From Xestospongia muta (Eukaryota > Porifera > Demospongiae > Haplosclerida > Petrosiidae), in assembly GCA_963693285.1 (NCBI GenBank), contig OY848921.1:3529497-3593496 (forward strand): a DNA stretch of 64,000 nucleotides, given 5' to 3'. The translations under genes and the position numbers were made by a program. Every line of letters starts with the position of its first letter. Positions within the stretch are counted from its first letter, which is position 1. Shown in pieces: positions 1-64,000 of the stretch. Below the pieces are notes generated by a model. It saw nothing but the letters and a program-made list of their open reading frames with translations. It searched no databases and was not told the DNA's origin.

Positions 1-3000
1 GGTTTTGGAATTTTTGGGAATAGGTCTAGGAACAATATTAAAATGCTATAACTAGCAGCAATCAAACTTGGGATGGATCACCCCTCATAGACTTCCATCC
101 TTTTATAATTAAAGTAGTTACTGAATCTAATATGACAAATAATTCTATGACTTTCTTTAGTGCAAGAGTTCATGAGCATTGGTACTGAAACTCTCCCAAT
201 TTGTTGAGTATATTCATAATAAGCAATAATGTATCAATAGTCAGGATCTAAAAACAAACGTAGATATACATGAAGTCTCACGATATACAATGCATACACA
301 TACTCAAAACTTGTAGATACGTATGTACCATAATATCCTTGTGTATGACAGGGAATGTTCTGTCCAGTGTTGTATTAGAGACATTGGTTTTCACGCTAAC
401 AATTGACATAGTAAAAATGAACACTATCAAACAGATATATGTGTTACTAATTTAATAAATGAATATAAGGTATGTATATTTTGATAAACTTTTTCTAGTA
501 GGACATGGCAGAAATAATTTTAAATTTTCTGACCAATATCATATCCCTCAGGTCTTAAACTGTATAAAGTTTTAGCAAAGTGATTGACAACTGGTGTCAA
601 CAACAACAACCAAAGTAATAGCTTAATAGTAAATTTTGAGAAAAATGATCAACAACTTGTTATGACAACAACAAACAAAACAAAACAAGAGAAGAAATCT
701 TAATACTGCAAAGTTTGAACAAAGTAATTGACAACAGTCTGCAAGAAACAAATGGCAAAACATATAATATTTGGTATATAAGAAAGTCAGTATGCATACC
801 AAGACCATGTGTTGTGTCAAAATGTACATGAATCATGCAAAACAATCTATATCAAGTTATAGGCAAGAGTAACATGTACAGGATATTTAGATATTTCTGT
901 TTTATCTCTATCGCTTTTAAAAACTGGTTTCTGCATGTCCACCAATTGTCCTAAATCAACTACCTATATTACTAGTGTAATTATAAAGTGATGGAATGTC
1001 AACTATAATGACTTTAAAAGATGTTTTCTTTGAAATTGGAACATTTTTTCTTCACCTGTTATGAAGTCTGGTTATACAGTGTGCAAACTGTCCATTTCAC
1101 ATATTAGCCATATTTCAAGATCATTTTTTGATAAACTCCATGATATCAATAAATAGCAAAAATGACAAACATTACCACAACAAATGTTACTGTATCCAAA
1201 GTGGTGAATCACTTTAGCATGTTCTTCACTCCAGCCATGGACATTCATATTTAGAGTTAAACTTATTTGTTTGTCCTGAAACGTAAAAACATTTATTGAT
1301 ACTTACTGATGATAGAACAATTCTGAAAGTTTCAATTTTTTGAGAGAATTCATAATAAATTTCCATATTTAATACATCATCTCAATGTGATCTTCCTAAT
1401 AGACATGTTCGTAAGATGTTCTACTCATACTCATAAACCCTCTGTTCAATTGGACTCAAGCTACAATTAAGTGAGCATGTACCTGAAATATTTGTTTTGT
1501 AAAGTATGGTTGAGTTCGTATTATATTCTGGTTAATTGTATTTGATATTAATTTGGGTTTCACAATTTGTATGTGTATGTACCTACCTAAGTAGAGGGGA
1601 TGAGGTAATTATTACATCATTGCATTGTAGTTAATTTTGTAATGGGATTTTTTATGGTTGAGCACACATGTTTCCTAAGTTCTGTTTTGTCTTCTCATGT
1701 TGTTTTCTGTATCCTAACTAATCCAAGAACACCACTTATATAGTTAGCATTGAACAAACATACCACTAAGTAGTGATTTGCTTATTCATATTTATTTGAT
1801 ATCAACACTATATCAGTGATGTATATTCTCACCACATAACTATATTATATTGACAGCAAACGTGAACAAGGCAAAATGCTGGTGGAGATACATTTAAGTT
1901 TGGATAGTAAATAAATTAAGTACTTCAGGGTAAATACCCTACTTGTTATACTTTAATAATCACCTGTATTATTATATAGACAGTACGTAATAATATTCTT
2001 GTTATCATGATGTCTTTTTCCTAGTAATATGATTGTATACTGGTATTCCTTTATTCTAATTTTTTGAATAAGTGGTAATTTACTTAACTACCCATACCAT
2101 TCTGACTGTACATAGGACATAAAACTCATCTATGATTTAATTAATATACAATGAACATGTATGTATATGTATATCTACATATTAAATATACAAATAGAAA
2201 ACTATCATGGCAACCAATATGGTATAGATGTCATGATTTTTACATACACATATATAACATATACCATTGGTAAGCTTGAGTTCAACTAGTTAACATTAAC
2301 ACTTACCATTGTCATCAACTAAGATAACCATCATTTTACTAAACACTATCTAGATCAGTCAACTACCACAGTGACCTATTATAGTGCATTCAAAATAAAA
2401 AAAAACTCTACCTGGCTTGCACTTTTATACAACGCAAAAGAAGCTTAAACTAAATGGCAATTATGTATGAGTTTATTTGTGAATTCGAAAAAACAGTACA
2501 GTTAGCATCCCGAACTGTAAAGTCTGTGACCCCAGGTAACACAACGGGGATGTCATACTGCATTGTTGCCCATGTCTCATTCACTCTGTCCCATTACAGA
2601 CATATATGTCTCTATTACCAATGTTTGCATGCACCAGCTGTTCCAAGCACAAATCCAAAACATTGTGTGTAGTGGTTCACAAAGAGATATGAACATGTGT
2701 ACATTGCTAATGTTTGCACACTGGCTGTTTCCAATACAAATGAAAGCATTGATCATGCATAACTGGTCTAACTACCAAACTAAATTTTATTATATACTAC
2801 TAATGAAAAAGAGATACTCACTAGTTCTTGCATTATTCATAAAGCAATCGTCTTTCAAAGGACGGTACAAATAACCTTGTAGTCAGTTGTTAACAGAAAT
2901 AACCAGTTTTTGTTACCGTTTATCTGGAAAACTAGTATGTATCTGAGCTTCAGGTAAATATCGTTGTACAGTTTACACTTCAAATTTCGTTGGTATGTGC

Positions 3001-3525
3001 ATAAAACGAATATACGGTACAGTATAAGAGTCGCAATGTGAGAAACATAGTTTTTCTTCTATAGTAAACCATTGATGCTTGAATTGTTAGTCATTTCAAC
3101 CTATAGTGACTATACTTTCCTATAGCTATTTTCCTAGTATCTGAGTGTTTCCCCAGTCATAGTTGTTATGAGTAAACTTATGTCAAGAACCATATCAAAG
3201 CTGTGAAAACAATGTTCTCTCCCATGATGATATTACAGTTGATTACATAACACAAAACAATGTATGCTTTTATATTTCACAGCCAGCAATAAACAACAAT
3301 TGGACAAGTTGTTTGACCTTAGTAAACAATGAAATCAGTCTGTCCGTGTCCATATTGTCATATAAAACTCCACATTATATTATTTCTAGAGACAACGAAA
3401 TTAAATATTATGGCGTAGGCGTTTGGTAGCGGCAAAAAGCCACTCCCTTCAATTCGACTTATGCATAAAAGAGCGCTAAAAATTTTTAGGCATTGAGTTC
3501 GACAAGAATTCTAATTCTTAGTCCG
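1..3525. other. Upstream intergenic region without a recognisable gene
   Basis: I see no open frame here with domain character, no convincing exon chain and no RNA gene. The sequence is AT-rich with scattered short frames. A locally repeated patch at about 2610-2750 carries two imperfect copies of a roughly 40-bp motif (one near 2620-2665, one near 2707-2750). The last 170 bp form the presumed promoter of the giant gene. Confidence 0.6.
3357..3500 (+). promoter_or_regulatory. Putative core promoter of the giant NIDO-CCP-FN3 gene
   Basis: Two TATA-like stretches precede the start codon at 3526: ATATAAAA at about 3360 and GCATAAAAG at about 3463-3471. The second lies some 60 bp before the ATG and would place transcription start near 3490-3500. 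Assignment is by position and sequence only. Confidence 0.3.
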
Positions 3526-4436
3526 ATGTCTTCCTATCTGTTTGCTTTGTTCTTTCTCGGAGGATGTTATTACGGTAAGGTCCATAATGTCATGTAGTAT
3601 CACTTACCTTACACATTTAGCATTTTCTGTCCCACTGGATTCCTTTTATCCTTATGGTACATCAAATGGTGACAATGTATTTAGTCCAAATGATGATTTT
3701 TCAACATACATTACCTTGTCAATGCCATTTATTTTCTACAACAAGTCTTACAGTGGAGTATATGTAAGTTAATATGTTAATAGTCTCAATGACATATAGT
3801 CCCATCATTTGTATAAATAGATAAACAACAATGGTGACCTGTCATATCATGATGCTATATCATCCTATACCTCTTCACCATTTCCTCTGGCTTATACAAT
3901 AATAGCTCCTTATTGGGCTGATGTTGATACACGTGGTACTGGATCTGTCTATTACAGAGAAACATCTAATGCATCAATTATATCAACAGTAGCAAGTCAT
4001 GTGTCTAATGCATTTCCATCTCAGTCACCATTCTATGCCACTAGTGTTGTCATTGCTACATGGTATAGGGTTGGTTACTATGATCAACATACTGACAAGG
4101 TAATTTAAAATATCTGTTATATTTTATTATGATAGACATTTCAGACCAATACATTTCAATGTATTACTGCAACTGATGGCTATAGATCCTATGTTATCTT
4201 TCTTTATCTTGATAATGGTATTCAATGGACAACTGGTGATGCTAGTGGAGGTTCTAATGGCTTTGGAGGGACACCAGCACAAGTAGGGTTCAATGCTGGA
4301 GATAGGAAAAACTATTATATAGTTCCTGGATCACAAACATCCAGTATTGTGAACATAGAAACTACCAGTAATGTAGGTATAGCTGGAATGTGGGTTTTTC
4401 AAGTGAACAATGTTCAAGTGATGAGTGGAACTAATG
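3526..4436 (+). other. Signal peptide and NIDO domain exons (1-4) of the giant gene
   Basis: Exon 1 (3526-3574) codes the signal peptide. Exons 2-4 (3621-3763, 3821-4099, 4145-4436) code a complete NIDO-type domain. Landmarks are FYPYG and GD near the start, the central IIAPYWADVDTRGTGSVYYR block, SVVIATWYRVGYY, and NTFQ followed by a Gly-rich stretch (WTTGDASGGSNGFGG) and GFNAGD. These match the NIDO pattern of nidogen and SNED1-like proteins. Introns are 46-57 bp. At the exon 4 acceptor two AGs are available (after 4134 and after 4144); I chose the second because it gives a TNTFQ junction without an insertion. Confidence 0.85.
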
Positions 4437-7400
4437 GTTAGTATATTCTATAAACTACTGCTGTAATAAGTAAATAATAAAATGTTTTATTCAGTTGTGC
4501 ATTGTGATCTTCTACAAGTCAGTGCAGATATTAATGGGGGACTTACTGTGACACTCAATGGGACTACTGTGTACAGTATGGCAACCTACTCATGTAGTCA
4601 AACTGGTTATATATTAAATGAAACTACCACTAGAGTATGTCAAGATGATGGTACTTGGAGTGGAACAGTACCATCATGTCAATGTAAGATGTAGTAATTA
4701 TATTTAACAATTGAATTATGTTTTCACATGACTAGTGGTTGATTGTGGACACTTACCTGTACCTCCATCTAAACATGGAGGTCTTTCATTAATAGTATCT
4801 AATACTGTATATAACAGTATTGCCCAGTACTCATGTACTCAAGTAGGATATGAAGTAATTGGGAACTCACAACGTGTTTGTACATCTAATGGTACCTGGG
4901 GAGGAACTACACCTTATTGTCAATGTATGTATTATCAGTGTACATATATGTTATTGTCTGGCTATTAATTGTAGTAATTAATTGTGGAGTGCCTGGTCTA
5001 CCAGCAGTTAATTCATATGGATTAAGTCTCTTCTATTCCACTGTGACATATGGTAGTACAGTTAACTATAGTTGTATTAGTGGTTATAATATAGTGGGAA
5101 ATCCAACTAGAACCTGTACTGTCAATGGAAAATGGAGTGACAATCCACCTCAATGTATAGGTCAGCAATAGATTTTTAATTCCTTTTAAGTTTTGACAAT
5201 CATAATTTAGTTGTTAATTGTGGTAAGATATATGTACCTAAAGGAGCAGTGGGAGGACTATCTGTCAATTTTAAAAACACTATTGTAAACAGTACTGCTA
5301 CATACACATGTAACAGTATTGGTTATCAACTTATTGGAGAAGCCACATCAGTTTGTTCAGTAAATGGTACTTGGACAGGAACAGTCCCTTCATGCCAATG
5401 TGAGTTAAGATTGTGAGTAATTATTGCATTGAACTTAATTATTTCAGTGATTAGTTGTGGAGTGCCTGGTCTACCAGCAGTCAATTCATATGGATTAAGT
5501 CTCTTCTATTCTGTTGTGACATATGGTAGTACAGTTACCTACAGTTGTATTAGTGGTTATAATATAGTCGGAAATCCAACTAGAACCTGTACTTTCAATG
5601 GAAAATGGAGTGACAATCCACCTCAATGCATAGGTTAGCAATAAATTTTAATTTCTCTTCAAGTTTTAACAATCATAATTAGTTGTTGATTGTGGTAAGC
5701 TGTATGTACCTAAAGGAGCTGTAGGAGGACTATCTGTCAATTTTAAAAACACTATTGTAAACAGTACTGCTACATACACATGTAACAGTATTGGTTATCA
5801 ACTTATTGGAGAAGCTATATCAGTTTGTTCAGTAAATGGTAGTTGGACAGGAGCAGTTCCTTCATGCCAATGTAAGTTAAGATTGTGAATGATGAGTATA
5901 TTGAACTTAATTATTTTAGTGATTAGTTGTGGAGTACCTGAGTTACAACTTCTTAATGCAAATGGATTGACTCTCAATTATTCCACCTTGACTTATGGTA
6001 GTACAGTCACCTACAGTTGTAATGTAGGATATAATTTGGTTGGAAGTCTAAGCCAAACCTGTAACGCAAGTGGGAGTTGGAGTGGTAATCCTCCTCAATG
6101 CCAAGGTCACAATCAAATTAATAATTATAATTGTAAATTTTATTTAATCAATTAAATTATAGTCATAAACATCATATTGTTGCTGATTATTACTAATAAT
6201 AAACTTGGAATTAATAGTTCATGTGACAGAAATGTGAAGATTTTGTTTAACCATAGATACAAAATAGAGCTCTCACTATCGACTTTGTGCCTTACATAAA
6301 TCATTAAAACTTGTAAATAAACTACATGAACTGTCAATTCCATAGTAATTAGTAAGCAAAACAGGATATGTTGTTAATGGTGTGGTTTGTAATCCAAATG
6401 AACGTGACATGCAACTCAAGTGACCATTAATTAATTGATTCAACCAATCAATTTTTACAGTGATATAAATCTATTTTGCTTTCATATACAGTTGTTGATT
6501 GTGGAGTACCACATGTACCTAAAGGAACTATTGGAGGCCTCTCTGTCAACTACAATGAAACTATCATAAACAGTACTGCTACATATTCATGTAATATTGG
6601 TTATAATCTCATTGGAGAAAAGACAACAATCTGTGGAGTGAATGGAACTTGGAATGGAGCAGTACCCCACTGTGAAAGTAAGAAAAGAGAGGTATTTCTT
6701 AAACTAATATAATTTAATGATTTTAGTAATTGATTGTGGAATACCAAATTCACCTACTGCAAATTCCAGCACACTCTCTATTACATATACATTAACAACA
6801 TATAACAGTGTAGCAACATACAGTTGTGGAATTGGCTATAATTTAGTTGGTGATATACAACGTACTTGTTTACCTAATGGACTATGGAGTGGACAGCCAG
6901 CTCAATGTCAAAGTCAGCACTAAAATACTTATTATGTTATAACATAGTCCTCTTTGATATAGTTGTGAACTGTGGTATTCCAATGGTGCATGCAGTTAAT
7001 TTTACAACAATGTCAATATCATATTTATCGACTACATATAACAGCAGTGCTTTCTATAGTTGTGGCACAGGATACAATTTAGTAGGTAAATCTCAGAGAG
7101 TATGCCAATTTAATGGAAGTTGGAGTGAACAGCCTGCACAGTGTCAAAGTATGGAAAAAATAAATAATAATTATTGTTGTTCTCAATTGCCAACAGTTGT
7201 TGATTGTGGTGACTTGAGAGTAGTGTCTGGTTACTATGGAAACTTAAATGTAAACTTCCCTTCCACTACATACAACAGTACAGCCATATATATTTGTATG
7301 GACAGTGGATACAGACTTGTTGGAGAATCTATAAGAGTTTGTAATCCCAATGGAAATTGGTCTGGCAATCAACCAAAGTGTGGTGGTAAGTAAACTGTCT

Positions 7401-10400
7401 TATTATATAATGTACATAACTTTTCATATGAAGCTGTTCCTCAAAATATTTTGGGAAATGCTGCAAGTGCTTCATCTATTCAACTATCATGGACTTTACC
7501 ACTTCAACCAAATAACATCACAGATTATATTAATTACTACATAATTGAAACTAAAGACCTAAAATCTGGTCAAATCATTACTAACAGATCTACTGAACAA
7601 TTAGCAGTTATAGATTCCTTACATCCTTACAATACTTATTTGTGTAGAGTTGCTATTTTCACCAGCTATCTTAACCCTTACTCTGACTATATTTCTATTG
7701 AAACACTTCAAGCAGGTATGTCCAATTCGTAACACTATAATATTATTACATTGTTTAAAGCACCCAGCTCTTCACCACAAAATATATCAATACAAGTTTA
7801 TAACTCCACTTCCTTAAACTTATCCTGGATTACACCAGCAGTTGAGCATCATAATGGAATCATTCAATATTACATAATATGGATGAAAGTTATCAATATA
7901 GGATACAGTGCAAACTTAACTTCATACAACACATGGATTGTTCTTACCTCTTTACATCCATATTACGCTTACATCTTCCAAATAGCTGCTGTCACTGTAG
8001 AGCAAGGTCCATTTTCAACAAAGATTTCTATCACAATGCCTGAAGCAAGTTAGTACAATGTTATGATATATGGTAACTTATACTTTACTTTGTTTCATGC
8101 AGCTCCTTCTACTTCACCACTTACGATTTCTGGGCATGTTGTAGACTCAAATTCAATATTTCTTTCTTGGTCTCCTCCATTACCTCAAAATCAAAATGGA
8201 ATTATTAGAGAATACATTATAAAGATTACTGAGATATTGAGTAATAATACATTTACTAAATATTCCACTAATAACTCAATTACCATTAATTCTCTACATC
8301 CTAACTACTATTACAATCTATCAGTTAGTGCTGTAACTATATCCTCTGGTCCTTTTTCCCAACCAATTACCTTCAAAACAGATGAATCTAGTAGGTTTCT
8401 ATCATTTGTTATTATTAATTGTGATTATTATAATTGTAGCACCTAATGGTTCCCCCAATGATTTCAATGCAACAATTACATCCCCTTACTCTGCTGTACT
8501 CACTTGGGCTCCACCTCCTCCTCATCAACAAAATGGCATTATTATTGGTTTTATCATCAATGTTACAATATTAGAAACCAATGAAACCTTTCTTCTCTTT
8601 TCCAACACTACTTCACTGACAGTTAATGGTCTCAGACCTTTTAGGAACTATGTGTGTATTATTGCTGCTCAAACCAGTGTTGGTATTGGACCATACAGTG
8701 CTGTCTTTATAGTTACCACTCCACAAGATGGTATTTACACTATGTTTTATAAAATAACCTTCATATATTTAGTCTGCATATCAATATTACTGTGTATTAC
8801 TCTCTCTCTCTCTCTCTCTCTCTCCTTTCAGCTCCTTCAGCTCCACCCACTATGGTCCTCACTTCATCAATAACTTCAAAAGGATTTACCATTAGTTGGA
8901 ATCCACCAGGATATAATGATCAAAATGGACTCATTATTTATTATAATGTTTCTATAGTAGAAGTTGAGACTGGTTCTATTTTCCAGTATACTTCCTACAC
9001 TACTACACTTACTATACAATCTCTTCATCCAGCTTATACTTACCAATATAGAATTGCTGCATACACTGTAGGATTGGGACCATACTCTGATCCATTTTTT
9101 ATTACGACAGCTGAGGATGGTAAACTACTTTGCTCTTTTAATGTTGTTACATTTTTGTCTATAGTTCCAAGTCAAGCTCCTCAAAGTTTATCTGGTGTTG
9201 CGTCTTCATCAACATCTATTACTTTTTCATGGAGTCCACCACTTCCTGAGTATAGGAATGGACTAATTATCTCATATTATATCAACATTACATTATTTGG
9301 GATGGATACATTTGTGTGTTACACAACTAAACACACTACCTTTGCAATCTCTGGACTAAATCCCTACACTTCATACTCCTGTATTTTAGCAGCAGTAACT
9401 AGGATTGGACATGGACCATTTACAACTTTGTATACTATTACAACACCAGAGGATGGTATATAATTAATAATAAAACATGAATTTTATGCTTGTCTCTTCA
9501 GTTCCCAATAGTCCTCCAGTTATTACTTCACATTATGCAATTGACTCCAGGACAGTGGCTTTTCAATGGGATCCTCCTCCATCACAAGATCATAATGGCA
9601 TTATAAGGGAGTATATAGTAACAATCTCAATAGTAGGAAGTAATGAAACTCAGACACAAACATTTACTGGCACTACTGCTATCATTGGGTCACTGATGCC
9701 ATCATTTACATATCAGTTTACAGTAGCAGCTTACACTATAGCAACTGGACCATACAGTACTAGTATTAATATTACTTTACCAGAAGATGGTTAGTTACTT
9801 CAATGGACAGGTATCTTTGTCATTTTTAACTGTATTTTTCATAGTTCCAAGTGGATTCCCACAAGATATATCTGTTAATAACACAACACCATATTCTATT
9901 TCTCTGACATGGACTCCACCTCCTCTAAACCAACAAAATGGAATTATCATTCGTTATGTCGCCAATGTAACTCATATAGACACTTTAGAAACCATACAGT
10001 ATTATAGTACTGTGACTAGTATTACTATAAGTGGACTAGATCCATATACTACATATGTATGTGTAGTAGCTGCTGAGACAACCATTGGAGTTGGACCATT
10101 TAGTCACTCATCATTCACAGTTCAAACAAGAGAAGCAGGTACTATTTGTAACAATTATTGATAAACATCAATTTATTGCATTCTTTCATCAGCTCCTGAC
10201 AGTTCTCCTCAACATCCCAGTGCTATAGCTCTTAGTCCAACTAGTATTAATATTACTTGGGATCCTCCGATTCTACAAGATCATAATGGTGTCATTAGAG
10301 AATATCGTATCAATGTAACAGAAGCATTGACAGGTCTTCAAATACAAGAGATTACTAATCAAACACAAATAATCATTGATGGACTAAAACCTTACCACAT

Positions 10401-13400
10401 ATATCACTGTTATATTGTAGCTGTCACAGTAGATGAAGGACCTTACACAGTAGCTGTGTCTGTTCTAACTGAAGAAGCTGGTAAGTACACTAACAACTAT
10501 ATATATTATAATCTTGTTCTTAATATAGCACCATCTGCACCACCTCAGTCTTTGGTTGTGTCAGTAACCAGTTCTACTTCAATGTTAATTTCATGGAATC
10601 CACCTCCTATGCTCACCCAAAATGGAATTATTAGAGAATATTCTGTTATAGTACATAATGTAATGTCTGGAGTAGACCTAACTTTCTTTACACTCCATAC
10701 TCAGTTAAATATCTCTGTTCTCAGTCCATATACTACATATAGTGTAAAGGTAGCTGCTACCACTGTTGCTTTTGGTCCCTTTACTAATACCTTCAATATC
10801 ACCACTCTTCAAGATGGTATGTACATACAATGCAAATTGTTGTTCTAATGTCTTGTTATAGTACCCACAAGTCCTCCAGAACATTTCAATGGATCAGCAG
10901 TAAATGGAACTAGTCTTCAATTAAAATGGTCACCTCCTAATCCATCTGGAACTAATGGCATAATTCAATACTACAATATAACAATTGTAGAACAAGAAAC
11001 TGGCATTGTTTTCTATAGTACAACAACATCTATGTCTATAATAGTTTCAAACCTTCATCCTTATTACACATACAAGTGTACAGTGTCAGCAGTGACTATA
11101 GGGAATGGACCAGTGGCTAGTCTTATCATACAAATGCCAGAAGAAGGTTTGTGATAATTTTTTAAATTTATTGATATCTTTCTGCATATAGCTCCTGCCA
11201 GTGGTCCAGATAATGTGATATCCACACATATAACATCTACAGTCATTAATATTATGTGGGATGAGATACCCAGCAAAGATGAAAATGGTATCATTAGATA
11301 TTACCTAGTGAATGTAACAGAGACAAATACTGGATACCATTATCAAACTACATCAACTACTTCAGACATTGCTCTTAGTAATCTACATCCATATTATACA
11401 TACAGTATAACAGTAGCAGCTTATACTATAGAAGAGGGACCTTTCTCTACTCCTGTGTCTTTTACTACATTACAAGATAGTATGTCTATCATTAGTATCA
11501 CGTATGTTATTAATTTATTTTAAATACAGTACCTTCTAGTTCTCCTAAAACTTTAAGTGTCACAGTAAAGGGCTCATCAGTTATTTATATAAAATGGCTT
11601 CCACTTCCATCATCTGAGCAAAACGGAGTGATAACTGGCTATAATATATCTCTTATTGACACCACAACTGGACATGAGATCTATTTAATATCTCATAATA
11701 TATCCATCTCTTTTGATTCACTCAACCCATATACTATATATCAATACAGAATTGCTGCTTTCACATCAGTTGGACTAGGACCATATTCTAATCTATTAAC
11801 ATTTCAAACAGAAGAATCAGGTATGTTATAATTACAATGATCAAATCTTTTTAGTATATCTTCATATATAGCACCATCTTCATCTCCTAAGAATGTAACA
11901 GTAGTAACTGTAACATCAACTACAATAAAGTTATCTTGGCTATCTCCTCCATCTAACAGTCATAATGGTATTATCAGGAGTTATGTGGTAACACTTCAAG
12001 AGACCAACACTGGCACAACACTATATTACAATGTTACAAATACAGAAATCACTGTATCTTCTCTTCATCCATATTATAGCTATGAGTGTAGAATAGCTGC
12101 AGTTACTGTGTCAATGGGACCATTTAGTATTTCACTTACTGTAAAAACAAAACAAGCAGGTAAGAACACATGATATATTATTAAATACTAATTACCATAT
12201 ACTTTAGCTCCAATTGGTTCACCTACTGATATAATTGTGATAGCAGTAGACTCGTTCACACTTAATATTACCTGGAGTCAACCTCCTATTGATCAGATCA
12301 ATGGAATTATCCAACATTACATTGTTTTAGTGTCTGTTTTGGAAACATCAAATCAATTTCAGTATAATAGTTCTGATACAAGTCTACTTCTTACTAAACT
12401 TCATCCATACTACACATATACTGTATTAGTTGCTGCAGTTACTGTTGGTGTTGGACCTTATTCAATTGGATACACTATCAAAACACCATCTAGTGGTAAG
12501 ATTATATTCATTTTCTTTTATCTATAAAAACATAAAGTGGTGAATACATCAACCTTTTAACATTTGTTTATAGCTAACTTACAAATATTTTCATTAATAT
12601 TTAGCTCCTAGTGATCCACCTCAAAATATTAGTGGTATTGCATTAAGCCCAACTAAAATACAACTGTTATGGAAACCTCCTTTATCTCATCATCAAAATG
12701 GAGTGATACAATCATACACTATCACTGTATTTGAAGTGAACACTAACACTACTCATGAAGTTCATCAAGACATCTTAAATACCAGTATCATTTTAACTGG
12801 ACTCCATCCTTATTATGAATATAAATTATCAGTAGCAGCATACACTGTTGGATTAGGTCCATTTTCGTTTGTTTATGTGACCACATTACAAGATGGTAAG
12901 TAATATATTTATGAATAAACTGTTATTGGTCTATCATATAGTTCCTACTGGATCTCCAAGATACTTGACTGTCAATATTACTAGCTCTTTTACTGTGACA
13001 CTACATTGGAGTCCTCCAGATTCTCATCTCTTAAATGGTGTTATCCAACATTATATCATCACACTAAGAAACAGTGAAACTGGACAGTCAAAATTGTTAA
13101 CATCAGAAAAAGCAATTTTTTATATCACTAGTTTGCATCCATTTTATACATACAGTTGTAGTGTTGTTGCTGTAACAGTGGGTTCTAGTCCTGCTATTAA
13201 CATCTCATTTCAAATGCCTGAAGATGGTAAGTGACAGTGGTTAATGATCACATTGATTCACTCTTATACAGTGCCTTCTGCTTCACCAAATGCTCTCAAT
13301 GTATCTTTTATAACTTCAACAAGTGCGTTACTGACTTGGACTCAACCTTTACTATCTGAACAAAATGGAGTGATAACTGGCTATAATATATCTCTTATTG

Positions 13401-16400
13401 ACACTACAACTGGACATGAGATCTATTTAGTATCTCATAATGTATCCATCTCTGTTGATTCACTCAACCCATATACTATATATCAATACAGAATTGCTGC
13501 TTTCACATCAGTTGGACTAGGACCATATTCTAATCTATTAACATTTCAAACAGAAGAATCAGGTATGTTATAATTACAATGATCAAATCTTTTTAGTATT
13601 AATTCATATACAGCACCTTCTTCATCTCCTAAGAATGTATCAGTAGTAACTGTAACATCAACTACAATAAAGTTATCTTGGCTATCTCCTCTATCTAACA
13701 GTCATAATGGTATTATCAGGAGTTATGTGGTAACACTTCAAGAGACCAACACTGGCACAACACTATATTACAATGTTACAAATACAGAAATCACTGTATC
13801 TTCTCTTCATCCATATTATAGCTATGAGTGTAGAATAGCTGCAGTTACTGTGTCAATGGGACCATTTAGTATTTCACTTACTGTAAAAACAAAACAAGCA
13901 GGTAAGAACACATGATATATTATTAAATACTGATTACTATATACTTTAGCTCCAATTGGTTCACCTACTGATATAATTGTGATAGCAGTAGACTCGTTCA
14001 CACTTAATATTACCTGGAGTCAACCTCCTATTGATCAGATCAATGGAATTATCCAACATTACATTGTTTTAGTGTCTGTTTTGGAAACATCAAATCAATT
14101 TCAGTATAATAGTTCTGATACAAGTCTACTTCTTACTAAACTTCATCCATACTACACATATACTGTATTAGTTGCTGCAGTTACTGTTGGTGTTGGACCT
14201 TATTCAATTGGATACACTATCAAAACACCATCTAGTGGTAAGATTATATTCATTTTCTTTTATCTATAAAAACATAAAGTGGTGAATACATCAACCTTTT
14301 AACATTTGTTTATAGCTAACTTACAAATATTTTCATTAATATTTAGCTCCTAGTGATCCACCTCAAAATATTAGTGGTATTGCATTAAGCCCAACTAAAA
14401 TACAACTGTTATGGAAACCTCCTTTATCTCATCATCAAAATGGAGTGATACAATCATACACTATCACTGTATTTGAAGTGAACACTAACACTACTCATGA
14501 AGTTCATCAAGACATCTTAAATACCAGTATCATTTTAACTGGACTCCATCCTTATTATGAATATAAATTATCAGTAGCAGCATACACTGTTGGATTAGGT
14601 CCATTTTCGTTTGTTTATGTAACCACATTACAAGATGGTAAGTAATATATTTATGAATAAACTGTTATTGGTCTATCATATAGTTCCTACTGGATCTCCA
14701 AGATACTTGACTGTCAATATTACTAGCTCTTTTACTGTGACACTACATTGGAGTCCTCCAGATTCTCATCTCTTAAATGGTGTTATCCAACATTATATCA
14801 TCACACTAAGAAACAGTGAAACTGGACAGTCAAAATTGTTAACATCAGAAAAAGCAATTTTTTATATCACTAGTTTGCATCCATTTTATACATACAGTTG
14901 TAGTGTTGTTGCTATAACAGTGGGTTCTAGTCCTGCTATTAACATCTCATTTCAAATGCCTGAAGATGGTAAGTGACAGTAGTTAATGATCACATTGATT
15001 CACTCTTATACAGTGCCTTCTGCTTCACCAAATGCTCTCAATGTATCTTTTATAACTTCAACAAGTGCGTTACTGACTTGGACTCAACCTTTACTATCTG
15101 AACAAAATGGAGTGATAACTGGCTATAATATATCTCTTATTGACACTACAACTGGACATGAGATCTATTTAGTATCTCATAATGTATCCATCTCTGTTGA
15201 TTCACTCAACCCATATACTATATATCAATACAGAATTGCTGCTTTCACATCAGTTGGACTAGGACCATATTCTAATCTATTAACATTTCAAACAGAAGAA
15301 TCAGGTATGTTATAATTACAATGATCAAATCTTTTTAGTATTAATTCATATACAGCACCTTCTTCATCTCCTAAGAATGTATCAGTAGTAACTGTAACAT
15401 CAACTACAATAAAGTTATCTTGGCTATCTCCTCTATCTAACAGTCATAATGGTATTATCAGGAGTTATGTGGTAACACTTCAAGAGACCAACACTGGCAC
15501 AACACTATATTACAATGTTACAAATACAGAAATCACTGTATCTTCTCTTCATCCATATTATAGCTATGAGTGTAGAATAGCTGCAGTTACTGTGTCAATG
15601 GGACCATTTAGTACTGCACTTACTGTAACAACAAAACAAGCAGGTAAGAACACATGATATATTATTAAATACTGATTACCATATACTTTAGCTCCAATTG
15701 GTTCACCTACTGATATAATTGTGATAGCAGTAGACTCGTTCACACTTAATATTACCTGGAGTCAACCTCCTATTGATCAGATCAATGGAATTATCCAACA
15801 TTACATTGTTTTAGTGTCTGTTTTGGAAACATCAAATCAATTTCAGTATAATAGTTCTGATACAAGTCTACTTCTTACTAAACTTCATCCACACTACACA
15901 TATACTGTATTAGTTGCTGCAGTTACTGTTGGTGTTGGACCTTATTCAATTGGATACACTATCAAAACACCATCTAGTGGTAAGATTATATTCATTTTCT
16001 TTTATCTATAAAAACATAAAGTGGTGAATACATCAACCTTTTAACATTTGTTTATAGTTAACTTACAAATATTTTTATTAATATTTAGCTCCTAGTGGTC
16101 CACCTCAAAATATTAGTGGTATTGCATTGAGCTCAACTAAAATACAACTGTTATGGAAACTGCCTTTATCTCATCATCAAAATGGAGTGATACAATCATA
16201 CACTATCACTGTATTTGAAGTGAACACTAACACTACTCATGAAGTTCATCAAGACATCTTAAATACCAGTATCATTTTAACTGGACTCCATCCTTATTAT
16301 GAATATAAATTATCAGTAGCAGCATACACTGTTGGATTAGGTCCATTTTCGTTTGTTTATGTGACCACATTACAAGATGGTAAGTACTCATATATTAATG

Positions 16401-19400
16401 AATAAACTGTTATTGGTCTATCCTATAGTTCCTACTGGATCTCCAAAATACTTGACTGTCAATATTACTAGCTCTTCTACTGTGACACTACATTGGAGTC
16501 CTCCAGATTCTCATCTCTTAAATGGTGTTATCCAACATTATATCATCACACTAAGAAACAGTGAAACTGGACAGTCAAAATTGTTAACATCAGAAAATAC
16601 AAATATCTATATCACTAACTTACATCCATTTTATACATACAGTTGTAGTGTTGTTGCTGTAACAGTGGGTTCTAGTCCTGCTATTAACATCTCATTTCAA
16701 ATGCCTGAAGATGGTAAGTGACAGTAGTTAATGATCTTAAAGTTTCACTCTTATACAGTGCCTTCTGCTTCACCAAATGCTCTCAATGTATCTTTTATAA
16801 CTTCAACAAGTGCATTACTGACTTGGACTCAACCTTTACTATCTGAACAAAATGGAGTGATAACTGGCTATAATATATCTCTTATTGACACTACAAATGG
16901 ACATGACATCCATTTAGTATCTCATAATGTATCCATCTCTGTTGATTCACTCAACCCATATACTATATATCAATACAGAATTGCTGCTTTCACATCAGTT
17001 GGACTAGGACCATATTCTAATCTATTAACATTTCAAACAGAAGAATCAGGTATGTTATAATTACAATGATCAAATCTTTTTAGTATTACTTCATATATAG
17101 CACCATCTTCATCTCCTAAGAATGTATCAGTAGTAACTGTAACATCAACTACAATAAAGTTATCTTGGCTATCTCCTCCATCTAACAGTGATAATGGTAT
17201 TATCAGGAGTTATGTGGTAACACTTCAAGAGACCAACACTGGCACAACACTATATTACAATGTTACAAATACAGAAATCACTGTATCTTCTCTTCATCCA
17301 TATTATAGCTATGAGTGTAGAATAGCTGCAGTTACTGTGTCAATGGGACCATTTAGTACTTCACTTACTGTAAAAACAAAACAAGCAGGTAAGAACACAT
17401 GATATATTATTAAATACTGATTACTATATATTTTAGCTCCAATTGGTTCACCTACTGATATAATTGTGATAGCAGTAGACTCATTCACACTTAATATTAC
17501 CTGGAGTCAACCTCCTATTGATCAGATCAATGGAATTATCCAACATTACATTGTTTTAGTGTCTGTTTTGGAAACATCAAATCAATTTCAGTATAATAGT
17601 TCTGATACAAGTCTACTTCTTACTAAACTTCATCCATACTACACATATACTGTATTAGTTGCTGCAGTTACTGTTGGTGTTGGACCTTATTCAATTGGAT
17701 ACACTATCAAAACACCACCTAGTGGTAAGATTATATTCATTTTCTTTTAATTTTAAAAATAAATAAGGTAAATACATAAAACCTTTTAACATCTTTGTAT
17801 CATTAACTTACTAGTATTTTCATTAATATTTATTGTTATTCATCTATCATATAGTTCCTACTGGATCTCCAAGATATTTAACAGTCAATATTACTAGCTC
17901 TTCTACTGTGACACTACATTGGAGTCCTCCAGATTCTCATCTCTTAAATGGTGTTATCCAACATTATATCATCACACTAAGAAACAGTGAAACTGGACAG
18001 TCAAAATTGTTAACATCAGAAAAAGCAATTTTTTATATCACTAGTTTGCATCCATTTTATACATACAGTTGTAGTGTTGTTGCTGTAACAGTGGGTTCTA
18101 GTCCTGCTATTAACATCTCATTTCAAATGCCTGAAGATGGTAAGTGACAGTGGTTAATGATCACATTGATTCACTATTATACAGTGCCTTCTGCTTCACC
18201 AAATCCTCTCAATGTATCTTTTATAACTTCAACAAGTGCGTTACTGACTTGGACTCAACCTTTACTATCTGAACAAAATGGAGTGATAACTGGCTATAAT
18301 ATATCTCTTATTGACACTACAACTGGACATGAGATCTATTTAGTATCTCATAATGTATCCATCTCTGTTGATTCACTCAACCCATATACTATATATCAAT
18401 ACAGAATTGCTGCTTTCACATCAGTTGGACTAGGACCATATTCTAATCTATTAACATTTCAAACAGAAGAATCAGGTATGTTATAATTACAATGATCAAA
18501 TCTTTTTAGTATTAATTCATATACAGCACCTTCTTCATCTCCTAAGAATGTATCAGTAGTAACTGTAACATCAACTACAATAAAGTTATCTTGGCTATCT
18601 CCTCTATCTAACAGTCATAATGGTATTATCAGGAGTTATGTGGTAACACTTCAAGAGACCAACACTGGCACAACACTATATTACAATGTTACAGATACAG
18701 AAATCACTGTATCTTCTCTTCATCCATATTATAGCTATGAGTGTAGAATAGCTGCAGTTACTGTGTCAATGGGACCATTTAGTACTTCACTTACTGTAAC
18801 AACAAAACAAGCAGGTAAGAACACATGATATATTATTAAATACTGATTACCATATACTTTAGCTCCAATTGGTTCACCTACTGATATAATTGTGATAGCA
18901 GTAGACTCGTTCACACTTAATATTACCTGGAGTCAACCTCCTATTGATCAGATCAATGGAATTATCCAACATTACATTGTTTTAGTGTCTGTTTTGGAAA
19001 CATCAAATCAATTTCAGTATAATAGTTCTGATACAAGTCTACTTCTTACTAAACTTCATCCACACTACACATATACTGTATTAGTTGCTGCAGTTACTGT
19101 TGGTGTTGGACCTTATTCAATTGGATACACTATCAAAACACCATCTAGTGGTAAGATTATATTCATTTTCTTTTATCTATAAAAGCATAAAGTGGTGAAT
19201 ACATCAACCTTTTAACATTTGTTTATAGTTAACTTACAAATATTTTTATTAATATTTAGCTCCTAGTGGTCCACCTCAAAATATTAGTGGTATTGCATTG
19301 AGCTCAACTAAAATACAACTGTTATGGAAACCTCCTTTATCTCATCATCAAAATGGAGTGATACAATCATACACTATCACTGTATTTGAAGTGAACACTA

Positions 19401-22400
19401 ACACTACTCATGAAGTTCATCAAAACATCTTAAATACCAGTATCATTTTAACTGGACTCCATCCTTATTATGAATATAAATTATCAGTAGCAGCATACAC
19501 TGTTGGATTAGGTCCATTTTCGTTTGTTTATGTGACCACATTACAAGATGGTAAGTACTCATATATTAATGAATAAACTGTTATTGGTCTATCCTATAGT
19601 TCCTACTGGATCTCCAAGATACTTGACTGTCAATATTACTAGCTCTTTTACTGTGACACTACATTGGAGTCCTCCAGATTCTCATCTCTTAAATGGTGTT
19701 ATCCAACATTATATCATCACACTAAGAAACAGTGAAACTGGACAGTCAAAATTGTTAACATCAGAAAATACAAATATCTATATCACTAACTTACATCCAT
19801 TTTATACATACAGTTGTAGTGTTGTTGCTGTAACAGTGGGTTCTAGTCCTTCTATTAACATCTCATTTCAAATGCCTGAAGATGGTAAGTGACAGTAGTT
19901 AATGATCTTAAAGTTTCACTCTTATACAGTGCCTTCTGCTTCACCAAATGCTCTCAATGTATCTTTTATAACTTCAACAAGTGCATTACTGACTTGGACT
20001 CAACCTTTACTATCTGAACAAAATGGAGTGATAACTGGCTATAATATATCTCTTATTGACACTACAACTGGACATGAGATCTATTTAGTATCTCATAATG
20101 TATCCATCTCTTTTGATTCACTCAACCCATATACTATATATCAATACAGAATTGCTGCTTTCACATCAGTTGGACTAGGACCATATTCTAATCTATTAAC
20201 ATTTCAAACAGAAGAATCAGGTATGTTATAATTACAATGATCAAATCTTTTTAGTATTACTTCATATATAGCACCATCTTCATCTCCTAAGAATGTATCA
20301 GTAGTAACTGTAACATCAACTACAATAAAGTTATCTTGGCTATCTCCTCCATCTAACAGTCATAATGGTATTATCAGGAGTTATGTGGTAACACTTCAAG
20401 AGACCAACACTGGCACAACACTATATTACAATGTTACAAATACAGAAATCACTGTATCTTCTCTTCATCCATATTATAGCTATGAGTGTAGAATAGCTGC
20501 AGTTACTGTGTCAATGGGACCATTTAGTACTTCACTTACTGTAAAAACAAAACAAGCAGGTAAGAACACATGATATATTATTAAATACTGATTACTATAT
20601 ACTTTAGCTCCAATTGGTTCACCTACTGATATAAATGTGATAGCAGTAGACTCATTCACACTTAATATTACCTGGAGTCAACCTCCTATTGAACAGATCA
20701 ATGGAATTATCCAACATTACATTGTTTTAGTGTCTGTTTTGGAAACATCAAATCAATTTCAGTATAATAGTTCTGATACAAGTCTACTTCTTACTAAACT
20801 TCATCCATACTACACATATACTGTATTAGTTGCTGCAGTTACTGTTGGTGTTGGACCTTATTCAATTGGATACACTATCAAAACACCACCTAGTGGTAAG
20901 ATTATATTCATTTTCTTTTAATTTTAAAAATAAATAAGGTAAATACATAAAACCTTTTAACATCTTTGTATCATTAACTTACTAGTATTTTCATTAATAT
21001 TTATTGTTATTCATCTATCATATAGTTCCTACTGGATCTCCAAGATATTTAACAGTCAATATTACTAGCTCTTCTACTGTGACACTACATTGGAGTCCTC
21101 CAGATTCTCATCTCTTAAATGGTGTTATCCAACATTATATCATCACACTAAGAAACAGTGAAACTGGACAGTCAAAATTGTTAACATCAGAAAAAGCAAT
21201 TTTTTATATCACTAGTTTGCATCCATTTTATACATACAGTTGTAGTGTTGTTGCTGTAACAGTGGGTTCTAGTCCTGCTATTAACATCTCATTTCAAATG
21301 CCTGAAGATGGTAAGTGACAGTAGTTAATGATCTTAAAGTTCCACTCTTATACAGTGCCTTCTGCTTCACCAAATGCTCTCAATGTATCTTTTATAACTT
21401 CAACAAGTGCATTACTGACTTGGACTCAGCCTTTACTATCTGAACAAAATGGAGTGATAACTGGCTATAATATATCTCTTATTGACACTACAACTGGACA
21501 TGAGATCTATTTAGTATCTCATAATGTATCCATCTCTGTTGATTCACTCAACCCATATACTATATATCAATACAGAATTGCTGCTTTCACATCAGTTGGA
21601 CTAGGACCATATTCTAATCTATTAACATTTCAAACAGAAGAATCAGGTATGTTATAATTACAATGATCAAATCTTTTTAGTATTACTTCATATATAGCAC
21701 CATCTTCATCTCCTAAGAATGTATCAGTTGTAACTGTAACATCAACTACAATAAAGTTATCTTGGCTATCTCCTCCATCTAACAGTCATAATGGTATTAT
21801 CAGGAGTTATGCGGTAACACTTCAAGAGACCAACACTGGCACAACACTATATTACAATATTACAAATACAGAAATCACTGTATCTTCTCTTCATCCATAT
21901 TATAGCTATGAGTGTAGAATAGCTGCAGTTACTGTGTCAATGGGACCATTTAGTACTTCACTTACTGTAAAAACAAAACAAGCAGGTAAGAACACATGAT
22001 ATATTATTAAATACTGATTACCATATACTTTAGCTCCAATTGGTTCACCTACTGATATAATTGTGATAGCAGTAGACTCATTCACACTTAATATTACCTG
22101 GAGTCAACCTCCTATTGATCAGATCAATGGAATTATCCAACATTACATTGTTTTAGTGTCTGTTTTGGAAACATCAAATCAATTTCAGTATAATAGTTCT
22201 GATACAAGTCTACTTCTTACTAAACTTCATCCATACTACACATATACTGTATTAGTTGCTGCAGTTACTGTTAGTGTTGGACCTTATTCAATTGGATACA
22301 CTATCAAAACACCATCTAGTGGTAAGATTATATTCATTTTCTTTTATCTATAAAAACATAAATTGGTGAATACATCAACCTTTTAAATTCAGTGTATTAT

Positions 22401-25400
22401 TTATTAACTTACTAGTTTTTCATTAATATTTAGCTCCTAGTGGTCCACCTCAAAATATTAGTGGTATTGCATTAAACTCAACTAAAATACAACTGTTATG
22501 GAAACCTCCTTTATCTCATCATCAAAATGGAGTGATACAATCATACACTATCACTGTATTTGAAGTGAACACTAGCACTACTTATGAAGTTCATCAAGAC
22601 ATCTTAAATACCAGTATCATTTTAACTGGACTCCATCCTTATTATGAATATAAATTATCAGTAGCAGCATATACTGTTGGATTAGGTCCATTTTCTTTTG
22701 TTTATGTTACCACACTACAAGATGGTAAGTAATATATTTATGAATAAACTGTTATTGGTCTATCCTATAGTTCCTACTGGATCTCCAAGATACTTGACTG
22801 TCAATATTACTAGCTCTTCTACTGTGACACTACATTGGAGTCCTCCAGATTCTCATCTCTTAAATGGTGTTATCCAACATTATATCATCACACTAAGAAA
22901 CAGTGAAACTGGACAGTCAAAATTGTTAACATCAGAAAATACAAATATCTATATCACTAGTTTGCATCCATTTTATACATACAGTTGTAGTGTTGTTGCT
23001 GTAACAGTGGGTTCTAGTCCTGCTATTAACATCTCATTTCAAATGCCTGAAGATGGTAAGTGACAGTAGTTAATGATCTTAAAGTTTCACTCTTATACAG
23101 TGCCTTCTGCTTCACCAAATGCTCTCAATGTATCTTTTATAACTTCAACAAGTGCGTTACTGACTTGGACTCAACCTTTACTATCTGAACAAAATGGAGT
23201 GATAACTGGCTATAATATATCTCTTATTGATACTACAACTGGACATGAGATCTATTTAGTATCTCATAATGTATCCATCTCTTTTGATTCACTCAACCCA
23301 TATACTATATATCAATACAGAATTGCTGCTTTCACATCAGTTGGACTAGGACCATATTCTAATCTATTAACATTTCAAACAGAAGAATCAGGTATGTTAT
23401 AATTACAATGATCAAATCTTTTTAGTATTACTTCATATATAGCACCATCTTCATCTCCTAAGAATGTATCAGTTGTAACTGTAACATCAACTACAATAAA
23501 GTTATCTTGGCTATCTCCTCTATCTAACAGTCATAATGGTATTATCAGGAGTTATGTGGTAACACTTCAAGAGACCAACACTGGCACAACACTATATTAC
23601 AATGCTACAGATACAGAAATCACTCTATCTTCTCTTCATCCATATTATAGCTATGAGTGTAGAATAGCTGCAGTTACTGTGTCAATGGGACCATTTAGTA
23701 CTTCACTTACTGTAACAACAAAACAAGCAGGTAAGAAAACATGATATATTATTAAATACTAATTACCATATACTTTAGCTCCAAGTGGTTCACCAACTGC
23801 TGTAGTTGTGATAGCAGTAGACTCATTCACTCTTAACATTACTTGGGGACAGCCTAATATTGATCAGATCAATGGAATTATCCAACATTACATTGTTTTA
23901 GTGTCTGTAATGGAAACATTAAATCAATTTCAGTACAATAGTTCTGATACAAGTCTACTTCTTACTAAACTTCATCCATACTACACATATACTGTATTAG
24001 TTGCTGCAGTTACTGTTGGTGTTGGACCTTATTCAATTGGATACACTATCAAAACACCACCTAGTGGTAAGATTATATTCATTTTCTTTTAATTTTAAAA
24101 ATAAATAAGGTAAATACATAAAACCTTTTAACATCTTTGTATCATTAACTTACTAGTATTTTTCATTAATATTTATTGTTATTCATCTATCATATAGTTC
24201 CTACTGGATCTCCAAGATACTTGACTGTCAATATTACTAGCTCTTCTACTGTGACACTTCATTGGAGTCCTCCAGATTCTCATCTCTTAAATGGTGTTAT
24301 CCAAAGTTATATCATCACACTAAGAAACAGTGAAACTGGACAGTCAAAATTGTTAACATCAGAAAATACAAATATCTATATCACTAATTTACATCCATTT
24401 TATACATACAGTTGTAGTGTTGTTGCTGTAACAGTGGGTTCTAGTCCTGCTATTAACATCTCATTTCAAATGCCTGAAGATGGTAAGTGACAGTAGTTAA
24501 TGATCTTAAAGTTTCACTCTTATACAGTGCCTTCTGCTTCACCAAATGCTCTCAATGTATCTTTTATAACTTCAACAAGTGCGTTACTGACTTGGACTCA
24601 ACCTTTACTATCTGAACAAAATGGAGTGATAACTGGCTATAATATATCTCTTATTGACACTACAACTGGACATGAGATCTATTTAGTATCTCATAATGTA
24701 TCCATCTCTGTTGATTCACTCAATCCATATACTATATATCAATACAGAATTGCTGCTTTCACATCAGTTGGACTAGGACCATATTCTAATCTATTAACAT
24801 TTCAAACAGAAGAATCAGGTATGTTATAATTACAATGATCAAATCTTTTTAGTATTACTTCATATACAGCACCATCTTCATCTCCTAAGAATGTATCAGT
24901 TGTAACTGTAACATCAACTACAATAAAGTTATCTTGGCTATCTCCTTCATCTAACAGTCATAATGGTATTATCAGGAGTTATGTGGTAACACTTCAAGAG
25001 ACCAACACTGGCACAACACTATATTACAATGTTACAAATACAGAAATCACTGTATCTTCTCTTCATCCATATTATAGCTATGAGTGTAGAATAGCTGCAG
25101 TTACTGTGTCAATGGGACCATTTAGTACTCCACTCACTGTAACAACAAAACAAGCAGGTCAGAAGGCCTTATTTGTCATTCCATACTTATTACCATAGCA
25201 CTTTAGCTCCAAGTGGTTCACCAACTGCTGTAGTTGTGATAGCAGTAGACTCATTCACTCTTAACATTACTTGGGGACAGCCTAATATTGATCAGATCAA
25301 TGGAATTATCCAACATTACATTGTTTTAGTGTCTGTAATGGAAACATTAAATCAATTTCAGTACAATAGTTCTGATACAAGTCTACTTCTTACTAAACTT

Positions 25401-28400
25401 CATCCATACTACACATATACTGTATTAGTTGCTGCAGTTACTGTTGGTGTTGGACCTTATTCAATTGGATACACTATCAAAACACCACCTAGTGGTAAGA
25501 TTATATTCATTTTCTTTTAATTTTAAAAAAAAATAAGGTAAATACATAAAACCTTTTAACATCTTTGTATCATTAACTTACTAGTATTTTTCATTAATAT
25601 TTACTGTTATTCATCTATCATATAGTTCCTACTGGATCTCCAAAATACTTGACTGTCAATATTACTAGCTCTTCTACTGTGACACTACATTGGAGTCCTC
25701 CAGATTCTCATCTCTTAAATGGTGTTATCCAACATTATATCATCACACTAAGAAACAGTGAAACTGGACAGTCAAAATTGTTAACATCAGAAAATACAAA
25801 TATCTATATCACTAATTTACATCCATTTTATACATACAGTTGTAGTGTTGTTGCTGTAACAGTGGGTTCTAGTCCTGCTATTAACATCTCATTTCAAATG
25901 CCTGAAGATGGTAAGTGACAGTGGTTAATGATCACATTGATTCACTCTTATACAGTGCCTTCTGCTTCACCAAATGCTCTCAATGTATCTTTTATAACTT
26001 CAACAAGTGCGTTACTGACTTGGACTCAACCTTTACTATCTGAACAAAATGGAGTGATAACTGGCTATAATATATCTCTTATTGACACTACAACTGGACA
26101 TGAGATCTATTTAGTATCTCATAATGTATCCATCTCTGTTGATTCACTCAACCCATATACTATATATCAATACAGAATTGCTGCTTTCACATCAGTTGGA
26201 CTAGGACCATATTCTAATCTATTAACATTTCAAACAGAAGAATCAGGTATGTTATAATTACAATGATCAAATCTTTTTAGTATTAATTCATATACAGCAC
26301 CTTCTTCATCTCCTAAGAATGTATCAGTAGTAACTGTAACATCAACTACAATAAAGTTATCTTGGCTATCTCCTCTATCTAACAGTCATAATGGTATTAT
26401 CAGGAGTTATGTGGTAACACTTCAAGAGACCAACACTGGCACAACACTATATTACAATGTTACAAATACAGAAATCACTGTATCTTCTCTTCATCCATAT
26501 TATAGCTATGAGTGTAGAATAGCTGCAGTTACTGTGTCAATGGGACCATTTAGTACTTCACTTACTGTAAAAACAAAACAAGCAGGTAAGAACACATGAT
26601 ATATTATTAAATACTGATTACTATATACTTTAGCTCCTATTGGTTCACCTACTGATATAATTGTGATAGTAGTAGACTCGTTCACACTTAATATTACTTG
26701 GGGACAGCCTCCTATTGATCAGATCAATGGAATTATCCAACATTACATTGTTTTAGTGTCTGTTTTGGAAACATCAAATCAATTTCAGTATAATAGTTCT
26801 GATACAAGTCTACTTCTTACTAAACTTCATCCATACTACACATATACTGTATTAGTTGCTGCAGTTACTGTTGGTGTTGGACCTTATTCAATTGGATACA
26901 CTATCAAAACACCACCTAGTGGTAAGATTATATTCATTTTCTTTTAATTTTAAAAATAAATAAGGTAAATACATAAAACCTTTTAACATCTTTGTATCAT
27001 TTACTTACTAGTATTTTCATTAATATTTATTGTTATTCATCTATCATATAGTTCCTACTGGATCTCCAAGATATTTAACTGTCAATATTACTAGCTCTTC
27101 TACTGTGACACTACATTGGAGTTCTCCAGATTCTCATCTCTTAAATGGTGTTATTCAACATTATATCATCACACTAAGAAACAGTGAAACTGGACAGTCA
27201 AAATTGTTAACATCAGAAAATACAAATTTCTATATCACTAATTTACATCCATTTTATACATACAGTTGTAGTGTTGTTGCTGTAACAGTGGGTTCTAGTC
27301 CTGCTATTAACATCTCATTTCAAATGCCTGAAGATGGTAAGTGACAGTGGTTAATGATCACATTGATTCACTATTATACAGTGCCTTCTGCTTCGCCAAA
27401 TGTTGTCGATGTATCTTTTATAACTTCAACAAGTGCATTACTGACTTGGACTCAACCTTTACTATCTGAACAAAATGGAGTGATAACTGGCTATAATATA
27501 TCTCTTATTGACACTACAACTGGACATGAGATCTATTTAGTATCTCATAATGTATCCATCTCTGTTGATTCACTCAACCCATATACTATATATCAATACA
27601 GAATTGCTGCTTTCACATCAGTTGGACTAGGACCATATTCTAATCTATTAACATTTCAAACAGAAGAATCAGGTATGTTATAATTACAATGATCAAATCT
27701 TTTTAGTATTACTTCATATATAGCACCATCTTCATCTCCTAAGAATGTATCAGTAGTAACTGTAACATCAACTACAATAAAGTTATCTTGGCTATCTCCT
27801 TCATCTAACAGTCATAATGGTATTATCAGGAGTTATGTGGTAACACTTCAAGAGACCAACACTGGCACAACACTATATTACAATGTTACAAATACAGAAA
27901 TCACTGTATCTTCTCTTCATCCATATTATAGCTATGAGTGTAGAATAGCTGCAGTTACTGTGTCAATGGGACCATTTAGTACTTCACTTACTGTAAAAAC
28001 AAAACAAGCAGGTAAGAACACATGATATATTATTAAATACTGATTACCATATACTTTAGCTCCAATTGGTTCACCTACTGATATAATTGTGATAGCAGTA
28101 GACTCATTCACACTTAATATTACCTGGAGTCAACCTCCTATTGATCAGATCAATGGAATTATCCAACATTACATTGTTTTAGTGTCTGTTTTGGAAACAT
28201 CAAATCAATTTCAGTATAATAGTTCTGATACAAGTCTACTTCTTACTAAACTTCATCCACACTACACATATACTGTATTAGTTGCTGCAGTTACTGTTGG
28301 TGTTGGACCTTATTCAATTGGATACACTATCAAAACACCATCTAGTGGTAAGATTATATTCATTTTCTTTTATCTATAAAAATATAAAGTGGTGAATACA

Positions 28401-31400
28401 TCAACCTTTTAACATTTGTGTATCATTAACTTACTAGTTTTTTCATTAATATTTAGCTCCTAATGGTCCACCTCAAAATATTAGTGGTATTGCATTGAGC
28501 TCAACTAAAATACAACTGTCATGGAAACCTCCTTTATCTCATTATCAAAATGGAGTAATACAATCATACACTATCACTGTATTTGAAGTGAACACTAACA
28601 CTACTCATGAAGTTCATCAAAACATCTTAAATACCAGTATCATTTTAACTGGACTCCATCCTTATTATGAATATAAATTATCAGTAGCAGCATACACTGT
28701 TGGATTAGGTCCATTTTCGTTTGTTTATGTGACCACATTACAAGATGGTAAGTACTCATATATTAATGAATAAACTGTTATTGGTCTATCATATAGTTCC
28801 TACTGGATCTCCAAGATACTTAAGTGTCAATATTACTAGCTCTTCTACTGTGACACTTCATTGGAGTCCTCCAGATTCTCATCTCTTAAATGGTGTTATC
28901 CAACATTATATCATTACAATAAGAAACAGCGAAAGTGGACAGTCAAAATTGTTAACATCAGAAAATACAAATATCTATATCACTAGTTTGCATCCATTTT
29001 ATACATACAGTTGTAGTGTTGTTGCTGTAACAGTGGGTTCTAGTCCTGCTGTTAACATCTCATTTCAAATGCCTGAAGATGGTAAGTGACAGTAGTTAAT
29101 GATCTTAAAGTTTCACTCTTATACAGTGCCTTCTGCTTCACCAAATGCTCTCAATGTATCTTTTATAACTTCAACAAGTGCATTACTGACTTGGACTCAA
29201 CCTTTACTATCTGAACAAAATGGAGTGATAACTGGCTATAATATATCTCTTATTGACACTACAACTGGACATGAGATCTATTTAGTATCTCATAATGTAT
29301 CCATCTCTGTTAATTCACTCAACCCATATACTATATATCAATACAGAATTGCTGCTTTCACATCAGTTGGACTTGGACCATATTCTAATCTATTAACATT
29401 TCAAACAGAAGAATCAGGTATGTTATAATTACAATGATCAAATCTTTTTAGTATTACTTCATATATAGCACCATCTTCATCTCCTAAGAATGTATCAGTA
29501 GTAACTGTAACATCAACTACAATAAAGTTATCTTGGCTATCTCCTCCATCTAACAGTCATAATGGTATTATCAGGAGTTATGTGGTAACACTCCAAGAGA
29601 CCAACACTGGCACAACACTATATTACAATGTTACAGATACAGAAATCACTGTATCTTCTCTTCATCCATATTATAGCTATGAGTGTAGAATAGCTGCAGT
29701 TACTGTGTCAATGGGATCATTTAGTACTGCACTTACTGTAACAACAAAACAAGCAGGTAAGAAAGCCTTATTTGTAATTCAATACTTCTTACCATATCAC
29801 CTTAGCTCCAAGTGGTCCACCAACTGCTATAGCTCTAACAGCAGTCGACTCATTCACACTTAATATCACATGGGAAAAGCCTTCTTTTGATCAGATCAAT
29901 GGAATTATCCAAAGTTACACTGTTTCAGTGTCTGTTATGGAAACATTAGATCATTATCAGTACATCAGTTATAGTACAAGTATACTTCTTACTAAACTTC
30001 ATCCATACTACACATATACTGTATTAGTTGCTGCAATTACTGTAGGTACTGGACCCTATTCAATTGGATACACTATCAAAACACCACCTAGTGGTAAGAT
30101 TATTAATATGTCCTTCTAGTAATAAATATAATTAATATAATGTGAGTACAAAATTTATTATTGCAATGTTGAATTGATTTACTAGTATTTTTTATTCATA
30201 TTTAGCTCCTAATGGTCCACCTCAAAATATTAGTGGTATTGCATTGAGCTCAACTAAAATACAACTGTTATGGAAACCTCCTTTATCTCATTATCAAAAT
30301 GGAGTAATACAATCATACACTATCACTGTATTTGAAGTGAACACTAACACTACTCATGAAGTTCATCAAGACATCTTAAATACCAGTATCATTTTAACTG
30401 GACTCCATCCTTATTATGAATATAAATTATCAGTAGCAGCATACACTGTTGGATTAGGTCCATTTTCGTTTGTTTATGTGACCACATTACAAGATGGTAA
30501 GTACTCATATATTAATGAATAAACTGTTATTGGTCTATCCTATAGTTCCTACTGGATCTCCAAGATACTTAACTGTCAATATTACTAGCTCTTCTACTGT
30601 GACACTTCATTGGAGTCCTCCAGATTCTAATCTCTTAAATGGTGTTATCCAACATTATATCATCACACTAAGAAACAGTGAAACTGGACAGTCAAAATTG
30701 TTAACATCAGAAAATACAAATTTCTATATCACTAACTTACATCCATTTTATACATACAGTTGTAGTGTTGTTGCTGTAACAGTGGGTTCTAGTCCTGCTA
30801 TTAACATCTCATTTCAAATGCCTGAAGATGGTAAGTGACTAATTTTAAACCTATATACAATTCTTTAAACTCTATACAGTACCATCAGCTTCACCAAATG
30901 CTCTTGTTGTATCTTTCATAACTTCAACCAGTGCATTACTGTCTTGGAGTCCACCATTAGCTCCTGAACATAATGGTGTTATAACAGGATATTCAGTTAC
31001 TGTTGTCGAAATCACCTCTTCAGAGACAGTGACATATACAACCATTAACCAAACACTGATTGTAACTGCTCTTCTTCCATATACTAGCTACAATTTTACA
31101 GTAGCAGCCAGTACTAATGAAGGACTAGGACCAAACTCAGATTTCTTATCATTCCAAACTTTACAAGATGGTAAGTTTTCATCATATTTATTCTATATTT
31201 GTTGTCTTTTATATCAGCACCTTCTGCTTCTCCCTCAAATGTAATGGCAAATAATGTGTCATCAAATTCATTCACATTGAACTGGCAGTCACCACCACAA
31301 AATACTCATAATGGAATAATAATTGGCTATAATGTTATTACTCAAGAAATAACCTCCGGCATAACATACACTAACTTTACATCACATACATCTATTGTCC

Positions 31401-34400
31401 TCAATTTCTTACATCCTTACTATCAATACAACTGTACTGTAGCTGCTGTGACTGTATCAATAGGTCCTACCAGTGACATAGTAACTATACAAACATTACA
31501 AGCAGGTATGTTTGTGAAATGACACTGCTAAGTAAATTGTTGTATTTTTCTATTGTAGCTCCCAGTAGTCCACCAAGGTTATTGGTTATCACTGCCATGA
31601 ACTCTCACTCAATCAACATATCTTGGAATCCTCCTCCAATGGATAAAGTCAATGGAATCATCCAGTATTATTTTGTCAATATAACTGTAATGGAGACCTC
31701 ACAGACTCTTTACTTTCAAACCAGTGATACATTTGTCTCATTAAATGATGTTCATCCTCACTACACATACACTGTTGTAGTGGCTGCTGTTACAATAGCA
31801 ATTGGACCATTCTCAACAGAGCAGTCCATTACTACTCCACAAGATGGTAATTATCTATAATAATTTGATATTATAGTTTATTCACTTATTTACTTAGTGC
31901 CATCTGGACAACCTCAAAATGTATCTGCTGTTGTTTTAAATGCTACAGCTATTCAATTATATTGGAGTCCTCCACTGGAACATGAACAAAATGGAATAAT
32001 TACATCATACACAGCTGTAGTATTTGAAGTCAATACCAATAATACTATTGGGAGTTGGAGTTATAGCTTAAAATCAAATGTGATTATAGGCAATCTACAT
32101 CCATATTATGAATACAGGTTGTTAGTAGGAGCAGCAACAGTTATTGGATTAGGTCCATTCTATGAAGTACAAGTACAGACTGATCAAGCAGGTACATGTA
32201 GATATACTAATACATTTCAATACAAAATTACTATTATTTATCACAGCACCTAGTGTTGCACCACAGAATGTACTAGTGAATGTAACAAGTTCATCTTCCG
32301 TCACTATACAATGGAGCCCACCAGATTTGGATGAACAAAATGGAGTTATTGTTCACTACATGGTCACTATTTTAGACACACAGATTGATACTACAATGAT
32401 TTACAATGTTACTGAACTGGTCCTTTATATCAATGATCTACATCCATTTTACATTTATAAATGTAGTATAACAGCAATGACAATTGATCCCAGTCCTGAG
32501 GCTGTTAAGTTCTTCCAAATGTTAGAAGATGGTTAGAAACATCTATTATTCAGCATAAAAATCATTTTCCTTTATCTTTAGTTCCATCTGGACCACCAAC
32601 TAATGTTACCATCACAATATTGAGTTATAATTCTGTTATAGTTACCTGGTTTCCACCTATATTGTCCTTACAAAATGGCATCATCAGAGAATATACTGTC
32701 ATAATTAATGATGTTGACACAAAATCTTCTCAAACTGTTTCAGTGATTAATAAAACTAACTTTAAAATATCTGAGTTGAAGTCATTCCATACTTATAGTA
32801 TATTGGTGTCTGCATTTACTGTTGGGTTAGGACCATTTGCTGAGCCAGTAACAATACAAATGCCTGAAGCAAGTATGTCAATAGATTAAGTGACTGGTTA
32901 CACTAATACTTCTTAATTTACAGGTCCTGGATCATCTCCATCTAACTTTTTGGCTGAAAAAGAAAGTAATTTGACATTACATCTTTCTTGGGGGGCTCCT
33001 TCTAAAGAAGATCATAATGGTATCTTATTGGGCTATGAATTAACCTGTTCTGGACAAACTAATCACACTATATCTGTACAAATATCAGGAACAAGTGTCT
33101 CATTATTTGATCTTCAAAACAATACACACTATACTTGTACAGTATGTGCTTATACATCTGCTGGATGTGGACCATATGCTGTGACATATGTCAGTACATA
33201 TACAAATTGTGAGTTTCTTGACATGTATATGAATAATATAATTGAATCTTTTACAGCTCCAGTTGGTCCTCCTCACTCACTGACTGCTACCACTACAGCT
33301 ACAGAGATACACTTACAATGGCAAAGTCCATTTGATCCTGAGTCTATAATCCAAAGCTTTGCTATCACATATCAACTGATAGACACAGTATTTCCTATTA
33401 CAACACCTCGTGGAGAAGTGAGTATAGCTGACATCACAAATACTACATATGTAGTTCAACCACTATTGGTTTCATCAACTTACAAACTAGTAGTATTTGC
33501 AGTGACTGCTGAAGGTATTGTGTCAGCTAGTAAAGAGATAGTTGTAACAACACATCAACCAGGTATAACTTATTTTAATGCTTGCCAATATACATCATCG
33601 ATGATGCTTTTATTTGTAGCTCTACATGCACCTCAAAATCTTAAGTGTTCTCCAACAAGTTCAAAGAATCTCTTATGTACTTGGAAAGCACCTTCAGTAT
33701 CCAATTATCAAGTGACCAGTTATGAACTAAGTTATAAACTAGTAGATGGATTTGACTACTACCCTGGATATGGAGAGGTGTTGGGTATATTTACCTTGTC
33801 ATCTGAGACACAGCAGTATGACATCAGTGATCTGTTACCTTATGGTGGTTATCAAGTTGAAGTAAAAGTTCATCTCTCTCCAGTTAGGAAGGGGTCAGGA
33901 TATTCAAATGATTCAGATTTACCAGTTGGAAAATCAACAACAGTCAATATTACACATGCTGAAGGTGATCATATTATTTTGATATGGTATCTTCAAATTT
34001 AATTCACTAGCTCCCACAGTTTCAGTAAAAGACATTTCTCTTGAGATAGAGTCCCCAACATCTGTGAGAGTGTCTTGGAAGCCTCCAAACAAGAGAGAAT
34101 GGAAGGGCAAAATTAATGGTTACAAGATAACTGTTATTTGTCTAGGTCCTAATGAAGGGTTTACAAGGTGTGAATCACAAGATAACAGTATTACTGTGGT
34201 ACCTCAAGCTAACAATCCTGATCCTAGTTTGGCAATGGAGCCATTACAATCAGAACAATATTTAATTAAAGGATTAGAAGAGAATTATGAATACAACTTC
34301 TCGATCAGTATTATCAATGGTGGTGGAAGTGGATTGCCTTCTACTCCAATGTCACAAGTAATGCCTCAAGCAGGTCAGTAGCCGGACAATATGTACATAC

Positions 34401-35860
34401 ATGTAATTGTTATTATAGCTCCTTCTGGACCTCCTGTTAATATAATACTTGTTAGTGTTAGTGTTTCCTCTATCAATATAACATGGTTACCTCCTAATCC
34501 TTTGGATGCTAATGGAGTAATCACTGGATATAGAGTATTGTTTACAAGAATAGAAATCAAAGAGACTACAAAATGTAATGTACAACCAGAGGAGACTTCA
34601 TTCTTTAAAAGCGGTCTGTTTAATTTTAAAATAAGTCGTAACGATTGTCACATCATATATAGGACTACATTACTATGAAAATGTCAGTATACAAGTAGCA
34701 GCTAAAACTGTTGTTGGTTGGGGGCCTTTATCATCTGAACATTATTTCTTAACAAGTCAAGACAGTAAGTTACTTTCTGTATTCACAATCTGTTCTATAA
34801 ATACAATTTACAGGATCAAGTCCTCCTCAATCTTTAAAAGCTACTATTACAAATGATACTACAATTTTATTGACTTGGAAACCACCAGTTGATGCTAAAG
34901 GAATTATAATTGGATATCAAGTGATTTACTCTGGATATGGACAATCTACAGGAGTAAGGTGTTCTTCTTATTGTATATGGTATTTGATACAGTCGTAGGA
35001 TGAGTGTGATGGACCTTATTTAAGAAATGTAGCAATATCAGAAAATTTACAAGTTGTAATCACTGCTTTAGTACCTGGACTATTCTATAAGTTCAAGGTA
35101 GGTAATCACTTATTGGAAGTAATATTCAGCATCAGTACAGGTTCGAGCAATAAATGGAGCAGGAAATGGGGAAAGTGCTTATGTTGCATTATTATTGTCT
35201 ATAAGTCCTGTAAGAGATTGTAAGTGAATTAATTATATAAGTATAAAAGTTTTAACTATCTGTAGCAAAATTAATTTTATGTTTATATGGATATAATTTA
35301 CATTTTAGCTGATATCAATCAAAAATCTGATAGAAATAATATTTTCGTAATTATCACACCCATTGGACTATTTCTAGCCATCATAATTGCACTATTACTT
35401 TCAGTTGTCTGTGTTGTGGTAATTGTGAAGAGGTGCAAAAAACAAAAGTGAGCTACAAATGAAAGAAATTTTAATGAGAAATAAATATATTCAGACATAA
35501 TAATGAACCAGTTACTATTGAAAATTCTTCATTACAATTACAACTTCATGAAACAAGGTCCGAGCATATATCTACCAGAGTAGTCATATAATATATTTGT
35601 CTTATACTCACAGACAAGACAGAAGAACTGAAAATGACGAAGAAATAAGTCAGATCAATTTCACTGAAAATGTATGATATACTATAATTTTTAATGTTTG
35701 GTGAGCTATTATATATTATAGTGTGGGATAGAAGACCCCAAAGTTATAGTTAATGAAACAAGTCAAACGACTGGTGTTGGTAAGATTAAAATAATTATAG
35801 TTCTTGCATGTGTGTTACTACGTTTTTACAGATGAAAGTCCTGAAGAGAGTGTGGTTTGA
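3526..35860 (+). CDS. Giant single-pass surface protein: NIDO, 11 CCP/sushi, 79 FN3, TM, PDZ-ligand-like tail
   Basis: I reconstructed 102 exons by hand from GT/AG sites and continuous frame; the sum is 26,142 nt (about 8,713 aa). The ATG at 3526 opens a hydrophobic signal peptide (MSSYLFALFFLGG). Order: signal peptide and NIDO (residues ~1-254), 11 CCPs (~255-941), 79 FN3s (~942-8598), one TM helix (~8610-8635) and a ~78-residue tail ending ESVV. Exons: 3526-3574, 3621-3763, 3821-4099, 4145-4436, then the CCP, FN3 and tail exons listed under the sub-entries. From the first CCP through the last single-exon FN3, every module is one exon in phase 1-1. NIDO, CCP and FN3 are extracellular adhesion or recognition modules; SNED1-like proteins mix the same types but are far shorter. 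Function is not known; adhesion or self-recognition is inference. Weak points: exact acceptor at 4145 and membrane-proximal splits at 34613 and 34953. Confidence 0.85.
4495..7385 (+). other. Eleven CCP/sushi domain exons of the giant gene
   Basis: Exons: 4495-4683, 4736-4924, 4975-5160, 5211-5399, 5448-5633, 5683-5871, 5920-6105, 6492-6677, 6727-6912, 6963-7148, 7197-7385. Each is 186 or 189 nt, phase 1-1, and encodes one CCP module with four Cys: DCG near the start, a Y-S/T-C, a C-x(n)-G-x-W and a final C-Q. CCP modules are beta-sandwich binding domains found in complement regulators and adhesion proteins. Exons 3-4 and 5-6 of this set are near copies of each other. The 386-bp intron after 6105 is the longest in the gene and holds nothing I recognise. 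Confidence 0.9.
7434..11479 (+). other. Twelve diverse N-terminal FN3 domain exons of the giant gene
   Basis: Exons: 7434-7715, 7761-8048, 8103-8390, 8440-8730, 8832-9119, 9165-9455, 9502-9789, 9845-10138, 10193-10480, 10529-10816, 10862-11146, 11192-11479. All are phase 1-1 and 282-294 nt. Each begins with A/V-P-S-x-x-P, has the W of strand B (SW/TW-x-PP), then NGII, LHPY-x-x-Y and A-A-x-T, ending G-P-[YF]-S. These are standard FN3 core positions (Trp in strand B, Tyr in the tyrosine corner). They are mutually divergent, unlike the array that follows. Many carry N-x-S/T glycosylation sequons. Confidence 0.88.
8797..8824. repeat. (TC)n microsatellite as polypyrimidine tract
   Basis: A run of about 14 TC units lies directly upstream of the acceptor at 8831 and doubles as the polypyrimidine tract of that intron. 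Confidence 0.8.
11530..13271 (+). repeat. FN3 pentad unit 1 (A-B-C-D-E), hybrid exon A
   Basis: Exons A 11530-11820, B 11872-12159, C 12208-12495, D 12605-12895, E 12942-13226. The first third of exon A, up to about 11620, differs from all later A copies; after it the exon matches them closely. This marks the left border of the array inside a coding exon. Confidence 0.88.
13272..15013 (+). repeat. FN3 pentad unit 2 (A-B-C-D-E)
   Basis: Exons A 13272-13562, B 13614-13901, C 13950-14237, D 14347-14637, E 14684-14968. The unit is 1,742 bp, exactly the length of unit 1, with only scattered substitutions in exons and introns. E carries the EKAIF variant. Confidence 0.9.
15014..16758 (+). repeat. 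FN3 pentad unit 3 (A-B-C-D-E)
   Basis: Exons A 15014-15304, B 15356-15643, C 15692-15979, D 16089-16379, E 16429-16713. Length 1,745 bp. E carries the ENTNI variant and the following intron is the 'cttaaag' type. With unit 4 it forms a 3,171-bp long-plus-short super-unit. Confidence 0.9.
16759..18184 (+). repeat. FN3 unit 4, short form without exon D (A-B-C-E)
   Basis: Exons A 16759-17049, B 17101-17388, C 17437-17724, E 17855-18139. Length 1,426 bp. Exon D is absent; the 130-bp C-E intron starts like a C-D intron and ends like a D-E intron, so D was deleted with both breakpoints in introns. The reading frame is kept because D is phase 1-1. Confidence 0.9.
18185..19929 (+). repeat. FN3 pentad unit 5 (A-B-C-D-E)
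   Basis: Exons A 18185-18475, B 18527-18814, C 18863-19150, D 19260-19550, E 19600-19884. Length 1,745 bp. It starts the second 3,171-bp super-unit. Confidence 0.9.
19930..21355 (+). repeat. FN3 unit 6, short form without exon D
   Basis: Exons A 19930-20220, B 20272-20559, C 20608-20895, E 21026-21310. Length 1,426 bp. It carries the same fused C-E intron as unit 4. Confidence 0.9.
21356..23100 (+). repeat. FN3 pentad unit 7 (A-B-C-D-E)
   Basis: Exons A 21356-21646, B 21698-21985, C 22034-22321, D 22434-22724, E 22771-23055. Length 1,745 bp. It starts the third super-unit (3,172 bp with unit 8). Its D exon and C-D intron differ from those of units 3 and 5 at several sites. Confidence 0.9.
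23101..24527 (+). repeat. FN3 unit 8, short form without exon D
   Basis: Exons A 23101-23391, B 23443-23730, C 23779-24066, E 24198-24482. Length 1,427 bp. Exon C has a variant first half (APSGSP start, GQPN core) that resembles unit 12 more than its neighbours, a sign of gene conversion. Confidence 0.9.
24528..25955 (+). repeat. FN3 unit 9, short form without exon D
   Basis: Exons A 24528-24818, B 24870-25157, C 25207-25494, E 25626-25910. Length 1,428 bp. The B donor is GTCAGA rather than GTAAGA. The B-C intron resembles that of unit 12, and exon C is the unit 8 variant. Confidence 0.88.
25956..27381 (+). repeat. FN3 unit 10, short form without exon D
   Basis: Exons A 25956-26246, B 26298-26585, C 26634-26921, E 27052-27336. 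Length 1,426 bp. Exon C looks like a mosaic of the two C variants: the common start, then GQPP. Confidence 0.88.
27382..29126 (+). repeat. FN3 pentad unit 11 (A-B-C-D-E)
   Basis: Exons A 27382-27672, B 27724-28011, C 28060-28347, D 28457-28747, E 28797-29081. Length 1,745 bp. It is recombinant: the intron before A is the 'cacattg' type, but the A-B intron is the type normally linked to 'cttaaag'. Confidence 0.9.
29127..30879 (+). repeat. FN3 pentad unit 12 (A-B-C-D-E), last near-identical unit
   Basis: Exons A 29127-29417, B 29469-29756, C 29806-30093, D 30206-30496, E 30546-30830. Length 1,753 bp. C and its flanking introns are clearly more diverged than in units 1-7, so homogenisation fades at this end of the array. 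Confidence 0.88.
30880..32581 (+). other. Diverged 13th FN3 pentad (A'-B'-C'-D'-E')
   Basis: Exons 30880-31170, 31218-31505, 31559-31846, 31898-32191, 32247-32531. Each resembles its positional counterpart. A' shares the SASPNAL and SFITSTSALL stretches of A, but only in its first third; C' has the 'NGIIQYY...METS' pattern; D' has 'FEVNTN'; E' has 'PPD...NGVI.HY'. The pentad order therefore predates the recent amplification, and this copy has escaped homogenisation. Confidence 0.8.
32582..35219 (+). other. C-terminal, non-repetitive FN3 block of the giant gene
   Basis: Single-exon FN3s: 32582-32872, 32924-33208, 33257-33562, 33620-33964, 34011-34373. The next FN3 is split over 34419-34613 and 34663-34764, and the last over 34814-34953, 34999-35097 and 35141-35219. 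The FN3s at 33620 and 34011 are longer (115 and 121 codons) with extra loops. Intron phases become mixed here (1-1, then 1-0, 0-0, 0-1), unlike the rest of the array. The donors at 33965 (GTGATC) and 34614 (GTCTGT) are weak but are the only ones that keep the frame and the FN3 core (GLHYYENVSIQVAAKTVVGW). Confidence 0.75.
35309..35860 (+). other. Transmembrane helix and cytoplasmic tail exons of the giant gene
   Basis: Exons 35309-35447, 35495-35557, 35614-35671, 35722-35779, 35832-35860 join in frame to TGA at 35858. The first carries a ~26-residue hydrophobic helix (IFVIITPIGLFLAIIIALLL onward) followed by basic KRCKK, the classic stop-transfer layout of a type I protein. The tail is acidic, has no tyrosine and ends ESVV, which fits a class I PDZ-binding motif (S/T-x-V). 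The donor at 35558 (GTCCGA) is weak. Confidence 0.75.
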
Positions 35861-36047
35861 AAATAATTATACAGGGTGTGGTCTTTAGGTTTTATAACCT
35901 TCTACAAATTTGCTATCGTTTTATAAACATTTAAAATTTGTATTTTTTTCTTTAATACTATTGGTTCCTTCACAGTCCTTTACTGTGCAAAAGTCTTTTT
36001 CATAAATTTTGTTGTGTAACCATTACAAGAATTTCAGCAAAAATATA
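35861..36047. other. 187-bp tail-to-tail intergenic spacer
   Basis: This spacer lies between the stop codon of the giant gene (+) and that of GABA-B-like receptor 1 (-). A minus-strand ATTAAA (plus-strand TTTAAT at 35951-35956) could serve as the poly(A) signal of the receptor. No clear plus-strand AATAAA is present, so the two 3' UTRs probably overlap. Confidence 0.45.
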
Positions 36048-39000
36048 TTATAATGCTACATCAGTAATCTGCATTTTTGCATTGTTAGTCTTGGTATCAG
36101 CTGTCATATGTTTGGATGGTAATGCTTGTACTACATTAGTATTGAACAAATATTTGCCTTCAGGATCTCTATAAAGAGCTATCATCTATTAAAAAGACAA
36201 TAAACAATAGATTGTAGAAATGGCATACTCACTTTCGGTATAAATGTAAACCCGATAAACACAATAACTATCACCAACACTATTAGTGACCAGAGAACAG
36301 CAAACTCATTGATGGTAACTGATGTGATAGTTAAGACACCTCCAATTACAAAGAGGAAGCTGGAACAAAGTATTATTGCTGTTGTGTATTTGCCATCATT
36401 AAGGACATCAACTTCAATATTACGTGTGAGAAATGCCAGTACTAGTCCAATGATGTGAAGAATAAATTTATAAGAAATATTAAAACTGATATACACAGCG
36501 AAATAAAGACTGGAACCACAGACAACAGAACAAAAGTTTTGCAACACACCTTGATTCTGATTTTTAAATCATCATAAATTTAATCATCCAGAATTATTAC
36601 ATTGTACTTACATTTTCAACAGAAGGAGAAGCATCATCTTGTAATGTACCAAAACTTTCACTAATCCAACCCCAAATGATGATGGGTATAGAAATAATGA
36701 TGTCAATTGCTAATATACCAAATACAATAAGGCATAGCTTCCAGTCAGACAAAGTCTAAAATTCAAATATTAATTTTGCTTTCAATCAATGATGCTTACT
36801 TTTTTCTTAACTGAGGAAACCTTGAAAATATAATAGACTCTGAAGCTTTTCACTAGTGCTACTCCTAAACATATGTCATATCCCCAACTAGATGCACTCT
36901 GATCAATCTAAAAATGAATAATTATGATAGAATAAATTATGATTACATAATTATACTCACAATACATTTTATAGTTGATACCATGACTGAACTGGTACGT
37001 ATAGGTAGACCTCCAATTACAATAGCAATTGCTCCAAGTATTAAAATAAGGTTCAAATTTCGACTAGTTAATTTAACTATCCTATATGTGAAAAATCAGT
37101 TGAGACCTGATATAAATTTCTGTTTAATTTACTTTGTGTTTCGGTATATAACGAGAAAACAGAAACATACAAAAATAAGTATTAAAGCTATGGTCATCAA
37201 AATTGAGGAAACCATAATAATACCAATTTTGTACCCAATTATAACTTTAATAGGAGTTCCATCAGGAGGAATACCATCTACATATATAAATTAAATCAAG
37301 GTGATAAACAGTAAGGCCTTGTATTTACAAACCAGGCCATACTACTGCTGTGTCTTTAAATGGAATATAACTTGTTATGTCTACTTTACCAATGGGTATA
37401 GCAACTAGATGATTAAAAGAAAAGAGTAGCCAAGTGATTTAATCTATACATATGAATTGTACCTAGTTCTTGATACTGTAGTACAAGTGTTGTGTTTAAT
37501 TGTCTCTTACCAATGTCATTAAACTGAACATCACCCTATATAATGTGTAAATAGATACTTTATCATTATTATATAAAATGCATGCATATCTTTATACTGT
37601 GTATTATACGATTACATTATAATAACACCTTCCTGTTTCACAGAGGTCCCCATAAAAGTCATAGGGACAAAGGGATCAATGTAACACATCATAGTGTGTC
37701 CAAACATAGTACATACATACACAATATGTTCCTCACTGTAGCTCCTGAAAATTGCAAATTTTTAAGAGAGTCTTTGATGCAGGTTTGATTACTTAAACTA
37801 CTATCATTAAGACATGTACTAAAAGATAGTGTGAGAGCAGTCACTGCATCTTGTATATAATCAGATGTGTTAAAGATGTGTTCATTAGTAAAGTTCTGTA
37901 GAGCATTGACATCAGTAACATATATATCATCATTGTATGTTTGTTACCTGATGTTTAATATCAACAGGATAAGGTAGTAGTACTAGTGCTCTGTTTAATA
38001 CTGTAGTTACACTTGATAATGAACAGTTGATCTGGTTTAGATAGTCTTCATACTCCAACCACCATTGATCAGGATATAAATCAAGCAGTATCCATTCATA
38101 ATTAGGATAATAACGACCTTTAGAGTAAGCCTGTCAAAAAAGGTATAGCTTACACAACTTCAAAGGGATTATATCATAACTGTAAGTTAATGTACTTAGT
38201 AAATTCTATTTATTGCTACAGTGTGTTAATATAGGTAAGACATAATGTACAATCTTAAGCCTAGAATAATAAAATGCTTTTTCAAAACTGACTAGTATAC
38301 TAGTGCTAACCTTGCAAAGAGTCCAAATAGATGACACTGGGTCAGTATTAAGAATAAAGATATGTGATTGGACATCCTGTTAATATATCAATGTAGGTCA
38401 TTATTTATGATAACTCACAAACATATCTTGACTGACATCATGCTGCACAGGAAAAAATATGTATTCTTCATTGTTTATATTGTTTGAATGAAGTGCTGTT
38501 CTCAATATAGCAAGTCTCTATAATAACAATACATACATACATACGTACATACATACATACATATATACATACATACATACATACGTACATACATACATAC
38601 ATACATACATACATACATACGTACGTACGTACATATACATGCATACATACACACACATATACCAAGTTGTTATTCATACTTGTGCATATGGTGGATCAAG
38701 TTTGGTTATAATACTTGTTGTTTGCCAGCCATAGTACTTCATAACAGCTATTAAAGCTGAACCAAGACTCTCTATTGATGGTGTGACTTGATATACAGAA
38801 TCATAATAGTGTGAATTGCTTTGCAAAGTGATCTACATTTGATAAAAAAGTGATCATTATATAAGACTTTTTGTAACAATATTACATACCATCGGAAGTT
38901 TTAAAAAAGAACTGAGATATGCAACATAGTCAGTGAGATCTAAACAGCCAGCATATATGAGCCCAAGTGGTGAATGACTGCCATTGGTGGTATTTTGAAA

Positions 39001-41273
39001 CTCTTTAATAATTATATTTTTATTACACTATAAAATAGAGCAAAACAAAGGTGATGTCATATAAATTCATATACTTGCGACCTAATTTGCAACAAGAGAC
39101 ACCTTTTAGATTTGACAAAACATTTGTGACTTGATTTGTGAAAGAGACCACTGTAAAACATTTCAAAAAAATTAGTATATATACAGTTGCTGTATATGCA
39201 CAACTATTCGTGGTAACTATATGTATATAAAACTGTTTTTGATATTTTTAACAGTGGATTTGTTTCACAAATCAGGTCACAATGTTTTCATAGAAGTGGT
39301 CCCTTATTGCAAATCAGGTCACATTTGTTTTGAAGTAAACTCAAATGTATATAATCTTTGAATAGGTCAAAAAGGTGTCATGACATTTTGTCTATTTCTA
39401 TTTCATCGAACAAAATCTATTTTTGTACCATTTCATCTAAAAGTGTAAAAATCTAATATAATTGATTTTAAGTCAATGAAAGTATATTAAGTAACTAACT
39501 GTGTGTTCTTGATCTTAACTTTATAAAAAGTGTACTACACTTTGAAATGCCAATTAAAAAAGCAAAGCCTTTGACGTTTAGAAAGTAGAGTGCTTATAAG
39601 AGTAGAAACCTTTTCATATCAAGAGAAGGAATAGAGTTTGATACAACCACCTAGAGGAGCATGATCACTTATTCACCAAGGATATAGATATAAACTTAAT
39701 CGAAAGACAAATGGGCAAACTTATTAGAGATGCATAGACAGAAGTTGGCCTGGAAGAGCAGTAACTGATGCTCGTTATCAGCTCATTTCCTATAATAATC
39801 ACTTCCACCTCCCAAAGGTAACAGAGACAGCAATAGAGATGGTGAAAGACAAAATGAAGAAAAGAGCAAGAGAAGAAACAACTCCAATTCTTCAAATTTA
39901 TCATGAAGCAGTGCAGGAGATTTCCAATATGACGATGAAAAAAACATTGCCTCCATCATGCCGACATTTTTGTCCATGTCATCTAGCCAATACAAAGGAC
40001 TACCTCCTCTCCTAAATAGTATTGATGACTTGAGCTTCAATAGAGAATGGTCGAAAACACTCAATGGTGAAGAGTTTGTGCTGGGTCCTAGAGATGGTGT
40101 CTTCATGTTTTCAACCCACAATAACCTCTTTGTCTTATTGCTGAGGACCCACTCTCCACATTAATGGAGATTTTCAGACTTGTCTCCATCTGTTTTATCA
40201 GGTCTTCACATTGCATGCTTTCAAGCATAGACAACAGTTTCCTCATCTTCTTCTTCCAGGCAAAACCAATGCAGGCTACAATACCAGTTTTATTCTACTT
40301 AAAGAAACAGCAGGTTGAAACTCAGGAAGTACTTTCTACTTTGAAATAGCACGCAACAGTGAATTGCTATTTGCTTTTCCCAAGTTAAAGGAGGGGTGAT
40401 ACTTTCATTACACTCAAGCCATTTGGAGGAAAGTACATATTAATCTCAGGTTTCAAAAACTATATGGAAGATGCTAGCTTTAGGTCATTCATCCACCAAA
40501 TCACAGTTATTACATTTGTTCTTCCCACATTTATGAGGATTAAAATTCTCCAATGTTTGCCACCAAAGATAGCTTCATTCAATGCTTTGAAAATACCTGG
40601 CTGTATGGAAGCTTTCCTATTCAAATGTGGATGTTTATACTCAAGAGGGTACTAATAATAATTCTGAAGGATGGCACAGCAAAAGAAAGAAGCTTGTCAG
40701 AAATGTTCATCCCAATATTTATAAAGCAGTCACCCTTTTCAAGTCTGAACAAGCAGCAATGGATGTCAGTTTAATGGAATTAGCTGCAGAAGGCTTCCAA
40801 AAAGGAGGAAAAGGTATTGAAAACTTAAGAACAGACTTTCAACTATAAAAAATACGAAGCAGGGACTATACATTATCTGAACTTTAATGCATACAACCAC
40901 TGGATTTCATTGTAATTAATAGTAATTTTATTGAAATTTGGATCATTTCTACTTTAGACAAAATGGGACAATAGTACAATTGTTAGACAAAATGGCTGAC
41001 AATGTTTCGAGTTACAAGGTAATAGTAAACAAATAGTAATCACTTCAGAAATTATGACATACGTTTAATTACCTGTGTAATGATGACTCTACATACAAAT
41101 TGCCAATCAACCGCGTTATTAGCATTTTCAATAACATCCTTCACAGTTGTCAAAAGACCTTGATCTACACGATCTAGTACTACAGCAATATCTACTTCAG
41201 AGTTGTCCACTGTGGAAACAGTTATCAACTGAGCTCCTAGCATTATCAATAGTAGATTAATCGAGCTTCTCAT
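36048..41273 (-). CDS. GABA-B-like class C GPCR 1
   Basis: Fifteen exons, 707 aa, in transcription order: 41073-41273, 38890-39027, 38680-38832, 38419-38517, 38311-38376, 37948-38130, 37737-37895, 37463-37535, 37333-37404, 37133-37277, 36961-37081, 36800-36907, 36612-36755, 36233-36556, 36048-36185. It starts with a signal peptide (MRSSINLLLIMLGAQL) and a periplasmic-binding-protein-type ligand domain (DSVYQVTPS, VMKYYGWQTTSI, DQWWLEYEEYL). Seven TM helices follow directly, without the Cys-rich linker of mGluRs, as in GABA-B receptors. Diagnostic motifs are VKSFRVYYIF after TM3, LTRNIEV...LNDGKY between TM5 and TM6, and FIPK after TM7. Expected role: G-protein-coupled sensing at the plasma membrane; ligand unknown. 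Exon borders and phases match receptor 2 one for one. Intron 1 is ~2 kb and holds mobile-element debris. Confidence 0.88.
38527..38650. repeat. (TACA)n microsatellite in an intron of receptor 1
   Basis: Imperfect tetranucleotide array of TACA/TACG units, about 120 bp, in the intron between exons 3 and 4 of receptor 1. Open frames across it are only the repeat read as Tyr-Val-Cys-Met. Confidence 0.9.
39077..39325. mobile_element. Foldback (MITE-like) inverted-repeat element
   Basis: Two arms of about 90 bp, at 39078-39172 and 39232-39321, are imperfect inverse complements around an AT-rich loop. For example, TTTCACAAATCAGGTCACAA in the right arm has its inverse counterpart in the left arm near 39125-39145. 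Ends read GCGACCTAATTTGCAA and TTGCAAATCAGGTCAC. No coding capacity. It sits in intron 1 of receptor 1. The family is unknown and no target-site duplication was established. Confidence 0.65.
39600..40848 (+). pseudogene. Decayed FLYWCH-type MULE transposase
   Basis: On the strand opposite the host gene, conceptual translation in shifting frames gives the parts of a FLYWCH/MULE transposase in order. These are a FLYWCH-like zinc finger at about 39670-39800 (GYRYKLNRKTNGQTY, then RC and PGRAVTDAR), a basic linker (KMKKRAREETTPILQIYHEA, ~39850), a transposase-like core (QVFTLHAFKH..., ~40200), and the typical C-terminal block (NNNSEGWH, then HPNIYKAVTLFKSEQAAMD, ~40650-40760). Stops and frameshifts interrupt it, for example TAG in the finger's Trp position. 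It is inactive. Terminal inverted repeats were not identified. Confidence 0.75.
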
Positions 41274-41694
41274 TGTTATTCTTTAGTGAAACTTAACAAT
41301 ACTGTCTAGTCAAACTGTGAAGATGATGTGGCAACGTAACACGCCCGATAAATTACTATATAGACAGCCCCGCCCTTAAGTTTTAGTTAAGTGATAGAGG
41401 CTGGCTACCGGAGAGTCATGATTACCTTGTTTACACCACACAGTGACCTAGTGTGTGAACAGTGTAATTAATGTATTTCTGTAAGTTGACTATAAGCAAT
41501 AGTACAACATGTCAACCAATCGTGTATAGTGAGTGATTCACATGTATTCTAGATTCCATAGTAATCTACTTATGTAAACTACAAAACAGTTGTTAAAATA
41601 ACATATTCATCTGAATAGATACCTTTTTGTGAAGGAAAAATGTTCAGATAAATATAAATGTACATAAGACATTAGTAAAATTGGATTATAATAG
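40604..41694. repeat. Duplicated segment X, copy 1 (MULE 3' end, receptor first exon, promoter)
   Basis: Near-identical to 43754-44837. It contains the 3' end of the MULE transposase, receptor 1 exon 1 and its promoter, and about 300 bp of upstream sequence. Confidence 0.9.
41320..41380 (-). promoter_or_regulatory. Promoter of receptor 1: GC box plus TATA
   Basis: Read on the minus strand, GGGCGGGG (plus-strand complement at 41368-41375) precedes a TATATAG box (about 41357-41363), followed by GGGCGTG, with the ATG at 41273. GC-rich boxes stand out in this AT-rich window. An identical copy lies upstream of the orphan first exon at about 44500-44520. Confidence 0.5.
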
Positions 41695-42412
41695 ACTCCA
41701 ATGCAATAAGCACCCTATCACTATATGTAATACCTTTGAGACTACATAAAGTTGAACATAACAAAGTTATTATATTAATATAATTAATTGTACATTTTCA
41801 GCTTTATCTTATAATACAAAATCAGATACTTTATTTTTCCAAATGAGATTGGCATAAGAATAAAATAACATTAATGGCTACTAGTCCATGTACCACCAAC
41901 AAAAGCTTTCATCAGCTAAAAACTACTTACAATTTTATATTATTATTTCTGCTATCATAGCTTCCATTTTTCTGAGGAGATGGATTTAAAAAATGTAATA
42001 CGTACCCAATGTTTTTAAAAGAACAACAAAAAAGACATTGTATACCCAAAACCTGGTAAACTCGAATCAACCTGTCAAAATGTTACAACTTTTAAAAAAT
42101 TAAATCTATTGCTTACAAAGCAAAGTTGAAACATGAAAAATGCTTACTGCTAAAGTTCTATAGAGTAATGACATCAGATTATATATATCATTGAATGTTT
42201 GTTACCTGACGTTTAATATCAACAGGATAAAGTAGTAGTACTAGTGCTCTGTTTTATACTATAGTTTCACTAGATAATAGACAGTTGATCTGGTCTAGAT
42301 ACTCTTCATACTCCAACCACCATTGATCAGGATATAAACCAAGTAGTATCCATTCATAATTAGGATAAAAACGACCTTGTGTGAGTAAGCCTGTTAAAAG
42401 TACTGCTTACAC
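41695..42412 (-). pseudogene. GABA-B-like receptor fragment P1 (decayed)
   Basis: Contains the 5' remnant of a TM5-TM7 exon (from 41695), homologues of the TM4 and TM3 exons (about 41810-42070), and a homologue of the ligand-domain exon with the DQWWLEYEEY block (about 42207-42400). Exons between these are missing. The last exon is frameshifted next to the AYS start and has an in-frame stop in the region matching VTTVLNR. It is a copy of the 3' part of P2. Confidence 0.7.
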
Positions 42413-42496
42413 AACTTCAAAGGCCTCACATCATAACTGTAGGTTAATTACTGCAGTAACTCTATAAATTGCTACAGTGTGTAAATATAGGTAAGA

Positions 42497-43753
42497 CTAA
42501 TGTATAATGTGTGGAAAACCAGACAATTCACATGCATTACAAATTCTCTTGATCACAGGATTGACTAATGCTAGATGTTTACATACCTCTGAGAGAGAGA
42601 GGGGGGGGGAGGGAGAGAGAGAGAGAGAGAGAGAGAGATAACACAAAATGATCAACCTATCATCTTTACCTGTTTCTGTGGCCAGGAGTCTTAGCCATTA
42701 AAAGCTTTAATAATGATATTAGGATCACTAGCTTGATTTAGCAAAGCTATGACTTTATCAATAATATTCTCTTGTAAAAACAATAACTTATGAGAACCTA
42801 AACAATAGCATATGATAAGAATATTATAGACATAACAATGTATCCTTTCAGTAACCCATCTAATCATAATTCATACCAAGTAAAGATAAGTTTCTTAATG
42901 CACTCATAGCAGCAAAATGAAGTTTGATAGTCTATAAACAATATAATCATTAGTTACAATTTAGCATTAAAATACAATGCTAGTGTAATATTAGCTGTCT
43001 ATAGAAATAACACTACAATTGTATCTCCACTTATTACCTCTTCAGTTGATGGAATTTCTATAATAGCAATGAGATCATTCAAGATGTCACGTTTTATCAG
43101 ATCTTCACAATTTGAATCTAACAACGCAGTAGAGATTAAATCAATATTAAGTGCATGTGTCAGTCAGTACCTGTTCTTGCCATATTAGCTACAACTAATG
43201 TTGCAGCAGCTCTAATATTAGGAGTGAGCGTGCTATCTCTCATGTGACCTATGACAGATTCCCAAAGCTCTTGATTTGTAAACAACAAGGCCAATAAATC
43301 ATCTGTAACAATGAGAGAATAACAGAGTTATCCTATCACAAACTCAGTTGAAATATGGACTATATATGTATGGTGGATGATGAATTACATGCACAAGATA
43401 AGAATTAATGTGTTTGCTTTGAAATTATTAGTTTCTCTCTTTACCTGATGACATAATTTGAGCAATAGTGTTAAACACTTTGATCATCAACTCATGGTCT
43501 GAGAGAGATACAAGTTGTAGAACACACCCACTTTTTACCATAGCAACTTTCCAAAGATCAGATGACTCATCTACATATAAACTAAGAGTTTATTATTTTA
43601 GAAATTGTGTCCATACTTTCTTGTGATAGTGGCATTTCAATAACTTCTAATATCTGCCCTATAACATCAGAGTCTTTGCGGTTACATTTTTTTACCAACA
43701 GAGTCAGTATGTTAGGAAGAGATGAGGACGATTTCTTACTGACATCACAGCAA
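42497..43753 (-). pseudogene. Truncated duplicate of the RAP1GDS1-like fragment
   Basis: Copy of exons 3-9 of the RAP1GDS1-like fragment at 46096-47420. Its upstream end stops abruptly at 43753 inside exon 3, where the duplicated MULE segment begins. It has no promoter or 5' exons of its own. Differences from the other copy are mostly scattered substitutions plus a shorter GA/CT microsatellite. Confidence 0.75.
42592..42640. repeat. (GA)n microsatellite, short allele
   Basis: About 48 bp of GA units with a G-rich interruption. It is the counterpart of the ~112-bp tract at 46191-46302. On the minus strand it is the polypyrimidine tract before the last RAP1GDS1-like exon. Confidence 0.9.
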
Positions 43754-43991
43754 TATGGAAGCTTTCCTATTCAAATGTGGATGTTTATACTCAAGAGGGT
43801 ATACTAATAATATTTCTGAAGGATGGCACAGGCAAATAAAGAAGCTTGTCGGAAAAGCTCATTCTAATATTTATAAAGCAGTCACCCTTTTCAAGTCTGA
43901 ACAAGCAGCAATGGATGTCAGTTTAATGGAATTAGCTGCAGAAGGCTTACAAAAAGGTATTGAAAACTTAAGAACAGACTTTCAACTATAA
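43754..43991 (+). pseudogene. MULE transposase C-terminal fragment (duplicate)
   Basis: Second copy of the transposase end, better preserved in one frame than copy 1 (TNNISEGWH, then HSNIYKAVTLFKSEQAAMD). It is cut at 43754 by the tandem-duplication junction, so it is a passenger and not an independent insertion. Confidence 0.75.
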
Positions 43992-44215
43992 AAAATACGA
44001 AGCAGGGACTATACATTATCTGAACTTTAATGCATACAACCACTGGATTTCATTGTAATTAATAGTAATTTTATTGAAATTTGGATCATTTCTACTTTAG
44101 ACAAAATGGGACAATAGTACAATTGTTAGACAAAATGGCTGACAATGTTTCGAGTTACAAGGTAATAGTAAACAAATAGTAATCACTTCAGAAATTATGA
44201 CATACGTTTAATTAC

Positions 44216-44416
44216 CTGTGTAATGATGACTCTACATACAAATTGCCAATCAACCGCGTTATTAGCATTTTCAATAACATCCTTCACAGTTGTCAAAAGA
44301 CCTTGATCTACACGATCTAGTACTACAGCAATATCTACTTCAGAGTTGTCCACTGTGGAAACAGTTATCAACTGAGCTCCTAGCATTATCAATAGTAGAT
44401 TAATCGAGCTTCTCAT
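44216..44416 (-). pseudogene. Orphan copy of receptor 1 first exon
   Basis: Same 67 codons as exon 1 of receptor 1 (signal peptide and start of ligand domain), with the splice donor kept and the same GC-box/TATA promoter upstream. Downstream in its own direction lie only the MULE fragment and the truncated RAP1GDS1-like copy, so no receptor can be made unless it splices about 5 kb onward into receptor 1 exon 2 at 39027. Confidence 0.8.
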
Positions 44417-44879
44417 TGTTATTCTTTAGTGAAACTTAACAATACTGTCTAGTCAAACTGTGAAGATGATGTGGCAACGTAACACGCCCGATAAATTACT
44501 ATATAGACAGCCCCGCCCTTAAGTTTTAGTTAAGTGATAGAGGCTGGCTACCGGAGAGTCATGATTACCTTGTTTACACCACACAGTGACCTAGTGTGTG
44601 AACAGTGTAATTAATGTATTTCTGTAAGTTGACTATAAGCAATAGTACAACATGTCAACCAATCGTGTATAGTGAGTGATTCACATGTATTCTAGATTCC
44701 ATAGTAATCTACTTATGTAAACTACAAAACAGTTGTTAAAATAACATATTCATCTGAATAGATACCTTTTTGTGAAGGAAAAATGTTCAGATAAATATAA
44801 ATGTACATAAGACATTAGTAAAATTAGATTATAATAGAACTTTGATAGCAAAATTCACTTCAAGTATGTATAATCATCT

Positions 44880-46060
44880 ATTTCATAGTATCAATCTGTT
44901 TTGACTTATCACTTGACTTAATTAGGACTGCCTGTAGTCTTCTTGATCTCAGTTGCCATGACACCAACTTTCTTAAAAGCATTCTAATCATTGGGTCTTT
45001 ATACATCTAATACAAATTTTTAAAAATAATGAGATTAAAAGTACTTTTGTTACCTTTGGAATAAAACAAAATCTCATGAAGGCAAAGTAAAGCTGTACTT
45101 ATGAGAATTGAAAAGATGCCAAAAACATTTAATTTATTCATTGTGAGAAACAAGATACCATACGACATGATTAATTAGCATGGCAGTAGAACAAAAGATT
45201 ATTACTATAGGAACCATTAGTGTATCCACTTCAATATTTCGTGTAGTTAGCTTATAGAATATAGAAATTCCAAAGTAGATATAAGTATAGACTCCAATGC
45301 AATAAGTACCCTATAACTATATGTAATACCTTTGAGACTACATAAAGTTGAACATAACAATGTTATTATATATTAATATAATTAATTGTACATTTTCAGC
45401 TTTATCTTCTAATACAAGATTGGATACTCTATTTTTCCAAATGAGATTGGCATAAGAATAAAATAACATTAATGGCTACTAGTCCATGTACCACCAACAA
45501 AAGCTTCCAATCAGCTAAAAACTACTTACAATTTAACATTATTATTTCTGCTATCATAGCTTCCATTTTTCTGAGGAGATGGATTTAAAAAATGTAATAC
45601 GTACCCAATGTTTTGACAAGAACAACAAAAAAGACATTGTATATCCAAAAGTTGGTAAACTCGAATCAACCTGTCAAAATGTTACAACTTTTAAAAAATT
45701 AAATCTATTGCTTACAAAGCAAAGTTGAAACATGAAAAATGCTTACTGCTAAAGTTCTATAGAGTATTGACATCAGATTATATATATCATTGAATGTTTG
45801 TTACCTGACATTTAATATCAACAGGATAAAGTAGTAGTACTAGTGCTCTGTTTTATACTATAGTTGCACTAGATAATGAACAGTTGATCTGGTCTAGATA
45901 CTCTTCATACTCCAACCACCATTGATCAGGATATAAACCAAGTAGTATCCATTCATAATTAGGATAAAAACGACCTTGTGTGAGTAAGCCTGTTAAAAGT
46001 ACTGCTTACACAACTTCAAAAGCCTCACATCATAACTGTAGGTTAATTACTGCAGTAACT
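44880..46060 (-). pseudogene. GABA-B-like receptor fragment P2 (decayed)
   Basis: Homologues of receptor exons 15 (about 44920-45005), 14 with TM5-TM7 (about 45055-45340), 13 (TM4) and 12 (TM3) (about 45400-45690), then directly the ligand-domain exon 6 (about 45806-45995). Exons 7-11 are absent. Frameshifts and stops are present, and the sequence joins RAP1GDS1-like sequence at about 46104 inside what was a receptor intron. Confidence 0.7.
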
Positions 46061-46095
46061 CTATAAGTTGCTACAGTGTGTAAATATAGGTAAGA

Positions 46096-46211
46096 CTAAT
46101 GTATAATGTGTGGAAAACCAGACAATTCACATGCATTACAAATTCTCTTGATCACAGGATTGACTAATGCTAGATGTTTACATACCTCTGAGAGAGAGAG
46201 GGGGAGGGAGG

Positions 46212-46307
<96 letters not shown>

Positions 46308-48308
46308 ACAAAATGATCAACCTATCATCTTTACCTGTTTCTGTGGCCAGGAGTCTTAGACATCCAATAGCTTTAATAATGATATTAGGATCACTAGCTT
46401 GATTTAGCAAAGCTATGACTTTATCAATAATATTCTCTTGTAAAAACAATAACTTATGAGAACCTAAACAATAGCATATGGTAAGAATATTATAGACATA
46501 ACAATGTATCCTTTCAGTAACCCATCTAATCATAATTCATACCAAGTAAAGATAAGTTTCTTAATGCACTCATAGCAGCAAAATGAAGTTTGACAATCTA
46601 TAAACAATATAATCATTAGTTACAATTTAGCATTAAAATACAATGTTAGTGTAATATCAGCTGTCTATAGAAATAACACTACTATTGTATCTCCACTTAT
46701 TACCTCTTCAGTTGATGGAATTTCTATAATAGCAATGAGATCATTCAAGATATCACGTTTTATCAGATCTTCACAATTTGAATCTAACAACGCAGTAGAG
46801 ATTAAATCAATATTAAGTGCATGTGTCAGTCAACACCTGTTCTTGCCATATTAGCTACAACTAATGTTGCAGCAGCTCTAATATTAGGAGTGAGCATGCT
46901 ATCTCTCATGTGACCTACGGCAGATTCCCAAAGCTCTTGATTTGTAAACAACAAGGCCAATGAATCATCTGTAACAATGAGAGAATAACAGAGTTATCCT
47001 ATCACAAACTCAGTTGAAATATGGACTATATATGTATGGTGGATGATAAATTACATGCACAAGATAAGAATTAATGTGTTTGCTTTGAAATTATTAGTTT
47101 CTCTCTTTACCTGATGACATAATATGAGCAATAGTGTTAAACACTTTGATCATCAACTCATGGTCTGAGAGAGATACAAGTTGTAGAACACACCCACTTT
47201 TTACCATAGCAACTTTCCAAAGATCAGGTGACTCATCTACATATAAACTAAGAGTTTATTATTTTAGCAATTGTGTCCATACTTTCTTGTGATAATGGCA
47301 TTTCAATAACTTCTAATATCTGCCCTATAACATCAGAGTCTTTGCAGTTACATTTTTTTACCAACAGAGTCAATATGTTAGGAAGAGATGAGTACGATAT
47401 CTTACTGATATCACAGCAATCTGAAATGATTTAACATATTTAATAGCATATGTATAATGCTAAGATCTAGTTATCTACATTGATGATTAGTATGGTATTG
47501 GTAAAAACAACAAATGAAAAGTACAAATTTAGTGTCACAGTTTTGTACAAGGCTAATTAAAGGGATTTACTCCAAGTATAGTCAAAGAACAGATATTGTG
47601 AGAATGCTAGATAACAGTCAAGTCTAAAGCATATGTTTTAATTTCAATGTGTCCAAACTATAACAAAATTGTTGATTTAAGTAATAACTAATGATGTAGT
47701 GTCTTCCTATGACATCATCCAATTAGATCAATGTTATAAATCAACTTCCTTAAAATATATTAGAAGTTTAGGATTTGAGGTTTTAAGGTCTAAATTTAGG
47801 GATGTTAGTTTATAAATTAATTGGATATGAAATTAAACAGTCCTTTAATTCATAAGAGTTGATCTACTGGGAATTGTTAGAATGGTACAAATCATTGACA
47901 TCAATAGCAGAGTTTACATATGTATCAATTCAATGGTACATTCACTTTCAGGGTTACCTGTTTCCAATAATACTCCCATTGTCTGGAAAGCCATACACAG
48001 TACACAATCATCTTCTTCTTTAGACATCAACAGAGAGAGAGATTTGACAATGTCTAGAGCAAACATAGCTTCACTCAATATAGCACAACACAGCACAACA
48101 CTTCATGTTGATGTTCAAAAGCTCAAATAAATATTACTATGTGTGTATTTATCCATACCATTTTGACAACAGATATTTAGTAACCAGCCAGAAGTGACAG
48201 TTTTCAGTTTGGTGTACTCATGAACTGTAGCAAATGCTATACACTGCTTTAACAAATTGTTTAAATGAAGTGGACCTTCTTTAGATAAAAACTGCTCATA
48301 GCATCTAT
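46096..48308 (-). pseudogene. RAP1GDS1 (SmgGDS)-like armadillo gene fragment
   Basis: Nine joinable exons: 48159-48308, 47958-48068, 47283-47420, 47111-47236, 46837-46968, 46704-46783, 46543-46597, 46335-46436, 46096-46187 (about 328 codons). They encode armadillo-type helices that line up with the middle of SmgGDS: ANMART, then NCEDLIKRDILNDLIAIIE, then HFAAMSALRNLSLLG, then KVIALLNQ...IGCLRLLATETG. SmgGDS family members are chaperones/exchange factors for prenylated small GTPases. The expected N-terminal repeats upstream of 48308 are missing, and the C-terminal exons (as at 63181-63853) are replaced by receptor intron sequence, which supplies a stop at 46096. I treat it as a truncated duplicate, though the visible exons are open and it may be transcribed. 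Confidence 0.65.
46191..46302. repeat. (GA)n microsatellite, long allele
   Basis: About 112 bp of GA/AG units. Frames across it read as Glu-Arg or Ser-Leu repeats and are not genes. Confidence 0.95.
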
Positions 48309-48632
48309 CTATCAAAAGAGAGCATCAATGAACAAAGTTGTGGTTATGATAAACCAATAGTCATGTGATATTAAGTAATTATTTTATTTCGTGGTTTTCT
48401 TAGATAACTGATTATTCTTAGAACAATGTTGTTTTTTCAATATCAACTTTAGATTCATAATGATCTATTCATAATAGTACAAACAATAAACCTGAAAGTG
48501 TTAAGCTAATGTAAACAACACTTGATAATCCCCATTAGAAAATACATATGCCCTAATTTGGACAATAGACAAGTTCACTTTTGTATTAAAACTATAAATA
48601 CAAGCACACATATCAGAGTCAAGTGAACTAAC
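48309..48632 (+). promoter_or_regulatory. Upstream region of the intronless gene, with a TATA box
   Basis: ACTATAAATA at 48591-48600 lies 33 nt before the ATG at 48633, implying a very short 5' UTR with initiation near 48620. The rest of this 324-bp stretch shows no exon that could extend the RAP1GDS1-like fragment. Confidence 0.45.
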
Positions 48633-51600
48633 ATGAAGTGTGTAGCAGTCATTGTTATTTTGGTGTGTCTACTAATCAATGCTGATAGTCTGGGGCTTTC
48701 TAACTTCCAGTCTACCATTGTCTATGTGAATGAATCAGGTAACATTAAGAATAGTCCTGCCTGTCTAATAAGCAACAGTTCAGACAAACCATGTAGAACA
48801 CTTTTTTATGCTTTAAAAAACACCCATAACAACACTGTTATCTATATACTCAGTGATATAGTCACTCTCAATAAAACAGTCGTTCAATTATATCGAAAAA
48901 ACGTGTCAATTATTGGAGGGCAAAAAACTCCAACTCTCATTCAATGTGGCTGGGGATTTCCTAATCTATTCAATTCATCTTCAGTTGGAGCAGGCTTGTC
49001 TTTCATTCATGCCAGCAATTTCACTCTATCAAATTTGATTTTTCATCAATGTGGAAGTTTACAAGTCAATCGCAGAGGTTACATTTACAAGAGATTATAC
49101 TTTCGTTCTGCTGTCTTCTTAGATAAAAGTAGCAATATCTTTATTTACAATATCAGCATCAATAATTCAAATGGAGCTGGTTTAGTTATGTTAAACGCAA
49201 GTGGAAGAGTAGAGGTAAATGACTCATCTTTCTTTCATAATGGAGCACTCAAAATATATCAACATTTTAGAGATCCAGGTAATCACACACATTATATATG
49301 TGGAGGAGGGGGAATACATTTGTCTTTGTTAGAGAACATTACAGAGTCTGTGTACATCATCAAAAATTGTAATTTTAATGGAAATTTCAAGTACACACTA
49401 CCATCAAAGGTGATCCCAGGAATGGGAAATGGAGGTGGCTTGCAATTACGATTTGACTACAACACAACAAATACAACCTCTCATATTATCAACTGCACCT
49501 TCTACAACAATTCTGCTCAATGGGGTGGAGGGGCTTTTGTTGGCATTCTTAAATCTGCCAAAAACAATAAGGTCAACATCAGTAACAGTAGTTTTGAGAG
49601 AAATGAGGCATTTTCCAGAGGTGGTGGTGGACTCGATCTTGGACTTTACGAGTTTGATAATGCCAGTCAGCCAATGAATAATACCATTTTGCTCTACAAT
49701 TGTTCAATAGTTTCTAACTTAGCAATATACGGAGGAGGGAATACTGTATTTTCAGATCAAAATCCAAGACATAAGTCTCTCTACAATGATATAATATTTG
49801 AGAGGTGTACTTGGAAAAATAATAAAGCAAATTTCAGTGCAGCTGTAGATGTTTCCCCTAATGCCTTTGATAATGTTGCTGGAGGTTTTTCCCTAGTACC
49901 ACAGTTTATAGATTGTCATTTTGAGAATAATACAATTATAAGTAGAAACGATCAGTTCATGAAACCACAGTACTCTTTTGATTTCAGTTCTGGCGTATTT
50001 TTAGCAACAAGTATTAATGTAAATTTCCTTGGGAATACACAATTTATAAACAACACAGGAACAGCACTCCATTTGACATCAACTATGGCAAGATTTTGGA
50101 AGAATTCAACAGTGTTGTTCTCTGGCAACAATGGAAACAAAGGTGGAGCAGTTGCTCTCGTTGGTATGGCATATCTACAGTTTGAAAATGATTCTACTTT
50201 TTATTTTACAAATAACTATGCTCAGTTGGTTGGAGGAGCAATTCATTTTTATTCAATTGATCAACATGATTATTTCTCTTCTCGTACTTGTTTTCTAAAG
50301 CCATTTGAAACTTTTAAGGTTAATCGTAAAAGTGTATATTTTTATTTTAATGGTAATAGAGCTAAGTCAGGTCTTGGTCATGATATCTTTGGAAGTACTC
50401 TTTCACAGTGTAACCGTTCATGTTTACGTCATAGAAAAAGTAACAAATCAATTGATAATCTGACAGCCTGTATAGCAAACTTCACATTTGAAGATTCTTC
50501 TTTTAACATAACATCAATAGCTACTTTAGGTCACAAACCTGTTAAAAAGAACAATGTTTTCAAAGCAATACCAGGAAAACCATTACATCTAAAGCCAGAG
50601 ATTCTAGATGAGAATGGTAATAATATAACATCCATTACTGTTTTTCGAATATCTGTTGATGAAAGTTCTGGTATTGAAACTGATGAAAAATTTCAATACA
50701 CAACAACAGGAGAGATAGAACTATCAGGAATACCAGGAAAGAAAGGTAAGGTGATATTGGAAACTAATGACATTCGTAGAATCACTACTTTCTATGATAT
50801 AACTATGGAATATTGCCCCCCAGGCTATGAGCTGAGTAAGACTAAGAAAATTTGCATGTGTGCAGCTCGAAAATATCAAGGCATAGCTAGCTGTCGTGAT
50901 GATTTAAAACAAGCTTACATTATATCAGGACACTGGATTGGATACATCAAAAATGTCACAGCTACAGAGAACACTTTGTTGACATCTACTTGTCCATATG
51001 GATTTTGCAACTCAACATTGCAGAAAACAAAGTATCATTTATTACCCGATGAAGCAAACTGGGAAAAGGTTGATGAATATATTTGTGAAGAAGGCCGGAC
51101 TGGAATATTATGTGGGGATTGTAGAGATAATTATTCTGTATATTATCATTCAAAAGTCTATAAATGTGGCAACAATAATAACTTATGCAACTTTGGACCA
51201 CTACTATATGTACTAACTGATTTCTTGCCAGTTACAGTTATTTTCCTTACAGTCCTTTTCTTGGATATTAACTTCACTTCTGGTGCTGTCAATGGGTTTA
51301 TTTTTTTCGCACAGGTACTGGATTTAATGCATGTTGGAATGACAGAGTTAGTCCCTTTTAATTTCAACAAATATTTCCTATACATTTATGAATTTTTTTA
51401 TGGCCTGTTTAATTTAGATTTAAGAGGTGAGAAAATCGAATTTTGTATTTGGAAAGGAGCTACAACATTGGACACATTAGTATTGAAATATGCCACTATA
51501 GTATATGCTTTGGTTCTTGTAATTTGTTTAGTACTGGTTATGAATTATTGCAGCTGTAGCTGTCTTTGTCGATGCATTAAAAGGCAGAGTTTTAGTACAT

Positions 51601-52487
51601 CGGTAATACAAGGGCTGTCAGCATTTCTTGTCATCTGTTATTCTCAGTGTACAAGAGTCACATTTCAACTTCTCAGGCCTGGAATAGTTCATCAAAAGAA
51701 TCTGGATCACAAAGACACTGTAGTTTACTATAATGGCAATGTCAAATTTTTTAGCAATGAACATCTCAAATATGCAATTCCTGCTCTCTTTTTCTTTGTG
51801 ACACTGGTTGCAATACCACCTATAATACTACTGTTTAACTCCATTACAGCTCAAGTGATAAGGTTTATCAGCAAACGAGGCTATCACATTCCTCGATGGT
51901 TGGCTAACAAATTGCTAATGACACGAATGAAACCACTTTTAGATGCCTTCCAAGGATGCTTTCGAGATGAATGGCGCTGCTTTGCTGGAATTTACTTTTG
52001 CTACAGAGTATTGATATTAGCAGCACATGTCTTTGCCACCACAATTACTTTATTTTATATCAGTGCTGAAATTTTATTGATTATTATGATAGGAACACAT
52101 GCTATTATACAGCCTTACCAAAAGAAATGGCACAATATCTTGGATACTTTAATTTTTGCAAACTTGGCCATTATCAATGGCATATCAGCCTATGTTTACA
52201 TCAATTATTCTCAGCTTGATGAAGGAGAGTCCTTTCCTGCGGCTCCATTTCAGTGTATACAGTTAGTTCTTATATACCTGCCTATGGTTTATATTGTGTC
52301 ATATGGACTGTTGTATTTAATGAAAAGGCTACGGAACACGAGAAAAATGTCTGAGATTTTTTTGTTCTTTAAAAAGCGCTATGCATATTTAAACACCATA
52401 GAGTATTACTCAAATGATGAGATACCAGCTCGTTTATTGAGTGGAGAATTTGAAAATTATCATAGTTTTAATGAAAGCTTTGATTAA
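48633..52487 (+). CDS. Intronless beta-helix / Cys-rich / multi-TM surface protein
   Basis: One uninterrupted frame of 1,284 codons. The start is at a Met followed by a clear signal peptide (MKCVAVIVILVCLLINADS). Residues ~30-620 hold repeated short strands with Asn-rich turns and recurring Gly-Gly-Gly steps (CGGGGIHLS, GNGGGLQLR, WGGGAFVG, RGGGGLDLG, KGGAVALVG, VGGAIHF), the look of a right-handed parallel beta-helix of the Pmp type. A Cys-rich module follows (about residues 728-850: CPPGYEL, then EEGRTGILCGDC). About eight hydrophobic segments run from residue ~855 to ~1235, ending in a basic/acidic cytoplasmic tail. I do not know a named family; the layout suggests an extracellular beta-helix sensor on a polytopic membrane anchor. 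Lack of introns contrasts with every neighbour and may reflect a retrocopy. A possible AATAAA lies at 52783. Confidence 0.85.
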   Translation: MKCVAVIVILVCLLINADSLGLSNFQSTIVYVNESGNIKNSPACLISNSSDKPCRTLFYALKNTHNNTVIYILSDIVTLNKTVVQLYRKNVSIIGGQKTPTLIQCGWGFPNLFNSSSVGAGLSFIHASNFTLSNLIFHQCGSLQVNRRGYIYKRLYFRSAVFLDKSSNIFIYNISINNSNGAGLVMLNASGRVEVNDSSFFHNGALKIYQHFRDPGNHTHYICGGGGIHLSLLENITESVYIIKNCNFNGNFKYTLPSKVIPGMGNGGGLQLRFDYNTTNTTSHIINCTFYNNSAQWGGGAFVGILKSAKNNKVNISNSSFERNEAFSRGGGGLDLGLYEFDNASQPMNNTILLYNCSIVSNLAIYGGGNTVFSDQNPRHKSLYNDIIFERCTWKNNKANFSAAVDVSPNAFDNVAGGFSLVPQFIDCHFENNTIISRNDQFMKPQYSFDFSSGVFLATSINVNFLGNTQFINNTGTALHLTSTMARFWKNSTVLFSGNNGNKGGAVALVGMAYLQFENDSTFYFTNNYAQLVGGAIHFYSIDQHDYFSSRTCFLKPFETFKVNRKSVYFYFNGNRAKSGLGHDIFGSTLSQCNRSCLRHRKSNKSIDNLTACIANFTFEDSSFNITSIATLGHKPVKKNNVFKAIPGKPLHLKPEILDENGNNITSITVFRISVDESSGIETDEKFQYTTTGEIELSGIPGKKGKVILETNDIRRITTFYDITMEYCPPGYELSKTKKICMCAARKYQGIASCRDDLKQAYIISGHWIGYIKNVTATENTLLTSTCPYGFCNSTLQKTKYHLLPDEANWEKVDEYICEEGRTGILCGDCRDNYSVYYHSKVYKCGNNNNLCNFGPLLYVLTDFLPVTVIFLTVLFLDINFTSGAVNGFIFFAQVLDLMHVGMTELVPFNFNKYFLYIYEFFYGLFNLDLRGEKIEFCIWKGATTLDTLVLKYATIVYALVLVICLVLVMNYCSCSCLCRCIKRQSFSTSVIQGLSAFLVICYSQCTRVTFQLLRPGIVHQKNLDHKDTVVYYNGNVKFFSNEHLKYAIPALFFFVTLVAIPPIILLFNSITAQVIRFISKRGYHIPRWLANKLLMTRMKPLLDAFQGCFRDEWRCFAGIYFCYRVLILAAHVFATTITLFYISAEILLIIMIGTHAIIQPYQKKWHNILDTLIFANLAIINGISAYVYINYSQLDEGESFPAAPFQCIQLVLIYLPMVYIVSYGLLYLMKRLRNTRKMSEIFLFFKKRYAYLNTIEYYSNDEIPARLLSGEFENYHSFNESFD

Positions 52488-52826
52488 AGAAAGTGAAAAT
52501 ATTCTACCAATCATTGTTGATTTGAAAGATTAATTATTAATTAAGTTAAAGTATCTATTTGATCTAGTTTGTTTAAAGATATTGTTGTGTGCCAAATTAT
52601 GTAATTTTGATTTCAAAACAAATTAATAATTTAAAAATAACCTATATTTGTGACTCATTAATTTTGACAACAAATTTGTACAATTGAAAGAGGTAGAGCA
52701 ATTGAGAAAAAGATTAAAGACAATCAGTCACACATATAGTTTTAGCACACTTGTGGTATAGTGGTGAATACTTATATAAAGAAATAAAAAAATTCTTCAG
52801 TTGTGGTGTTCATCAGTGGTATGGTT
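52488..52826. other. 3' flank of the intronless gene
   Basis: AT-rich non-coding sequence. AATAAA at about 52783-52788 is a candidate poly(A) signal. Nothing else recognised. Confidence 0.5.
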
Positions 52827-53326
52827 TAATTAAGCCAATATTAGTACATTAAGGCAACATTAATATATTAAGGCAGTATTAGTACATTAAGGCAGTATTA
52901 GTACATTAAGGCAGCATTAGTACATTAAGGCAGTATTAGTACATTAAGGCAGTATTAGTACATTAAGGCAGTATTAGTACATTAAGGCAGCATTAGTACA
53001 TTAAGGCAGTATTAGTACATTAAGGCAGTATTAGTACATTAAGGCAGTATTAGTACATTAAGGCAGCATTAGTACATTAAGGCAGCATTAGTACATTAAG
53101 GCAGTATTAGTACATTAAGGCAGTATTAGTACATTAAGGGAGTATTAGTACATTAAGGCAGTATTAGTACATTAAGGCAGTATTAGTATATTAATGCAAC
53201 ATTAGTACATTAAGGCAGCATTAGTACATTAAGGCAGTATTAGTATATTAACGCAACATTAGTACATTAAGGCAGCATTAGTACATTAAGGCAGTATTAG
53301 TACATTAAGGAGTATTAGTACATTAA
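52827..53326. repeat. 19-bp minisatellite, about 26 copies
   Basis: Tandem repeat with consensus TTAGTACATTAAGGCAGTA. Copies vary mainly at one C/T site (GCAG-C/T-ATTAG) and in a few ATTAATGCAAC variants. A 57-bp higher-order block (three units) is duplicated near 53190-53300. There are no spacers and no conserved palindromic repeats, so it is not a CRISPR array. Confidence 0.95.
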
Positions 53327-53905
53327 GTACATCTATATCACCAAACTACCAGATGTATTGTAATTGATAGCATTTGGTGAAAGCTCTAACTGTAAACTTG
53401 ACATTGTCTGCTTAAAGTTCACAAGTGAAAACATTTGATAAAATGTTATACCTGAAAGTACTTGGTTTCTATTTCTGTCATAGCTACCACTTAACTATAA
53501 CAACATCATAGATGTAGCAATCTGGTACAGAAACATACCATTGGTAGCTGGAGGTAATGATTGATTTGTACAGTATAATCAGTGACCTGTGGACAGCTAA
53601 CATCAATAATAGCAATGACATTATGACTTTTGTTATAAAACTGATCTCTGACATAATCCTTTTTATACTGTAATTGATAAATTATACGGCAATTATTACA
53701 TTAAAATACTTACTACCTTTGTTTCTAATAGGTTATATTCAACTTGTAAACTCTCTGTTCTATTGTTATAAGGTTCCAATGATTTTGTGACCGCATTGAT
53801 TATAAACTGTTGTTCCTGTTCATCAGAGTCTATCAGAACTAGTAGAATTCCACTTGTACCCCATTAACAAATACAATGGACATGTACAAGAATTCAGTTA
53901 CCTCT
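53323..53905 (-). pseudogene. GABA-B-like receptor 5' fragment P3
   Basis: Closely matches receptor 2 from part of exon 4 through exon 1 (62005-62640). Exon 2 (about 53545-53675) is still open, with the first Cys changed to Tyr. Exon 1 is open across the region matching LVLIDSDQQEQQ but diverges before the signal peptide. Exon 3 is largely deleted. The left end abuts the minisatellite inside exon 4. Confidence 0.7.
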
Positions 53906-54199
53906 CTGTCATATTTGCAAGTTGATGACTATTCATATAACTTCATTTTTCAATTTAAATACCACTTAATCCAAGTATAGAAGCATCTGATACTTGCAGA
54001 AAATCATATATAATTCAGTGAGTGCTTACAGCCTACTAATATATTTATAGTGAATGGTTATATAGAAGGTATAAATATGTACTACAATACACTATTATGT
54101 AAGTGTATAAAAACAAAGTTGAGACAGTAACAATTAAATACATAACATATCACTGTAAAAATTAATGTTACTTTAACTTATTATAATAAAGAATTGTTG
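53906..54199. other. Spacer without recognised features
   Basis: AT-rich sequence between the receptor fragment and the Penelope-like element. Nothing recognised. Confidence 0.5.
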
Positions 54200-55760
54200 C
54201 TAATATTCATTTTTTTATTCACCAAACAAAATATATGATAGCACCAAACGTTTCAATAGTCAGAGCGACTATCTTCATCAGTGGCTTAAATAATAAAAAG
54301 TAAAAGTAAAAAGCTCCTATTTATACTATATCTTGCATGCATTGTGTAGGTGGACTGCTACACGTGCAGTGCTACGATGTGTTTATGGCTGGCATGTGTT
54401 CATGCGTGGGGCTGCTTCACATGTATTGGTTGATGGTTCAATAGATTTCGGATGTTGATAGAAACTATCAACCAATGAAAGTAGTAATGCAACACAGGTG
54501 TCATCTACGTATCTCTTCTAAAAGATAGAAGGGTGTGAAAAGGAGTTTAAGGCCCTTTGTTCTATATTTTCCATCACCATGTCTGCTACGACCACAAAGA
54601 CCGGGGAACCCATAGCCGTTCCAAAGATCTGTTGATAATACTTACCTCGGAACGAAAAATAAGTGGCTTTGAGGCAGAATTCAAGAAGCTGTATGATCTC
54701 ATTGATGGATAGAGCAGTCCTATCCTCTAGGGTGTTATATTCTTGGAGTCGTTCCTTTGCAACGTGAATTGCTAATTCAATTGGTACCTTTGTGAAGAGA
54801 GAGACTACATCAAAGGATACAAGTATCTCTTCTCCTAAACGCTGTGTTAGATAAGTCACTGGAGTTCTTAATATGGGTGGGAGTATTGCCAACCAATGGT
54901 GAGAGTAGACAGCATAAATGTTTGGACAGTTGGTAAGTTGGTCACAAATAAGATATGATAGGTTTGAGGGGGACATCAGGTTTGTGAATCTTCGGGAGCC
55001 CATACATCTGAGGAGTCATTCCATTAGAGCTGCGTAGGAGAGAATAAAGATTGGGAGACAGTTTTTCTTGCTTTTTCAGAGATAGTAAGATGGTATTCAT
55101 CCTTGTCTGCAGAATAGGGGTGGGGTCAGCTTCTGGTCTTTGTAGGTATTTTGGTCCCCAATAATGTTCAGAATTTGTTGTCATAGTCCCTTGTGCCTAA
55201 GATGATAGTGGCACGACCTTTGTCAGCTGGTAGAATAACAATATTTTGGTGTTTACGCAGTTCTTTTAATGCTTTCATTTTCAAAGGAGAGAGGTTGTTG
55301 TGTGCATCAACTGGTCTATTTAAAACTCTCACAATTTTAGCTCTTATATTATTAGCAGTGTCTTGGTCGATTTTTTTGGTGGTTAAGAGCACTTTCAACT
55401 TCTGTGATAATAGTTGGAGGGTCAAATTTATTTGGTGCAGGTGCAAAGTTTATTCCTTTAGATAATAGGGACTTTTGAGGTGTACTCAATTTCTTTGAAG
55501 ATAGGTTGATCACCCATCTGTTGGATTCAAGTAGTTGACTGTCCCTTTGTTTTTTGAGGAGTGAGTCAAATTTCTTCTATTGTCTCTCTTTGCACTTATT
55601 GGTGTTTTCTTTCACTTTATCGCAATAATCTTTTAATAAGGTCAGATGGGAGGGGTTGAGAATGTACTGCAGTTTGTGTAGTTGGAAAAATAGGTCATGT
55701 TTTAGTTGACGTAATCTGTAGCAAACAAGTTTTATCCTAGCAGATGTTGAGGCTTTAATA
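54200..55760 (-). mobile_element. Penelope-like retroelement, internally deleted
   Basis: Minus-strand frames at 55446-55168, 55184-54942 and 55003-54518 read, with small overlaps, as the start and core of a Penelope-like reverse transcriptase. Landmarks are ILPADKGRAT, then YGLPKIHKP, then EEILVSFDVVSLFTKVP, then QIFGTAMGSPV with the VVADMVMENIE ending, then RYVDDTC at about 54495-54515. The RT thumb and the GIY-YIG endonuclease expected after YVDD are missing; the sequence passes straight into a short 3' terminal region. The N-terminal part (RIKLVCYRLRQLKHD) starts at about 55755, immediately next to Gypsy integrase sequence, so the element is nested in that retrotransposon. Frameshifts make it non-autonomous. 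Confidence 0.8.
54243..54285 (-). ncRNA. Hammerhead-ribozyme-like motif in the Penelope-like element
   Basis: On the minus strand: stem I strand GCCA (54285-54282), core CTGATGA (54281-54275), a 7-bp stem II GATAGTC/GACTATT around a short loop (54274-54255), core GAAA (54254-54251), then CGTT and the stem I partner TGGT (54246-54243). The core matches the hammerhead consensus CUGANGA...GAAA. Stem III would be only the self-complementary ACGU, so cleavage would be expected in a dimer, as described for minimal hammerheads in Penelope-like elements. The predicted site follows GUU. Confidence 0.7.
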
Positions 55761-58165
55761 TAGCACAAATCTGCCGGTATCTTCTCCCACAAATAGGCAG
55801 GAAATGGAGTTTGTAGTAGTGGTTCTTTAGGAGGTATGGTTGTATTCAAGTGTATAAGACATGCTTTTACAAATTCTTTTATTTGTTTCGAATCACCTGG
55901 CCACCACACAGCTGGTGAAAACTCGATGATGGCATTTTACAATATCTTGGTGTATCTTGTGCAAAGTTTCCATTTGCAGAACATCTTTGGGAATCACTAT
56001 ACAATCACAATACAATCACAATACAATAACAAGTTGTCTGCAATAGTGAGCTCTCCTTTCACTAACCAATCCTGCAAAGTCAGTTCTGATCCTGTGTTGA
56101 CTAGGACAGCCTGATTTACAATGTTTCAGTATTTGAGAGCATATTGGGTTTGCTTGCTGAGCTAGACAATACTTGTGTAAGCTGTCTTCATTAGCAGGGA
56201 GGTGAGAAACCATTGTTTGTATAAGCACCTCTGTTATCACCTACTCTCTTTTGTCATTAGAGCTACTGGGGTCAACAGGAGAACGTGATAATGTGTCAGC
56301 TGCATAGAGTAACTTGCCAGGAACACGAGATGGAATAGTCAAATCTGGCAAGTGTTTTCTTCATCTTCTGCTGTTTTAGCTGGGTCAGGTGCAATGCTGT
56401 TTTTATCAACGTGTCTGAGAAAAATAAAAGAATCCTTATGAAATTCACATTTGTCCCTATTCATTGTTATGCCTGCATCTTGTACTTTTTATAGAGCTGC
56501 ATGGAATCTGATATCATCCTTCTGCTTACCAAATATAAAAACATATCAATATGGCAAAGGACTCCATCTTGCCCTGATAGCACTTTACTCATACACTTCT
56601 GAAAGTGTTCAGTTGCACTACTAATACCAAATGGTAACTTATTGAAAAACCTACCATAAGGGGACACGGAAGTAGTTAGATGATAGGAGTCCTTGGCTAG
56701 AGAAATCTGTCAGAAAACACAATTAGCATCTAACTTCTGTTTTGTTACGTTACACACACTTCTGTGGCATTTTAATTAGATTGGCCCAGGTTGTCATAGA
56801 TTGCTTGGATAATGTACCTACATGAGGTTCAGTCAACACAAAACTGCCATCAGTGTATCTAACCTGTTGGTCAAAGTCAAAGCTGTGATGAGCTATACTG
56901 GGGCCACTGAGAGGTAGAGGAGATGAATCAACTTCAAGATGATTAAAGATGTCATTCTCAGTGTACTTGTTGTGAACAATGTCATAACTCTCCTTATAGA
57001 TTTTGCAATAATACTCTGGTTCTGTCTTAGTTTGTTGAAGATGTTCCAATGCATACTCATACCTCTGCAATGGTAATAACATTCATGTAATTACATGTAG
57101 TGAATACCTTTTGCTTCTCCTTATCTGAGCACATGAAGATGTATTTGCTGTTTTCATGACATACCTGACACAGATCTGAAAAGGGTTTTGAGATGCCAAT
57201 ATGTGTGAGCATTCTAGCCCATGTTTCACAAAACTAGGAACACTTTGTGACTGGTAGAGTTTGATCTTCTAGCTGAAGTGAGTCCTTGTACATCATCCAC
57301 ACATGCTTCTTTGTTGTCGAACATGGCTAAACTAGAACATCATCCCTTTTGAAGGCAGGTATCCTTACAAGAAGTGACACTGCATGTCTATCTGCAAAAT
57401 TGATGATAAAAAGATGATTCTTCTGGTGTCATTAAATGTGAAAGCATTATGTGATTTCTACCAGTCAAACCAATATTGTCTTGGCGCAAACCCAGATTCT
57501 TTGACAAGCTTCTTGAGGTTCTTGTATCGCTTAATGCCAATCGTATGCAGAAAGATGAACGTATTTAGACAGACAGGAAGACCTTTATTCTGCAATTAGG
57601 AAAACACATGTTGCCGCTCAGCCAAGTTATAGCATTGGTGTTTACTGTGTTGGGTGAGGTCAGACATGTTGGTGAGACATTTGATCACGAACTCCTGTGA
57701 CAATACAATCTCTGATCATAGCCTCCCTCAAGTCTCCAAAGTCACAATTATCAAAGAGGCTGTAAAGACAAGTTATGAACTGTTCTACAGACTCGTCGTC
57801 TTGCTGGATGCGTTTGTTAAAACGAACACGTTTAAAATTAGATTTTTCCTCACTTAGTATCAAATTTCCCGAGGACCTGATCATAGTCAGTACGTTCGTC
57901 CTCCGTAGGATTCATTGAGTACAAAGTATCTTCACCATCTTCTCTTATGCAATACAGGAGAGTGCTAACTCATATGTTAAGACCTGAAGTTATAGTCTGA
58001 ACTGCTGAAAGTGGTGCTTCTATTTTTGCCACTTGAATACAAAAGGTGGTGGGGTTGAAGACGATAGCTAGCCATGATGCTGGTACAGTAACACTCCTGA
58101 CACCATGTACAATTATACCGCCTCAAACAATTCTTTATTCGAGCCAAAACGAATAATACAACAAT
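55760..58165 (-). mobile_element. Decayed Gypsy-type LTR retrotransposon internal region
   Basis: Minus-strand fragments occur in canonical order. They are a gag start (IMASYRLQP, ~58075) and gag body (FNKRIQQDDESVEQFITCLY, ~57800), a protease/linker region (57080-57600, frameshifted), an RT piece (FFNKLPFGISSATEHFQKCM, ~56610, then HIDM where active elements have DD), and an integrase zinc/linker and core start (MWWPGDSKQIKEFV, ~55900; then WEKIPADL). RNase H and most RT are missing. Multiple stops and frameshifts. The Penelope-like element interrupts it after the integrase motif. LTRs were not identified. Confidence 0.75.
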
Positions 58166-58876
58166 CAGCAATTCAGGAAACATTACACGTGGTTTGTTCT
58201 GTTGAGCATGCTCAGTAATGATATACTAAATATGGAATATACATGATTAAATATAGAACACAAACTAAATCATACACAGTTTTACAATTATTCTACATTA
58301 ACTAATTAATAGTCACTTGGGTTACATGCATCCTACAAAAGGACATTTAAAAGTAATATCAACAACATACATTGTTTTGAATAGCAATCATAGAGCTGCA
58401 CAGTTTGTGAACTTAAGCAAATGACTTCACAAAAAAGTCACATGTGTAGTCTATGTAGAGATGTCTTCTTAAAAAACATGACGACAGCTCTTACACAACA
58501 AACCTACAACTGATTACATAGCAACAGTGCTTATACAGGTCACATACATCACATAAAATACAGGATGTGATGCTACAAAGTAGTAAACATCACACTGTTG
58601 TTATAATTCAACAATACTAATTGACAGTTATGTATAGCTAATTGTCAAAGCAATGAAGGTTCTGCTAAATGTACATCTTTTAGTTAAATCAATTAATGTT
58701 CATGGATGCTGGTCCTGTCATTGATTAACTAAACCAACCAATTCATTTTACAGTGATGTGTGTATGCATGTGCTATAAATCTTATGATTATGTGATAATA
58801 AAAAAAAACACACATGGACAATATAAAATTGCAGACAAATTAGTTGTATATTGTCTGATCAATTTTATGAATCAAT
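58166..58876. other. 3' flank of receptor 2, no gene recognised
   Basis: AT-rich intergenic sequence between the Gypsy remnant and the stop codon of receptor 2. Nothing recognised. Confidence 0.5.
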
Positions 58877-61800
58877 TCACATATCATTTGTGTTTATTTC
58901 TTGTACTGTGCTTGTAGGCTTTGACATATTACGAGTAAGAGTACCAGTGTTACCAAGATCAGTCGCTGTAACACGAACATCAGTTTTAAAAATTGTTTCA
59001 CCTTTAGGATCTTTATAGAGGGCAAACATCTAATAACAAGATAATAAAATGATATGCATTTTCATTACTTTACCTTTGGTATGAAAGTAAATCCTACGAA
59101 AGTAAAAATGAATCCTGTACTTATAAGAGCCCAGAAAATACCAAACCGGTCTAATGCATCCACTGTCAGGTAGATTATGATATACAACATGACTAATATG
59201 GCAGTAGAACAGACGATTATTACTGTAGAGTATTTGGAATCATTAAGTATATCCACTTCAATGTTTCTTGTGAGGTAGGCCAAAAGTAGTCCCACAAAAT
59301 GTAAGACAATCTTATACAAGATAGTAATTGCAATGTAGATGAAGCCAGCAGCCCCAAGGCAGCGAGTCCCATAGTAAGTATATGAAACACCTTGAGACTA
59401 TAAAATAAATATCACAATATGTAATACATAATAGATTATTTTACATACATTTTTGTTTGAAGCAACATCTTGTTCTTCAAGATTAGAAACTCTATTAATC
59501 CAACTGATGATTGATATAGGTATAAAAAACGTAAAGTCTATTGTTACCAATGCAAGTACTATCAATGACAGTTTCCAATCAACTAATTTCTAAAATCAAC
59601 AAACATTATAACTATTATGTATACTCTGACACTAAACTTACATTTTTGTGAAGAGATGGATGTTTAAATATGTAGTAAATTCTAAATGTTTTCACAAGAG
59701 CTACTGAAAAGCACATTGTGTACCCAACACTGGGTAGACCTAAATCAATCTGTCATAAATAATAATTTATTGAATAGTTTGTACATGTATATTAACACTT
59801 ACAATACATTTTATTGTAGAAACAGTAAAATCTTCTGTTCTCAAAGGAATACTTCCAGAAAGTAATAGGAAAGATCCCATTATAATAAAAACATTGAGCT
59901 TTACACTTGTTAGTTTCATGATTCTGTAGAAACATTTACATAGCAATGTTTATAATATAATTCTAGCAGATTTATTAAATATTAATAATAGCCATTAATT
60001 TTAGATAAAATATTAATACAAGTAATATTCTCTTTACTTTTTGTTTCGGAAGATAATGAAAAAAAAGGAACAAACAATGATGAAGACAAGAGAAATGACT
60101 GATAAAACTGAGGACAATATGATCACTCCTAGCCCATATCCAATTATCACACTAATAGGCGTACCATCAGGAGGTTTACCAGCTAATACATGTGTAATAT
60201 GCTACAATTAAAATGAACCATCAAACCTGGCCAAAGTGAGCCTCCTCTGTTGTTTGGAATGAATGAATCTGACTTAACTTTTCCGATTGGTACAAGAACA
60301 CTCTGCTGGCTGTCTATATAGTTGAAATAAATAATATGTACACTACAACAATACAATACCTGTATGCTGATATTGTAATACAAGTGTTGTATTGGTCATT
60401 CGTGTAGTCATACCATTGAACATAATATGACCCTGTTTAAAATAACATATTATATACAATGTAAACAAACACTACAGCTGATTCAGCTTGAATAGGGTAG
60501 CTAGCTGTATGTATGTGATTCACAAAACATGACCAAAGTTTACAAAATTGTTTGCACTTATTGTACATTTCTCTTTAAAACAATGACTACTGAGAAAGGG
60601 AGAGTCATCTTGAAACTCCCTCCTGGATCTGTTTTGTAAAACAACTTACTGTTATCCCTTCAAAATTAGTCCAAAGTAAAATGTTATTCAACTTGTCTTT
60701 GCAATCTTCAATACTTCCATTTATGTTACTGTCATTAAGACATGTACTAAGAGCTAGTGTGAGAGCAGTCACTGCATCTTGTATATAATCAGATGTGTTG
60801 AAAATGTGTTCACTAGTAAAGTTCTATAGAGCATTGACATCAGTAACATATATATCATCATTGTATGTTTGTTACCTGATGCTCAAAATCATCAGGATAA
60901 GGTAGTAGTACTAGTGCTCTGTTTAATACTGTAGTTACACTAGATAATGAACAGTTGATCTGGTCTAGATACTCTTCATACTCCAACCACCATTGATCAG
61001 GATATAAACCAAGTAGTATCCATTCATAATTAGGATAATAACGACCTTTAGAGTAAGCCTAAAAGAAAACACATTATTTAGTTGATCATTGATTGTATTT
61101 GTATAACTCACATATAAAAATAACAATAAATTAGTACTATGTACACATAATCTAATGTCATAGAGTATCTATTCCATTATACATGTAAACACCATACTAG
61201 TGTTGTTTTGATAATATATACTATAACTAAACCTAAAAATATTTAATATTTTACAGTATTCTATAACTAAAATAATTTTTAAAAGGATGGGTTAATTTAC
61301 TATTGCTAGAATTCATAACTAGATTACAGCACTAATTGCCTTTAAGTTTATGAATTAAAGCTACAAAATACTGTAGTGCCACCTCACTTGACATTGTTTG
61401 CATTAATTATACAATTATTCTACACTTTAATTGTGTATTGATAATGAAAAGCATGTTCTTCCTAAGTTTTCATTGAGCTGGTATATGTTGTCATCTTAAC
61501 ATTAGAAATATATAACTAAAATTAAACAAGTAACCAAAACTAGTATTAAAATAACGTGCTTTTAAATAAACTATCAATGTTAGTAGTTGTAATCATTGGA
61601 AGTCACACACTATTATAGTGACATTATAGTATATCACTAACCTCATAATTTATATGACCTATTAATTATATATCACATGTTATGATAAAGAAACCTATGG
61701 TAGGTGAGTAGCTATGCCAAATATCTACTTCCCTGTGTATAGCGTAACTTTGTTTATTTTATCAAAAAATTAATTTTAGTTATAATTGTCAACTTATTTC

Positions 61801-62707
61801 GACAATAGTTTAATGTTTATGAAATTTCTATGTAACATAATGTACAATCTTACTTGACACAGGAACCATAAACTGAATTTGTGTCCAGAGTTGAGAATGA
61901 AAATATGTGGTATTGAATTCTGTTAAAGTAGAAATTTAAAATGTTGTAATGGCAAATGAAATGACTCACAAATATCTCCTGACTACGTCTAATGAGATCA
62001 TCTATATCACCAAAACTAACAGATGTATTGTAATTGATATCATTTGATGAAAGCTCTGACTGTAAACTTGAAAGTGTCTGTTTAAAATTCACAAGTGAAA
62101 ACATTTGATAAAAATGTTTTACCTGTAAATACTTGATTTCTATTTCTGTTATAATTGTAGTTAGTTGCCATTCAAAGTACTTCATTATGGCTACTACTGC
62201 TTGACTAACAACATCATCAGATGGAGCAATCTGATATACTGAATCACATGATCTTGAAATACTTACTGGAACCATCTGTTAATAATCAATAGTGTTTTTT
62301 TACATATAGTACAGAAGGTTACCATTGGTAGCTGGAGGTAATGACTGATATGTACAGTATAATCAGTTACTTGTGGACAGCTAACATCAATAATAGCAAA
62401 GACATTGTGACTTTTGTTATAAAACTGATCTCTAACATAATCCTTTTTACACTGTAATTGATAAATTATACAATAATTATTACATTAAAATACTTACTAC
62501 CTTTGTTTCTAATAGGTTATATTCAACTTGTAAACTCTCTGTTCTATTGTTATAAGCTTCCAATGATGTTGTGACCGCATTGATTATAGATTGCTGTTCC
62601 TGTTGATCAGAGTCTATCAGAACTAGTAGAAGAGATTTCTCTACTTGTATCCCATTCACAAATAGTATAGACATGTAAAAGATTCCAATTATTATTAGCT
62701 CCTTCAT
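58877..62707 (-). CDS. GABA-B-like class C GPCR 2
   Basis: Fifteen exons, 723 aa: 62501-62707, 62323-62451, 62123-62275, 61970-62077, 61854-61919, 60876-61058, 60650-60823, 60360-60432, 60227-60313, 60038-60182, 59803-59923, 59642-59749, 59449-59589, 59074-59397, 58877-59029. I chose ATG 62707 because it opens a signal peptide (MKELIIIGIFYMSILFVNG); an upstream in-frame Met adds a poor leader. The ligand domain has DSVYQIAPSDDVVSQAV and VMKYF-type blocks (here IMKYFEWQLTTII). Seven TM helices follow: TM1 in 60038-60182, TM2 in 59803-59923, TM3 in 59642-59749 with VKTFRIYYIF, TM4 in 59449-59589, TM5-7 in 59074-59397 with LTRNIEVDILNDSKY and FIPK. This is the GABA-B subgroup pattern without a Cys-rich domain. 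Same exon phases as receptor 1. Intron 5 (61059-61853) holds nothing recognisable. Ligand unknown. Confidence 0.9.
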
Positions 62708-63180
62708 TATTCTGTAAGCTAATGACAATTCTATTCTTTTAAAGAGCACTTCCTGATTCAGCAAGTCTATACTTCACTGTAAAATAAATCTTTCCTGTAG
62801 GCCCACTACGTACACGAATCAACTTCCTGTTGCTTTAAGTACACTATAAAAATTAATATGTCGTTTTTAACAATTAATTTGTACTGATATGTATGGATTA
62901 CTATGGAATATAGAAGTCCTGTGAATTACTCACTGTGTAATTTATTGATTTGTTGTACTTTTACATAGCAACAAATTATATAGTGAACATTTCACAAGAA
63001 TTATAGATTCCATAGTAATCCATTCATGTCAGGTAAAAATATTTTTGTTAAAATAACATACTTTTACAGTGTAGGACTAATATTCCCAATGAGTAAACTT
63101 GTTTACAGTTAAATATATATACAGAGTTTTAATGTACAACATAACAACAATAAGAAATGCTAGAAGAAAAAATAAGGTTG
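62708..63180 (-). promoter_or_regulatory. Upstream region shared with receptor 1
   Basis: The stretch at about 63000-63070 (GATTCCATAGTAATC, then TTGTTAAAATAACATA) matches the upstream flank of receptor 1 at about 41549-41610 and of the orphan exon at about 44693-44755. Here the GC-box/TATA arrangement seen in receptor 1 is not evident. The receptor therefore has 5' flank conserved between loci beyond coding sequence. Confidence 0.4.
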
Positions 63181-64000
63181 TCATTCACAAGGAAGCAGTT
63201 TGGATGCTTTTTCTTTAATTGACTCCTTTTCATGTAGCAACAACTTTCTTAGCCTTTCAGCCAAACTCTCTGAATATAGCTCTGTTTTCACCATATCTAC
63301 AGAGGGCATTGATTATAATAAATAGTATGTAATTTAATCCAAGTTATGTCTACACAACATTAGCTGATGGTAATGGGGTCATCAAATGATAGAAATTTAT
63401 CGCTAGTCTGACTGTCAGTACGTGGTCTGATCTTAGTGATACTAAATTGATCAGATTTTCCGAGTGAAGTTATAAATAATCACAAAATAAGATGATACTG
63501 AGTGTGTTGCTAAAAACATATATATATACCTATTGTTAATAGTGTGTGCTTGATTTACCAGAACTAAAAAGAAGGTGTAATAATGTTAAACAATTTTCTA
63601 TCACTTCTGAGCTAGTCTCCTCTAAAATTTGACAGAATGACTCAGAGTGTTCTTTACTAGCTAAAGTCTTGAAAAAAATATCTGCAACAGTTGAGAATAC
63701 ACATTTATACTATACAAAATAACTAACCTATATTGAGTGAAGCTGTTATGGTAAGGGCTACAAGTCCTTCATTTTTCAACTGGATGTGTTCCGTTGTCAA
63801 CAAATACAATAACCATTGTGTCCCACCATCTTCTATTACTTTACCTATTGACTCTAAAGTATAAAGAAGCATGATGTTACATTATACACACAATTATCAG
63901 TAAAATAGGTCAATTATGATAATCAACATATGAGCAACATAAGTAAACACACAAAACTAACACATGTCCATTTGCAATTTGTGTATATATATATATTAAT
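63181..64000 (-). CDS. RAP1GDS1 (SmgGDS)-like armadillo protein, C-terminal end (partial)
   Basis: Three phase-1-linked exons are visible: 63728-63853, 63559-63681 and the last, 63181-63296, ending in TGA. The product reads GKVIEDGGTQWLLYLL, then HIQLKNEGLVALTITASLNI, then a helical segment (IFFKTLASKEHSESFCQILE), then ESLAERLRKLLLHEKESIKE and ...KLLPCE. This follows the last armadillo repeat and C-terminal helix of SmgGDS, which binds and activates or escorts prenylated Rho/Rap-family GTPases in the cytosol. The gene continues beyond the right edge. Its 3' end lies upstream of receptor 2 on the same strand, the same gene order as at 36-48 kb. Confidence 0.7.

What the first reader, a model, noticed from the sequence alone, without database searches (positions are those of the whole stretch)
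3526..35860. A ~8,700-residue surface receptor of 102 short exons: NIDO + 11 CCP + 79 FN3 + TM
The exon chain joins in frame from a signal peptide to a stop over 32 kb, giving one of the longest FN3-type membrane proteins I can think of. NIDO, CCP and FN3 modules together recall SNED1-like matrix proteins, but the length, the transmembrane anchor and the tail differ. If expressed as one protein, its ectodomain would be hundreds of nanometres long if extended (inference from ~3-4 nm per FN3).
Basis: partly seen in the sequence, partly recalled or inferred. Interest (0 to 1): 0.9.

Follow-up and report, generated by a model that had tools for sequence, protein, structure and literature searches.

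The report
Giant sponge receptor with repeat-lengthened stalk
A sponge gene predicts an about 8,700-residue cell-surface receptor whose stalk of 79 fibronectin-type modules appears to have grown from 29 by repeated duplication of one five-module block inside the gene, next to sister genes that share stalk, membrane anchor or tail but carry other stalk lengths or other head domains.

Summary
A 102-exon chain (3526-35860) reads in frame from signal peptide to stop: NIDO, 11 CCP, 79 FN3, one transmembrane segment, short tail; 8,708 aa, 946 kDa. The gene model scores 4287, against 182-258 for five shuffles. Each of 77 single-exon FN3s and 11 CCPs matches its Pfam family.

Successive units are joined by a hybrid FN3 exon, the mark of unequal crossing-over inside an FN3 domain. 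Of the paralogues in the 180 kb upstream, three genes hold the unit once and one holds it twice, with the same hybrid exon. Without amplification this gene would have 29 FN3s.

The cluster combines a shared stalk, membrane anchor and tail with NIDO-CCP, VWA-Ig or another VWA head. Most likely these are adhesion/recognition receptors whose reach and head evolve by exon-unit exchange. Gene structure and duplication route are well supported; ligand and function are inferred. It is neither SNED1 nor an aggregation factor; its repeat logic resembles human CR1.

The parts
3526..3574 (+). exon 1, signal peptide MSSYLFALFFLGGCYY
   Evidence: paralogues B1, E and D1 start with near-identical exons
3621..4436 (+). 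NIDO domain, three exons (3621-3763, 3821-4099, 4145-4436)
   Evidence: PF06119 214.8 bits on the joined domain; genome hit at this place
4495..7385 (+). 11 CCP/Sushi exons; a CCP pair (472-bp period, 4973-6113) is tandemly duplicated here relative to paralogue A, which has 9 CCP hits
   Evidence: 11 of 11 match PF00084; TRF
6106..6491 (+). longest intron of the gene (386 nt); 57 nt in the model of paralogue A
7434..11820 (+). 13 single-exon FN3s, colinear with exons A15-A27 of paralogue A at 88-97% nt identity
11872..31170 (+). higher-order repeat: 12 units of five FN3 exons (7 with five exons, 5 lacking the third), 55 FN3s; the last exon of the 12th unit is the unduplicated 30880 exon
   Evidence: unit starts 11872, 13614, 15356, 17101, 18527, 20272, 21698, 23443, 24870, 26298, 27724, 29469
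13272..13562 (+). first hybrid junction FN3 exon (5' 79 nt like the 30880 exon, rest like the 11530 exon); ten more of the same family at 15014, 16759, 18185, 19930, 21356, 23101, 24528, 25956, 27382, 29127
   Evidence: breakpoint scan of the 13272 exon; the other ten by family label (>85% nt)
17725..17854 (+). fused intron left by the loss of the third unit exon; introns of like length at 20896-21025, 24067-24197, 25495-25625, 26922-27051
   Evidence: lengths; two of the five (17725, 24067) read side by side
31218..34373 (+). 9 single-exon FN3s; the first two (31218, 31559) and exon 30880 have no counterpart in paralogue A but are present in C, D2 and B2
34419..35219 (+). two membrane-proximal FN3s split over five exons
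   Evidence: two fn3 stretches; aligned with A, C, B2 and, in part, D2
35309..35432 (+). transmembrane exon
   Evidence: alignment with paralogue TM regions
35495..35860 (+). cytoplasmic tail exons, last residues ESVV; no tyrosine
   Evidence: QINF-like and IEDPK-like motifs shared with paralogues

Best explanation
This is one intact gene for a single-pass type I membrane receptor of a sponge, the longest member of a local cluster. SHOWN from sequence: the exon chain; a NIDO-CCP head, 79-FN3 stalk, TM and short tail; paralogues that combine the same stalk, TM or tail with other heads or stalk lengths; a stalk that grew from 29 to 79 FN3s through a five-exon unit with a hybrid junction exon, as expected from in-frame unequal crossing-over inside FN3 exons, then amplified to 12 units, with a third-exon loss present in five of them. 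INFERRED: the head binds a partner on a neighbouring cell, the matrix or a microbe; the stalk holds it some 250-300 nm from the membrane (about 3-3.5 nm per FN3, recalled); the short tail carries no enzyme and couples to scaffolds. Unit number would then set reach, and since 94 of 102 introns are phase 1 units can be gained, lost or skipped without a frameshift. The class of function I commit to is adhesion/recognition.
For: One chain without internal stops, 102 of 102 introns GT-AG, 94 of 102 in phase 1. Outside the repeat, window exons of 90 nt or more match an exon of paralogue A at 82-99.5% nt, in the same order, apart from a duplicated CCP pair and five exons discussed in the full report; A holds the repeat unit once. 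dN/dS of window vs A over 20 exon pairs outside the repeat is 0.042/0.103, i.e. constraint. Units u1-u11 on three shared exons: dN 0.021, dS 0.041, less than the paralogue distance. Hybrid exon: left 79 nt 83.5% to the 30880 exon and 51.9% to the 11530 exon; right part 96.2% to the 11530 exon and 54.2% to the 30880 exon; the same hybrid occurs in B2, whereas C and D2 keep both parent exons unfused. Heads: NIDO-CCP, VWA-Ig and VWA_4. The N-terminal region of human SNED1, with its NIDO, is enough for cell adhesion (PMC11828466, passages).
Against: No transcript, protein, ligand or localisation data. The exact unit number rests on one assembly. Constraint is not uniform: dN/dS between unit copies is 0.93 for the first unit exon and 0.61 for the second, and units u1-u11 against the single unit of A give dN 0.071-0.086 and dS 0.078-0.105, i.e. 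ratios of about 0.7-1.1; relaxed or diversifying change there is as likely as constraint. 19 AATAAA hexamers lie in introns. The hydropathy scan found a TM in the models of C, D, B1 and B2 but none in that of A, whose TM exon is shorter. The tail lacks the tyrosines of the paralogues (YDEP and NEY-type motifs), so this member may signal differently or not at all. No sponge relative of the membrane-proximal stalk was found.
Confidence: 0.62

Rival explanations
1. The cluster is a polymorphic self/non-self or immune recognition locus: heads are exchanged between genes and stalk lengths differ between individuals.
For: Ten gene models and several fragments in about 200 kb on both strands, three head types (two of them on the same FN3 stalk as NIDO-CCP), amplification of different units in different members (5-FN3 unit in the window gene, 6-FN3 unit in B1, CCP units in E); dN close to dS between the repeat units and the single unit of A.
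Against: Only one genome was seen and there are no variation data; dN/dS is 0.41 outside the repeat; no sponge allorecognition gene of this kind appeared in the listings.
Confidence: 0.2
2. It is a structural matrix tether: the ectodomain is shed or stays as a long anchor in the mesohyl, like a membrane-bound SNED1.
For: NIDO, CCP and FN3 are part of the module set of a matrix protein; no catalytic domain; 202 N-glycosylation sequons.
Against: Tail motifs are kept in the paralogues; no RGD, LDV or KGD motif.
Confidence: 0.13
3. Several adjacent genes or a decayed array, read as one by chance joining.
For: Very unusual length; 19 AATAAA hexamers in introns.
Against: No internal hydrophobic segment over the threshold, no intron above 386 nt, no frame break, null scores at least eight-fold lower, colinear paralogue.
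Confidence: 0.03
4. The unit number is inflated or wrong through assembly of a near-identical repeat.
For: Units up to 99.5% identical; closest pairs u4-u6, u3-u5, u1-u2 could reflect misjoined haplotypes.
Against: Units differ in sequence and in presence of the third exon; the 14 matches that a genome search listed for one unit all lie in A, C, D2 and B2 on the same contig (candidate-limited); B2 holds two units with the same hybrid exon.
Confidence: 0.1

Closest known systems
SNED1 (sushi, nidogen and EGF-like domain protein 1)
   Same: NIDO head, Sushi and FN3 modules; the NIDO-containing N-terminus is adhesive in SNED1 (PMC11828466, passages)
   Different: No EGF or follistatin, no RGD, TM anchor, 11 CCPs and 79 FN3s instead of one and three
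Human complement receptor 1 (CR1), long homologous repeats
   Same: Type I receptor built of repeated multi-module blocks; alleles differ in block number in CR1 (PMC10953339, passages)
   Different: FN3 blocks of five rather than CCP blocks of seven; no complement binding known; domain make-up otherwise different
Ephydatia muelleri NIDO-FN3 proteins (P0154, P0180, P0210)
   Same: NIDO followed by FN3s; in P0154 14 FN3 units average 87% aa identity to each other, range 70-96%
   Different: No CCP hit; single-FN3 unit; P0210 carries a tyrosine-kinase domain; gene models may be incomplete
Amphimedon queenslandica NIDO-CCP proteins (P0001, P0002, P0003, P0136)
   Same: NIDO plus CCP; P0001-P0003 53-54% identical in the head; P0136 has nine CCP hits and, by eye, a TM segment
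   Different: No FN3 in these records; P0001 has a fibrinogen domain instead; P0003 is marked partial
Titin A-band super-repeats (recalled)
   Same: Higher-order repeat of FN3-containing blocks
   Different: Intracellular muscle protein, Ig and FN3 mixed, old repeats

Membership tests
SNED1 | N-terminal NIDO | tested here: met
SNED1 | EGF-like and follistatin domains | tested here: not met
   none of the 88 exon domains scanned matched one in Pfam; joined NIDO and C-terminal pieces none
SNED1 | secreted, RGD adhesive motif | tested here: not met
   TM segment, zero RGD
CR1 | ectodomain of CCPs only, in blocks of seven | tested here: not met
   11 CCPs then 79 FN3s
Receptor tyrosine phosphatase or kinase with FN3 stalk | intracellular catalytic domain | tested here: not met
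   tail of about 70 aa, no catalytic Pfam match
Sponge aggregation factors (domain content recalled) | Calx-beta and Wreath domains | tested here: not met
   no Calx-beta match among the domains scanned; whether Pfam holds a Wreath model was not checked
NIDO-CCP-FN3-TM family of this cluster | same stalk exon order, related TM-tail | tested here: met
Allorecognition locus | polymorphism between individuals that governs fusion | not testable with these tools
   one genome only

The most novel reading that the evidence does not exclude
The locus is a modular receptor factory of a sponge: one conserved stalk-membrane-tail cassette carries exchangeable heads, and intragenic unequal crossing-over changes the number of stalk units between individuals, so that receptor reach is a heritable, variable trait used in self/non-self or microbe recognition.
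Probability: 0.15. Interest if true: 0.92.

Novelty: new variant of a known kind. Interest (0 to 1): 0.68.

Why it matters
I recall no membrane receptor with 79 FN3s. More usefully, the locus preserves the steps by which a receptor grows: parent exons unfused (C, D2), one duplication with a hybrid exon (B2), and twelve units (this gene). Together with different heads on a common stalk, it offers a concrete candidate locus for surface recognition in sponges and a direct test of whether stalk length varies between individuals.

Tried and rejected
The first gene-model run over-split exons and was replaced with a stiffer exon penalty. TRF missed the long repeat because its period limit is 500; it did show the CCP-pair duplication. 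Three protein searches gave no full-length orthologue: one search found sponge heads, (N-terminal 1,424 residues of gene A) sponge NIDO-FN3 and NIDO-CCP proteins, only 16 remote FN3 proteins, none named as a sponge's; searches scored 7,990 candidates each, and candidates are length-limited. A tail search gave 17 matches: four in the gene itself and 13 weak ones (C10, C3, C1, C14; best E 5e-4); it did not show the paralogue tails, which only the alignment did. Paper searches: searches found nothing; the listings (20, 20, 15 and 10 of larger numbers shown in the last four) showed no title on this family; one search gave one paper with 'NIDO domain' and 'sponge', which mentions the domain in passing (PMC10280926, passages). 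NIDO genes elsewhere in the genome were sampled at two places only (C1 1.86 Mb, C13 4.41 Mb): NIDO plus 5 and 9 CCP hits, no FN3 hit in the 10 kb fetched at each. I ran no structure prediction, since Pfam already settles the folds. The species was not identified; 'sponge' is inferred from the nearest relatives.

Weak points of my models: the 5' and 3' ends of B1, D1, E, F1 and F2, and the heads of C and B2, are uncertain; in gene A the program split one CCP exon. One search compared only exons of 90 nt or more and of similar length, so its 51% figure for the window TM exon is against a different exon of A and says nothing about TM conservation. The 20 dN/dS exon pairs were listed by hand from the colinear ones. 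The null test uses parameters trained on the same gene.

Full report
Observation. The window lies at C5:3529497-3593496 of a 158-Mb, 28-contig genome. A dynamic-programming gene finder started at ATG 3526 recovered the chain. I dropped two spurious short exons (6163-6379) and split a merged CCP exon (intron 7149-7196), which gave 103 exons; 102 of 102 introns are GT-AG, 94 of 102 are phase 1, the median is 49 nt and the longest are 386 and 131 nt. The same program scores 4287 on the gene, 511 on its reverse complement, 317 on the + strand of 36201-64000 and 182-258 on five shuffles.

Domains. NIDO scores 214.8 bits. 11 of 11 CCP exons match Sushi and 77 of 77 single-exon FN3s match fn3; the two membrane-proximal FN3s, split over five exons, give two fn3 stretches. 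A hydropathy scan of the protein gave one segment, near the C-terminus. The solved structures nearest to the FN3 profile include titin, LAR-type phosphatases, ROS, Dscam and contactins (best 60 of 156 shown), so the fold is ordinary; the number is not.

The repeat. Labelling the 75 FN3 exons from 7434 to 33562 by more than 85% nt identity showed a five-label cycle from 11872 on: 12 units, 7 of five exons and 5 of four. Units u1-u11 are 94.7-99.5% identical over their whole length; u12, whose last exon is the unduplicated 30880 exon, is 82-86% identical to them. The five short units lack the third exon; all five fused introns are 130-131 nt, and the two read side by side (17725, 24067) are the same but for one base, so a single deletion that was copied is the simplest reading. 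The closest pairs by dN+dS are u4-u6, u3-u5 and u1-u2, as if blocks of two units had also been duplicated.

Origin. The 180 kb upstream (18 stretches) holds paralogues. Gene A (minus strand, 3393550-3380534) follows the window gene exon by exon outside the repeat; among exons of 90 nt or more the identity is 82-99.5% nt, with these exceptions. Window CCP exons 5448 and 5683 match A7 and A8 a second time, a CCP pair duplicated in the window gene (one search shows it as a 472-bp tandem). CCP exon 6963-7148 scored 65% because the A model had split its counterpart (96% identical). Exons 30880, 31218 and 31559 (62-66%) have no counterpart in A. The window TM exon was compared with no TM exon of A because their lengths differ. 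The five-exon unit occurs once in A, C and D2 and twice in B2; a genome search with one unit listed 14 matches outside the window, all in these four genes (candidate-limited). In the window the exon that joins successive units is a hybrid: in the copy at 13272 the first 79 nt follow exon 30880 (83.5%, against 51.9% to exon 11530) and the rest follows exon 11530 (96.2%, against 54.2% to exon 30880). B2's second unit has the same hybrid (0.85 and 0.95), while C and D2 keep the two parent exons separate. So a crossover inside two FN3 exons five positions apart, in register and in frame, made the unit; B2 has two units, the window gene twelve. Subtracting the 50 extra FN3s leaves 29.

Selection and timing. 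Outside the repeat, window gene against A gives dN 0.042 and dS 0.103 over 1,839 codons of 20 exon pairs, ratio 0.41. Among u1-u11, three shared exons give dN 0.021 and dS 0.041, ratio 0.51; exon by exon, over all copies of each, the ratio is 0.93, 0.61, 0.40, 0.40 and 0.41. Against the single unit of A, u1-u11 give dN 0.071-0.086 and dS 0.078-0.105 (u12: 0.045 and 0.083), so the unit's protein sequence has changed nearly as fast as its silent sites since it parted from A. Amplification or homogenisation is the later event, and constraint on the unit looks weaker than on the rest; diversifying change is not excluded.

Cluster. I count ten gene models (F1, F2, A, C, D1, D2, E, B1, B2 and the window gene) in about 200 kb, plus fragments. 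Five share the membrane-proximal FN3 exon: 5 of 5 genome matches at E <= 1e-5 lie in A, C, D2, B2 and the window gene. Tails align with QINF-like (QINF, QMNF, QINY) and IEDPK-like motifs. Heads differ: NIDO-CCP in A, B1, E, D1, F1, F2 and the window gene; VWA (148 bits) plus Ig in D2; VWA_4 (about 28-41 bits, cut-off 27) in C and B2. Stalks differ too: B1 has a six-FN3 unit in two full copies and a third without its last exon and lacks the membrane-proximal FN3s; E has about 41-42 CCPs and no FN3 hit; D1 is NIDO-CCP-TM-tail. F1 and F2 are NIDO-CCP8 with a different TM region. Ends of several of these models are uncertain. The hydropathy scan found a TM near the C-terminus in C, D, B1 and B2 but not in the model of A. 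The window gene's tail has no tyrosine, whereas A, C, D2 and B2 keep an NEYEIG-like motif and A, C, D2 and B1 a YDEP; its C-terminus ESVV fits a class I PDZ ligand (motif recalled), which is a guess.

Relatives elsewhere. The three best hits for the head are A. queenslandica proteins at 53-54% identity, so the species is probably another sponge (inference). Ephydatia muelleri has NIDO-FN3 proteins; P0154 has 16 FN3 hits by my profile, and 14 FN3 units cut at a shared motif average 87% aa identity, range 70-96%, a second case of a homogenised FN3 array behind a NIDO head. P0210 joins NIDO-FN3 to a tyrosine kinase. A. queenslandica P0136 is NIDO with nine CCP hits and a TM segment read by eye. 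No sponge relative of the membrane-proximal stalk was found, with limits on length and candidates.

How it works. Shown: architecture, and the duplication route as read from the sequences. Inferred: the NIDO-CCP head is the binding end, by analogy with SNED1, whose NIDO-containing N-terminus is sufficient for adhesion (PMC11828466, passages); the stalk is a spacer; the short tail couples to scaffolds. CR1 offers the best analogue for the repeat logic: a type I receptor whose alleles differ in the number of seven-CCP blocks (PMC10953339, passages). Whether unit number varies here is the key unknown.

Verdict. A real, intact, exceptionally long predicted receptor and, more important, a locus that records how it became long. 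New variant of a known kind (modular adhesion receptors).

Noticed in passing
window 48627-52484 (+): A 1,285-residue open frame in one exon, with a secreted-looking start and, further on, several hydrophobic segments (by eye); no Pfam match above cut-off. It recalls beta-helix plus multi-pass membrane proteins; that is a guess.
   Followed up: partly
window 52829-53327: 26 copies of a 19-bp minisatellite (ATTAAGGCAGTATTAGTAC) just downstream of that frame.
   Followed up: no
G000 C1 25.55-26.22 Mb, C7 2.9-3.0 Mb, C9 1.04-1.10 and 5.15 Mb: Many NIDO matches lie in dense groups: the genome search reported 151 matches in all, a lower bound (150 of 217 candidates scored). The architecture of these groups was not examined.
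   Followed up: no
G000 C5:3442018-3454241: Paralogue E: NIDO plus about 41-42 CCPs with its own repeated CCP blocks, then TM and tail.
   Followed up: partly
G000 C5:3421257-3435406: Paralogue D2: VWA (148 bits) and Ig domain on the same FN3 stalk, TM and tail.
   Followed up: yes
window 11872-31170 against gene A: The amplified unit differs from the single unit of A with dN close to dS (u1-u11 ratios about 0.7-1.1), unlike the rest of the gene (0.41).
   Followed up: no
P0210 (Ephydatia muelleri): A NIDO-FN3 protein that continues into a tyrosine-kinase domain, with EGF-like stretches by eye; could be a sponge receptor kinase or a fused gene model.
   Followed up: no
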